Assembly (NCBI RefSeq): GCF_001545925.1
Contig: NZ_LMVQ01000002.1
Location: 1 to 46,197 of the forward strand
Length of the DNA stretch: 46,197 bases
Direction of reading: 5' to 3'
Source: Mycobacterium sp. NAZ190054
GTDB taxonomy: Bacteria > Actinomycetota > Actinomycetes > Mycobacteriales > Mycobacteriaceae
Positions within the stretch are counted from its first letter, which is position 1; the number at the start of each line of letters is the position of its first letter. The notes beneath the pieces are model-generated. The model saw only the letters and a program-made list of their open reading frames with translations, ran no database searches and was not told where the DNA came from. Shown one piece after another: positions 1 to 46,197 of the stretch. The position numbers and the translations under genes were made by a program.

Positions 1-924
1 AACCCGCGGCGCCGGCTGCCGACGTCGATCCGCAGGCCGGCGACAGCGAGGACCTCACCGACGGGCCCGATCCCACCGAGGACCCCCAGGCGGCTGGTGC
101 GGCGGCTCGTGCTGGGCGCTGCGGCCCGCGACGACGAGTGGATCACCGATGACGTGTGGCGGTTGCGCACCGCCGGCAACTGGTCGTTCCTGGGCCGTCC
201 GCACCCGCGGCGCCGCGAACGCCTGTTCGCCCAGCTGTACCGGTACGCCGAGGACCCCGATCCCGACAGCCTGCTGGGTGCGCTGGCCGAGGTGCCGGCA
301 GCGGGCGCGGTGGATCCGGTCGGCCAGGTGCCGCACTGGCTCTTCGCGTTCGACGCCGCAGGCATGGCCGCGCTGCGCGCCGCGGCGTTGCTGAGCACGC
401 ATCCCGACACGCTCGCCCAGTGCGAGACCGAGGACAGCGACCGGGTCCGGGTGCGTCCGTACCTGCGGGCCGCCGTGCTGGAGTCGGTACGGCTGTGGCC
501 GACCACACCGGCCATCCTGCGGGAGGTCGCCGCCCGGACCATCTGGCACGAAGGCACCCCCGACGAGGTGACGGTGTCGCCGCCGGCCACGGTGCTCATC
601 CCGGTCCCGGCGTTCCACCGCGACCCCGAACTGGTCCCGTTCGCCGACGCGTTCAGCCCCGACATCTGGCTCGACGGCCGCGCCGCGCAGTACCCGCAGC
701 TGGTGCCGTTCAGCGCCGGCCCCGCCGACTGTCCGGGACGCGACCTCGTGCTGTTCGTGACCAGCGCGCTGCTGGCCTCGCTGCTGTCCCGGATCCACCT
801 CACGTTGACCGCGGGCGGCCCGCTCGACCCCGGCCGTCCGCTGCCCGCTACGCTCAACCAGTTCGGACTGGCGTTCCGCGCCACCGCCGCAACGGTTCCC
901 GCGGAGCCGGCCGCACCGTCCTGA
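1..924 (+). CDS. Cytochrome P450, C-terminal part (5' end outside the window, probable frame switch near base 90)
   Basis: Heme-thiolate monooxygenase, C-terminal half. The helix K motif ESVRLWPTT (ExxR) and the heme-ligand loop FSAGPADCPGRDLVLF with its cysteine are both visible, and the protein ends at TGA 922-924. P450-like sequence is readable from about base 88 (RLVRRLVLG, then ARDDEW). Before that, the same frame gives an arginine-rich stretch unlike protein. The third frame instead gives a plausible acidic Pro/Asp/Glu-rich segment (DVDPQAGDSEDLTDGPDP), which suggests a one-base frame change at about 85-92. A GTG at 97 could serve as a start, but it would leave the P450 without its N-terminal half. 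Substrate unknown. The downstream fadE2-like gene begins about 46 bases later on the same strand. Confidence 0.75.
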   Translation, partial: NPRRRLPTSIRRPATARTSPTGPIPPRTPRRLVRRLVLGAAARDDEWITDDVWRLRTAGNWSFLGRPHPRRRERLFAQLYRYAEDPDPDSLLGALAEVPAAGAVDPVGQVPHWLFAFDAAGMAALRAAALLSTHPDTLAQCETEDSDRVRVRPYLRAAVLESVRLWPTTPAILREVAARTIWHEGTPDEVTVSPPATVLIPVPAFHRDPELVPFADAFSPDIWLDGRAAQYPQLVPFSAGPADCPGRDLVLFVTSALLASLLSRIHLTLTAGGPLDPGRPLPATLNQFGLAFRATAATVPAEPAAPS

Positions 925-970
925 TCGGGCGGTAAGCCCGCCCGTCCACCGGTGTCATATCGTGGCGGTC

Positions 971-2227
971 ATGGACTTCGCGATGTCTGCCAAGGCGGCC
1001 GATTACCACGAGCGGTTGACCGACTTCATGACCGAGTTCGTGTTCCCGGCCGAGGAGTCCTACCACCGCTACCGCGTCGAGGCCGGCCCGGACGATCACA
1101 CCGTTCCGCCGGTGGTCGAGGAGCTCAAGAAACTCGCCAGGGAGCGCGGGCTGTGGAACCTGTTCCTGCCGTCGGTGTCGGGGCTGTCGAACCTGGAGTA
1201 CGCGCCGCTGGCGGAGCTGACCGGCTGGAGCATGGAGATCGCGCCGGAGGTCACCAACTGCGCGGCCCCGGACACGGGCAACATGGAGACCCTGCACCTG
1301 TTCGCGACCGAGGAGCAGCGCAAGCAGTGGCTCGAACCGCTGCTGGCCGGTGAGATCCGCAGCGCGTTCGCGATGACCGAGCCCGCGGTGGCCTCCAGCG
1401 ACGCCCGCAACATCGAGACCACGATGCTGCGCGACGGTGACGACTACGTCATCAACGGCCGCAAATGGTGGATCACCGGCGCCGCCGATCCGCGCTGCAA
1501 GATCCTGATCGTGATGGGGCGCACCAATCCCGACGGCCCCAGCCACCGGCAGCAGTCGATGATCCTGGTGCCGGTCGACACCCCCGGGGTCTCGATCGAG
1601 CGGTCGCTGCCGGTGTTCGGCTGGCAGGACCAGCACGGTCACTGCGAGATCGTCTTCGACAACGTGCGGGTGCCGTCGTCGAATCTGCTCGACGAGGAAG
1701 GGTCCGGCTTCGCGATCGCGCAGGCGCGGCTGGGTCCGGGCCGCATCCACCACTGCATGCGCGCGATCGGCGCGGCCGAGCGGGCGCTGGCGCTGATGGT
1801 CGACCGGGTGCAGAAGCGCGTCGCGTTCGGCAAGCCGCTGGCCGAGCAGGGCGTGGTCCGCGAGGCGATCGCCAAGTCGCGCAACGAGATCGAGCAGACC
1901 CGGCTGCTGTGCCACAAGGCGGCCTGGACCATCGACCAGCACGGCAACAAGAGCAAGGACGCCCAGCTGCTGGTCGCGCAGGTCAAGGCCGTCGCCCCGC
2001 AGATGGCCTGCGACGTGATCGACCGCGCCATCCAGGTGCACGGCGGGGCCGGGGTCTCCGACGATGTGCCGCTGGCGCGGCTGTACAGCTGGCACCGCGC
2101 GATGCGGCTCTTCGACGGGCCCGACGAGGTGCACATGCGCACCATCGCCCGCGCCGAACTCGGCAAGGAGAAGTCCGCGCTGGCAGCGGCCGCGTGCGGC
2201 CAGTCGGTCGAGGCGGTGACGCGCTGA
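971..2227 (+). CDS. fadE2: Acyl-CoA dehydrogenase, FadE2-like (ACAD10/11 type)
   Basis: Flavoprotein of about 418 residues that would oxidise an acyl-CoA to the 2-enoyl-CoA in the cytosol. Visible family features: an N-terminal helical region, the FAMTEP segment that opens the FAD/substrate-binding beta domain (about residue 135), a conserved R-I-H-H block, and a C-terminal helical domain with QVHGGAGVSDD and a DGPDEVH segment near the end. ATG 971 (MDFAMSAKAADY) is preferred because family similarity begins there; an in-frame GTG at 962 would add three residues. The stop overlaps the ptpB start by one base, so the two are co-transcribed. The same pair is adjacent in M. tuberculosis (Rv0154c/Rv0153c), which supports the name. 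The physiological substrate is not established. Confidence 0.88.
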   Translation: MDFAMSAKAADYHERLTDFMTEFVFPAEESYHRYRVEAGPDDHTVPPVVEELKKLARERGLWNLFLPSVSGLSNLEYAPLAELTGWSMEIAPEVTNCAAPDTGNMETLHLFATEEQRKQWLEPLLAGEIRSAFAMTEPAVASSDARNIETTMLRDGDDYVINGRKWWITGAADPRCKILIVMGRTNPDGPSHRQQSMILVPVDTPGVSIERSLPVFGWQDQHGHCEIVFDNVRVPSSNLLDEEGSGFAIAQARLGPGRIHHCMRAIGAAERALALMVDRVQKRVAFGKPLAEQGVVREAIAKSRNEIEQTRLLCHKAAWTIDQHGNKSKDAQLLVAQVKAVAPQMACDVIDRAIQVHGGAGVSDDVPLARLYSWHRAMRLFDGPDEVHMRTIARAELGKEKSALAAAACGQSVEAVTR

Positions 2228-3027
2228 TGCCTTCGACCGGCGGAGAACTGTCGGGCGCCTGGAACTTCCGCGACGTCTCCGATCAGACGGGCATCGCACC
2301 GGGGCGCTTCTTCCGCGCCAGTGAGCTTTCCAAGCTCGACGACAGGGGCCGCGCCGCACTGGCGGGCTACGGCGTCACCGACGTCGCCGATCTGCGCACG
2401 TCGCGCGAACTGGAGCGGCACGGCCCCGGACTGGTGCCCGCCGGTGTCGAGATCCATCACCTGCCGTTCGTCGAGACCATGGCCGCCGACGGCGAATCCC
2501 CGCACGAGCACGCGTTCCAGCGGATGATGACCGACAAGCGCGCGGATGAGCCCGTCGTCGACGCCGCGGCCCGCTACATGACCGAGGAGTACGGACGTAT
2601 CGCGTCGGCGCCACTGGCCCGCCGCGCCGTGCACCGGGTGGTGACCCTGCTCGGTTCGGAACACGCTGTGCTCGCGCACTGCTTCGCCGGCAAGGACCGC
2701 ACCGGCTTCACCATCGCGGTGGTGCTCGAGGCCGCCGGCGTCGACCGCGACGCGATCATGGCGGACTACCTGCGCAGCAATGTCGCGGTGCCGCAGTTGC
2801 GGGAGAGCATCCTGGAGTCGGTGCGGGTGCGGGCGGCCGAGGCTCCCGAGATCATGGAGCTGGCCGAGGCGCGGCTGACCGACGCGGTGCTCGGGGTGCG
2901 CGAGCAGTACCTCGATACCGCGCGCCGCACGATCGACGACGAGTACGGTTCCCTGACAAGCTATCTGGCGGCCGCCGGGGTGACCGAGGAGGACGTCCGC
3001 CGGCTCCGAAAGGCCCTCCACGGCTGA
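2227..3027 (+). CDS. ptpB: Tyrosine/phosphoinositide phosphatase, PtpB family
   Basis: Protein of 266 residues, close to the length of M. tuberculosis PtpB (276). It carries the phosphatase P-loop HCFAGKDRTG (HCx5RT) with the nucleophilic cysteine at about residue 152. The N-terminal signature GAWNFRDV and the DLRTSRELERHGPG segment are typical of the DUF1222/Y_phosphatase3 group. In pathogenic mycobacteria the protein is secreted and dephosphorylates host phosphotyrosine and phosphoinositides; in an environmental species the target is unknown. No signal peptide is seen. It overlaps fadE2 by one base (TGATG), indicating translational coupling. The next gene is more than 100 bases downstream, across an inverted repeat. 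Confidence 0.9.
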   Translation: MPSTGGELSGAWNFRDVSDQTGIAPGRFFRASELSKLDDRGRAALAGYGVTDVADLRTSRELERHGPGLVPAGVEIHHLPFVETMAADGESPHEHAFQRMMTDKRADEPVVDAAARYMTEEYGRIASAPLARRAVHRVVTLLGSEHAVLAHCFAGKDRTGFTIAVVLEAAGVDRDAIMADYLRSNVAVPQLRESILESVRVRAAEAPEIMELAEARLTDAVLGVREQYLDTARRTIDDEYGSLTSYLAAAGVTEEDVRRLRKALHG

Positions 3028-3050
3028 GCCCGCGGCGGATGCGGGGCGGT

Positions 3051-3103
3051 TTGCGTAACGTCACGGCGTTTTCGCGACCGAATTTCGCCACCCCGTTACG
3101 CAA
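3051..3103. repeat. 10-bp perfect inverted repeat in the ptpB/DUF559 intergenic region
   Basis: TTGCGTAACG at 3051-3060 is repeated in reverse complement as CGTTACGCAA at 3094-3103, with a 33-base spacer. It lies between ptpB and the DUF559 gene. It could form a long-loop hairpin or be a paired protein-binding site; there is no T-run like that of a classical terminator. Function unknown. Confidence 0.55.
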
Positions 3104-3138
3104 CTCGTTCTGTCGGTGCCCTCGACCACACTGCCGCC

Positions 3139-3991
3139 ATGGACAGTCCCTTCCTCGGCAGCGCAGCACTCGCTGCCGGCACGGTGACCCGCCATCAGTT
3201 GCGCACCAGGTTCGTCGCGGTGCACAACGACGTGTACGTACTGAAGGGCACCAAACCGACCGCGCTGCTCCGCGCGAAGGCGTGCTGGCTGCGCTCGCGC
3301 GGTCACGGTGTGCTGGCGGGCTATTCGGCTGCCGCCGTACACGGCACCAGATGGATCGACCCCAAACTGCCCGCGACGATCATCGACACCAACCGCAGGC
3401 GGACGCCCGGCGTGGTCACGTGGGCGACTGCACTCGCCGTAGACGAGATCTGCACCGTGGACGGCATGCCGCGTGACGATACCCGCGCGCACCGCGATCG
3501 ATCTTGCTCGGCGGTATCCGCTCGACACGGCGATCGCCGCCGTCGATGCGCTCGCGCGGGCGACGCGGCTGGCTGTGGGCGCCATCGAAGCCGCTGTCGA
3601 CCGGTATCCCGGGCGCCATGGCAAAAGCCGGGTACGGAACGTCCTCGATTTCGTCGACCCCGGTGCGGAGTCACCGCAGGAGACGTGGTTGCGGCTCATC
3701 GTCGTCCGCGCGGGATATCCCCGGCCCCGCGCCCAGTTGCCCGTACTCAACGAATACGGCGTTCACATCGGCACCGTCGACCTCGGGTGGGCCGAGCACA
3801 AGATCGCGTTGGAGTACGAGGGCAAGCAGCATCGGCTGAGCGCTGAACAGTTCGACAAAGACATCCGCCGCTATGACGAGATGATCGAGTTGGGGTGGAC
3901 CGTGATCCGCCTGACCGCCAGGGACACCGAAGGCACCGTGCTCATCAGGCTCGCCGATGCGTGGAACCGCCGGATGCCCGCCGCCGGTTAG
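3139..3991 (+). pseudogene. DUF559 / AbiEi-like protein, interrupted by a single frameshift
   Basis: Two overlapping reading frames together give one protein of about 284 residues. The first (from ATG 3139) has an N-terminal winged-helix-like part (TVTRHQLRTRFVAVHNDVYV) and the AGYSAAAVHG segment. It loses the frame just after DGMP, near 3470. The second frame resumes with VTIPARTAIDLARRYPLDTA and ends in a DUF559 (Vsr-like nuclease fold) domain containing ETWLRLIVVRAG, LGWAEHKIALEYEGKQH and YDEMIELGW. Removing one C at about 3470-3473 restores the frame. Mycobacteria carry many such proteins, often annotated as type IV toxin-antitoxin AbiEi family; their role is poorly known. It is either a real frameshifted pseudogene or a sequencing error. 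The stop overlaps the convergent DUF456 gene. Confidence 0.75.
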
Positions 3992-4473
3992 AGCGTCAGG
4001 ACCACCCCGACCACCCACGCCACCGTCGCCAGCAGCGCGCCGGTGAGCTCCACGCCGACCGACAGCGCCACCCCTTTCACCGCGTGCCAGGTCGACGCCC
4101 ACGCCCGCGTGACGTCCCGCCGGATTCCCATCTCCGCGGCGAAAACCCCGAGCACGAAGCCGATCAGCAGCCCGATCACCGGAATGACGAAGAACCCGAC
4201 CACCCCCGCGATGCCGCCGAGGACGAGCACCGACGTGCGCACGTCGGCCTGCCGCATCCGTTTGACGGGCCAGGTGTATTTGATGATCTGGGATGCGACG
4301 AACACCGCCGCCGCGACACCGAACACCACCCACGACACCGCGGTGTTCACGACGAACGCCCACACCGCGATCGCGCCGATCACCAGGATCCCGCCGGGCA
4401 GGATCGGCACCACGATGCCGGCCAGGCCGATTGCGATCGCCAACGCGACGAGGACGAGGCCGCCGGTGCTCAT
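3988..4473 (-). CDS. DUF456 family membrane protein
   Basis: Protein of 161 residues made mostly of hydrophobic segments. About five membrane spans can be seen: near residues 5-20, 25-60 (two close spans), 82-110 and 135-160. The glycine-rich IVVPILPGGILV near the N-terminus is typical of DUF456. The charged cytosolic loop KYTWPVKRMRQADVRTS lies in the middle. The biochemical role of the family is unknown. The start ATG is at 4471-4473 and the stop TAA overlaps the end of the convergent DUF559 gene by a few bases. The next minus-strand coding sequence upstream is the truncated methyltransferase end. Confidence 0.8.
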   Translation of the reverse strand: MSTGGLVLVALAIAIGLAGIVVPILPGGILVIGAIAVWAFVVNTAVSWVVFGVAAAVFVASQIIKYTWPVKRMRQADVRTSVLVLGGIAGVVGFFVIPVIGLLIGFVLGVFAAEMGIRRDVTRAWASTWHAVKGVALSVGVELTGALLATVAWVVGVVLTL

Positions 4474-4491
4474 GCCGGCGAGCCTACGGGT

Positions 4492-4635
4492 TCACGGCTT
4501 GCGGCCGCGTACCCACTGCACGGTGCCGACGGTCTTGGTGCGCACGCCGACCAGGCCGAGGCCTTCGAGGCTGTCGCCGAGTTCGTCGTCGCCGAAGACG
4601 TGGACGCCCGCGTTCGGCAGGTAGCGCAGCAGCGC
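4492..4635 (-). pseudogene. Class I SAM methyltransferase, C-terminal remnant
   Basis: The minus strand encodes a well-preserved C-terminus beginning near ALLRYLPNAGVHVFGDDEL and running through EGLGLVGVRTKTVGTVQWV to a TGA at 4492-4494. There is no start or SAM-binding region upstream; at about 4635 the homology stops and IS30-like sequence begins on the other strand. The complementary N-terminal part, ending in the SAM-binding motif ALDVGSGP, lies on the same strand at 38264-38533. I infer that the two are pieces of one gene. The fusion to the upstream minus-strand reading frame (open to about 5079) is accidental. Confidence 0.7.
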
Positions 4636-5030
4636 CCTTCGCGGCAATCGACCGGCCGCAAGCCGGACAATGGGAGGGAGACCTCGTCGGCAACAACCAC
4701 CTCTCTGCGATCGGGACCCGGCGGTGATGCGATCGATTACCTGGGATCCGGGTACCGAGATGGCTCGCCAACGCAGAGAAGCTTGGCGCGCTCGTCTAAT
4801 TCTGCGACTCCAGCCCTCCATGGCAACGCGGCACCAACGGACTGTTGCGCGACTACTTCCCCCAAGGGCGTCACGCTCATCAACCATCCACCGGAGCTTT
4901 TGCCAACCGTTGAGGACGGACTCGACGACCGCCCTCGAATGGTCCTCAAGATCGTTGCCCGGCCGATCTATTCGCTGCGCTGCTAACTCATCGGGTCCGT
5001 CGGTGTTGCGACGTTGACTGGAACCCACCT
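4636..5030 (+). pseudogene. IS30-family transposase, decayed remnant
   Basis: Fragments of an IS30-type DDE transposase can be read in three different frames. First comes DRPQAGQWEGDL with SAIGT (4640-4720), matching the family's GHWEGDL block. Next is ITWDPGTEMAR (about 4733-4765), matching TWDQGxEM around the second Asp. Then come PWQRGTNGLLRDYFP and KGVTL (4818-4875), matching PWQRGTNENTNGLLRDYFPKG with the usual ENTN missing, and finally LLPTVEDGLDDRPRMVLK (about 4897-4950). An extra C after YFP accounts for one frameshift; the N-terminal HTH region is absent. The element is dead. It lies directly against the truncated methyltransferase, so it marks the left island junction. The terminal inverted repeats could not be identified with confidence. 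Confidence 0.75.
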
Positions 5031-5043
5031 CGGAACTGATAGC

Positions 5044-5461
5044 CAGCGGTACTTCCGACAGGAGATAGGCCGATCGCATGAATTAGTGAACGACAACCGC
5101 CAAGGCGGCGTCCGGGTCGAAATCGATCATCCTCGGCGGCCACCACACCGGTTTCGAACTCCCACTCAGCCGCACATTCCTGCTCGTACTCCAGCAGAAC
5201 CCGTTGTGCGGCGTTGTCGGCGCGCGAACAACCGTGTCCTCCAACTCCGGGCTTCGGGCCAGACCGGGCAAACTCCCGGATCGACCCAGTAGTCCAAGCC
5301 GCTGCCCTGGTAGATGGGGCTTGCCGCCAAGGGAAAGGAACTCGGCGGAGCGACTCTCGACGCGGGGCCAACTACTCCCAATGCGTCCGTAGTTCAGCTG
5401 TTACGCGTCTGCGCGCCTTCGCCTATCCAGTGGCGAAGACGGGCAACTGCCGCCGAGGCGG
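5044..5461 (-). pseudogene. Decayed coding sequence, unrecognised
   Basis: This 418-base stretch has no intact gene. On the minus strand, protein-like pieces can be joined only by changing frame: SPIYQGSGLDYWVDPG, then LARSPELEDTVVRA, then DNAAQRVLLEYEQECAAEWE, then FDPDAALAVVVH with a stop near 5083. This looks like the decayed C-terminal half of one protein. I do not recognise the family. No promoter or hairpin stands out. Confidence 0.3.
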
Positions 5462-6853
5462 TTACTTGTGCAGCAGCGCGGCGATGTCGGCGACGTTATC
5501 AACGGACTCCAGGTTGTCGACCATGGTCACCAGGCGGTCGATCTGAGCGTCGTCGATGGCGGCGGACGCCAGGCTGCGGAACTTGGCCACCAGCTCCTCG
5601 TGGGTCATCGGGTTCTGCGGTGCACCCTTGCGGTACATCTCCTCGCGAAGGAAGGTACGACCGTCCTTGAGGGTGATCTGCGTACGCGAACCCCAGTAGA
5701 GATCCCAGTCGACGATCTCTGTGGCACGGCCGTACTTCAGGTCGCCATGCACGTGAAGTTTGTCCCCCACGGCCAGCACTTTCGGATCCTTGAGAACCTC
5801 GGGATCGACGTAGTACTTGAGCTCATTGCCACCCTTGACCATCGCCAATCCGAGGCTGTACGCCAAGCTGAACTGCGCGCCGATGGTGTCCTGCGGCTTG
5901 GTGATCGCCGCGCCGTGGTTGAGCGCGTGTGGGTTGATCCAGACGTCGATGCGCTCGAGGTCGTCGAAGGTGACGTCGTTCTCACGGATCAGATGAGTGA
6001 ACGCTTGGATTGCGGTCGGAATGGTGCCGACGGTCGGGTAGGCCTTGACGATGCGCTTCTCCAGCACGAACCAGTCCGGTGAGTCCTCCTCGAGAATGCC
6101 GGACACATCGTCGAGGCGGGCGTGCAGCCGGCCGAGCCCACGCTTGCCCTCGAAGATCTCTGGTGGGCCGGTCAAACCGTTCTGTGCCAGCAATGTCGCA
6201 ACCATGCCCGCGCGGGCGGCCATTCCCGAGTGGTAGCGCTTGACCTCACCGCCACCCTGGTCGTACTCCATCGTGCCCGACGAGTGGCTGCCCGTGATCG
6301 ACAGCGCGTTGACGATCGTGTCCACGCCGAGATCGAGCAGCTTCGCCGTGACCGTGGCAGAGCCGAACGGCCCGACCAGCGCCTGCGCGTGAAAGCCCAG
6401 TTCTGAGATGGGGCGCGTCAACACCCGGCCGATCTTGTAGAGCACCTGACAGCCGAGCACGACTGCCAGGAGGAAATCGCGACCCGACAGTCGATGAGCC
6501 TCGGCGAGCGCGAGAGCGGAGGCGACGGTGATGCTGCTGGCATGGGTGCCGCCGGAGTACCCGGTGTCATCGAACTCGCAAGAATGCGCGAAGTTCGAAT
6601 TGACCATGGCGGCATCGGGCGAGCAAACCTTGTCACCGTGGCCGGCGATGGTGCTCTGGGGCTTGCTCCCCAACTCCAGTGCCAACTCATAGCTCGGCCG
6701 GGTCCATGGCAGCGTCGAGCCCATCAGGATGATCCCGAACTGATCGAGGATGGCTTCCTTGGCGGCGGTGATCGTATTGGGCGGGAGGTCTTCGTACTTC
6801 AGTGAGGCGATGTATTCGGCGAGCCCCCGCGCAATCGGGTCGGCTGTCGTCAT
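5462..6853 (-). CDS. MmgE/PrpD family protein (TTT system A)
   Basis: Protein of 463 residues, a typical length for the MmgE/PrpD fold. The family includes 2-methylcitrate dehydratase, cis-aconitate decarboxylase and iminodisuccinate epimerase. The N-terminal LAEYIASLKYEDLPP, the helical DQFGIILMGS region and the AHSCEFDD block (HxxExDD) are visible; the C-terminal domain follows from about residue 270 (KAYPTVGTIPTAIQAF). A related protein of 461 residues lies at 33919 in an equivalent gene order. It is the last gene of the minus-strand run TctC, TctA-TctB, PrpD. It probably acts in the cytosol on the imported acid, by dehydration, decarboxylation or epimerisation; which one cannot be decided. 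Start ATG 6853 has AAGGA eight bases upstream. Confidence 0.85.
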   Translation of the reverse strand: MTTADPIARGLAEYIASLKYEDLPPNTITAAKEAILDQFGIILMGSTLPWTRPSYELALELGSKPQSTIAGHGDKVCSPDAAMVNSNFAHSCEFDDTGYSGGTHASSITVASALALAEAHRLSGRDFLLAVVLGCQVLYKIGRVLTRPISELGFHAQALVGPFGSATVTAKLLDLGVDTIVNALSITGSHSSGTMEYDQGGGEVKRYHSGMAARAGMVATLLAQNGLTGPPEIFEGKRGLGRLHARLDDVSGILEEDSPDWFVLEKRIVKAYPTVGTIPTAIQAFTHLIRENDVTFDDLERIDVWINPHALNHGAAITKPQDTIGAQFSLAYSLGLAMVKGGNELKYYVDPEVLKDPKVLAVGDKLHVHGDLKYGRATEIVDWDLYWGSRTQITLKDGRTFLREEMYRKGAPQNPMTHEELVAKFRSLASAAIDDAQIDRLVTMVDNLESVDNVADIAALLHK

Positions 6854-6947
6854 TGGAGGTCCTTCGGGGTCGGGGGAGAGATCAGGCGAGCAAGGATCGA
6901 CGTTCGGGTGCCGTGCGGCGGTGCTCGACCCAGTCCACCGTCCGCCA

Positions 6948-9032
6948 TCAGAAAATCGCTCCGCCCCACAGTCGTAGGCTCAGCAAGCCCCACAGGATGT
7001 AGTAGAGGAACGCCCACACCACCAGCCCCCAGATCGCCGCCGTCCACCATTTGGTCTTGGCGACCATGTACAGGTATGCCGCGGCGAAGATCGGCGCGAA
7101 GATAAGGAAGCCGAAGGCCCAGAGTCCGAATATGAAAGCCAGGAACTGCGCCACCACGAGCACCAACTGACGCGGACCGGCCTCGACGATCTCCGCTTCC
7201 TCGGCCTCGGCCGTCTTCTCGCGAAGCGCCACGATCGTGGAACCGCTTGCGCCTATATCGTCGCCCGCCATGGCGGAGGTGCTCGCGCCCGCCGGGTCCG
7301 GCACATCCGTCGCCCTCCGTTTACGCACCAGGACGGCCACACCGCTGACCGCGATACCCACCGACAGCGTCGCGAGGATGAACGAGATGGATTGCGGAAC
7401 CGTCGCCGCGCTGGTGGGCAGATCCGCCGCGCGTACATCCCAGAACGCGACTGCGCCGAGCACCGCGAAGAACGTGGCCAGGAAGATGTCGCCGCGAGAG
7501 AACGGCCGTGCCTTCGCCGTCGCATCCACCCGGGCTCGACGCCGATTCCTGTAGTAACGGATCAGCGGGGATGTCAGGCTGATCGCCGCGATGACCGCCA
7601 GTATGACCACAATCGGCCGGGTCAGCCACGCCGACGGTTCACCGTAGATGTTGTTGGCCAAGAAGAAGTTCGCCTCGGCCAACTTGCCGAGCACCAGTCC
7701 GATCAGCATGGGCGCGACGGGCCAGCCCAGCCGCTCCGCCCAGAACGCCAGCAGCCCGACGAGGACCATCAGCAGAATGTCCTCGAAGCGGAATGATTCG
7801 GTGAAGCTGCCCACGGTGATGAAGACCAGCAACAGCGGCACCAGCAGCGTCTGGCGCATGTCGGCGAGACCCGCGATGCGCTTGGCCAGGAGCAGGCACA
7901 GTCCGACACAGAGCAGGTTGGCGATCACGATCGTCCAGACCATGCCGAAGGTGACGTCGACATCGGTGGTCAGCAAGTCGGGACCGGGTTGCACGCCGGT
8001 GATGATCAGTGCGCTGACCAGGATCGCCATGGCGCCGCTGCCCGGTATGCCGAACGCCACGGTGGGGAGCAGGCTGCCACCCTCCTTGGAGTTGTTGACC
8101 GAACCGGCGGCCAGCAGACCCTCGATCGACCCCGTACCGAACTTCTCCGGCGTCTTGGACGATTGCAGCGCGTGACCGTAGGCGATGAACTGTGCCGAAG
8201 TGCCCCCCACGCCGGGGATCAGCCCCACATACGCGCCGATGAGACTGGTGCGCAGCACCAGCCCCTTGTGCCGCCAGGTGTCCTTGGCGCCCTCGAGCCA
8301 CGAATTGATCCGTACCGGCTGATCGCCGATCTCCGACCGTGCCTGCAGCATCGACGCGAGAATGGCCGGGACGGCGAACATTCCGACGACGACGGGGACC
8401 ACCGGGATTCCGTCGAGCAGGTACAGCGAGTCGAAGGTGAGTCTGGTCTGCGCCGTTGCGATGTCCTCGCCGACCGTGGCGAGCAGGACCCCGAGCGAAG
8501 CCATTGCCAGACCCTTGGCCATGTTCTTGCCGGACAGTGCCGCCACCGTCGTCAAAGCCACCACCGCCAACATGAACACCTCGGGCGGGCCGAAACTGAG
8601 GACGAGCGGGCGGACCAAGGGTACGGCCAGGGCCAGGCAGAACGCACCGAACCACGCACCGACCAACGAGCTCGTCAGCACGGCACCGATGGCGCGTCCC
8701 GCCTGGCCCATCCGAGTCATCGGATAACCGTCGAACACCGTCGCCGCCGACGAGGCCTCCCCCGGTATCCCGAACAGAACCGAGGTGACGTCGCCGGCGG
8801 TAGCACAGGTGGCATGCATCGCCAACAGGAAAGCAACGGCCGCAAGAGGTTCCATCGAGAACGTCAGCGGCAGCATCAGTGCCATGGTGGCCGCACCGCC
8901 CAGGCCGGGCAGCATGCCCACCGCGAAACCGAGCAACGTGCCGATCAACATGTAACCCACGGTGGGCCACACGAACAGCGCACCCGCGCTGCTCAGGAAC
9001 GTGCCCAGGCCGTGCAAACCGTCAGCGATCAT
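6948..9032 (-). CDS. Tripartite tricarboxylate transporter permease, TctA-TctB fusion (system A)
   Basis: Membrane protein of 694 residues. Residues 1 to about 500 form a TctA permease with the glycine motifs GMLPGLGGAATMALMLP, LFGIPGEASSAATVFDGYPM, LIPGVGGTSAQFIAYGHA and SVNNSKEGGSLLPTVAFGIP. After a basic linker (RNRRRARVDATAKARP), residues from about 525 to the end carry four further membrane spans resembling TctB (DUF1468), split by an acidic cytosolic stretch around residues 590-625. Most TTT systems encode TctA (~500 aa) and TctB (~150 aa) separately, so a fusion is unusual. It would be the sodium- or proton-driven permease partner of the TctC protein encoded 16 bases upstream. The stop is followed by about 95 bases before the PrpD gene. 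Confidence 0.87.
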   Translation of the reverse strand: MIADGLHGLGTFLSSAGALFVWPTVGYMLIGTLLGFAVGMLPGLGGAATMALMLPLTFSMEPLAAVAFLLAMHATCATAGDVTSVLFGIPGEASSAATVFDGYPMTRMGQAGRAIGAVLTSSLVGAWFGAFCLALAVPLVRPLVLSFGPPEVFMLAVVALTTVAALSGKNMAKGLAMASLGVLLATVGEDIATAQTRLTFDSLYLLDGIPVVPVVVGMFAVPAILASMLQARSEIGDQPVRINSWLEGAKDTWRHKGLVLRTSLIGAYVGLIPGVGGTSAQFIAYGHALQSSKTPEKFGTGSIEGLLAAGSVNNSKEGGSLLPTVAFGIPGSGAMAILVSALIITGVQPGPDLLTTDVDVTFGMVWTIVIANLLCVGLCLLLAKRIAGLADMRQTLLVPLLLVFITVGSFTESFRFEDILLMVLVGLLAFWAERLGWPVAPMLIGLVLGKLAEANFFLANNIYGEPSAWLTRPIVVILAVIAAISLTSPLIRYYRNRRRARVDATAKARPFSRGDIFLATFFAVLGAVAFWDVRAADLPTSAATVPQSISFILATLSVGIAVSGVAVLVRKRRATDVPDPAGASTSAMAGDDIGASGSTIVALREKTAEAEEAEIVEAGPRQLVLVVAQFLAFIFGLWAFGFLIFAPIFAAAYLYMVAKTKWWTAAIWGLVVWAFLYYILWGLLSLRLWGGAIF

Positions 9033-9048
9033 GAACGATCAAGGCTTC

Positions 9049-10140
9049 TTACTGTGAGTCGGATTCGATTTGAGTCAGCACCGGGGCGACCACCGACGGG
9101 TCCGCCGTGACATACTTCGTGATTCGCTCCGCGACTGTCGCACCGTCGCTGGGCACCACCGCGTACAGGGGTTCGGCTTCCTTGACGTAGTCTTCGTCGG
9201 CGTTCATCTCGTCGAAAGCGGTGCGGTAAATCTGAACTGCTTCCTCGGACAGTCCGGGAGGACCACCGAAGGAACGCGCGAAGCCGTACCGGGTGAGGAT
9301 CACTTCGAGAAGATCCTGCGATTCGGGTGAGGCGTTCTTGAACAGATCGGAGGCCTTGGGCACACCGATGAGTTCAGGAGCCGACAGCGCGGGCGCGTCC
9401 GAGAGACCGACCGTGACAACGGGCAGCAGTACACCCTCGTCGATGAGGTCACGTTCCTCGTCTTCCAGGCTTTCCCACGTCGTGACGATCGCGTCGACCT
9501 CTCCGCGTTCAATGGCCAGCCGACGCTCACCCTCGTATCCGAACACCGTGTCGAACTTCCATCCCAGGCCGCTGGCCAGAGTGGCCTGAACCAGGTGTGG
9601 TCCGTCTCCGGGTGAGCGCTGCGCGATGCGCACCCCGGGACCCTCGGTGAGCGGGGCGAGGTTGTCCTTGGTGATACCTGTCCGTGTGTGTACGAGAAGC
9701 ACGTTGGTTGTCACGGTGGGGCTTCCGAACCACTTGAACTTCGACGCGTCGTACCGAACCCCTTCGGCTTCGCCTTCGCCGATCAGGTTGTAATGGGGTA
9801 CGGCGACCGAGAACACACCAACTGAGGTGCCGTCGGCGGGCGCTTGGGTGTACGCGTAGTTGGCCATCACCTTGTCGCCGCCTCCAGGCATGTTCCTGAC
9901 GATCACCTCCGGCTGTCCCGGGAGGTATTTCCCGATGTGGCGAGCGATCACGCGTGCGGTGGTGTCGTGCCCGCCGCCCGCCTCCTGTCCGACGAGGATC
10001 TCGACGGTCTTGCCCTCCAGGGTGAAAGCCCCGTCGGAGGACTCGGTCTCAGAGGGTTTGTTTATGCACCCCGAAAGCGCGGTGGCGACCACTACGGCCA
10101 AGCCGCCTACGAACATTCGGCGTGAGGGGTTGCGACTCAT
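9049..10140 (-). CDS. TTT substrate-binding lipoprotein, TctC/Bug family (system A)
   Basis: Extracytoplasmic solute receptor of 363 residues. The N-terminus has basic residues (SRNPSRR), a hydrophobic stretch and the lipobox ALSGC with the acylated cysteine at about residue 25. The mature part begins with the Bug-family first strand GKTVEILVGQEAGGGHDTTAR and contains IVRNMPGGGDKVMANY. It shares a LIGEGEAEGVR motif and overall layout with the TctC protein at 30576, so the two are paralogs. Start: ATG 10140 with GGAG seven bases upstream is preferred over the adjacent GTG 10143. A copy of the island palindrome lies 59 bases upstream (10199-10210). The protein delivers a carboxylic acid to the fused permease encoded downstream; the ligand is unknown. 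Confidence 0.87.
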   Translation of the reverse strand: MSRNPSRRMFVGGLAVVVATALSGCINKPSETESSDGAFTLEGKTVEILVGQEAGGGHDTTARVIARHIGKYLPGQPEVIVRNMPGGGDKVMANYAYTQAPADGTSVGVFSVAVPHYNLIGEGEAEGVRYDASKFKWFGSPTVTTNVLLVHTRTGITKDNLAPLTEGPGVRIAQRSPGDGPHLVQATLASGLGWKFDTVFGYEGERRLAIERGEVDAIVTTWESLEDEERDLIDEGVLLPVVTVGLSDAPALSAPELIGVPKASDLFKNASPESQDLLEVILTRYGFARSFGGPPGLSEEAVQIYRTAFDEMNADEDYVKEAEPLYAVVPSDGATVAERITKYVTADPSVVAPVLTQIESDSQ

Positions 10141-10198
10141 CACAAGACTCCATCGACTTGTCGGAGCGAATCCGGCCCCGAATGGGGTATTCAGGCGG

Positions 10199-10210
10199 AT
10201 TAGGATACTT
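10199..10210. promoter_or_regulatory. Candidate operator 1 (island palindrome)
   Basis: ATTAGGATACTT, reading AAGTATCCTAAT on the strand of the TctC gene, lies 59 bases upstream of that start. It contains the core AGNATNCT shared by most of the seven island sites. Binding by the local GntR regulator is inferred. Confidence 0.5.
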
Positions 10211-10273
10211 TTTGGAGTCTAGGGTCTTGCGGCTGAGAGTCAATAGTTGACGGCAAATTGCCGGAAGTTGACC

Positions 10274-11614
10274 TCAGAGAAAGGAGCCGGAGATATAGCC
10301 GGAAATCAGCGCGACGGCCAACCCGCCCAGATAGCCGCCCCGTGGGCCGCCGTGCACACCGACGACGTCACCGGCCGCCAGTAGCCCGGGCAACGGTTGT
10401 CCGCCGCGGCCCAGCACTCGGCACCGAGCGTCCACCCGCACACCGCGCATCGTCGCGGTGATGCCTGGAAGCACCCGCATGGCATACCAACTAGACGAAT
10501 TCGATGCCCCGCCCGCCCAGGCTTCAACGGACCATTTCAATTGCGCTCGCGGAATCCGTAGCTGCACAGCGATATCGGTGATCGAAGCCGGACCAATGAC
10601 CTCGGCGCCCCGTTCGATCAACTCCGTCACGTCTCGCAGATGCCCGTCGGTCTGAGTCGCCCGCGGCGAGCCGTCACTGTCCCGCTCGGCGGACGCCTCC
10701 GCGTGCGTGCGGCTGTCGAACACCACCGCGAAGCCAGAAGGGTCACCGGTCCTCACCATCGCGTTGACCAGAGCGATGCCATTGTCGGCGTTCGGGGTGA
10801 AAGCATGCCCGTCCCGGTCGACCAGCAGACCGCGCCTGGCCACCGCGTCGACAGTCGGCTGGGGCCATAGTCGAGGCTCCCGGGCCGCGGTGGCCGACAG
10901 TAGATGACCGTAGACCGCCGAAGACGGTTCGGTCAGGGCGGCACCCGCGCTGATCAGCAGACGCAGACCTTCCCCGGCTGCCGATCGTGTGGACCGCAAG
11001 AAGACGTCGTCAGCGTGCGGGCCCACGAGGGAACGCATCATCTTCGAGTTGGCCTGGAAGCCGCCCGTAGCGACGGTGACAGAACGACCGATCAACTCCT
11101 CCCGGCCGGCAACGCCCACGTGCCATCCGTCGCGACGCTGCCACAGCGCGTTGGCCGACCCGGCAGTGAGTTGGACTCCGGCGGCGCGCGCCCGGTCTCG
11201 CAGGGTGGCCAACGCGATCTCTGCGCCGCGGTCGGGCTGGGCAGTCTCCCCGCGCGCCTCCAGCCAGGGTTGGCAGGTGAATCGGTCATGGGGCCGAGGA
11301 CCCTTGGGAGCCAGGTCGACGCCATGCCCGGCAAGCCATCGAATCGCCGGCCCACAGGACTTCGCCAGTCCGCGCGCCAGGTCAGGGTCGACCTCGCCGT
11401 CGGTCTGGTCGACCATTCGACGCACCAGTTCCTCGGGCGGCTCGTCCATGGCGCCCCACGCCAGATGGAAGACTCCACCCGAGATGCGGCTGTTGGCGCC
11501 GGAACCCTGGTCGGGGTCGGGATCGATCACCGCGACCGACCGGCCCGCTTCCCTGGCGCGCAGGGCAGCTGTCAGCCCGGCCAGGCCGCCGCCGAGGACG
11601 ACCGCATCAAACAC
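10274..11614 (-). CDS. FAD-dependent dehydrogenase (fumarate reductase/tricarballylate dehydrogenase-like flavoprotein)
   Basis: Protein of 446 residues. The N-terminal dinucleotide-binding motif VVLGGGLAGLTAALRAREAG (GxGxxG) is followed by an acidic residue pair at the end of strand 2. SRISGGVFHLAWG resembles the FAD-contact segment of the succinate dehydrogenase/fumarate reductase flavoprotein family, and GLLAAGDVVGVHGGPRGGYLGGLAVA near the C-terminus is the second FAD motif. The family includes TcuA (tricarballylate to cis-aconitate) and 3-ketosteroid delta-1-dehydrogenases. The short GTG start overlaps the prpF-like stop by eight bases, so it is the last gene of the five-gene minus operon starting at 15884. 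In this setting oxidation of a carboxylic acid or its CoA ester at a C-C bond is likely; the substrate is unknown. Confidence 0.82.
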   Translation of the reverse strand: MFDAVVLGGGLAGLTAALRAREAGRSVAVIDPDPDQGSGANSRISGGVFHLAWGAMDEPPEELVRRMVDQTDGEVDPDLARGLAKSCGPAIRWLAGHGVDLAPKGPRPHDRFTCQPWLEARGETAQPDRGAEIALATLRDRARAAGVQLTAGSANALWQRRDGWHVGVAGREELIGRSVTVATGGFQANSKMMRSLVGPHADDVFLRSTRSAAGEGLRLLISAGAALTEPSSAVYGHLLSATAAREPRLWPQPTVDAVARRGLLVDRDGHAFTPNADNGIALVNAMVRTGDPSGFAVVFDSRTHAEASAERDSDGSPRATQTDGHLRDVTELIERGAEVIGPASITDIAVQLRIPRAQLKWSVEAWAGGASNSSSWYAMRVLPGITATMRGVRVDARCRVLGRGGQPLPGLLAAGDVVGVHGGPRGGYLGGLAVALISGYISGSFL

Positions 11615-12734
11615 GAACGTAGACTTCGCCGGCCATCAGGCGGCGGGCGGTGCGGACCACGGCGACGGATTCGACCGACCCGTCCGCGCAGTGGCGCACT
11701 TCGGCCGCCGCCACACCCTTTGGGTGTCCCACTCGAACCCATGAGTCAGAACGCTCCCCGCGCATCCGGTTCGGCACCGTACCCGCTGTCACGCCGGCGA
11801 CTGCCGTGCATATCAGCCCGGTCAGGGGATGGGCGTGATGCATCCGTTGCAGCGAGAACACCCGAGCGACGAAATCGATCTCGCCGTCCGAGACCGCGGT
11901 GCCCTGCGTTGTCCGGTAGTCGGCGGCCCGCGAGATCACCGAGACCAGCGGCAGGATCGGAGACGCCATCGCCGCGACGGCGCCCGGCTCGATCAGGCCG
12001 AGGTGCAGCGCTCCCGCCGAACGCACCGCTTCGATCTTGCCCAGCAGCACATCGTCCGAGTTCACCTGCGCGGGAAGAACTGCGCCGTCCATCTCGAGGT
12101 AGGCGGCGTCGACGAACATCACCAGGTTGGCGGCATCGACGAAGGTCGCCTCCACGGCCCCGAACGGCGTCTCGACCACATCCACCGGATTCCCGGTGGG
12201 CAGCACGCCCTTGTCGCGGAACTTGCCCACCGGATCCAGGTACTCGTTGACGATCCTGGCACCCGGCCGTGGCACTCCGGCCACTTCCACGTCACCCTGT
12301 ACGGCGGCGCGTCCGCCCACCACCGGCACCGTCGCTCGGATGTTGGTGCGAGTGTTCTCGTTGTAGAGCACGAAGGTCGTCTCCGGCTCCGTGGCAGGCA
12401 CCAGGCCCTCGTCGACCACATAGGCGCAGACCGCCGACGTCAGGTTGCCGCTGTTGGGCTTCCAGTCCACCAGCGGATCCCGCACGGCCACCTGACCGAA
12501 GAGGAAATCCACGTCGACACCCGGTCGCTCGCTGCGCTTGACGGTGATGATCTTGCTCGTCGATGAGCTGCCACCACCCATGCCGTCGATCTGCCCGACG
12601 TCGGGGCTGCCCATGATCTCCAGCACGACGGCGTCGCGCTCGTCCCCCGGCGGCGGCAGGTCCTCATCGCGGACCATCAAGCCCTTGCTCGTCCCACCGC
12701 GCATCCACACGGCCGGTATACCTCGTTGCGGCAT
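11607..12734 (-). CDS. PrpF family isomerase/tautomerase
   Basis: Protein of 375 residues of the PrpF fold (diaminopimelate epimerase-like), a family with 2-methylaconitate isomerase, aconitate isomerase and 4-oxalomesaconate tautomerase. The family start is clear: IPAVWMRGGTSKGLMV, followed by GSPDVGQIDGMGGGSSSTSK and later KPNSGNLTSAVCAYV. All of these belong to the conserved PrpF substrate pocket, including the active-site lysine region. The start ATG 12734 follows the upstream stop by one base, and the end overlaps the FAD gene by eight bases, so translation is coupled. The presence of PrpF and PrpD-fold enzymes in one island points to an aconitate-like unsaturated tricarboxylate or a methyl-substituted analogue as an intermediate; this is inference. 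Confidence 0.85.
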   Translation of the reverse strand: MPQRGIPAVWMRGGTSKGLMVRDEDLPPPGDERDAVVLEIMGSPDVGQIDGMGGGSSSTSKIITVKRSERPGVDVDFLFGQVAVRDPLVDWKPNSGNLTSAVCAYVVDEGLVPATEPETTFVLYNENTRTNIRATVPVVGGRAAVQGDVEVAGVPRPGARIVNEYLDPVGKFRDKGVLPTGNPVDVVETPFGAVEATFVDAANLVMFVDAAYLEMDGAVLPAQVNSDDVLLGKIEAVRSAGALHLGLIEPGAVAAMASPILPLVSVISRAADYRTTQGTAVSDGEIDFVARVFSLQRMHHAHPLTGLICTAVAGVTAGTVPNRMRGERSDSWVRVGHPKGVAAAEVRHCADGSVESVAVVRTARRLMAGEVYVRV

Positions 12735-12735
12735 G

Positions 12736-14346
12736 CTATTTCACCTTGACAATCGCTTCACGTAATTCGTTCTTCTGGACTTTTCCGGTGGCGGTCCGCG
12801 GTAGCGCCTTCACCAGCCGCACCGACTCCGGCCAGTACTGACGCGCCATCCCGAGCGTGTCGAGGTGGCGGCGTAACGCCTCGATGCCGAACTCACGACC
12901 CGTTGCGGGCACCACCACCGCGCACGCACGCTCACCCAGTCGTTCGTCGGGAATGCCCACCACCGCGACATCGGCCACCGCGGGATGGGCGGATAACGCG
13001 TTCTCCACTTCCAGTACCGGGATGTTCTCACCGCCGCGGATGATCATGTCCTTCACCCGCCCGGCGATCCGCAGGTTCCCGTCCGCGCGGAGCTCGGCGA
13101 GATCGCCGGTGTCGAACCATCCTTCGGCGTCGAGTGCGGCCTCGTAGAGATCGTGTCGGGGGAAGTAGTCGACGCACTGCGACGCACTGCGTACCCACAA
13201 CTTGCCGACCGTGCCGGCCGGTTGCGGCCGGCACTGGGTATCGGTGACCTTGAGTTCCACCCAGGGCAGCGCCGAACCATCGGCCTGGTCGTTCCCGCCG
13301 CCGGGGCGGGTCATCGTGCAGACGCCGTTCTCGGTCATGCCCCACGCCATGGACACTTCCGCACCGAGTTCGGCCCGGACCCGGGTGCGCACCGTGTCCG
13401 GGACCGCTGCTCCCCCACTCTTGAACGCACGCAGCGAACTCACGTCCAGGTGCAACCGCTGCTGTGCATTGCAGAGGTCGATCATGAACGGGGTGGCACC
13501 GGAGGCGAAGGTGACACCGTGCTCGCCGATGAGGCGCAACGCAGAATCCGGGTCCCACTTGTCGAGATACACTGCCGTCATCCCCTCGGCCAGCGGCATC
13601 ACACACCCGCCGAGGAACGCCGTCTGGTGCGCCATCGTCGACGGAGTGAGAACCACGTCGCCAGAGTCGAGTTCGGCCGCGATGGCTGTCGCCCGATATG
13701 CGGCGAACAGCGTGTTGAAGGTGTGCACCACCCCCTTGGGCTCGCCGGTCGTTCCCGAGGTGAACTGCACCTGCGCGACGGAGGCCGGAGAGACGTAGTG
13801 ATCTCCCGCGATAACGTCGGACATCAGCTCGGGCTCGAATTCACACGGATCACCCTCGCGACCGACGCTGATCACCGGAATATTCAGCCCCATAGCGTCG
13901 TACATGGCCCGCAGCTCGAACCCGCCGATACGCGACGCCACCACACACAGGCTGCTGTCCACGGCGTGGATGGCGTGGGTGACCTCGCGCTCGCGGTGAA
14001 TCGGCAGGATCGGATGCACCACGGCGCCCAGCCGGGCACACGCGAAGACCAGCACCGCAAACTGCCAGCAGTTGGGCAGCTGAAACGACACCACCGAACC
14101 GGCCGTGACGCCGCGCGCCCGCAATCCGGCAACGCACCGGCTGACCCGCTCGGCGAGCTCACCGTAGCTGACGGCCACTGTCTGACCGGTGTCCACCTCG
14201 TGCGCCACCACCGCGATATGACCCGGCCGACGGGCAGCCCAGTCCCTGAAGTCGTCGCCATAGGTCCGATCGGCGCGCCACCACCCACGCTCCAGGTAGG
14301 TGGCGCACCGCTCCTGGTCGCCGACGGTGCGGACTTCGATGGCCAC
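12736..14346 (-). CDS. Acyl-CoA ligase (AMP-forming, cyclohexanecarboxyl-CoA ligase-like)
   Basis: Adenylate-forming enzyme of 536 residues. P-loop-like A3 motif VQFTSGTTGEPKGV at about residue 190, A5 motif SMAWGMTENG at about 335, A7 WFDTGDLAEL, A8 hinge AGRVKDMIIRGGENI, and the A10 catalytic lysine in PRTATGKVQK near the C-terminus. It activates a carboxylic acid to its CoA thioester via an acyl-adenylate. The neighbours are a BadH-like dehydrogenase and a BadK-like hydratase, so an alicyclic or branched acid is likely, comparable to AliA. The start GTG 14346 follows the upstream stop without a gap, and the stop TAG is one base before prpF. Confidence 0.88.
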   Translation of the reverse strand: MAIEVRTVGDQERCATYLERGWWRADRTYGDDFRDWAARRPGHIAVVAHEVDTGQTVAVSYGELAERVSRCVAGLRARGVTAGSVVSFQLPNCWQFAVLVFACARLGAVVHPILPIHREREVTHAIHAVDSSLCVVASRIGGFELRAMYDAMGLNIPVISVGREGDPCEFEPELMSDVIAGDHYVSPASVAQVQFTSGTTGEPKGVVHTFNTLFAAYRATAIAAELDSGDVVLTPSTMAHQTAFLGGCVMPLAEGMTAVYLDKWDPDSALRLIGEHGVTFASGATPFMIDLCNAQQRLHLDVSSLRAFKSGGAAVPDTVRTRVRAELGAEVSMAWGMTENGVCTMTRPGGGNDQADGSALPWVELKVTDTQCRPQPAGTVGKLWVRSASQCVDYFPRHDLYEAALDAEGWFDTGDLAELRADGNLRIAGRVKDMIIRGGENIPVLEVENALSAHPAVADVAVVGIPDERLGERACAVVVPATGREFGIEALRRHLDTLGMARQYWPESVRLVKALPRTATGKVQKNELREAIVKVK

Positions 14347-15099
14347 CTAGTCGACCATCGTCAGGCCGCCGCTGACGCTGAGCACCTGACCGGTGATGTA
14401 GGACGCGGCGTCGGACGCCAGATAGGCGACGGCAGCGGCGATTTCGGACGGGTCGGCCAACCGGCGAAACGGGATGGCCCTGATCAGCGCTTCCTGGATC
14501 TTCTCCGGTTGGTCATGGAACAGCGGGGTGTCGGTCGGTCCCGGGGACACGCAGTTGACGTTGATCTTGTGGCGCGCCATCTCGCGGGCGAACGCCTTGG
14601 AGAACGCGATCACTCCGCCCTTGGCGCCCGCGTAGACCGCCTCTCCCATGCTGCCGACGCGGCCCGCGTCACTGGCGACGTTGACGACGTGTCCCGGGGT
14701 TCCTGCATCGACGAGGTCGGGGACGAAAGTGCGGCACATGGCCAGCACACCGCCGTAGTTGATGTCGATGACCCGCTGCCAGAAGTCGGGCTCTGTGCCC
14801 AGGAACGGCTGTCCGATGTTCCAGCCAGCGTTGTTGACGATGACCGTCGGCACACCGTAGGCGGCGTGGATGTCGGTGCGCATGGCCCGCACCGATTCGA
14901 TGTCCGCGACGTCGGAGCGGAACGCGCCAGCGGTGCCGCCCTCCGCCTCGATCGTCGCGACGGTCTCCTTGGCGCGGCCTTCGTCGAGGTCGGCCACCGC
15001 AACGGTGGCGCCACCCGCGGCGAGTCGCCTGGCGATCGCCCGCCCGATGCCGGATCCGGCGCCCGTGACCACCGCGATTGTGCCGTCGAGTTCTGTCAT
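14347..15099 (-). CDS. SDR oxidoreductase, BadH-like (2-hydroxycyclohexanecarboxyl-CoA dehydrogenase type)
   Basis: Classical short-chain dehydrogenase of 250 residues. Cofactor motif VVTGAGSGIGRAIARRLA (TGxxxGIG), NNAGW, catalytic serine region VASDAGRVGSMGEAVYAGAKGG with YxxxK, and VSPGPTDTPLF. The segments NNAGWN, ASDAxRVGSxGEAVYA and the C-terminal ITGQVLSVSGGLTM resemble Rhodopseudomonas BadH strongly, by memory of that sequence. The likely reaction is NAD-dependent oxidation of a 3-hydroxyacyl-CoA (ring hydroxyl) to the 3-keto ester. Asp at the end of strand 2 (VADLDEG) favours NAD over NADP. It overlaps the hydratase gene upstream by four bases (ATGA). Confidence 0.87.
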   Translation of the reverse strand: MTELDGTIAVVTGAGSGIGRAIARRLAAGGATVAVADLDEGRAKETVATIEAEGGTAGAFRSDVADIESVRAMRTDIHAAYGVPTVIVNNAGWNIGQPFLGTEPDFWQRVIDINYGGVLAMCRTFVPDLVDAGTPGHVVNVASDAGRVGSMGEAVYAGAKGGVIAFSKAFAREMARHKINVNCVSPGPTDTPLFHDQPEKIQEALIRAIPFRRLADPSEIAAAVAYLASDAASYITGQVLSVSGGLTMVD

Positions 15100-15884
15100 G
15101 CCAATTCCTTTCGGGCCGAACTGCTCTTCTTTCTACTGCTGAGGAATTCGGTGAGGATGCCTGCCGTCTCCTGGTCGCCGTACAGCTCACGACTCGCAGC
15201 CAGTTCCTTGGCGTAGCCATCCGGGCTGGGCGCGTCGAGTAGACACTCCTTGGCCAGCGCCGTCGCTCGGGCGGGGCGGTGGGCGAGATCTCGGGCGAGA
15301 TCACCCGCGGCGGCGGGTGCGCCGTCCACGCAGAAGTCCGCCAAACCAATTCGGTCCGCCTCCGTCGCGTCGATCATGCGGCCGGTGAGGATGAGCTGCC
15401 GAGCCCTCGCTCGGCCGACCACGGCCGCCAGCCGCTGGGTGCCTCCTGCGCCCGGTACCAAACCCAGCATGGTCTCCGTGAGCCCCATCTTGGCCTCTGG
15501 GCCGGCAAGGCGGAAGTCACAGGCCAGGGCCAGTTCGAGGCCACCGCCTAGGGCGAGGCCCTCGATCACGGCGATCGTGCCGAACGGCGCTCGCTCCAAC
15601 TTGTCGAGGATGCGCTGGAAGCGACCGGCGAAAGCGACCATCTCGTCGACGCCGCCGTCGCGTTCGGTGGCGGCCTGGAGCATCGCGATGTCGGCGCCTG
15701 CCGAGAAGAACCTCGGATTGTCGGAACGAATCAGCAGGCAACGGGCACCGGAAGTCTGGCTGCACTCGATCGCCGACTCGAGCAGGTCGAGCATGTGGAG
15801 ATCGAACGCATTCACGGGTGGACGCCGCAGTCGGACGGTCGCCACCGCTTGCTCGCGGACTAGTTCAATCACAACCGGCTCCAT
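15096..15884 (-). CDS. Enoyl-CoA hydratase, BadK-like
   Basis: Crotonase of 262 residues. Both catalytic glutamates of true hydratases can be seen: in GGGLELALACDF and in LTETMLGLVPGAGGTQRL. The oxyanion segment is FSAGADI. It would add water to a 2-enoyl-CoA, possibly cyclohex-1-ene-carboxyl-CoA as BadK does. Start ATG 15884 (MEPVVIELV) is chosen because AGGAAAG lies just upstream; the frame is open for 20 more codons but those would cross the operator. It is the first gene of the operon hydratase, BadH-like SDR, CoA ligase, PrpF, FAD dehydrogenase. Candidate operator 2 (15900-15911) begins 16 bases upstream. Confidence 0.86.
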   Translation of the reverse strand: MEPVVIELVREQAVATVRLRRPPVNAFDLHMLDLLESAIECSQTSGARCLLIRSDNPRFFSAGADIAMLQAATERDGGVDEMVAFAGRFQRILDKLERAPFGTIAVIEGLALGGGLELALACDFRLAGPEAKMGLTETMLGLVPGAGGTQRLAAVVGRARARQLILTGRMIDATEADRIGLADFCVDGAPAAAGDLARDLAHRPARATALAKECLLDAPSPDGYAKELAASRELYGDQETAGILTEFLSSRKKSSSARKELA

Positions 15885-15899
15885 CTCTTTCCTGATAAA

Positions 15900-15911
15900 A
15901 AGTATCCTACA
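15900..15911. promoter_or_regulatory. Candidate operator 2 (divergent hydratase operon / MFS promoter)
   Basis: AAGTATCCTACA in the 75-base gap between the hydratase operon (minus) and the MFS gene (plus). The core AGTATCCT is identical to sites 1 and 3. Position suggests control of both directions. Confidence 0.5.
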
Positions 15912-15959
15912 TATACCTATTGTTGTAGCGGAAGGGCATGCCATGCCGCAAGGTCACCG

Positions 15960-17135
15960 ATGAGCAGCCGACCCTCCCCGATCGTCGCCATGGTCGCCCT
16001 CACCATCGCCGCCTCGGCGGTGGGCGCACTGCCCCTCAATCTCGTCGGTGCCCTCGGCTTCCGTATCGAGGAAGACCTTGCGCTGTCTGCGGCGGGCATC
16101 GGGGTTGCGGTCGCGACGTTCCGTCTGGTGCAGGGTGTTTCGGCATATCGGCTGGGCGGTACCGTCGATGTTCTGGGAGCGCGGCGCGCGCTGTGTGTTG
16201 CCACCGCGCTCACCGTCGTCTGTTCACTGGTGATCACGTTCGGCGCCCGGTCCCTTGCGGTATTGATGCTCGCCATGGCCGTCGGCGGCATTGGCAAGTC
16301 GCTGATGCAGCCGGCGAGCAACCGCATGGTGGTCACCGAGGCTCGCGACGACCAATACGGCATTGTGATCGGCTTCAAACAGGCCGCCGCTCCTCTGTCG
16401 ACGTTGCTCGCGGGACTGGCCGTGCCACTGATCGCGATGACGTTCGGCTGGCGATGGGCATTCGCCGTCACCGCCGTACTGGCCACGTTGTGCTGCGTGC
16501 TGGTCCTGCGCTTCATGACCGAGGAGCGATCGGGGAAGGCGAAAGCGGCCAAGAAGGAGCGGCCACCCCGTGACGAGTTGAAACTGCTGGCGCTCATCGG
16601 AATCGCGATGGCGTTCGCCAACGCCACCAACTCGATCATTCCCGCCTTCTGGGTGTTGGGCGAAACCCGGGCGGGCGCCGACCCCGCCCAGGCGGGAGTG
16701 GTGCTGGCAGCGGCCAGCGCCCTTGCCATCGTGGTGCGCGTCGTCAGTGGCATCGCCTGCGATCGGCTGCCGGGAGATCCGATGTTCTTATGCGCGGCGA
16801 TGCTCTTCATCGGTGCGATCGGTATCAGCACGTTGGCATTCGTCGATTTGAACACCGTCCGTAGCGTCGGGTTGGTCGTTGGTTACGCCGGGGTGTGGGG
16901 CTATCCGGCAGTGCTGTGGTATGCCCTGCTCCGTCGGTTCCATCGCACGCCTGGATACGTCACCGGACAGGTCACCATCTATTCCTTGGTGGGCGGTTCG
17001 TTCGGGCCGGTCGCCTTCGGCGTGGTGGCCGACGCCACCTCCTACGGAGTGGGATGGATTCTCACTGCGTCCCTGGCTGTCGCCGCAGCGACGATCATGG
17101 CCCTGTCTGCTTCTCGGATGCGCAGCTCCAGCTGA
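15960..17135 (+). CDS. MFS transporter
   Basis: Membrane protein of 391 residues with about twelve hydrophobic segments in two halves, separated by the charged loop RFMTEERSGKAKAAKKERPPRDE around residues 180-203. A conserved MFS loop 2-3 element can be seen in YRLGGTVDVLGARRAL (GxxxDxxGxRR). The size and layout fit a carboxylate or drug:proton antiporter or symporter. Start ATG 15960 has AAGG about ten bases upstream. It is divergent from the hydratase operon and shares operator 2 with it, so it probably takes up or exports a pathway compound. Substrate not recognisable. Confidence 0.8.
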   Translation: MSSRPSPIVAMVALTIAASAVGALPLNLVGALGFRIEEDLALSAAGIGVAVATFRLVQGVSAYRLGGTVDVLGARRALCVATALTVVCSLVITFGARSLAVLMLAMAVGGIGKSLMQPASNRMVVTEARDDQYGIVIGFKQAAAPLSTLLAGLAVPLIAMTFGWRWAFAVTAVLATLCCVLVLRFMTEERSGKAKAAKKERPPRDELKLLALIGIAMAFANATNSIIPAFWVLGETRAGADPAQAGVVLAAASALAIVVRVVSGIACDRLPGDPMFLCAAMLFIGAIGISTLAFVDLNTVRSVGLVVGYAGVWGYPAVLWYALLRRFHRTPGYVTGQVTIYSLVGGSFGPVAFGVVADATSYGVGWILTASLAVAAATIMALSASRMRSSS

Positions 17136-17137
17136 TC

Positions 17138-17185
17138 AACGAAGACGCCTCCGGGGTGCTCCGGCCTCACCAGGGAGGCTTCGTT
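17138..17185. terminator. Possible bidirectional terminator between convergent MFS and thiolase genes
   Basis: AACGAA (17138-17143) pairs with TTCGTT (17180-17185) and GCCTCC (17147-17152) pairs with GGAGGC (17174-17179), with a three-base bulge. It lies exactly between two convergent stops. There is no clear T-run, so this is a moderate call. Confidence 0.4.
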
Positions 17186-17190
17186 GCCCC

Positions 17191-18402
17191 CTAGTCCACG
17201 ATCTCGTAGACCGCGGCCAGACCTTGACCGCCACCGATGCACATCGTCTGCAAGCCGTACCGCGAGCGGCGACGCCGCATTTCGCGGGCAAGCGTGGCGA
17301 GCATGCGTCCGCCCGTGGCGCCGATCGGGTGACCGAGTGAAATCCCGGATCCGTGGACGTTGGTGCGCTCGCGGTCTGCGGATGTGAACCCCCACTCGCG
17401 CATGACCGCCAGGGCCTGCGCGGCGAACGCCTCGTTGAGCTCGATCAGATCCATGTCGGCGAGCGTGAGACCCGCCTTGCCCAGGGCGGCCGCGGAGGCC
17501 GGCACCGGACCGATGCCCAGCGTTTCCGGTGGCACACCGGCGACTGCCCAGGACACGAGCCGCACCAGCGGCGCCAACCCGAGCCGCGCCGCCTTCTCCG
17601 GAGTCGTCACAATGCACATCGACGCGGCGTCGTTCTGGCCACTCGAGTTTCCCGCGGTCACCGTCGCGTCCGGATCTTCGCTCCACATAATCGGTTTCAG
17701 ACGGGCGAGTGATTCCATCGTGGTGTCGGGACGCGGATGTTCGTCGGTGTCGATCACGTCATCGCCGCTGCGCGAACGGACGACGACGGGAACGATCTCC
17801 TCGGCCAGGACGCCGTTCTTCTGCGCCGCGAGAGCACGCCGATGTGATTCGACGGCCAGCTCGTCCTGTTCGGTGCGGGTGATCCCGTATCGGCGCCGCA
17901 GGTTCTCCGCGGTCTCCAGCATTCCGCCGGGTACCGGATGGTGCCGACCACCTGCAGTGACGCGGCCGCGGGTCAGTCCGTCGTGCACGGTGATCCCAAT
18001 TTGTGCGCCGCCCCACCGCATATCGGTGGAGTAGAAGGCGACGTTGCTCATACTCTCCACCCCACCGGCGATCACCAGATCGTCACCACCGCTGCCCACC
18101 TGCAGTGCTGCCTGAATGATGGCCTGCAAACCGGAGCCGCAGCGGCGGTCGACCTGCATACCCGGGACAGTCACCGGAAGACCCGCGTCGAGGGCCACGA
18201 CTCGACCGATCGCGGGCGCCTCGCCGCTCGGGTAGCTGTGCCCGAGCACGACATCGTCGATGGCATCGGGCGCGACACCGGTGCGCTCCAGCATGCCGCG
18301 TAGCACCGTGACGCCTAACTCCACGGCCGATATCGACTTGAACATGCCGCCGTACCGACCGATGGGCGTCCGGACCGGCTCGGCGATCACCACCTCACGC
18401 AA
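17191..18402 (-). CDS. Thiolase (acetyl-CoA C-acyltransferase)
   Basis: Thiolase-family enzyme of 403 residues. Nucleophilic cysteine C88 in VDRRCGSGLQA, the active-site histidine H358 in GHPIGATGG, and the second cysteine C388 in CIGGGQG are all present; NEAFAAQALAV is also typical. It would cleave a 3-ketoacyl-CoA with CoA, completing the beta-oxidation steps encoded at 12736-15884. Start: a TTG at 18400-18402 is preferred because a full AGGAGG lies eight bases upstream (18411-18416 on this strand) and family similarity starts there (REVVIAEPVRTPIGR). The in-frame ATG at 18456 has no ribosome-binding site and would add 18 unusual residues. It is convergent with the MFS gene. Confidence 0.87.
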   Translation of the reverse strand: MREVVIAEPVRTPIGRYGGMFKSISAVELGVTVLRGMLERTGVAPDAIDDVVLGHSYPSGEAPAIGRVVALDAGLPVTVPGMQVDRRCGSGLQAIIQAALQVGSGGDDLVIAGGVESMSNVAFYSTDMRWGGAQIGITVHDGLTRGRVTAGGRHHPVPGGMLETAENLRRRYGITRTEQDELAVESHRRALAAQKNGVLAEEIVPVVVRSRSGDDVIDTDEHPRPDTTMESLARLKPIMWSEDPDATVTAGNSSGQNDAASMCIVTTPEKAARLGLAPLVRLVSWAVAGVPPETLGIGPVPASAAALGKAGLTLADMDLIELNEAFAAQALAVMREWGFTSADRERTNVHGSGISLGHPIGATGGRMLATLAREMRRRRSRYGLQTMCIGGGQGLAAVYEIVD

Positions 18403-18559
18403 GACCTTCGCCTCCTGTGTGAACAAGCATTGCTGCAGCTGTGTGATCTTCGCCATTGTCGCAGCTCACGTGATGGATCTAACGTCCTCGGCAGGTGCTT
18501 TTGCGTTGCCGGACTTGTTTAATTGAATGCATAGACAAACAACGTAAAGAGGAGCAGCA

Positions 18560-18739
18560 GTGACGTTCACCGAACGGTTGGAGCAGGCCCGCACCAACAT
18601 CGCCGAGATCTTCGAGGTCGCGCGAATCGGCGTCGCGCTGCAGAACCGTGAGATCTCCGCCGAGCAGGCCTCTGACGCCATCGCTCGACTGGGAGCCAAG
18701 CCGGTGAGCCGCGACGAACTCGAACTCGCCGCTCGCTGA
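18560..18739 (+). CDS. Small protein of 59 residues, unknown function
   Basis: GTG start at 18560 with AAAGAGGAG (18546-18554) six bases upstream, stop TGA 18737-18739. The product begins VTFTERLEQARTNIAEIFEV and ends SRDELELAAR. It is charged, mostly alpha-helical by eye, has no membrane segment, and uses GC-rich third positions like its neighbours, so it is likely expressed. It is divergent from the thiolase gene and convergent with the TctB gene, four bases from that stop. I do not recognise a family. It may be a small regulatory or subunit-like protein. Confidence 0.6.
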   Translation: MTFTERLEQARTNIAEIFEVARIGVALQNREISAEQASDAIARLGAKPVSRDELELAAR

Positions 18740-18743
18740 CCAC

Positions 18744-19247
18744 TCATCCGAACACCGGAATCTTCGCCAGGCCTCGCGGCCACTGCAGGTCGGCAAAGGT
18801 CCCGAAGAGGTAGAACGCCAGCAGCACCGATGCCACCGAGATGGCCGTGAACCTCGGGGTCGCCTTGGCATCGAAATGCAGCAGGAGTGTCAGCACCACC
18901 GCCGACGCGATCACCATGCCGATCACGTAGGTGGCAGCGACATACGCGACCATCACCGCGAGGTAGAGAACGCTGATGCCGAGGACCCGTACGGTCAACG
19001 CATCGGACGTCGCCTCCGCGGTGGTGGCGTAACTGCGCGTGTCGCCGCGACCGGTACGGATGAGCCGCACCACCTCCCGGGCCAGTAGCATCGACATCAG
19101 CACCGTCGCGACGGCGCCGGCGGACAGTGGTGCATACATCGCGAGCGAATGGAAGCTCAGTGCCTCGTAGGCGTAGAACACGCTGACGGCCAACAGAAGC
19201 GCGCAGAGTGCGACCCGGAACGGGCCCTGGATCACTCGATCATTCAT
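18744..19247 (-). CDS. TTT small membrane subunit, TctB family (system B)
   Basis: Protein of 167 residues with four hydrophobic segments (about residues 10-28, 38-55, 88-128 as a pair, and 135-152), fitting TctB (DUF1468). The conserved FP/G pattern is weak. It overlaps the TctA gene by four bases (ATGA), so both are translated from one mRNA. It forms the small membrane subunit of a TTT uptake system with the TctA below and probably the TctC at 22892. The stop lies four bases from the end of the 59-residue gene on the other strand. Confidence 0.82.
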   Translation of the reverse strand: MNDRVIQGPFRVALCALLLAVSVFYAYEALSFHSLAMYAPLSAGAVATVLMSMLLAREVVRLIRTGRGDTRSYATTAEATSDALTVRVLGISVLYLAVMVAYVAATYVIGMVIASAVVLTLLLHFDAKATPRFTAISVASVLLAFYLFGTFADLQWPRGLAKIPVFG

Positions 19248-20749
19248 CGCCCGGCCTCACTGTCGAGATTCGCCGTCACCGCTTCTGGCCTCCGCATCCG
19301 TTGGAACATCGGCACCGCCACCACGACCGCCACGACGATGAGGCCGATGGTGATGACGCCGGGTCGATACATCCAGTCCGCGCCGTAACGACTGATCGAC
19401 AGGTGCAGGTACCGCTCGATGCTGGGCGCCAGCACGAAGCCCACCACCGCCGGGGCCCGTGGGATGTTTGCGATCTTCATCGCATATCCGAGTACTCCGA
19501 GGCCCAGCACGGCCAGCAGGTCACCGAAGTTCAGCGACGCCTGGTACGACGCGGCGAAGAACAGGATCAGAAGGAACGGCGCGAGCAGTTGCCCGGGCAC
19601 CAGGGTCACCCGAGCGATGTAGCGCGACAGCGAGAAGCAGGTGATGGTGGCCAGTACGTTGGCCAGTACCAGCGCCCACACGACGAGCATCAGGATGTCG
19701 AGGTCCTGCTCGAGCATGGCCGGTCCGGGAGTGAGCCCCAACAGCACTATCCCGCCGAGCATCACGGCCGTCGACCCGCTCGACGGGATGCCCAAGGTGA
19801 ATGTCGGAACCATCGATCCGCCGTCGACGGAGTTGTTCGCCGCCTCTGGGGCGATCACACCGCGAATGTCGCCGCGGCCGAATCTGCTCTTGTCCCTTGC
19901 CGTTTGACGGGCCATGGCGTACGCCATCCAGTTCGCCGCGGTTCCGCCGATTCCGGGGATGACCCCGAGAGTCGTCCCCAGTAGCGAACTCCGGATGACC
20001 AGACCCTTGTGTTTACGCACCTCACTGAAGCCGTCGAAGATGCTGCCTACGATCTTCTCGGTCTTGGCGATCGCGGCGCGATTGACCAACAGTGAGATCA
20101 CCTCGGGCACGGCGAACAGCCCCATGGTGACGATGACGATCGATACCCCGGAGTACAGGTACAGGGAATCGAAGGTGTAGCGGTACTCGGGATAGGCCGG
20201 CGCCCCTCCGATCAGACCGATCATGACGCCGAGCACCGCGGCGGCGAATCCGAACAGTGGATCGCCTTTGACCAGCGCGCCGACGGTGGCCAGCCCGAGC
20301 AGGGCAAACATGAGTAGCTCCGGCGTGCCGATGCCGCCGATCAGCGGCCGCGCCGCGGTAATGACGAACAGGAAGGACACGGCGCCGATCAGCCCACCGA
20401 TCAGCGACGAGGAGAAGGACGCGCCCAGCACCCGGGCGGCCTGTCCCTGTCTGGCCAGGGCATGACCGTCGAGAATCAATGCCTGCGAGCCGCCCGAACC
20501 CGGCACGCCGATGAGCACCGACGAAAAGGTGTCACTCGTACCACCCACGGCCGCCATGCCCACCAGCATCGCGATACCGGCCTCGGGCTCCATGCCGAAC
20601 AGGAACGGTAGCAGCAGCGCCATTCCGGAGCTGCCGCCGAGGCCGGGCAACACGCCGATGACCAGCCCTACGGCGACGCCCACCAACAGATAGCCGAGGA
20701 CCTCGATGGTGAACAGGTTCGCCATCGCAGTGGTGGCGGCGTCAAGCAT
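19244..20749 (-). CDS. TTT permease, TctA family (system B)
   Basis: Membrane protein of 501 residues, the normal length for TctA. The family motifs are clear: VIGVLPGLGGSSGMALLLPFLFGM, SVLIGVPGSGGSQALILDGHALA, LGVIPGIGGTAANWMAYAMA and EAANNSVDGGSMVPTFTLGIPSSGS. It differs from the fused permeases of systems A and C in having no TctB extension. Start ATG 20749. The upstream region (20750-20881) is a divergent promoter with operator 3, shared with the EthD-like/isocitrate dehydrogenase genes. Confidence 0.88.
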   Translation of the reverse strand: MLDAATTAMANLFTIEVLGYLLVGVAVGLVIGVLPGLGGSSGMALLLPFLFGMEPEAGIAMLVGMAAVGGTSDTFSSVLIGVPGSGGSQALILDGHALARQGQAARVLGASFSSSLIGGLIGAVSFLFVITAARPLIGGIGTPELLMFALLGLATVGALVKGDPLFGFAAAVLGVMIGLIGGAPAYPEYRYTFDSLYLYSGVSIVIVTMGLFAVPEVISLLVNRAAIAKTEKIVGSIFDGFSEVRKHKGLVIRSSLLGTTLGVIPGIGGTAANWMAYAMARQTARDKSRFGRGDIRGVIAPEAANNSVDGGSMVPTFTLGIPSSGSTAVMLGGIVLLGLTPGPAMLEQDLDILMLVVWALVLANVLATITCFSLSRYIARVTLVPGQLLAPFLLILFFAASYQASLNFGDLLAVLGLGVLGYAMKIANIPRAPAVVGFVLAPSIERYLHLSISRYGADWMYRPGVITIGLIVVAVVVAVPMFQRMRRPEAVTANLDSEAGR

Positions 20750-20789
20750 GATGCACCCGGACCAAACGATTCATTGAGAACGTCCCATC

Positions 20790-20801
20790 AAGTATCCTGA
20801 T
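20790..20801. promoter_or_regulatory. Candidate operator 3 (divergent TctA-B / EthD-IDH promoter)
   Basis: AAGTATCCTGAT, extended to ATTAT on the right. It lies in the 132-base gap between the TctAB operon of system B (minus) and the EthD-like gene (plus). It contains the core AGTATCCT identical to sites 1 and 2. Confidence 0.5.
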
Positions 20802-20881
20802 TATCCCACTTGTAAGGAGTGCACCATTAGTTGGTCCAGCCGTCAAGGAATCACGGCCGAGACCTCGCCCGAAGGAGGACA

Positions 20882-21535
20882 GTGAACACCGAAGCCACGG
20901 AGACGCGGAGCGATCAGCGCCTGCTGATCGAGATCCTGGACATCGACGGACCCCTGCGCGCGGAGGTGATCGCATGGGTGCGCGGCGAAGTCGAACGCCG
21001 TTCGTCGAATCCCGACCTCGGCGTCGTCGAACACTGGCTCGCCGTCTCGGACGATTCCGGGACACTGGGCGAGGAACGGTCGCGCGTCCTGCTGATGCAC
21101 CACCCCGTCGCCCCGGTCGGGCGGATCCCTCTGGCCGACACCCCGCCGGATTGGTTGACCATGCGCCACACCTACGACGCCGCAGCGGTCAGCCGGCTGC
21201 GCGCCGACGGCCGACCGGAACCCGACACTGCCAACGGCCTGCGCTTCGTCGCGATGAACTGCGCCGAAGGGGCAGAGGACGAGTTTCACGCCTGGTACGA
21301 GGAAGACCACCTGCCGAAGTTCAGCCACGTGACCGGCGTCCTCGAAGGCCGTCGGCTGTACTCGCCCGACTCATCGCGCAAACATCTAGCTCTCTACTGG
21401 CTGGAAGACATCGACATAGTCGGCATCCCTGAATGGAAGGCCGCCGCAGGTACCGAATGGACCGCCGAGATGCGCAAGAAGACCTTCGACCGCGACCGGA
21501 TCAACTTCGTACCGTTCCCCAGCGGTCAGGCATGA
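20882..21535 (+). CDS. EthD-like dimeric alpha-beta barrel protein
   Basis: Protein of 217 residues. The C-terminal half has the layout of a dimeric alpha/beta barrel (EthD/DUF4286 type): [30 protein letters not shown] followed by VLEGRRLY and HLALYWLED. The N-terminal half looks like a diverged repeat of the same fold ([22 protein letters not shown]). Start GTG 20882 is supported by a strong GAAGGAGG at 20871-20878. It overlaps the isocitrate dehydrogenase gene by four bases (ATGA), so the two are co-translated. Members of this fold act as small-molecule isomerases or decarboxylases; the function here is unknown. Confidence 0.72.
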
Positions 21536-22755
21536 GCGAGCGAATCCCATCGCGGCCGGCCCCGATCACCGTCGCCGGCGACGGGCGCCTCCACGTTCCG
21601 GAGACACCGATCGTGCCGTTCATTCGCGGAGACGGGATCGGCGTGGACATCTGGCCCGCAACACGGGCGGTACTCGACGCGGCGCTGGCCAGAACGGGAC
21701 GTGCCATCGCGTGGAGAGAAGTACTCGCCGGCCAGCGCGCCTTCGACGAGACCGGTGAGTGGCTGCCCCAGGAGACCCTCGACGCCTTCCGTACGCATTT
21801 CATCGGAATCAAGGGCCCGCTGACCACACCTGTCGGCGGCGGCATCCGATCTCTCAACGTCGCCTTGCGCCAGCTGCTCGATCTCTACGCCTGCGTCCGG
21901 CCCGTGCGCTACTTCCCCGGCGTGCCGTCTCCGGTCAAGCGTCCCGAGCTGGTCGACATGGTGATCTTCCGCGAGAATTCCGAGGACATCTACGCCGGTC
22001 TCGAATTCGAGGCGGGCTCACCGGAGGCCGATCGGATACGACAGATGCTCGCCGAATTCGGCGGCCCCCGGGCCGGACTGCAGCCGGGCACCGGCATCGG
22101 GATCAAGCCCATCTCCGAGAACGGATCCAAGCGGCTGGTACGGGCCGCCATGGATTTCGCGGTGAGCCATGGGCGCAAGCGGGTCACCCTGGTGCACAAG
22201 GGCAATATCATGAAGTTCACCGAGGGGGCTTTCAAGACTTGGGGCTACGAAGTCGTCGCCGAGGAATACCGCGATGTCGCGGTCACCTGGTCGGAGTGCG
22301 ACGGCGAAGCCGGCGACAAGATCCTGGTGCTGGATTCGATCGCCGACATCGCGTTCCAGCAGGTGCTCACCCGGCCGTCGGAATGGGACGTCATCGCCAC
22401 CATGAATCTCAACGGCGACTACCTGTCCGATGCGCTCGCCGCGCAGGTGGGCGGCATCGGCATCGCCCCTGGCGCGAACATTAACTACCGCACCGGCCAT
22501 GCGATTTTCGAGGCGACCCACGGCACCGCCCCGAAGTACGCCGGACAGGACAAGGTGAATCCCGGTTCGCTCCTGCTGTCGGGAGTGATGATGCTCCAGC
22601 ACCTCGGTTGGCAGGAGCCCGCCGACGGCGTGGTACACGCGATGGAGGAGACGATCGCCTCCGGCGTCGTCACCTACGATTTCGCCCGGTTACGCCCCGA
22701 CGCAACGGAAGTCACCACCTCACAGTTCGCAGAGGCGATCATCGCGCGGCTGTGA
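21532..22755 (+). CDS. icd: NADP-dependent isocitrate dehydrogenase, E. coli (Icd) type
   Basis: Protein of 407 residues very close to E. coli Icd. All substrate ligands are seen: [17 protein letters not shown] (the Ser that is phosphorylated in E. coli, Asn and Arg), [11 protein letters not shown] (Arg), [16 protein letters not shown] (Arg and Tyr) and [15 protein letters not shown] (Lys). NADP contacts are present in [17 protein letters not shown] and VVTYDFARL. It oxidises isocitrate to 2-oxoglutarate in the cytosol. Mycobacteria normally use a eukaryotic-like Icd1 and a monomeric Icd2, so a third, E. coli-type enzyme inside a catabolic island is unusual. It is coupled to the EthD-like gene by a four-base overlap and is followed by a strong terminator. 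Confidence 0.9.
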
Positions 22756-22765
22756 GCGGGCACCC

Positions 22766-22799
22766 GAAGCCGCGCGCACCCGCCCGTGCGCGCGGCTTC
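22766..22799 (+). terminator. Strong hairpin terminator after isocitrate dehydrogenase
   Basis: A perfect 14-bp stem, GAAGCCGCGCGCAC (22766-22779) and GTGCGCGCGGCTTC (22786-22799), with a six-base loop, lies 11 bases after the stop. It is followed by TGTCATT. It separates the IDH genes from the TctC operon. Confidence 0.75.
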
Positions 22800-22831
22800 T
22801 GTCATTCCGCCGCGCACGTTCGGCTGAGGTG

Positions 22832-22856
22832 GTATCAGTAGATTTCTGATACTAAT
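22832..22856. promoter_or_regulatory. Candidate operator 6 with perfect inverted repeat upstream of TctC (system B)
   Basis: GTATCAG (22832-22838) and CTGATAC (22846-22852) form a perfect 7-bp inverted repeat with a seven-base spacer. The right arm continues as CTGATACTAAT, which shares the ATNCTAAT half of the island consensus. It lies 36 bases upstream of the TctC start. Confidence 0.45.
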
Positions 22857-22891
22857 TGTACGAATACAGTACCGAGATCACGAGGAGCGCG

Positions 22892-23992
22892 ATGCCCACG
22901 AACCGAACTCTGCTCGCCGCGGCCGCGGTGGCGATGCTGACACTGTCCGCGTGTAGCGACGGGAGCAGTGGCGGCGCTGCCGATGAAGCCTTCTACGCCG
23001 GCGAGACCATCGAGCTAATCGCACCGGTGTCCCCCGGCGGATCCGTCGACGGCGTGGCCCGCCTGTTCGCCAAGAAGCTGTCCGAACACCTCGAAGGCAA
23101 CCCGACGGTCCAGGTGGTCAACATCGACGGCGGCGGTGGAATTCTGGCCGGCAACGAGTTCGCCAACAAGTACCGGCCCGACGGCAAGACGCTGATGCTG
23201 ATGACGCAGGTCTCCGTCCTGCCGGAAATCCTCGGCATGGACGCGGTCCAGTACGATCTGGCCAACATGACGGCGGTGTGGGCGGCAAACCGCGGTCAAG
23301 CGGTCATGATGGCCAACACCAGCACCGGAATCACCGATGTCAAGCAATTGGCCGATGCGCCAGGCAAACTCACCATGGGCACCATCTCCCCGGCCGGCGC
23401 GGACCTCCCGTCGGTGGTCAGTCTGGAAGTGCTCGGGCTGCTCAACAACAAGGTCGAGGTCATCAGCGGATACGAGAACGGCGACGCGGTGCGCAATGCA
23501 TTCATGGCCGGGGAGCTCGATATCCACTTCGACCGATCGTCCGGCTATGTCAAAGAATTTCAAGGCACCTATCCGGCCATCTTCACCTACGGCGAGACCG
23601 ACGGGCAGGGCAACGTCACTCGCGACCAGGTGGTACCGGACGCTCCCGACGTCGGCGAGGCGTACCGCACCCTCTTCGGAAAGGAACCGTCCGGCGAAGC
23701 GTGGGACGCCTACGTCATGCTGCTGAACATCCTGGGCCGCGGCGGCTACTCGCTACAGACCCACAAGGAGGCCCCTCAGGAAGCCGTTCAGGCGCTTGAT
23801 GCCGGGATCGCCGGCGTCGTCGCCGACGCGGAATTCACCGAGGCACTCAAGGGTTTCATGGGACCGTTCCCGAACGAGATCACCGGCGACGAAGCCAAGC
23901 AATGGGGGGAAAGCGCCTCCGACGTCGACCCCGAGTCGTTGCAGTGGGTGCAGAACTTCCTGTCCACCAACTTCGACATGAAGTTCAACTGA
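22892..23992 (+). CDS. TTT substrate-binding lipoprotein, TctC/Bug family (system B)
   Basis: Extracytoplasmic receptor of 366 residues. Signal sequence MPTNRTLLAAAAVAMLTL with lipobox LSAC and the acylated cysteine at residue 21. Mature Bug-type start ETIELIAPVSPGGSVDGVARL and VVNIDGGGGILAGNEF. It is clearly different from the paralogs at 9049 and 30576 and lacks their GEGEAEGVR motif, so it probably binds another ligand. Start ATG 22892 with GAGGAG at 22882-22887; an earlier in-frame ATG (22856) would place extra residues before the signal. It is followed 14 bases later by an SDR gene and is probably the receptor for the TctA/TctB pair at 18744-20749. Confidence 0.85.
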   Translation: MPTNRTLLAAAAVAMLTLSACSDGSSGGAADEAFYAGETIELIAPVSPGGSVDGVARLFAKKLSEHLEGNPTVQVVNIDGGGGILAGNEFANKYRPDGKTLMLMTQVSVLPEILGMDAVQYDLANMTAVWAANRGQAVMMANTSTGITDVKQLADAPGKLTMGTISPAGADLPSVVSLEVLGLLNNKVEVISGYENGDAVRNAFMAGELDIHFDRSSGYVKEFQGTYPAIFTYGETDGQGNVTRDQVVPDAPDVGEAYRTLFGKEPSGEAWDAYVMLLNILGRGGYSLQTHKEAPQEAVQALDAGIAGVVADAEFTEALKGFMGPFPNEITGDEAKQWGESASDVDPESLQWVQNFLSTNFDMKFN

Positions 23993-24006
23993 GAGGACGT
24001 GGTCTC

Positions 24007-24762
24007 ATGACACCCACACCGGTGGCGGTGGTGACCGGGGCCGCGCGCGGAATCGGCGCGGCGATCGCGTTGCGGCTCGCCCAGGACGGCCACGCCGTCG
24101 CTCTTCTGGACCGCGACGCCGGGTCGTGTGACGATGTCGCCGACAAGGTGCGTGCCACGGGCGTCGCAGCAGTCGCTGTGGCAGCAGATGTGTCCGACGA
24201 GGTTTCGGTCTCGGCGGCGGTGGACGCCATCGCCGAAGAACTCGGTTCGCCGACCGTACTGGTGAACAATGCCGGCATCCTGCGAGACAACCTTCTGTTC
24301 CGGATGTCCTCCGACGACTGGGACGCGGTGTCCGGGGTACATCTGCGGGGTTCCTTCCTGATGACCAGGGCCGTCCAGCCATACATGCGCGAAGCGGGCT
24401 TCGGCCGGATCGTCTGCCTGTCGTCGACGTCGGCGCTCGGCAACCGCGGCCAGGCCAACTACGCGGCGGCCAAGGCAGGCTTACAAGGCTTCGTGAAGAC
24501 CCTGGCGCTCGAGTTGGGGCCTTCGGGTGTCACCGCAAACGCGGTGGCGCCCGGGTTCATCGTCACCGACATGACGCGGGCTACAGCCGAGCGCCTCGGC
24601 CAGCCGTTCGAAGAGTTCGAACGGGCGAAGACGGCCGCCATACCGGTGCGCCGGGGGGGCACGCCGGAGGACGTCGCACACACGGTCAGTTTCCTGGTCG
24701 ACCAGCGGTCGGGCTTCGTCAACGGTCAGGTGATCTACGTGGCCGGCGGACCGCGTTGTTGA
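24007..24762 (+). CDS. SDR oxidoreductase (3-oxoacyl reductase / 3-hydroxyacyl-CoA dehydrogenase-like)
   Basis: Classical SDR of 251 residues. TGAARGIGAAIALRLA cofactor motif, LLDRD at the end of strand 2 (NAD preference likely), NNAGI, catalytic SSTSALGNRGQANYAAAKAG (Ser, Tyr, Lys), APGFIVTDM. FabG-like overall. Start ATG 24007, 14 bases after the TctC stop, with GAGAGG upstream. The partner gene and the island content suggest oxidation of a hydroxy acid or hydroxyacyl-CoA from the acid imported by system B. The fabG name is not used because acyl-carrier-protein chemistry is unlikely in this context. Confidence 0.82.
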   Translation: MTPTPVAVVTGAARGIGAAIALRLAQDGHAVALLDRDAGSCDDVADKVRATGVAAVAVAADVSDEVSVSAAVDAIAEELGSPTVLVNNAGILRDNLLFRMSSDDWDAVSGVHLRGSFLMTRAVQPYMREAGFGRIVCLSSTSALGNRGQANYAAAKAGLQGFVKTLALELGPSGVTANAVAPGFIVTDMTRATAERLGQPFEEFERAKTAAIPVRRGGTPEDVAHTVSFLVDQRSGFVNGQVIYVAGGPRC

Positions 24763-24775
24763 ACCATTGAACACA

Positions 24776-24806
24776 ATCAGCCCCGGGCGTGCGCCCCGGG
24801 GCTGAT
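24776..24806. terminator. Bidirectional hairpin terminator
   Basis: A perfect 12-bp stem, ATCAGCCCCGGG (24776-24787) and CCCGGGGCTGAT (24795-24806), with a seven-base loop. It lies between the convergent SDR (plus) and glutaryl-CoA dehydrogenase-like (minus) genes and can serve both. Short T-rich sequence follows on the plus strand. Confidence 0.75.
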
Positions 24807-24826
24807 CTGTTGTTGCCTGTTGCCGG

Positions 24827-25983
<1,157 letters not shown>

Positions 25984-25987
<4 letters not shown>

Positions 25988-26811
25988 CGACCCTCCCACT
26001 GCGGTGTCTCCTTGGCGTTGAAGGCACGGTGGAACTCGGCGTGATCCTTGGTGGTCATCAGTAGCGCCTGGGTCATCGCGTCGAGCTCCATCGCAGAGGC
26101 GATCGGCATGTCGAGCTCACGGGTAATCAACGACTTCGTCTGCGAATAGGCCAGATACGGGCCCGTGGCCAAGCGCTGAGCCAGAGCGGAGACCTCATTG
26201 TCGAGATCTTCCGGTTCGACGAGCTTGGACACAAGGCCGTAGCTCTGCGCGGTGGCCGCGTCAATGGTGTCGCCGAGCATCAGCAGTTCGGTCGCGCGGG
26301 TGTAACCGATGGCGCGCGGCAGCAGGTAGGCCGCGCCCATGTCACCACCGGACAGTCCCACCTTTGTGAATAGGAACGCGAATTTGGCCTTGGGCGTGCA
26401 TATCCTGAAGTCCGATGCCAACGCCACGACCGAACCGGCGCCGGCGGCGATTCCCTGCACCGCGGAGATGATGGGCAGCGGACATTCCCGCATGGCACGA
26501 ATCGCATCGCCGGTCATCTTCGTGAAGCCCATCAGATCCCGCGCGTCCATTTTGATCAGCTCGCCGATGATCTCGTTGACGTCACCGCCACCGCAGAAGC
26601 CCTTGCCCTCGCCCTTGATCACGAGCACCCGGGCGCCCTCCATGTGCGGCAGCTGACCCAGAAGGTCCCGCAGGTCGGCGTAGCTCTCGAAGGTGAGCGG
26701 ATTCATCTTCTCGGGCCGATTCAGGGTCACGGTGGCGACGCCGTCCTCGAGCGCAAACTTGAAGTGTTGCCACTTCTGGGTGATGTCCGCTGATGCACGG
26801 TACCGCATCAT
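25984..26811 (-). CDS. Crotonase superfamily protein without hydratase glutamates
   Basis: Protein of 275 residues, crotonase fold: FCGGGDVNEII (oxyanion region), GIAAGAGSVVALASDFRICT and the element GLSGGDMGAAYLLPRAIG. By eye, the two glutamates of enoyl-CoA hydratases are replaced (by Val and Lys), while an aspartate (SGGDMG) stands where isomerases of the PaaG/ECI type have their catalytic Asp (as in PDSGGTWLLPR). An isomerase or other crotonase reaction is therefore more likely than hydration. It is coupled to both neighbours by four-base overlaps (26808-26811 and 25984-25987). Start ATG 26811 or 26808. Confidence 0.78.
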
Positions 26812-27998
26812 GCACTTCCCTCTCTTCCGGTGATATTCGTATCTGCTTTGGCACGTTGGGTTTTGACGAGATGACGACCGATGATGGTGCGCTGCACTTC
26901 GGAGGCGCCCTCGTAGATCCGGGGTGCCCGGACATCTCGGTACAGCTGCTCCAGGAGGTGGCCGCGTTGCAGGGCCCGGGCACCGTGGAGTTGCACCGCG
27001 CGGTCGACCACGTACTGCGCGGACTCCGTGGCCTGCAACTTCGCCATGGCCGCCAGGTAGGAGATCTCCTGCGCGGGACGGCCGCAGTCGTAGGCGGTGG
27101 CCGCCGCGTAGACCATCAGGCGGGCACCGGCGGTTCTGGTCGCCATACCCGCGAGCTGGTGCTGCACACTGGGCTGATCGGCCAGGTACGCACCGTAGAT
27201 CTCACGTTCCGTCGCCCACCCCACCGTCGCATCGAGAGCGGCGGAAGCCATGCCCACCGCGAATGCTCCGACGCTGGGCCGGAATAGGTCTAGCGTGCGC
27301 ATGGCCACCTTGAACCCTTCTCCCGGTGCTCCGATCATGTCATCGTCGGTCACGCGCACGCCGTGGAAACTCAGTTCACCGAGGGCGTGGTCGGAGATCA
27401 TGTCGAGAGGCCGCCCGCTCAGTCCATCGACATCGCCGGGTACCGCGAACGCCGACACTCCCTTCGCCCCCTCACCGCCGGTGCGGGCGAAGACGGTGTA
27501 GAAGTCGGCATCCGGGGCATTCGAGATCCACGTCTTGGACCCGTGCAGCCGCCATGCACCGGGGCCGTCGACGTCGGCTGACAGGGCCAGGCGAGCGGCG
27601 TCCGACCCGGCGCCGGACTCCGACAACGCGAATGCGGCGACGACTTCACCCGAGACCACGCCCGGCATCCACCGCTCGATGGTTCCGGGCTTGCCCGACT
27701 GCAGGATCGGATAACTGCCCAGGCCCTGCAGTGCCAGCGCGGTCTCGGCATGCGTGTCGACGCGCGCGAGCGTCTCACGCAACAGGCAAAGCTGCATGGC
27801 GGCTGCGCCCTGCAATGGCTCGTCGGGGGTGCCTCCGAAGAGCGCGCGCAGCAGCCCTGTGTCGCCCAGTGACCGGACCAGATTGCGGTCGACACGCCCA
27901 GTTGCTGCCTCGACGCCGTGCCGCAGCTTGTGGCGGGCGATGTCGTCGACCCGCGCAACGAAAGCAAGCTGCTCCGGCGTCAGCGCGAACTGTTGCAT
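26808..27998 (-). CDS. Acyl-CoA dehydrogenase
   Basis: Flavoprotein of 396 residues. FALSESGAGSDAA and GSKTWISNAPD are the FAD/substrate motifs; the C-terminal IYEGASEVQRTIIGRHLV carries the probable catalytic Glu/FAD-binding segment. It differs from the GCDH-like paralog of the same operon: the R-x-x-x-SVQ element is replaced by ARVDTHAETALALQG. It would introduce the 2,3 double bond in the activated acid, comparable to AliB. Start ATG 27998 is favoured by GGAGGA eight bases upstream over an in-frame start at 28013. First gene of the minus operon, directly next to operator 7. Confidence 0.85.
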   Translation of the reverse strand: MQQFALTPEQLAFVARVDDIARHKLRHGVEAATGRVDRNLVRSLGDTGLLRALFGGTPDEPLQGAAAMQLCLLRETLARVDTHAETALALQGLGSYPILQSGKPGTIERWMPGVVSGEVVAAFALSESGAGSDAARLALSADVDGPGAWRLHGSKTWISNAPDADFYTVFARTGGEGAKGVSAFAVPGDVDGLSGRPLDMISDHALGELSFHGVRVTDDDMIGAPGEGFKVAMRTLDLFRPSVGAFAVGMASAALDATVGWATEREIYGAYLADQPSVQHQLAGMATRTAGARLMVYAAATAYDCGRPAQEISYLAAMAKLQATESAQYVVDRAVQLHGARALQRGHLLEQLYRDVRAPRIYEGASEVQRTIIGRHLVKTQRAKADTNITGREGSA

Positions 27999-28043
27999 TG
28001 AGTGGTCCTCCAAACGCAGGCATTCCGTTATGCCAACCGTTTT

Positions 28044-28063
28044 AGCATAATAAGTATGCTAAT
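28044..28063. promoter_or_regulatory. Candidate operator 7 (divergent acyl-CoA dehydrogenase / crotonase promoter)
   Basis: TTAGCATA and TATGCTAA form a perfect 8-bp inverted repeat with spacer ATAAG (28042-28062). It contains AAGTATGCTAAT (28052-28063), which matches the island consensus AAGTATNCTAAT. The site lies in the 111-base divergent promoter between the operon at 27998 (minus) and the gene at 28110 (plus), 44 bases from the former start. Confidence 0.5.
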
Positions 28064-28109
28064 ACTACCGTTAGCGGTACTAGCTGCGGGAATGACAGAA
28101 GGGAGCGTC

Positions 28110-28865
28110 ATGAACGACGTGCGGATTGACGTGCGGGACGGAATCGCCACGCTGACCTTGAATGCGCCCCGGCGGCTCAATGCGATCACGCCCGAGATGG
28201 CTGACGACATCGCCGAACACTGCCGCGCAGTCGAGGCCGATCCCGACATCGCGGCCCTGGTGGTGTGCGGGGCGGGCGACTCGTTCTGCTCGGGCGCCGA
28301 CCTGTCCAGCCTCGGCGAGGTGTCGGAAGATCCGTTGCGCGACGACAACTTCGACGCGATCGAACGGATCTACCGCGCGTTCCTCGCCGTGGAGGAACTC
28401 GATGTTCTGACCGTGACCGCGGTGAAGGGAGCCGCGGTGGGCGCAGGCCTCAACTTGGTGCTCGCGACCGACATCCGCATCGTCGCCCATGACGCGCGGC
28501 TAATGTCCGGCTTCGTGAAAAAGGGCCTGCATCCTGGCGGCGGGCACTTCGACCTGTTGGCGCGGTCGTCGTCACCTCAGGTTGCGTGCGCGCTGGGGCT
28601 GGCGGGACAGCGGATCAACGGCGATGACGCGGTGCGCCTCGGCCTGGCCTGGGAAGCCACCGGCGCCGGCAGCGTGGACGCGCGCGCCAGGGAGGTAGCC
28701 GTGGGAGTCGCCGCAAATCCCGCCGTGGCACGGGCGGCCAAACGCTCGATCCGGCTGTCGGTCACCGAGCGCGCCACCCGGCGGGCGGCGGTGCAGATCG
28801 AGCGGGTGCAGCAACTGCGCACCGTGCGGCGGGTCGGCTCGGCAGTCACCGGGCGCGCCGAGTGA
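28110..28865 (+). CDS. Crotonase superfamily protein (enoyl-CoA hydratase-like)
   Basis: Protein of 251 residues, crotonase fold, FCSGADLSSLG oxyanion segment and GAAVGAGLNLVLATDIRI. Both hydratase glutamate positions are changed by eye alignment (Asn and Phe); the stretch KKGLHPGGGHFDLL replaces the usual PGAGGTQRL. The HPGGGH form is known to me from several mycobacterial Ech proteins of unproven activity. Start ATG 28110 is chosen for GAAGGGAG at 28098-28105; the frame is open further upstream but crosses the operator. Stop TGA five bases before the end of the convergent GntR gene. Confidence 0.78.
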   Translation: MNDVRIDVRDGIATLTLNAPRRLNAITPEMADDIAEHCRAVEADPDIAALVVCGAGDSFCSGADLSSLGEVSEDPLRDDNFDAIERIYRAFLAVEELDVLTVTAVKGAAVGAGLNLVLATDIRIVAHDARLMSGFVKKGLHPGGGHFDLLARSSSPQVACALGLAGQRINGDDAVRLGLAWEATGAGSVDARAREVAVGVAANPAVARAAKRSIRLSVTERATRRAAVQIERVQQLRTVRRVGSAVTGRAE

Positions 28866-28870
28866 CTCCG

Positions 28871-29623
28871 CTACTCCCCGTAGTGCGTTTGCCGGAGATA
28901 GCCCACCCAGCGGTCGCGTGGGAGGATCGGCCCCTCGAGCCGGCCGGCCTGATTCATCACCTTCTCGAACGCCTCGATGTGCTTGAGCATCACCGACGCC
29001 GCGGTGTCACCATCGCCGGCCATGATGGCAGCGGCGATCTTGGCGTGGGCCCTGCCCGCGGCCTTCACACCCTCGGTGGGGATGTCGTCGACGCGCGTCT
29101 GCCACCCGACGACGCGATTGATCGCCGACATGATGGTGCGCAGAACATCGTTTTCGACGCAGTCGACCAGCAGGTCGTGGAAGGCGGAGTCGCCGGCGGA
29201 ATCGTCCTCGGCGAACTCGATCAGCTTCTGCTTCTGCTCATCGGTGGCGTCGTGGGCCGCGGCCGCGGCGACCGCGGGCTCGATGAGCTTGCGGAATTCG
29301 AAGATGCTGCGCAACGGCGTGCCGCCGACCGTCAGCAGCGTCGCCAGCGACCGGCTCACCACGTCGATCTCGGGGTGGCTGACCATGATCCCGCCGCGCG
29401 GGCCACGCCGGATCTCGATGAAGCCGTCGGCTTCCAGAAGCCGCAGCGCCTCACGTACGGTGCCGCGGCTCAAGCCGAACATTTGGATCAGCTCGGGCTC
29501 GGACGGCAGCGAGTCGCCCGGCTCGAGGTGCTGTTCGAGGATCTGGGCGCGCAGTTCATTGGCCAGGGCTCCAGATGCTTTGGGCAGCCTGATCTGGCGC
29601 GGACCCGAACGGTTGACCGCCAT
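28871..29623 (-). CDS. GntR-family regulator, FadR/FCD subfamily
   Basis: Transcription factor of 250 residues. N-terminal winged helix: LANELRAQILEQHLEPGDSLPSE, then SRGTVREALRLLEADGFIEIRRGPRGG, the GntR signature. C-terminal FCD ligand-binding domain from about residue 90: IFEFRKLIEPAVAAAAA, GDSAFHDLLVDCVEN, and AHAKIAAAIMAGDGDTAASVMLKHIE, with the Asp/His residues that bind metal and a carboxylate effector in this family. Start ATG 29623 (MAVNRSG); GGGAGGGG lies 12 bases upstream, a little far. It is the only regulator inside the island and is divergent from the SDR gene, with operator 5 between them. I infer autoregulation and control of the other sites, released by a pathway acid or its CoA ester. 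Confidence 0.88.
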   Translation of the reverse strand: MAVNRSGPRQIRLPKASGALANELRAQILEQHLEPGDSLPSEPELIQMFGLSRGTVREALRLLEADGFIEIRRGPRGGIMVSHPEIDVVSRSLATLLTVGGTPLRSIFEFRKLIEPAVAAAAAHDATDEQKQKLIEFAEDDSAGDSAFHDLLVDCVENDVLRTIMSAINRVVGWQTRVDDIPTEGVKAAGRAHAKIAAAIMAGDGDTAASVMLKHIEAFEKVMNQAGRLEGPILPRDRWVGYLRQTHYGE

Positions 29624-29666
29624 TGCTGAAGTACACCCCTCCCAGCTGGCCAGCACTCATAATAAT

Positions 29667-29678
29667 CAGAATCCTAAG
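29667..29678. promoter_or_regulatory. Candidate operator 5 (GntR / SDR divergent promoter)
   Basis: CAGAATCCTAAG, preceded by ATAAT, in the 66-base gap between the GntR gene and the SDR gene. Core AGAATCCT fits AGNATNCT. A probable autoregulatory site. Confidence 0.45.
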
Positions 29679-29689
29679 GAGCCTAATTG

Positions 29690-30454
29690 ATGTCCGCTGC
29701 ATCTACCCGTAAGGCCGTCGTCACCGGGGCGGGCACGGGCATCGGGCACGCCACCGCGTCGAGTCTGGTGGACCAGGGTTACGACGTCGTTCTGGTAGGG
29801 CGCCGCGAGCAGCCCCTACGTCGCGCCCGCGCACGGATGACCCGGCCGGCCGCCGCATCGGTCCACCTCTGCGACGTCACCGAGGAGGCGGCGGTCACGG
29901 CGCTGTTCGAGGCGATCGGACCGGTCGACGCGCTGGTGTGCAACGCGGGCACGGCCATGTCGGCCCCATTCGGCCGCACCGGCCTGGACCAGGTGAACGA
30001 AGCCTTCACCGTCAACGCCGTCGGGACGTTCCTGTGTCTGCGCGCCGCCTTGCCGGGAATGAAGGAGCGCCGGTGGGGCCGCGCCGTGGTGGTGTCGTCG
30101 ATCTCCGGTGTGGTCGGCGCACCGTACATCGCCGCGTACACGGCGTCGAAGCACGCGGCCATCGGTTTCGTCCGTGCCGCGGCTGCCGAGATGGCCGGCA
30201 CCGGCGTCACGGTGAACGCCGTGTGCCCCACCTACGTGCGCACGCCGATGACCGAGCGAACCATCGAGCAGATCTCGGCCAAGACGGGTCGCGATGAGAG
30301 TGAAGCGGCCGCGGCACTGGGCGCCGGGTCTCCGCTCGGGAGGCTGCTGGAACCACAGGAGGTGGCGCACGCCGTGAGCTTCCTGTGCTCCGATCTGGCC
30401 GGCGGTATCAGCGGACAAGCCCTGGTCATGGACGGCGGCGGCGTTCAGCACTGA
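29690..30454 (+). CDS. SDR oxidoreductase
   Basis: Classical SDR of 254 residues. VVTGAGTGIGHATASSL, LVGRREQPLRRAR (basic residues after strand 2 suggest NADP), CNAGTAMS, catalytic SSISGVVGAPYIAAYTASKHA (Ser, Tyr, Lys) and CPTYVRTPMTE. The TSKHA and CPTYVRTP elements resemble 3-hydroxybutyrate dehydrogenases and 3-hydroxyacyl-CoA dehydrogenases. Start ATG 29690 with AAGGAG at 29675-29680. It is alone between the GntR promoter and operator 4, and probably serves the pathway as a hydroxyacid or hydroxyacyl-CoA dehydrogenase. Confidence 0.82.
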   Translation: MSAASTRKAVVTGAGTGIGHATASSLVDQGYDVVLVGRREQPLRRARARMTRPAAASVHLCDVTEEAAVTALFEAIGPVDALVCNAGTAMSAPFGRTGLDQVNEAFTVNAVGTFLCLRAALPGMKERRWGRAVVVSSISGVVGAPYIAAYTASKHAAIGFVRAAAAEMAGTGVTVNAVCPTYVRTPMTERTIEQISAKTGRDESEAAAALGAGSPLGRLLEPQEVAHAVSFLCSDLAGGISGQALVMDGGGVQH

Positions 30455-30468
30455 ACCCCGAAGTGCAA

Positions 30469-30480
30469 TTAGGATAATAA
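30469..30480. promoter_or_regulatory. Candidate operator 4 (TctC, system C)
   Basis: ATTAGGATAATA, followed by ATTAA. It lies 96 bases upstream of the TctC gene of system C. It matches the left half of the consensus exactly (ATTAGGATA) and the right half less well. Confidence 0.42.
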
Positions 30481-30575
30481 TTAACCGAAACTATTGACCA
30501 TGGCGATGAGGCGTCACTAACATCCTGCCCACGGGTGTGAGACCCGTCACCGAACATCGTCGTTAGGAGACTCCC

Positions 30576-31694
30576 GTGCACCCCAGATCCTTGTTCCGGA
30601 GAGGAATGAAAGCCGCGGCCATTACCGTGGTCGCCGCCCTCGCACTCAGCGCATGTGCCCGCGAAGCCAGCACCGACTCGGCCGAGCCGGCCGACAACAC
30701 AGAGATGTCCGCCGAGCAACTCGAACAGGTGTGGGCGGGCAAGACCGTCCGCTTCATCTGCAGCGAGTCCGCCGGCGGCAGCCTGGACACCACGTCGCGC
30801 GCCATCGGCCGGCACCTCGGCAAGCACTTGCCCGGTAACCCCCGCGTGGTGGTGGAGAACATGGAGGGCGGCGAGAGCCGCATCGCGACCAACTACATCT
30901 ACACCGCCGAGCCCAACGGCCTGGTGATCGGCATGACCGATATCAACATCCCGTTCTACACGCTGCTCGGCGAGGGGGAAGCCGAAGGTGTTCGCTGGGA
31001 TCCGAACAACATCAACTGGTTGGGCAGCACCTCGAAGGCCCCGCAGGTGCTGGCGATTCACAGCCGCACAGGTATCGACCCGAAGGATCTCGACGCCATC
31101 CGGGCTGCCAACATCAAGCTGCCCTACGGCGCCGTCGGTGACGGTCCGCACACCGCCCACGTCCTGATCAATGAAGTGCTCGACCTCAACCTGCAGCCGG
31201 TGTTTGGCTACGGCGGCTCCACCGAGCGCATGCTCGGCCTCGACCGTGGCGAGGTCGACGGCACCGTGAGCACCTGGGACAGCCTCAAGCGCCAGAAGGG
31301 CGAAGAACTGGCCAACGGCACGCTGCTCCCGGTGCTTCAAATCGGTGGACCGATCGACGACCCCACCATGGAAGGCGTCCCGACTATCTCCGACCTGATC
31401 GCCGGCAACCCGGAAGAAGACAAGAACCTGGTCGGCGTGGTCGCGGATCGCTACGAGTGGGCCCGTCCGATCATGGCGCCGAACGGGACCAATCCCTCAG
31501 TACTGCAAGCGCTACGGACCGGTATCACCGACACCCTGTCCGACCCTGACTTCCTCGCCGAGGCGGAGAAACTGGGCATCGACATCGAACCTGCCACCGG
31601 CGAAGAAGTCACCGAACGCATCGATGCCTACCTGCAACTTGACACCGCCGCGGTGGAGCGCCTGCAGACCGCGATCGGCGCCGACGGCAGCTAG
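30576..31694 (+). CDS. TTT substrate-binding lipoprotein, TctC/Bug family (system C)
   Basis: Extracytoplasmic receptor of 372 residues. Signal sequence with basic start (MHPRSLFRRGMK), hydrophobic core and lipobox LSAC, cysteine about residue 27. Mature start GKTVRFICSESAGGSLDTTSR and VVENMEGGESRIATNY. It shares LLGEGEAEGVR, RTGI and RGEVDGTVSTWDSL with the receptor of system A (RGEVDAIVTTWESL), so they are paralogs. GTG start 30576 with TTAGGAGA at 30563-30570. First gene of the plus-strand operon TctC, TctA-TctB, PrpD, metallohydrolase, and 22 bases from the permease gene. Confidence 0.86.
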   Translation: MHPRSLFRRGMKAAAITVVAALALSACAREASTDSAEPADNTEMSAEQLEQVWAGKTVRFICSESAGGSLDTTSRAIGRHLGKHLPGNPRVVVENMEGGESRIATNYIYTAEPNGLVIGMTDINIPFYTLLGEGEAEGVRWDPNNINWLGSTSKAPQVLAIHSRTGIDPKDLDAIRAANIKLPYGAVGDGPHTAHVLINEVLDLNLQPVFGYGGSTERMLGLDRGEVDGTVSTWDSLKRQKGEELANGTLLPVLQIGGPIDDPTMEGVPTISDLIAGNPEEDKNLVGVVADRYEWARPIMAPNGTNPSVLQALRTGITDTLSDPDFLAEAEKLGIDIEPATGEEVTERIDAYLQLDTAAVERLQTAIGADGS

Positions 31695-31716
31695 TCAGTA
31701 AAGAGGAGAAGAAACG

Positions 31717-33837
31717 ATGTTGCAGGAACTCGGACTGTTCGTCTCAAGCCTCGGAAGCGTCCTGTCCTGGCCGACGTTCGGGTTCCTGCTCATCGGAATG
31801 GGTCTCGGCTTCCTAGTCGGGATCCTTCCCGGTCTCGGTGGCAGCACCGCCCTGGCGTTGATGCTGCCGTTCACCTTCGCCATGGAGCCGGTGTCGGCGT
31901 TCGCCTTTCTGTTGGGCATGGGCGCCGTCACCGCCACCACCGGTGACCTGACGTCCATACTGTTCGGCATCCCCGGCGAGCCCAGTTCGGCAGCAACCGT
32001 TTTCGACGGCTACCCGATGACCAAGCGCGGTGAACCGGGACGGGCCGTCGGCATCGCCCTGGTCAGCTCGCTGATCGGCGCGCTCATCGGCGCCTTGTTC
32101 CTGGCGTTCGCCGTACAGATAGCCAGACCGGTGGTACTGAGTTTCGGTCCACCGGAGTTCTTTATGGTTGCTGTCGTCGCGCTGTCCTTCGTGGCGACGC
32201 TGTCGGGTCGCGCGGTCGCCAAAGGCCTCATCATGGCCTGCATCGGATTCCTGGTCGCCTCGATCGGGCAGGACCCGGGCACGGGACGGGTCCGGTTGAG
32301 TTTCGACATCCCCTACCTGTTCGACGGCATCTCCGTCGTACCGGTAGTCGTCGGTCTGTTCGCCGTCCCCGCAGTGCTGGCCATGATGTCCATGAAGGGA
32401 AACCAGCAGAACTGCAGTAGTGCGCCTTCGATCCAAGGCTGGACCGTGGGCGCCCGTGACGCGATCAGCCGATGGTGGCTCATCGTACGATGCAGCGCCA
32501 TCGGCATCTTCTGCGGCATGCTGCCCGGCGTGGGCGGCAGCTCGTCACAGTTCATCGCCTACGCGCACGCCAAGCAGACCTCCAAAGCACCGCACGAATT
32601 CGGCGCCGGTTCGGTCGACGGCCTCGTCGCGGCCGGCTCGGTGAACAACGCCAAAGAGGGTGGCGACCTGGTGCCGACCGTCGGGTTCGGTGTCCCCGGG
32701 AGCGGCCAGATGGCGATCCTGTTGAGCGCCTTCTTGATCACCGGCCTGACCCCCGGCCCGGCCATGCTCACCGACCATCTCGACGTGACGTTCTCCATGG
32801 TGTGGACGTTGGTGGTGGCCAACATCATCGGCGTAATCCTGTGCCTGATCTTCCTCAAGCAGATCTGCGGGATCACCCGGCTCCCTGTCCGTCGCCTGGT
32901 GCCGTTCCTGCTGGTGTTCATCGCGATCGGTGCGTTCACGGCGACGAATTCGTGGAACGACGTCATGGTGATGTTGACCTTCGGTGTGATTGCCGTGTTC
33001 GCCGGCCGCTGGGGTTGGCCGCTGCCGCCGCTGCTTCTGGGACTGGTTCTCGGGCCCATGCTCGAGAGCAGTTACTTTCTGTCCTACGAGCTCGACGACG
33101 AAGGGTTCTCCTGGCTCGGCCGCCCTTTGGTGCTGGTGATGATCGGCCTACTGGTGCTGAGCTTCGGTGTGCCGAGGCTCAAGCGCTGGATCGACCGCCG
33201 GGCACAGCGATCCGTGTCGGACGACCTCCCGCGCGACGGCCGACCGGCGGAGACTGCGCCGGCGAACGAGTCTGCCGGCCGCTGGCGGGTGATGTTCAGC
33301 GCCACGGCGCTGCTGGTGGCGCTCCTGGTGATCTGGCAGATGCAGTTCGCCGGAGACATCCCGTTACGCACCAAGCAATTCCCGCTGCTGGCCGCGGTGC
33401 CGATGGCCCTGCTGTCGGCCTACCAGCTGCTGATGGACCTGCGCGGTCTCCGGCGCCGGCGCCCCCCAGCGCAGCCGACGACGGGTCCAACGCCCCCACC
33501 GGTGCACCAGCCCGGCGCCACCGCTGAGGGCAACCAGCGGGTCGCGATCCTCGAGCAAGTCACGGTGGACACCGACGTGACGTCGTTCGCCCGGGAGGAG
33601 GCTTCTTCGATCACCTGGAAGGCCACCGTCGCCTTCGCCCTGTTCTTCGTCTCCCTCTACGTCAGCGGGTTCACCATCGGTATGCCACTGTTCGCCGGGC
33701 TTTACCTGCTTCTTATCGCCCGCGTGAAGTGGTGGGCTGCGGTGCTGGCGGCCGCCGCCACCTACGGCTTCCTGTGGTTGGTGTTCATCCAGGTGGCGCC
33801 GATCCCACTAATGCCAAGTCAAGTATTCGGCTGGTAA
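31717..33837 (+). CDS. Tripartite tricarboxylate transporter permease, TctA-TctB fusion (system C)
   Basis: Membrane protein of 706 residues. TctA part (1 to about 500): VGILPGLGGSTALALMLPF, LFGIPGEPSSAATVFDGYPM, MLPGVGGSSSQFIAYAHA and SVNNAKEGGDLVPTVGFGVPG. The TctB-like part starts near residue 525 (WRVMFSATALLVALLVIWQ), has a proline-rich charged loop around residues 575-615, then KATVAFALFFVSLYVSGFTIG and a last span before the C-terminus. Same architecture as the protein at 6948-9032, so the fusion occurred before the two modules diverged. Its start is 22 bases after the TctC stop, with AAAGAGGAG as ribosome-binding site. Confidence 0.87.
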   Translation: MLQELGLFVSSLGSVLSWPTFGFLLIGMGLGFLVGILPGLGGSTALALMLPFTFAMEPVSAFAFLLGMGAVTATTGDLTSILFGIPGEPSSAATVFDGYPMTKRGEPGRAVGIALVSSLIGALIGALFLAFAVQIARPVVLSFGPPEFFMVAVVALSFVATLSGRAVAKGLIMACIGFLVASIGQDPGTGRVRLSFDIPYLFDGISVVPVVVGLFAVPAVLAMMSMKGNQQNCSSAPSIQGWTVGARDAISRWWLIVRCSAIGIFCGMLPGVGGSSSQFIAYAHAKQTSKAPHEFGAGSVDGLVAAGSVNNAKEGGDLVPTVGFGVPGSGQMAILLSAFLITGLTPGPAMLTDHLDVTFSMVWTLVVANIIGVILCLIFLKQICGITRLPVRRLVPFLLVFIAIGAFTATNSWNDVMVMLTFGVIAVFAGRWGWPLPPLLLGLVLGPMLESSYFLSYELDDEGFSWLGRPLVLVMIGLLVLSFGVPRLKRWIDRRAQRSVSDDLPRDGRPAETAPANESAGRWRVMFSATALLVALLVIWQMQFAGDIPLRTKQFPLLAAVPMALLSAYQLLMDLRGLRRRRPPAQPTTGPTPPPVHQPGATAEGNQRVAILEQVTVDTDVTSFAREEASSITWKATVAFALFFVSLYVSGFTIGMPLFAGLYLLLIARVKWWAAVLAAAATYGFLWLVFIQVAPIPLMPSQVFGW

Positions 33838-33918
33838 CAGCCGCAATTGAAGGGTGTCCTACGGCCAGCGTCGGCCGCAGGACCGATAGTTCGCGAGATT
33901 ACGGAGAGGTCGATACCG

Positions 33919-35304
33919 GTGAGAGAAACCCAGCAGCTCAGCGAGTACATCGCGGGGCTGAAGTACGAGGACCTGCCGCCCGCAGTCGTGGAGCAGGCGA
34001 AGATCGCCATCCGCGACGCCATGGGCGTGGCACTGTATTCTGCCAACCTGCCATGGACGACGATCGTCTCGGAGTTTGCCGGCGAATCCGGGGCTGCGGG
34101 GCCCGCAACGCTGTGGGGGCGTCCCGGCTCGCTGTCGGCTCCGGCCGCCGCGATGGTGAACGGCACGGCCGCCCACGGAATCGAGATGGACGATCGGAGC
34201 GCGGCTCTCGATCTGCACAATGGCGCGCCCACCATTCCGGCCGCGATCGCCACGGCCCAGTACAGCGGTGCCAGCGGACGTGAACTGATCACCGCCGTGG
34301 TCGCCGGTTACGAGGTCGCCTATCGGGTCGCGCGGGCCACCCAGGGTGGTATCACCCGCTTCTACTGGGTGAGCATCCGCAGCATCCTCGGCGCCGCGAC
34401 CGCCGCCGCGATGGCCAACCGGCTCGACGCCAACGGGCTGGTGAACACGTTGGGCATCGTCGGCAGCTTCGCGTCCGGATTGCTCGCTCACATGCAGGAG
34501 TCCAAGGGCACCATGGTCAAACGGCTGCAAGGCGGCGGCTGGCCGTCGCAGGCCGGCGTCACTGCGGCCCTGCTTGCCGGCCGCGGCTTCACCGGCCCCT
34601 CCACGATTCTGGAGGGAGAGTTCGGCATCTGCTCGGCCTTCTCCACAGAGAAGGCACCCCGGATGGAAGCGCTGGTAGCAGACCTCGGCGCTGGTTTCGA
34701 GATCACCGGTTGGGAGACCAAACCCTATGCCGCCGTGGGCCACCTGCACAGCACCATCGATGCGATCGGCGAACTCCGCGGCCGGCCGGGATTCGAACCC
34801 GGGAACGTGACCGCGATCGAGGTCGCCTGCTCGACGAAGATCACCCCGAACGTCGACAACATTCCGCCGCAGTCATTGATGGCCGCACAGAGGAGCCTCA
34901 ACTTCATCGCGGCGACGGCGTTGTTCTACGACCTGCGCGACGCCGGCACCTGGCGCGAGGACATCCTCGACGACAAGCGCTTGACCAGCCTGGTGCCCCA
35001 TGTGACCACGGTGATCGATCCGGCGATCGAAGAGATCTACCGCGCCACCAATGACCATGGTGGAGTGCGGATCACGGTGACGATGGAGGACGGCAGCACC
35101 CACACGGCGGCGGTCCGACACGCTGTCGGCACGCTCGCCAATCCCATGAGCAAGGAGCAACTCGTGGGCAAGTACTCGCTGCTGGCCGAGCGGACCTTAC
35201 CCGCCGAACAGGTGCACGCGTTGTCTGCGTGGATTGATGACCTGGACCAGCACCAGGACCTCAGCGACCTCGACGCTCTCGTCACCCCGAAGGATGGCAA
35301 ATGA
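33919..35304 (+). CDS. MmgE/PrpD family protein (TTT system C)
   Basis: Protein of 461 residues, paralog of the gene at 5462-6853: LSEYIAGLKYEDLPP near the start, and AHGIEMDDRS (HxxExDD). The C-terminal domain begins near KPYAAVGHLHSTIDAI. The family covers dehydratases, decarboxylases and epimerases of hydroxy- or amino-polycarboxylates. Start GTG 33919 is preferred: GGAGAGG lies nine bases upstream (33903-33909) and the length then matches the paralog; the frame is open from 33847. It overlaps the following metallohydrolase gene by four bases (ATGA). Confidence 0.84.
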   Translation: MRETQQLSEYIAGLKYEDLPPAVVEQAKIAIRDAMGVALYSANLPWTTIVSEFAGESGAAGPATLWGRPGSLSAPAAAMVNGTAAHGIEMDDRSAALDLHNGAPTIPAAIATAQYSGASGRELITAVVAGYEVAYRVARATQGGITRFYWVSIRSILGAATAAAMANRLDANGLVNTLGIVGSFASGLLAHMQESKGTMVKRLQGGGWPSQAGVTAALLAGRGFTGPSTILEGEFGICSAFSTEKAPRMEALVADLGAGFEITGWETKPYAAVGHLHSTIDAIGELRGRPGFEPGNVTAIEVACSTKITPNVDNIPPQSLMAAQRSLNFIAATALFYDLRDAGTWREDILDDKRLTSLVPHVTTVIDPAIEEIYRATNDHGGVRITVTMEDGSTHTAAVRHAVGTLANPMSKEQLVGKYSLLAERTLPAEQVHALSAWIDDLDQHQDLSDLDALVTPKDGK

Positions 35305-36431
35305 CCAACGACAGTTACGACCTGGTGATCGCCGGCGGGCGTGTGCTCGACCCGGGCGCCGGCATCGATCAGCGCACCGACGTCGGCGTCAAGGACGGGA
35401 AGGTGGCCGTACTCGGCGACCTGTCCAATGCGGCGGCCCGCGAGCGGGTCGACGCCGTAGGCAGAATCGTCACCCCCGGCCTGGTGGACCTGCACGCGCA
35501 CGTCTACTGGGGTGTCGGCCGCGGCGTCGACGTCGACCAAGACTGCCTGCCACGCGGTGTCACCACCGTCGCCGACGCCGGTAGCAGCGGATCGCTCAAC
35601 TTTCCCGGCTTCAAGCGCTACATCGTCGAGCCGGCCCGGACCAGGGTGATCAACTTCCTCCACCTGTCCTACATCGGCCTGGTCGGCGGCACCCCAATGG
35701 GGGAGTTGATCAAGGAGGAATGGGCCGACCCGGAAGGCACCCTCGAGACCATCAAGGCCAATCCCGGCATCGTCAAGGGCGTCAAGGTCCGGCTCGAAGA
35801 ACGCGCAGTCGGCAGGCGCGGCAAAGAGATCATGTCGGTCGCCCGCGAGGTGTGCGCGGCGGCGGATGTACCGCTGATGGTGCACATCTGCGGGGCCACC
35901 GATCCGCTCGCCGAGCTGCTTCCCTACTTCGCAGCGGGAGACATCGTGACGCACATGATGACCGGCCGCGGCAAGGCGCAGCTGCTCGAGGACGACCAGC
36001 TGATCCCTGAGGCCATCGACGCTCGGGAGCGGGGTGTGGTATTCGACGTCGCCCACGGCCGCAGCCACTTCCCGTTCCGCGTGGCCGAGCGGCTGATCGG
36101 CGACGGCTTCCTGCCGGATGCCATCAGTACCGACGTGACCAGCTTGAGCCTCAAGGGCGCGGTCCGCGATATGCCCTACATCATGAGCAAGCACCTCGCG
36201 CTGGGCATGAGCCTGGAGGACGTCGTCGAGGCGTCCACCGCAGGCCCGGCGAAGGCACTTGGCATGGCCGGCGAGATCGGCAGCCTCGCGGTGGGCCGGG
36301 AGGCCGACATCGCCGTGCTGGAGCTAGTGGACGCCGATGAACTGATCACCGACACCGAAGGCCAGGAGCGGGCTCTCAAACAGCAGCTCGTGCCGACCGC
36401 CACGGTGCGCGCGGGAACGCTGGTCGCCTAA
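35301..36431 (+). CDS. Amidohydrolase/deacetylase-like metallohydrolase
   Basis: Enzyme of 376 residues, amidohydrolase superfamily (EF_0837/AHA_3915-like group). Metal ligands can be seen: HxH in VDLHAHVYWG, the probable carboxylated lysine in IVKGVKVRLEE, histidines in LMVHICG and DIVTHMM, and the Asp in AISTDVTS. The N-terminal small domain has LVIAGGRVLDPG, and the C-terminal part VGREADIAVLEL returns to it. It would hydrolyse a C-N bond in a cyclic or acylated amide. Position as the last gene of the system C operon suggests that the imported acid may carry an amide or lactam, or that the product is released here. A strong terminator follows. Confidence 0.82.
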   Translation: MTNDSYDLVIAGGRVLDPGAGIDQRTDVGVKDGKVAVLGDLSNAAARERVDAVGRIVTPGLVDLHAHVYWGVGRGVDVDQDCLPRGVTTVADAGSSGSLNFPGFKRYIVEPARTRVINFLHLSYIGLVGGTPMGELIKEEWADPEGTLETIKANPGIVKGVKVRLEERAVGRRGKEIMSVAREVCAAADVPLMVHICGATDPLAELLPYFAAGDIVTHMMTGRGKAQLLEDDQLIPEAIDARERGVVFDVAHGRSHFPFRVAERLIGDGFLPDAISTDVTSLSLKGAVRDMPYIMSKHLALGMSLEDVVEASTAGPAKALGMAGEIGSLAVGREADIAVLELVDADELITDTEGQERALKQQLVPTATVRAGTLVA

Positions 36432-36445
36432 CGCACTTCAGCGAC

Positions 36446-36477
36446 AGGCCCGCTGTCCGCAAACGGACAGCGGGCCT
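36446..36477 (+). terminator. Strong hairpin terminator at end of system C operon
   Basis: Perfect 14-bp stem, AGGCCCGCTGTCCG (36446-36459) and CGGACAGCGGGCCT (36464-36477), with loop CAAA, 14 bases after the stop. Followed by TCGTCC; no long T-run, as usual in mycobacteria. Confidence 0.78.
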
Positions 36478-36595
36478 TCGTCCACTTGCGACAAGTTCTG
36501 CACTTTTTGCACAGGATGCGTGAGTGAGTGTGCGGATCACTCCGGTCAACAGGCGTGGGTGTCGTCACGTGGCTCTCGATGGCGGCTGGATTCGC

Positions 36596-37190
36596 TCAGT
36601 CGGGACGGACGGCAATGAAGTGCCGCAGCCCTCGACGAACGCCTCGATGTCCCGTTCAAAGGCGAGGTCCTGCCCGGTCTGGCGCGTGCCGTGCTGGCCC
36701 AGATGCTCGTCCCAAGACCGCACCCACGCATCTCGACGAACGTGTGCGATCGCCCGCGGGCCCGCACCCAAGCGTGCAGGCTGAGCTACATCGAGAAGTT
36801 TCAGCATCGACAGCGCCAACAGCCACGACGTACCGCCGAGGACGAGCACGACCAGCACGACGGAAAGCACATACACGGTGGGCGACGGTCACAGCGTCTT
36901 CTGACCGACGTTCTCTTCCTGCCGAAACAGCACACCGCACCCGACACCGCGCCGATGCCCAGCGCGCCGAGCATGTACCCCGGAGGCCGACAAGCCCATC
37001 TGATCGACGGCGATCACGGCCAGCAACCCCCACAACGCACTGCCGGGCGCGATGAACAGCACCGCGCGGCAGGATCCGGCGCACCACCGGCGACTGCGCA
37101 CAAAACCGGCCGCTGCCGTCACGGGATACCCGCAACCGCGGAAGCTAGTGGGCGATCGCCACCAAGCGGTAACGGCACGGTCTTCCTGCC
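36596..37190 (-). pseudogene. MFS exporter (DUF894/EntS-like), decayed C-terminal part
   Basis: Pieces of an MFS_3-type exporter can be read on the minus strand only by switching frame several times. In order: SQSPVVRRIL-type text, then AVLFIAPGSALWGLLAVIAV with DQMGLSASG, then GYMLGALGIGAVSGAV, then VLGGTSWLLALSMLKLLDVA, then the typical C-terminal HDEHL-like WDEHLGQH and DIEAFVEG, and finally LRHFIAVRPD with a stop at 36596-36598. At least three frameshifts and the lack of the N-terminal half show it is dead. It lies between the terminator at 36477 and the php-like gene, inside the right edge of the island. Confidence 0.65.
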
Positions 37191-37204
37191 CTAGCATCAG
37201 GCCT

Positions 37205-38182
37205 GTGCGACAAATCGATACCGCCCGGGGAGCGATTGACACCGAGGCGCTGGGCGTCACACTCATGCACGAGCACGTGTTCATGATGACGACCGAGATC
37301 CACGTAAACTATCCCGACGCCTGGGGTGACGACGCGACGCGCGAGGCGGATGCCCTCAGCCGGCTCAACGAACTCAAGGCGCGCGGCGTCGACACCATCG
37401 TCGACCTGACCGTGATCGGCCTGGGCCGCTACATCCCCCGGATTGCGAGGATCGCGGCGTCAACCGACCTGAACATCGTCGTCGCGACTGGGCTCTACAC
37501 CTACACCGATGTACCGTTCCATTTTCACTTCCGGGGCCCCGGCACTGCGTTGGGCGGTCCGGAGATCATAACCGAGATGTTCGTACGCGACATCGAACAC
37601 GGTGTCGCTGACACTGGCGTGAAGGCGGCGATCTTGAAGTGCGCCACGGACGAACCCGGACTAACCCCGGGTGTGGAACGCGTGTTGCGGGCGGTCGCGC
37701 AGGCCCACCGCCAGACCGGGGTGCCCATCTCTACCCACACCCATGCCGGCACCCGCCGCGGGCTCGATCAGCAGCGTGTGTTCGCGCAAGAGGGCGTCGA
37801 CCTGTCCCGCGTGGTTATTGGGCACTGCGGAGACACCACTGATCTCGACTACCTCCAGGAACTCATGGGGGCCGGCTCGTACATCGGGATGGATCGCTTC
37901 GGCGTCGACGCCTACCTGGCTTTCGAGGACCGTGTATCGACGGTGGCGACACTGTGCGAGCGCGGCTACGCCGATCAGATGGTCCTGTCACACGACGCGT
38001 CCTGCTATTTCGACGCGCTCCCGGAGGAGACTTTGCCTGTGGCCATGCCGAATTGGCACTATCTCCACATCCACGACGACGTGCTGCCCGCTCTGCGCGA
38101 GCGTGGCGTCAGCGAGGAACAGATCACCACGATGCTCGTCGACAATCCGCGCCGCATCTTCGAGCACACGGGCGGCTACTGA
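37205..38182 (+). CDS. php: Phosphotriesterase-like lactonase (PHP/Rv0230c type)
   Basis: Enzyme of 325 residues, nearly the length of M. tuberculosis Rv0230c (326). Binuclear metal site: HxH in VTLMHEHVFMM, the carboxylated lysine in AAILKCATDE, histidines in STHTHAG and VIGHCGD, and the Asp in LSHDASCYF. The N-terminal ARGAIDTEALGVTL is typical. Members are lactonases with weak organophosphate hydrolase activity; the natural substrate may be an acyl-homoserine lactone or another lactone. GTG start 37205 (VRQIDTARG) is chosen by family alignment; the frame is open from 37052. It is downstream of a pseudogene and 80 bases before the truncated methyltransferase. Confidence 0.88.
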   Translation: MRQIDTARGAIDTEALGVTLMHEHVFMMTTEIHVNYPDAWGDDATREADALSRLNELKARGVDTIVDLTVIGLGRYIPRIARIAASTDLNIVVATGLYTYTDVPFHFHFRGPGTALGGPEIITEMFVRDIEHGVADTGVKAAILKCATDEPGLTPGVERVLRAVAQAHRQTGVPISTHTHAGTRRGLDQQRVFAQEGVDLSRVVIGHCGDTTDLDYLQELMGAGSYIGMDRFGVDAYLAFEDRVSTVATLCERGYADQMVLSHDASCYFDALPEETLPVAMPNWHYLHIHDDVLPALRERGVSEEQITTMLVDNPRRIFEHTGGY

Positions 38183-38263
38183 CATGGTCGCCGGGTTCCC
38201 CAATCAAAACGCAATTCTCCGCACTGGCCACCCGTGAGTCGGACGCCCGGCCGGCCCGAACGT

Positions 38264-38533
38264 CGGGCCGCTTCCGACGTCGAGCGCGGTGCCGCCGACC
38301 GGGATGTTCAACCATTCCGTGGGTTCCTGCCACGCCGTCATCAGGCGCCGCGCCACCGTCTGGGCGTTGTCGTAGAGCAGCGATCCGAGCCGCGACGCCC
38401 ACAGCGCCTGCACCGCGCCGGCGTTCCGGTCCCGCTGCTCACCGAGCAGGTCGAGATATCCGTTGCTGGTGTCGGGGTTCTCCGGCGGGTCGGCGAGCAA
38501 CCGCTCGGCCTTTCGCAACGCGGCTTCGGTCAT
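38264..38533 (-). pseudogene. Class I SAM methyltransferase, N-terminal remnant
   Basis: The first 90 codons are well preserved: start ATG 38533, MTEAALRKAERLLADPP, NGYLDLLGE, LYDNAQTVARRLMTAWQEP, ending exactly in the SAM-binding motif ALDVGSGP. After this the reading frame continues only for a short unrelated stretch (to 38204). The missing C-terminal end is found at 4492-4635 on the same strand. The family is usually about 280 residues, so the central ~140 residues are missing as well. Located just upstream, on the minus strand, is the haloacid dehalogenase gene. Confidence 0.72.
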
Positions 38534-38555
38534 GAGTCCACGGTACGCCGGCGGG

Positions 38556-39254
38556 TCAGGCGCCCAGTTGATCTGCCAGATGGCGCAGATCGTCTGCCGT
38601 GACGTCGAATTCGCGGTCATCGGGCCGGTGCACCGTACGGCCGGGACCGTATTCGAGCGGCCGGTGGACGAACGCGGTCCGCAGCCCGGCGTCCCGCGCC
38701 GCGCGCAGATCGGAGGGATGCGCCGCGACCAGCATCAGCTCGTCGGGCGCCACATCCAGGATCTCGGCGCAGCCGACGTAGACCTCCCGATCGGGCTTGT
38801 AGTGCCGGAAGATCTCCGCCGACAGCACACAGTCCCACGGCAGCCCCGCGTGCTTGGCCATGTTCGTCAGCAGCGACACGTTGCCGTTCGACAGTGTGGT
38901 GATGACGAAGCGCTGTTTGAGTCTGGCCAGGCCGGCGACCGCGTCCGGCCACGGAACCAGCCGGTGCCACGCCCGGTTGAGCTCGTCGATCTCGTTGTCC
39001 GCCACCGTGATGCCGGCCGCGTCGAGCAACTCGACGAGGCGGCCCCGGTGCAGATCGTCGAGTCGGGTCCACGGCAGCTCGCCGCGGCGCACCCGGTCCA
39101 TCGCCGGGACGTAACCGGCCCGCCAGTCGTCGGCGAGGCGCGGCCAGTCTCCTGTCACACCGTTGCGCCGGCCGAATTCAGAGAGTGCGGCGATGACGCT
39201 GGAGCGCCAGTCCACGACCGTGCCGAACACGTCGAAGGCCAGCGCGCGAATCAT
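38556..39254 (-). CDS. Haloacid dehalogenase, type II (HAD superfamily)
   Basis: Protein of 232 residues. HAD motif I with nucleophilic Asp8 in FDVFGTVVDW, motif II TLSNGN, motif III lysine in HYKPDREVY, and motif IV in VAAHPSDLRAA. The FDVFGT/LSNG/KPD pattern fits L-2-haloacid dehalogenases, which replace a halogen at C2 with hydroxyl; many chromosomal members have other phosphatase-like roles. ATG 39254 directly follows the stop of the quinone oxidoreductase gene, so it is in the minus-strand core operon. It is 22 bases upstream of the methyltransferase remnant. Confidence 0.85.
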   Translation of the reverse strand: MIRALAFDVFGTVVDWRSSVIAALSEFGRRNGVTGDWPRLADDWRAGYVPAMDRVRRGELPWTRLDDLHRGRLVELLDAAGITVADNEIDELNRAWHRLVPWPDAVAGLARLKQRFVITTLSNGNVSLLTNMAKHAGLPWDCVLSAEIFRHYKPDREVYVGCAEILDVAPDELMLVAAHPSDLRAARDAGLRTAFVHRPLEYGPGRTVHRPDDREFDVTADDLRHLADQLGA

Positions 39255-40217
39255 CTACGGCTCCAGGACGAGTTTGCCGTTGACCGCACCGCCGGCGAAG
39301 GCCTGCAGCGCGGCCACCCCGTCCGACAGCGGGAACCGCACCGGCGCAGGTGGTCTGAGCCCCTCGTCGACAAGAGTCGCCAGCGCCGCACCGACCTGCG
39401 CCTGCGCCCCGGGCGTGCGGTTGACGAACTCACCCCAGCCCACACCGACCACACTGACGTTGCGCAGCAGCAGCCGGTTCACCTTGACGGTGGGAATCCC
39501 GCCGGCGGCGAATCCGATGACCAGCAGCCTGCCCTCGGTGGCCAGCGCGCGGATGGCGTCGTCGAAGGCGGCACCGCCGATCGGGTCGACCACCAGATCG
39601 ACGCCACGGCCGCCCGTCTCCGCCTTGACCGCGTCCAGCCACCCGTCGGTGAGCGGCAACACCACGTCGGCGCCGAGTGACTCCACGAACTCGGCCGCCG
39701 ACGGGCGGTGCACCATCGCGATCACTTTCGCGCCCAACGCTTTCGCGATCTGTACCGACGCTGTGCCGATGCCTCCGCCGGAGCCGAGCACCAGCACCGT
39801 CTCACCCGCCTGCAGCCCACCACGGCGCTGCAGCGCGAAGTGCATCGTGTAGTAGTTGCCCAGCAGGCACACCGCCGACCCGTCGTCGAGCGCGGCGTCG
39901 GTCGGGACCACGCTCCGCACCGGCACCGCCACCTGCTCGGCCCACGCGCCCAGCAGGCTGAACGCCGAGACCCGCTGGCCGGCAACCAGACCCGAGCCCT
40001 CGAGAGCGGACCGCACGGTTCCGGCGACCTCCAGGCCCGGGACGAACGGCGCCGGCACCTTCATCTGGTATTCACCGCGCAGCATCAGCAGGTCGGGGAA
40101 GCAGAGGCCGGCGGCCCCGACGTCGAGGACGACGGCATCGCCGCTGTGCACGTCCTCGACGTCGGTGTACGCCAGCCCGGCCGGCCCTGTCAGCTCTTGT
40201 GCGACAAGCGCTTTCAT
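39255..40217 (-). CDS. NADPH:quinone oxidoreductase (MDR family, Rv0149-like)
   Basis: Medium-chain reductase of 320 residues. N-terminal GroES-like domain (MKALVAQEL, PFVPGLEVAGTV), Rossmann motif VLGSGGGIGTASVQIAKALGA with the GGxGxA-type nucleotide loop, no zinc cysteines, so it is of the zeta-crystallin/quinone oxidoreductase type. Start ATG 40217 overlaps the upstream SDR stop by one base; stop TAG directly before the dehalogenase ATG. The order SDR, quinone oxidoreductase follows Rv0148, Rv0149 of M. tuberculosis. Confidence 0.85.
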   Translation of the reverse strand: MKALVAQELTGPAGLAYTDVEDVHSGDAVVLDVGAAGLCFPDLLMLRGEYQMKVPAPFVPGLEVAGTVRSALEGSGLVAGQRVSAFSLLGAWAEQVAVPVRSVVPTDAALDDGSAVCLLGNYYTMHFALQRRGGLQAGETVLVLGSGGGIGTASVQIAKALGAKVIAMVHRPSAAEFVESLGADVVLPLTDGWLDAVKAETGGRGVDLVVDPIGGAAFDDAIRALATEGRLLVIGFAAGGIPTVKVNRLLLRNVSVVGVGWGEFVNRTPGAQAQVGAALATLVDEGLRPPAPVRFPLSDGVAALQAFAGGAVNGKLVLEP

Positions 40218-41080
40218 CAACCGAGGCTGAAGGTGGCCCGTTCGGCCGCCGACAGATCGGTGATCTCGCCCCACTTGGCCGCGACGTCGTCGACCGAGGG
40301 CACCTCGGTGAACGTCACGCCGCTGTTCTGGAACAGCGCCACGCGCTGCACCTTGCCGCCGCCGACGATGAACACCGAGGCGGTGTCGGGCACCTCCTCG
40401 GTGCACAGGTAGGACACGATCGGGGCCACGTACTCCGGGGTGAGCTTCTCGAACACCTCGGGCGGGAGGATGTCCTGGGTCATGCGGGTCGCGGCGATCG
40501 GCGCGATCGCGTTGGCCTTGATGTTGTACTTCGCGCCCTCCTGGGACAGCGTGTTGATCAGGCCGACGAGACCGAGCTTGGCGGCACCGTAGTTGGCCTG
40601 ACCGAAGTTGCCGAACAGACCGCTGGTCGACGTCGCGACGACCACGCGACCGAAACCGTTCTCGCGGAAGTGCGGCCACGCGGCGCGGATCACGTTGTAG
40701 CCGCCGTACAGGTGCACCTTGAGCACGGCGTCCCAGTTGGCGAACTCCATCTTGTGGAAGGTGCCGTCCCGCAGGATGCCCGCGTTGCTGACCACACCGT
40801 CGACCTTGCCGAACTCGTCGATCGCGGTCTTGATGATGTTGGCCGCACCTTCGGGTTCGGCGACGGAGTCGTAGTTCGCCACGGCGCGGCCGCCGGCGTC
40901 CTTGATCTCCTTGACCACCTCGTCGGCCATCGCCGATCCGGATCCGGTACCGTCCCGCGCGCCGCCGAGGTCGTTGACGACCACGCTGGCGCCCTCACGC
41001 GCGAGCGTCAGCGCATATTCGCGGCCGAGGCCACCTCCGGCGCCCGTGACGACGATGACACGATCCTGCACTCCTGGCAC
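40217..41080 (-). CDS. SDR oxidoreductase, Rv0148-like
   Basis: SDR of 287 residues. Cofactor motif VVTGAGGGLGREYALTLA and NDLGGARDG are those of multifunctional-enzyme-type (MFE2/17beta-HSD4-like) 3-hydroxyacyl-CoA dehydrogenases; NAGILRD, the catalytic STSGLFGNFGQANYGAAKLG and NAIAP follow. It probably oxidises a 3-hydroxyacyl-CoA or a steroid-like alcohol. GTG start 41080 with GAGAGG upstream. It lies between the aldehyde dehydrogenase (30 bases upstream) and the quinone oxidoreductase in the conserved order of Rv0147-Rv0149. Confidence 0.86.
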   Translation of the reverse strand: MPGVQDRVIVVTGAGGGLGREYALTLAREGASVVVNDLGGARDGTGSGSAMADEVVKEIKDAGGRAVANYDSVAEPEGAANIIKTAIDEFGKVDGVVSNAGILRDGTFHKMEFANWDAVLKVHLYGGYNVIRAAWPHFRENGFGRVVVATSTSGLFGNFGQANYGAAKLGLVGLINTLSQEGAKYNIKANAIAPIAATRMTQDILPPEVFEKLTPEYVAPIVSYLCTEEVPDTASVFIVGGGKVQRVALFQNSGVTFTEVPSVDDVAAKWGEITDLSAAERATFSLG

Positions 41081-41110
41081 TGATGTTCCTCTCTTGAAGG
41101 TTTGACCGGC

Positions 41111-42526
41111 TCAGAACAGCTTGCGCGCCAGTTTCCACGCCTTCTCTGTATACGGGGGATAGATCATGGCGGTGAGGTCGGGTCGGGTCGGCTTGGTCAG
41201 CACCGACTTGCGGTGGCTGAACTCCTCGAAGCCGAACTTGCCGTGGTACGCGCCCAGCCCGGACGGCCCGACACCGCCGAACGGCAGCTTGTGGGTGGCG
41301 AAGTGGAACAGCAGGTGGTTGATCAGCATGCCGCCCGCGGGCACCTCCTTGATCACCCGCTCCCGCACCGCCTTGGCCTTGGTGAACAGGTAGGCCGCCA
41401 GCGGCTTGGGCCGGGAGTTCACGAAAGTGATTGCCTCGTCCAGGTTCTGGACGGTCACGACGGGCAGGATCGGGCCGAAGATCTCGTCGGTCATCAACGG
41501 TTCGGCCGGATCGGGGTCGACCACGACGGTCGGTGCGATCTTCAGGTTGGCGGCGTCGGAATCACCCCCGACGGCCACCTTGCCCTTGGTCGCGGCCAGC
41601 GCGTTGGCGAGCCGGTTGAAGTGCCGTTCGTTGACGATCTTCTTGCCGCCGGTGTTGCCGGCCTCGAACGTGTCGACCGCCTGGCGGAGGGCGTCGACGA
41701 GCTTGTCCCGGATCGGGGCCTCGGCCAGCACGTAATCGGGCGCGATGCAGATCTGGCCCGAGTTGATCAGCTTGGTCCACGCGATGCGCTTCGCCGCCAC
41801 CTCGATGTCGGCGTCGGCCGCGACGATCACCGGGCTCTTGCCGCCCAGTTCCAGGGTGACCGGCGTCAGGTGCGACGCGGCGCTCTCGTACACCTTGCGG
41901 CCGATCTCGGTGCCGCCGGTGAAGATCAGATGGTCGAAGCCCTGCCCGATGAGCTCCTGACTGACCGCGCCGTCGCCCTCGATCACGGCGATCGCGTCGT
42001 TGTCGAGGTAGCGCGGCACCAGCTCGGCCATCAGCGCCGACGACGCGGCCGCCACCTCGGAAGGCTTGAGCACCATGGTGTTTCCGGCGGCGATGGCGCC
42101 CACGGCGGGCCCCAGTGTCAGCGCGAACGGGAAGTTCCACGCGCCGATGATCAGCACGGTGCCGTAGGGCTCGTACTCGACCCAGCCGCGGCCGGGCAGC
42201 TGCGACATCTCCAGCAGCCGGTGCCGGCGCTTCATCCACTTGCCGACGTTCTTGGCCGCGTAGGCGGCTTCACCGGTGGTGCTGGCCACGTCGGCCAGCC
42301 ACGCCTCGAACGGGGAGCGGCCCAGATCCTTTTCCAGCGCTTCGGCGATCGCGCCCTCGTTCTCGGTCATCAGGCGTTCGAGCGCATGCAGCTGCTCCTT
42401 GCGCCACTCGACGCTGCGGGTGCGGCCGGTCGCGAACGTCCCCCGCAGCTTGCGGACGACGGCGGGGATGTCGGTGCTGGTCACGCCGCCGTCGGCGTGC
42501 ACAGGTACGACGGATTCGGTGGTCAT
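41111..42526 (-). CDS. Aldehyde dehydrogenase, Rv0147-like
   Basis: NAD(P)-dependent enzyme of 471 residues. Class 3-like ALDH: WNFPFALTLGPAVGAIAAGN, the NAD loop FTGGTEIGRKV, catalytic glutamate in LELGGKSP, catalytic cysteine in NSGQICIAPDY, and the HKLPFGGVGPSGLGAYHG end with the short C-terminal tail. It oxidises fatty or aromatic aldehydes to acids in the cytosol. ATG 42526 is chosen; the frame is open 15 codons further. A palindrome at 42568-42583, 41 bases upstream of this start, may be an operator. Confidence 0.88.
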   Translation of the reverse strand: MTTESVVPVHADGGVTSTDIPAVVRKLRGTFATGRTRSVEWRKEQLHALERLMTENEGAIAEALEKDLGRSPFEAWLADVASTTGEAAYAAKNVGKWMKRRHRLLEMSQLPGRGWVEYEPYGTVLIIGAWNFPFALTLGPAVGAIAAGNTMVLKPSEVAAASSALMAELVPRYLDNDAIAVIEGDGAVSQELIGQGFDHLIFTGGTEIGRKVYESAASHLTPVTLELGGKSPVIVAADADIEVAAKRIAWTKLINSGQICIAPDYVLAEAPIRDKLVDALRQAVDTFEAGNTGGKKIVNERHFNRLANALAATKGKVAVGGDSDAANLKIAPTVVVDPDPAEPLMTDEIFGPILPVVTVQNLDEAITFVNSRPKPLAAYLFTKAKAVRERVIKEVPAGGMLINHLLFHFATHKLPFGGVGPSGLGAYHGKFGFEEFSHRKSVLTKPTRPDLTAMIYPPYTEKAWKLARKLF

Positions 42527-42567
42527 GATGGGGTCCCTTCCTGACCTGAGGAGTACCCGCATCGTAG

Positions 42568-42583
42568 CCAACCACCCGGTTGG
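42568..42583. promoter_or_regulatory. Palindromic operator candidate upstream of the aldehyde dehydrogenase operon
   Basis: CCAACC (42568-42573) and GGTTGG (42578-42583) with four bases between. It resembles mycobacterial TetR-family operators of the ACCAACCGGTTGGT type. The nearby TetR gene at 43600-44235 is a candidate regulator. Confidence 0.4.
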
Positions 42584-42610
42584 TGAACAGGCGTCAAGCC
42601 CGCCGACGGA

Positions 42611-43598
<988 letters not shown>

Positions 43599-43599
43599 G

Positions 43600-44235
43600 C
43601 TATTCGCTGAGATTCCAGAGCTTGTTGGCCAACAGCAGTTCGAGTTTGTGCACCACCGCGCCGAGTTCGCTGCGGTCGCCGACGAAGCCGGCGTAGAAAC
43701 CCATCCCCCACACCACGGCGACGAGCATCTCCACCAGGTAGTTCACGTCGGTGTCGGTGCTCAGTTCGCCGCGCTGCACCGCGTCGTTGACCGCCCAGGA
43801 CACGAACGCGCGGGAGTTCTTCAGCGAATCGTGTTCGTCGTTGCTGAGTTCGGGATGGCGCTGCGCTTCCAGCACCGAGGTGACCAGGAAGGCCGCTGCC
43901 GAGCGGTCGTCGGATTCCGACTGGGTGGCCACCGACAGGAACGCCGACAACCGGCCGATCAACGTGGTCTGCTCCTGCGCCCGGGCAATGGCCCTGCTGA
44001 CGATCGTCGCGTTGATCTGCTCGACCACTTCGGCCCACAAGACACGTTTGCTGGCGAAGTAATGGTTGATGGCGGGACGGGTCAGATCGGCGCGGATGGC
44101 GATCGCCTGGAACGTCGCCGCGTCGTAGCCGAGTTCGCTGAACACATCGCGCGCGGCATGCAGAATGCGCTCCCGTGTTTCAGCGGCCTTCGCTGCGGGA
44201 GGGCGTCCTGGGCCTCGGCTAGCCGTATACGGCAC
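43600..44235 (-). CDS. TetR-family regulator, Rv0144-like
   Basis: Protein of 211 residues. N-terminal HTH: ETRERILHAARDVFSELGYDAATFQAIAIRADLTRPAINHYFASK, of the TetR type; the C-terminal all-helical ligand domain follows with WGMGFYAGFVG near the end. Start GTG 44235 (VPYTASRGPGRPP); GRPP is typical just before TetR domains. It is likely to regulate itself (GGCAC/GTGCC repeat at its start, 44231-44249) and the methyltransferase and dehydrogenase operon downstream on the same strand. Effector unknown. Confidence 0.85.
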   Translation of the reverse strand: MPYTASRGPGRPPAAKAAETRERILHAARDVFSELGYDAATFQAIAIRADLTRPAINHYFASKRVLWAEVVEQINATIVSRAIARAQEQTTLIGRLSAFLSVATQSESDDRSAAAFLVTSVLEAQRHPELSNDEHDSLKNSRAFVSWAVNDAVQRGELSTDTDVNYLVEMLVAVVWGMGFYAGFVGDRSELGAVVHKLELLLANKLWNLSE

Positions 44236-44249
44236 GGTCAAATTGTGCC
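44231..44249. promoter_or_regulatory. Small inverted repeat at the TetR gene start
   Basis: GGCAC (44231-44235) and GTGCC (44245-44249) with nine bases between, overlapping the GTG start codon of the TetR gene. It is a possible autoregulatory site; the short arms make this a weak call. Confidence 0.25.
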
Positions 44250-44401
44250 ACACGTCACCCGGTGCTTCGCGACGCCATCTCGAGCCGTTACCCGAGGGTG
44301 ATCCGGCAGCAAACCCTTGTGCCGTCAGACCGGCCCGCCGGCCCGTGTCGCACCGGCCCGTGTCTGTTCGCCGCCCCGTCGGCGAACTAGGGTCTTCGAC
44401 C

Positions 44402-44968
44402 ATGGGGGCCGTGGCGTCGCGCGAGGCGTTCTTCGAGGCCGGACTCGATGTGCTGTCCGACCTCGGATACGGCGGGCTGAAGCTCGCGGAGGTGTGTGAC
44501 CGTCTGGGCGTCACCACCGGGTCGTTCTACCACTACTTCTCGAACTGGCCCGCGTTCACGCAGCAACTGGTCGCGCACTGGCACGAAGGCATGACGCTGC
44601 AGATCGTCGAGGCCTCGCAGGCCGAGACCGATCCGCGGCGCCGCATCGACCGGCTGATCGATGCGGCGCTGGCCCTGCCGCACAGCGCGGAAGCCGCCAT
44701 CCGCGTCTGGAGCGCGGTCGATCCCCAGGTGCGCTCGGTCCAGGAAGCCGTCGACCGGCAGCGCTTCGACGTGATGTACCACGCCGCGCTGGAGATCCTG
44801 CAGCAGCCGCGGCAGGCCGAACTGTTCGCCGCATGGGCGCTCTACCTGCTGGTCGGCTACGAGCAGGCGATCCTGCCGGCGGACGCGACGGGCCTGCGCT
44901 GGATCGGCGACCAGCTGCTCGGGGCGCTGGACACGGGCCTGTTCACCTCGGTGCCCGGTCGTGAGTGA
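44402..44968 (+). CDS. TetR-family regulator
   Basis: Protein of 188 residues. HTH region: REAFFEAGLDVLSDLGYGGLKLAEVCDRLGVTTGSFYHYFSNW, of the TetR type; the ligand domain follows with VWSAVDPQVRSVQEAVDRQR. Start ATG 44402. It is divergent from the other TetR gene, with 166 bases between them. It overlaps the downstream membrane protein gene by eight bases, which suggests that they share a role. Target unknown. Confidence 0.82.
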   Translation: MGAVASREAFFEAGLDVLSDLGYGGLKLAEVCDRLGVTTGSFYHYFSNWPAFTQQLVAHWHEGMTLQIVEASQAETDPRRRIDRLIDAALALPHSAEAAIRVWSAVDPQVRSVQEAVDRQRFDVMYHAALEILQQPRQAELFAAWALYLLVGYEQAILPADATGLRWIGDQLLGALDTGLFTSVPGRE

Positions 44969-45482
44969 ACCCGCCGCTTCCGAGGTGGACGAAGCTCCCG
45001 TCGAGCACGTGGTCGCGATGCTGCGCGAGCGCCTCTACGGCGCGATCTCGTGCCTGGCGACACTGGTGGTGCTGACGCGCTACACCGAGGACGACACCAG
45101 CGGCTGGGCCCGCATGCTCGACGTCGGGGTCACCATGGGCGGGTTGTGGGCCGCCAGCCTGCTGGCCGACTGGGTCGCGCACATGAGCGTGCACAGCCGG
45201 AAACCGCGCGGCGTCGAGTTGTGGCGGATGCTGCAGTGTTCCGGACAGATTCTGCAGGCCGCGCTGCTGCCGCTGCTCGCGTTGGGCAGCGCGGCCGTGG
45301 ACCTGCTGGACACGGACACGGCGATGTGGGTGGCCAAATGGATCCTGGTCGTCGAGCTGGGGTTGATCGCGCTGGCGGCCGTGCGGCGGACCCGCCTGCC
45401 GCTGTGGCAGCAGATCCTGACGGTCGTCCTGCTCAGCGGCGTCGGGTTGTTGGTGATCGGCATCAAGGTCCTCGCACACTGA
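44961..45482 (+). CDS. Membrane protein, unknown function
   Basis: Protein of 173 residues with about four hydrophobic segments (near residues 28-42, 58-75, 95-115 and 120-170 as a pair). An acidic N-terminus (SEPAASEVDEAPVEHV) precedes the first span. GTG start 44961 within the end of the TetR gene; its stop overlaps the FUSC gene start by one base. No family recognised with confidence. Probably co-transcribed with the TetR and FUSC genes. Confidence 0.75.
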   Translation: MSEPAASEVDEAPVEHVVAMLRERLYGAISCLATLVVLTRYTEDDTSGWARMLDVGVTMGGLWAASLLADWVAHMSVHSRKPRGVELWRMLQCSGQILQAALLPLLALGSAAVDLLDTDTAMWVAKWILVVELGLIALAAVRRTRLPLWQQILTVVLLSGVGLLVIGIKVLAH

Positions 45483-46197
45483 TGGTCGCCGCGCTGCACG
45501 GGCTGCGGGTTCGCCTGGTGCGACGCATCGCTCAGCGGGACCCCGACAGCGACGCACTGCGGCGCGCCTTGCGGGCCGCGGTGGTGGTGCCGCTGGCCGC
45601 TGCGCTGAGTTTCACGCTGGCCGGCGACAGCGCCCAGACGCCGCTGTTCACCATCTTCGGGTCGATCGCGCTGCTGGTGTTCTCCGACTTCCCGGGCAAT
45701 CGGCAGAACCGGGCGGTGGCCTACGCCGGGCTGGGCTTCAACGGGTTCGTGCTGATCACGCTCGGCACCCTGGTGGCACCCCATCCGTGGGTGTCGGTGG
45801 CGACGATGTTCGCGCTGGGAGTCGCGGTCACGTTCTCCGGGGTGCTCAGTGAGACGGTCGCAGCCGGCCAGCGGGCCACGCTGCTGACCTTCGTGTTGCC
45901 GGCCTGTACGCCGGCCGGCCCGGTCGGTGAGCGACTGCTGGGCTGGGCGATCGCGCTGGCGGTGTGCGTGCCCGCGGCACTGTTTCTGCTCCCGCCGCGC
46001 CATCACGGCCAGCTGCGCCGCCGGGCGGCCACCAGCGTGGTCGCCAGCACGGCCACCGAACCGGTCACCAGCGGTGTGCCCGCCGTGGCCGACGGTGCGA
46101 CATACGGCGTCCAGGGTCCGGTGCCGCGCAGCACGTCGGTCCGCCACATCCACTGCGTGATCCCCCCTGCGGGACGTGGTAGGAGAGGGGGCTGGCG
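45482..46197 (+). CDS. FUSC-type membrane protein, N-terminal part (cut by window end)
   Basis: ATG 45482 overlaps the previous stop by one base. The N-terminal part has FUSC/aromatic acid exporter-like membrane spans: AAVVVPLAAALSFTLAGDS, TPLFTIFGSIALLVFSDFPG, RAVAYAGLGFNGFVLITLGT, VATMFALGVAVTFSGVLS and WAIALAVCVPAALFLLPPRHHG. From about 46005 the sequence (RRRAATSVVASTATEPVTSG) no longer looks like this family, while the minus strand gives protein-like text (see 46003-46197). The gene may be broken near 46005 or may continue outside the window. Confidence 0.65.
   Translation, partial: MVAALHGLRVRLVRRIAQRDPDSDALRRALRAAVVVPLAAALSFTLAGDSAQTPLFTIFGSIALLVFSDFPGNRQNRAVAYAGLGFNGFVLITLGTLVAPHPWVSVATMFALGVAVTFSGVLSETVAAGQRATLLTFVLPACTPAGPVGERLLGWAIALAVCVPAALFLLPPRHHGQLRRRAATSVVASTATEPVTSGVPAVADGATYGVQGPVPRSTSVRHIHCVIPPAGRGRRGGW
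46003..46197 (-). CDS. Possible C-terminal part of a membrane protein (cut by window end)
   Basis: On the minus strand, a frame open from the window end to a TGA at 46003-46005 gives GITQWMWRTDVLRGTGPWTPY and then a plausible membrane span, TPLVTGSVAVLATTLVAARRRSW, at the very C-terminus. Third codon positions are GC-rich in both this frame and the overlapping plus-strand frame, so composition does not decide. Not recognised as a family. It competes with the FUSC gene end, and both cannot easily be true. Confidence 0.3.
   Translation of the reverse strand, partial: RQPPLLPRPAGGITQWMWRTDVLRGTGPWTPYVAPSATAGTPLVTGSVAVLATTLVAARRRSWP

Follow-up and report, generated by a model that had tools for sequence, protein, structure and literature searches.

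Gene content of the island

The window analyzed here, a stretch of 46,197 nucleotides from Mycobacterium sp. NAZ190054, carries an island with genes for three tripartite tricarboxylate transporters and for acyl-CoA breakdown, and it raises the question of whether these operons are switched together and, if so, by what protein. Reading from the left, mmgE1 (5462–6853; Pfam MmgE/PrpD), tctAB1 (6948–9032) and tctC1 (9049–10143) form a likely minus-strand operon (5462–10143); tctAB1 matches TctA at 419.6 bits and TctB at 27.8 bits, just below the cut-off of 29.1, and tctC1 has no Pfam match and is 38% identical to tctC3. Next come a likely minus-strand operon for an enoyl-CoA hydratase, an SDR, a CoA ligase, PrpF and a TcuA-like FAD dehydrogenase (10274–15884), an MFS transporter gene on the plus strand (15960–17135; Pfam MFS_1, 118.3 bits) and another likely minus-strand operon comprising tctA2, tctB2, a small ORF without a Pfam match and a thiolase gene (17191–20749). 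The plus strand then carries a gene without a Pfam match followed by one for an NADP isocitrate dehydrogenase that scores above its NCBIfam cut-off (20882–22755), as well as tctC2 and an SDR gene (22892–24762); tctC2 also lacks a Pfam match, and about 210 of its residues align with tctC3 at 28% identity (E = 6e-16).

In the right half, acyl-CoA dehydrogenase, enoyl-CoA hydratase and acyl-CoA dehydrogenase genes form a likely operon on the minus strand (24827–28013), and an enoyl-CoA hydratase family gene (28110–28865) lies on the plus strand. The gntR gene (28871–29623, minus strand) is divergent from an SDR gene (29690–30454, plus strand), beyond which tctC3, tctA3, mmgE2, an amidohydrolase gene, an ORF without a Pfam match and a phosphotriesterase-family gene run on the plus strand from 30576 to 38182. 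A 96-bp gap (36432–36527) precedes the last two of these, and a common transcript is only possible.

A palindromic element in the island promoters

All seven site strings quoted by the first-pass annotation, which read them as copies of one palindrome, are present in the window, one in each of the island's seven promoter gaps; six start where they were placed, and ATTAGGATAATA starts at 30468 and not at 30469, one base off. Mismatches are counted here against the 12-bp dyad TTAGTATACTAA, which occurs in the promoters of related gntR genes (see below). The leftmost putative operator (10198–10213; dyad 10200–10211, 3 mismatches) lies 5′ of the minus-strand genes tctC1-tctAB1-mmgE1. The next (15897–15912; dyad 15899–15910, 4 mismatches) separates the MFS gene (plus strand) from the enoyl-CoA hydratase/SDR/CoA-ligase/prpF/FAD-dehydrogenase operon (minus strand), and that at 20787–20802 (dyad 20789–20800, 4 mismatches) lies between tctA2-tctB2-thiolase (minus strand) and the unassigned and isocitrate dehydrogenase genes (plus strand). 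The plus-strand tctC2-SDR pair is preceded by an operator at 22842–22857 (dyad 22844–22855, 3 mismatches; neighbor at 22853 with 4). Between the acyl-CoA dehydrogenase operon (minus strand) and the enoyl-CoA hydratase gene (plus strand) there is an array (28042–28064) of two dyads 9 bp apart (28042–28053 and 28051–28062, 2 mismatches each), and a further array (29657–29686) lies between gntR (minus strand) and the SDR gene (plus strand), where the best dyad (29666–29677, 3 mismatches) has neighbors in 9-bp steps at 29657 (5 mismatches) and 29675 (4 mismatches). The rightmost operator (30467–30482; dyad 30469–30480, 2 mismatches) is 5′ of tctC3-tctA3-mmgE2-amidohydrolase on the plus strand.

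The best TTAGTATACTAA match has 2–4 mismatches in all seven promoter-type gaps and 5–8 in all four other gaps longer than 50 bp, where the gap limits depend on the start codons that we chose. In 6.09 Mb of genome there are only four places with at most 2 mismatches, three of them in the 46-kb window (two overlap), and 38 with at most 3, six of them in the window; read backwards, the pattern gives 127. Equal frequency elsewhere, which the first-pass annotation had named as one result that would tell against it, is not what is found, and the motif is rare in the rest of the genome. Among 15 outside places inspected, 13 overlap an ORF of at least 100 aa in some frame. Two outside places stand before CoA-ligase ORFs, so the regulon may extend past the limits of the island. 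Two control tctA loci elsewhere in this genome have nothing better than 4 mismatches within 7–8 kb. A second cluster, on contig C48, includes the only perfect 16-mer (position 10063) and was rejected, since this place coincides with the 3′ end of an ORF (10061–11515) in a stretch of 51–56% GC.

The longer 16-bp pattern AATNAGNATNCTNATT is enriched as well. In window order the seven sites have 2, 3, 2, 3, 1, 2 and 1 mismatches to it, none being perfect, and at up to 3 mismatches it occurs at nine window places against 1.88 expected, a count that none of 100 shuffles reached; the two extra places are at 26369 and at 29673, which overlaps the site at 29664. The 8-bp core AGNATNCT that had been proposed along with the palindrome did not hold up by itself: it occurs seven times in the window against 2.9 expected, two of these off the sites (2806 and 34381), six of 100 shuffles also reach seven, and since this enrichment is not significant the core alone was dropped as a motif. 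Across all 6,094,859 bases of the genome, 18 places fit the 16-bp pattern with up to 2 mismatches, five of them in the window (Poisson P = 7e-8), and 148 fit it with up to 3, nine of them in the window (P = 2e-6); its backward reading gives 67 at up to 3. The outer AAT/ATT arms of the motif are weak.

This pattern was derived from the sites that it tests, and a leave-one-out matrix and the relatives' TTAGTATACTAA are fairer measures. The matrix ranks the seven sites, in order, 6, 7, 7, 6, 6, 10 and 1 among 46,182 positions. The site at 29666 is the weakest, with 13 equally high-scoring places in a 131-kb background, much of which was chosen for resemblance. Summed over the seven gaps, the best TTAGTATACTAA matches have 21 mismatches, compared with 35.6 in dinucleotide-preserving shuffles (sd 2.0, minimum 29), and 0 of 1500 such shuffles reach the observed fit. 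Among 60 palindromes with the real half-site letters the real one matches the most gaps (five of seven at up to 3 mismatches; the runner-up matches four and 42 match none), and among 384 palindromes whose half-sites each contain a single G/C it ranks first.

Half-site boxes spaced 9 bp apart

Most sites extend as further half-site boxes at 9-bp intervals, with the ideal form CTNAG-NATN-CTNAG-NATN-CTNAG; these arrays are a new observation that goes beyond the earlier annotation. The second-best match lies 9 bp from the best in five of the seven gaps. Outside the central 12-mer, 34 of 63 bases match at an offset of +9 (17.5 expected, z = 4.7) and 30 of 63 at −9 (17.4 expected, z = 3.7), and these two offsets rank highest in each of the three shuffles (covering offsets 4–9, 4–12 and 4–18). 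Site 10200 has no array (5 of 12 matches at both +9 and −9), and 9-bp box arrays are absent in the promoters of the related gntR genes.

The GntR protein and its relatives

The regulator encoded in the island is a FadR-type protein of 250 aa with its ATG at 29623; both of its domains are present, the N-terminal GntR winged helix (PF00392) at 64.6 bits (cut-off 27) and the C-terminal FCD domain (PF07729) at 63.6 bits (cut-off 24.3). An alternative GTG start at 29656 would add 11 aa, and in a metagenome relative of 94% identity the predicted start is likewise that of the 250-aa form. FCD domains bind metal through a set of one Asp and three His. Residues D145, H149, H193 and H215 align with an Asp and three His in LldR (2di3) and NanR, and form a candidate metal site; NanR has zinc-site histidines (PMC8012715, in the part available). 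The protein reaches no NCBIfam equivalog cut-off, the best model being NanR (92 bits, cut-off 260), with LldR at 69.5 bits of 311 and PdhR at 67.9 of 330. That it is the only regulator in the island holds among the island ORFs scanned; the window does contain a TetR gene (43600–44517), which lies beyond the island.

The promoters of its relatives support a link between this protein and the palindrome. Fourteen other genomes of the genus have a GntR relative (38–43% identical) with TTAGTATACTAA in the gap that separates its start from a divergent gene, which is of the RPE65 family in 13 of the 14. At 136–190 bits (38–43% identity) the perfect 12-mer is found at 14 of 16 relatives; 13 of these 14 also carry the perfect 16-mer ACTTAGTATACTAAGT, each genome has exactly one perfect place, and the dyad lies in a short gap, with each of the two start codons a few to about 20 bases away. 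Two relatives of 43% identity have no match (L018) or only a 3-mismatch place (L019) in their own promoters, and no perfect copy occurs at the 12 further loci scanned, which belong to weaker relatives (L004–L012 and L033–L035). The closest relatives outside the island copies (L002, L015, L016 and L017), which are 48–49% identical and nearer in the recognition helix, carry nothing in their own promoters that matches TTAGTATACTAA within 3 mismatches; the common element of these promoters, TCAKTATSATYT, fits one half only, and they were rejected as a source of the operator. Beyond the genus, searches of 397 genomes of the order (E ≤ 1e-34) and 394 of the class (E ≤ 1e-33), both sets being samples, each gave a single match other than the protein itself, from one and the same genome of the genus. 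Weaker relatives elsewhere bear names such as Pseudonocardia and Nocardioides, among others, and a further set of relatives, P0003–P0013, has 55–83% identity. The 14 promoters with the perfect palindrome support the assignment made in the first-pass annotation. Taken with the scarcity of the motif in the rest of the genome, they make it very likely that the FadR-type GntR governs all seven promoters, including that of its own gene.

Movement of the island between species

Mycobacterium sp. PS03-16 shares a block corresponding to positions 5402–38187, which is collinear and 95.1% identical over 5402–36479 and continues in pieces (84–92%) to 38187. The window flanks (971–4552 and 38555–42559) are 75–79% identical to PS03-16 and adjoin each other on another of its contigs, 226 bp apart. 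Since PS03-16 carries the island but not at the matching place, where the flanks stand side by side, this comparison indicates that the island moved between species, a point absent from the earlier annotation. Of 119 positions in the sites, 3 differ between the two copies, compared with 49 of the 512 gap positions around them (P = 0.009); gntR and all of the sites were inherited together in both, and the shared block does not extend to the TetR gene. No plasmid record covers 80% of the query, and the window contains no tRNA, at the island edge or elsewhere.

Control by GntR and alternative readings

We consider it likely that all seven sites represent one and the same operator, and that the island GntR, by predicted binding, controls the whole island and its own gene. 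One dimer would sit on each pair of boxes, adjacent dimers would strengthen binding, and the bound protein would cover the start region and keep the operons low. A carboxylate or acyl-CoA from the island pathway might then occupy the FCD metal site and loosen the grip, and upon release the genes for all three tripartite tricarboxylate transporters, for the MFS protein and for acyl-CoA breakdown would be switched on in concert. The 10198 site is directly 3′ of a promoter-like pair, TTGACT-N16-TAGACT, which fits repression; the 30467 site, upstream of its pair (TTGACC-N18-TAACAT), does not match that.

This last placement is what might be expected if GntR binds the sites but mainly activates, with a ligand needed to recruit RNA polymerase, and a mycobacterial FadR-type GntR, Ms0535, is a reported activator (PMC4609117, in the part available). 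We think activation unlikely, given that the tctC1 site is at the expected start point behind a good −35/−10-like pair, that the relatives' dyads lie so close to both start codons, and that NanR, the FCD regulator nearest in operator layout, is described as a repressor in the available text of PMC8012715. Less probable still is that the sites are real operators read by another protein. The genome has 34 other matches to the island GntR at E ≤ 1e-3, and the TetR gene is in the window, but one site lies in the island gntR promoter, the same dyad stands at the relatives' own gntR genes, and gntR, not TetR, is co-inherited with all of the sites in the two copies.

That the sites merely reflect A/T-rich promoter elements, namely −10 hexamers of the kind TAGGAT, TAGTAT and TATCCT, whose likeness in a high-GC genome is accidental, we regard as highly improbable. 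It is true that the seven gaps are 47–62% GC against 67% for the window, that the core alone is not significant, and that, of 11 gene starts inspected, nine have a TANNNT hexamer, a loose pattern, within 140 bp, often inside a site. Against this stand the gap shuffles, which keep A/T content and never reach the fit, the four genomic places at up to 2 mismatches, the poorer fit of other palindromes of the same letters, and the single perfect dyad kept in each of 14 related genomes.

Comparison with known GntR systems

The island GntR has the same two domains as the FadR (FCD) subfamily members LldR and PdhR and, by site placement, would share their autoregulation. Binding of a small carboxylate as effector is a further mark of this subfamily. 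A comparative survey (PMC4494728, as far as its available text goes) describes GntR operators with the common box TKGT, including a class with GT and AC 2 nt apart. The relatives' TTAGTATACTAA is likewise a palindrome, its GT and AC separated by two bases; set against TKGT/ACMA with a 2–3 nt GT–AC spacing, TAGT-AT-ACTA fits in its spacing of 2 and deviates in the base before GT (A). The island sites are more degenerate, most of them pairing GT in one half with GG/CC in the opposite half. That survey also reports additional half-sites 7–12 nt from the center; the island boxes are phased at 9 bp, and at 28042/28051 are equal in strength to the main site, which makes the role of such half-sites, left open in the available part of PMC4494728, testable.

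In Escherichia coli, three NanR dimers bind a (GGTATA)3 operator cooperatively, for which a 32-residue N-terminal extension is required (PMC8012715, in the part available). The island resembles this in having half-sites repeated at close fixed steps, and differs in that its half-site is CTNAG/GTAT with NATN spacers, no GGTATA direct repeat is found, and the boxes additionally form dyads. A NanR-type extension is absent, the GntR domain match beginning at residue 30 of the 261-aa reading, or about residue 19 of the 250-aa protein. Tentatively, the island may be a mobile, self-contained regulon in which several dimers assemble on half-site arrays, NanR-like with another box and without the NanR extension, switching the three transporters and the breakdown pathway sharply together. 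Predicted M. smegmatis GntR operators are palindromes upstream of FadR-type gntR genes (PMC2018728), and the available part of Table 3 of that paper has no entry with the AGTATACT dyad. In the literature searched, TTAGTATACTAA occurs in two papers, on frogs and a Borrelia phage judging by title, and none of the papers listed concerns the island system by title or abstract start.

Significance

To our knowledge, few regulators of tripartite tricarboxylate transporters are known in this group. For a mobile mycobacterial island that carries three such systems, the present analysis offers a concrete operator and a candidate regulator, as well as a second putative operator-regulator pair in 14 other genomes of the genus, adjoining an RPE65-family gene in 13. 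It also makes the unassigned pathway testable, as a ligand that releases GntR from the sites would point to the island substrate. The whole system would be a new example of ordinary bacterial gene control, the joint switching of uptake and breakdown genes.

Candidate operators and their placement

The window contains all seven sites quoted in the first-pass annotation, near 10198, 15897, 20787, 22842, 28042/28051, 29657-29686 (dyad at 29666) and 30467, and the quoted starts hold except for that of the last site, which lies at 30468, one base earlier than quoted. The seven differ from the 16-bp pattern AATNAGNATNCTNATT by 1 to 3 mismatches. The bare 8-bp core AGNATNCT, proposed as a motif by itself, is not significant in the window, so the case rests on a longer dyad and on placement. 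The claim that the sites occupy promoter regions stands: all seven promoter-type gaps of the island (divergent, or co-directional and >100 bp, with start codons of our choosing) hold one, and none of the four other gaps >50 bp does (two co-directional, of 94 and 96 bp, and two convergent). The tctC2 site is also surrounded by an inverted repeat, GTATCAG-N7-CTGATAC (22832-22852), that is identical in Mycobacterium sp. PS03-16.

The dyad in relatives of the GntR protein

The protein encoded at 28871-29623 (minus strand) combines a GntR winged helix with an FCD domain, and a search of 396 genomes of the genus found matches at E up to 1e-24 in 75, its own genome included. Among the 34 fetched loci scanned for the dyad (L001-L035 minus L013), a perfect 12-mer TTAGTATACTAA lies beside the gntR gene of fourteen relatives (L003 and L020-L032; 136-164 bits, 38-43% identity), in 13 of them within a perfect 16-mer ACTTAGTATACTAAGT. 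It is located between the gntR start and the start of a divergent gene (e.g., L047:10138-10149), which is of the RPE65 family in 13 of the fourteen; in the remaining one, L026, the first open frame on the divergent side (226 aa) has no match. In the 21 genomes searched, perfect copies occur once in each of these 14 genomes, three of which also have a single 1-mismatch place; the remaining seven, including that of the window, have no place at ≤1 mismatch. Because perfect copies adjoin the relatives' gntR genes, constant while the surrounding bases vary, the dyad is, as judged from these sequences, linked to this GntR branch independently of the island.

Closer relatives complicate this link. 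Four with 48-49% identity (L002, L015, L016 and L017) lack the dyad in their own promoters, and the winged helices of the three of them compared are 66-68% identical to that of the island protein, whereas those of the fourteen are 48-56% identical. In 16-19 kb around three of the 48-49% relatives, the sole place at ≤3 mismatches is L044:17513. L002, L015 and L017 share an A/T-rich, half-matching element upstream of gntR, TCAKTATSATYT, which L017 carries twice, 17 bp apart, and the operator of these relatives may have drifted. The L018 promoter has no site, and that of L019 has nothing better than one 3-mismatch place. A survey of GntR regulators includes the point that distinct motifs may be recognized even by proteins sharing up to 60-70% identity (PMC4494728); this permits the absence of the dyad in the 48-49% relatives without explaining it.

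Tests against chance

The best fits to TTAGTATACTAA in the seven gaps have 3, 4, 4, 3, 2, 3 and 2 mismatches, a sum of 21, while shuffling each gap with dinucleotides kept gives a mean of 35.6 and a lowest value of 29 in 1500 runs. The real palindrome ranks first both among all 60 half-site reorderings and in a set of 384 palindromes carrying a single G or C in each half. The palindrome is scarce in the 6.09-Mb draft genome, of which the window is one entire contig (C2): there are four places at ≤2 mismatches, three of them in the window, and 38 at ≤3 mismatches, six of them in the window (the overlapping 28042 and 28051 counted as two), and the reverse reading has 127. When a matrix built from six sites was used to find the seventh, the omitted site ranked 1 to 10 among 46,182 window positions; for the weakest, 29666, a 131-kb background, a good part of it picked for resemblance, contains 13 places that score as high. 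Two tctA loci that this genome carries elsewhere than in the island (on C31 and C190; L088 and L089) have nothing better than 4 mismatches.

Fifteen outside places, a part of all those in the genome, were inspected, and 13 overlap an ORF of at least 100 aa in some frame and two do not. L072:3870 (G000:C1:70869) lies 40 bp ahead of the start of an AMP-binding CoA-ligase ORF and L068:7612 (G000:C25:9111) 57 bp ahead of another; the latter overlaps an opposite ORF solely in the portion preceding any domain match, and also the end of an ORF with no Pfam match. Both may be further regulon targets.

An array of half-site boxes

In five of the seven gaps the best match and the runner-up are spaced exactly 9 bp apart, and in gap 30455-30575 the 9-bp neighbor is the third-best; site 10200 has no such neighbor (5/12 at both +9 and -9). 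If only bases outside the central 12-mer are counted and flank shuffling is confined to 12 bp, 34/63 bases match at offset +9 (17.5 expected, z 4.7, 0/4000) and 30/63 at offset -9 (17.4 expected, z 3.7, P 0.0003); the remaining offsets of this run, which spanned 4 to 9, all stay at or below z 1.6. Under wider shuffles +9 and -9 remain the top two, and -12 climbs too (z 2.6 and 3.3), which may reflect the motif's inner 3-bp rhythm. The repeat unit can be written CTNAG-NATN. The relatives' operator consists of two such boxes, cTTAG-TATA-CTAAg, and a third is absent (3-5 of 9 outside matches). Additional half-sites at 7-12 nt are among the known traits of GntR operators described in the survey (PMC4494728).

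Mobility and conservation of the island

Positions 5402-36479 are collinear with contig C15 (100,651 bases) of PS03-16 (genome G066), described as a stone-surface isolate (PMC8928780), at 95.1% identity; beyond this, up to 38187, matches are in pieces (84-92%). The patchiest part, 36480-37115 (84-87% in pieces), contains most of an ORF with no Pfam match (36528-37055). The left flank (971-4552) matches G066 C9:20802-24317 at 75% identity and the right flank (38555-42559) C9:16525-20575 at 79%, on one strand and 226 bp apart. In PS03-16 the flanks are thus joined without the island, which is on a separate contig and far more identical than they are; this indicates horizontal transfer of the island, in either lineage or both, with an empty site in PS03-16. 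The two island copies differ at 3/119 site positions, 8/127 in the 9 bp beside sites, 49/512 in the rest of the gaps and 1459/30,283 elsewhere in 5402-36431. Sites are more conserved than the rest of the gaps (P 0.009), modest evidence because the two copies are close. Outside the island block, a TetR-family regulator (43600-44517) lies near aldehyde and alcohol dehydrogenase genes.

Proposed function

The island encodes three tctA, PrpF, two MmgE/PrpD, a TcuA-like dehydrogenase and isocitrate dehydrogenase, as well as a CoA ligase, acyl-CoA dehydrogenases, hydratases and a thiolase; this gene set suggests that a polycarboxylic acid bearing a chain or ring is taken up and degraded. For two of the three tctC genes Pfam gives no match, and the name comes from their similarity (38% and 28% identity) to the third. 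At tctC1 a promoter-like TTGACT-N16-TAGACT lies just upstream of the 10198 site, which falls at the expected start point; -10-like hexamers occur near nine of 11 gene starts, and the 30467 site is upstream of the best promoter-like pair. Bound GntR protein would repress by blocking the start region, and repression would be relieved when the FCD site (D145, H149, H193 and H215) holds a carboxylate or acyl-CoA.

The island protein resembles FadR-type local catabolic regulators in its predicted working and has the domains that define the subfamily; its operator layout is similar to that of NanR, but it is negative in all three tests for a NanR. No earlier report of this operator was found in the literature searched. 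The island regulator and its candidate operators are probably a new instance of local FadR-type catabolic control, which was already known, and the fourteen relatives make up a predicted second regulator-operator pair within the genus.
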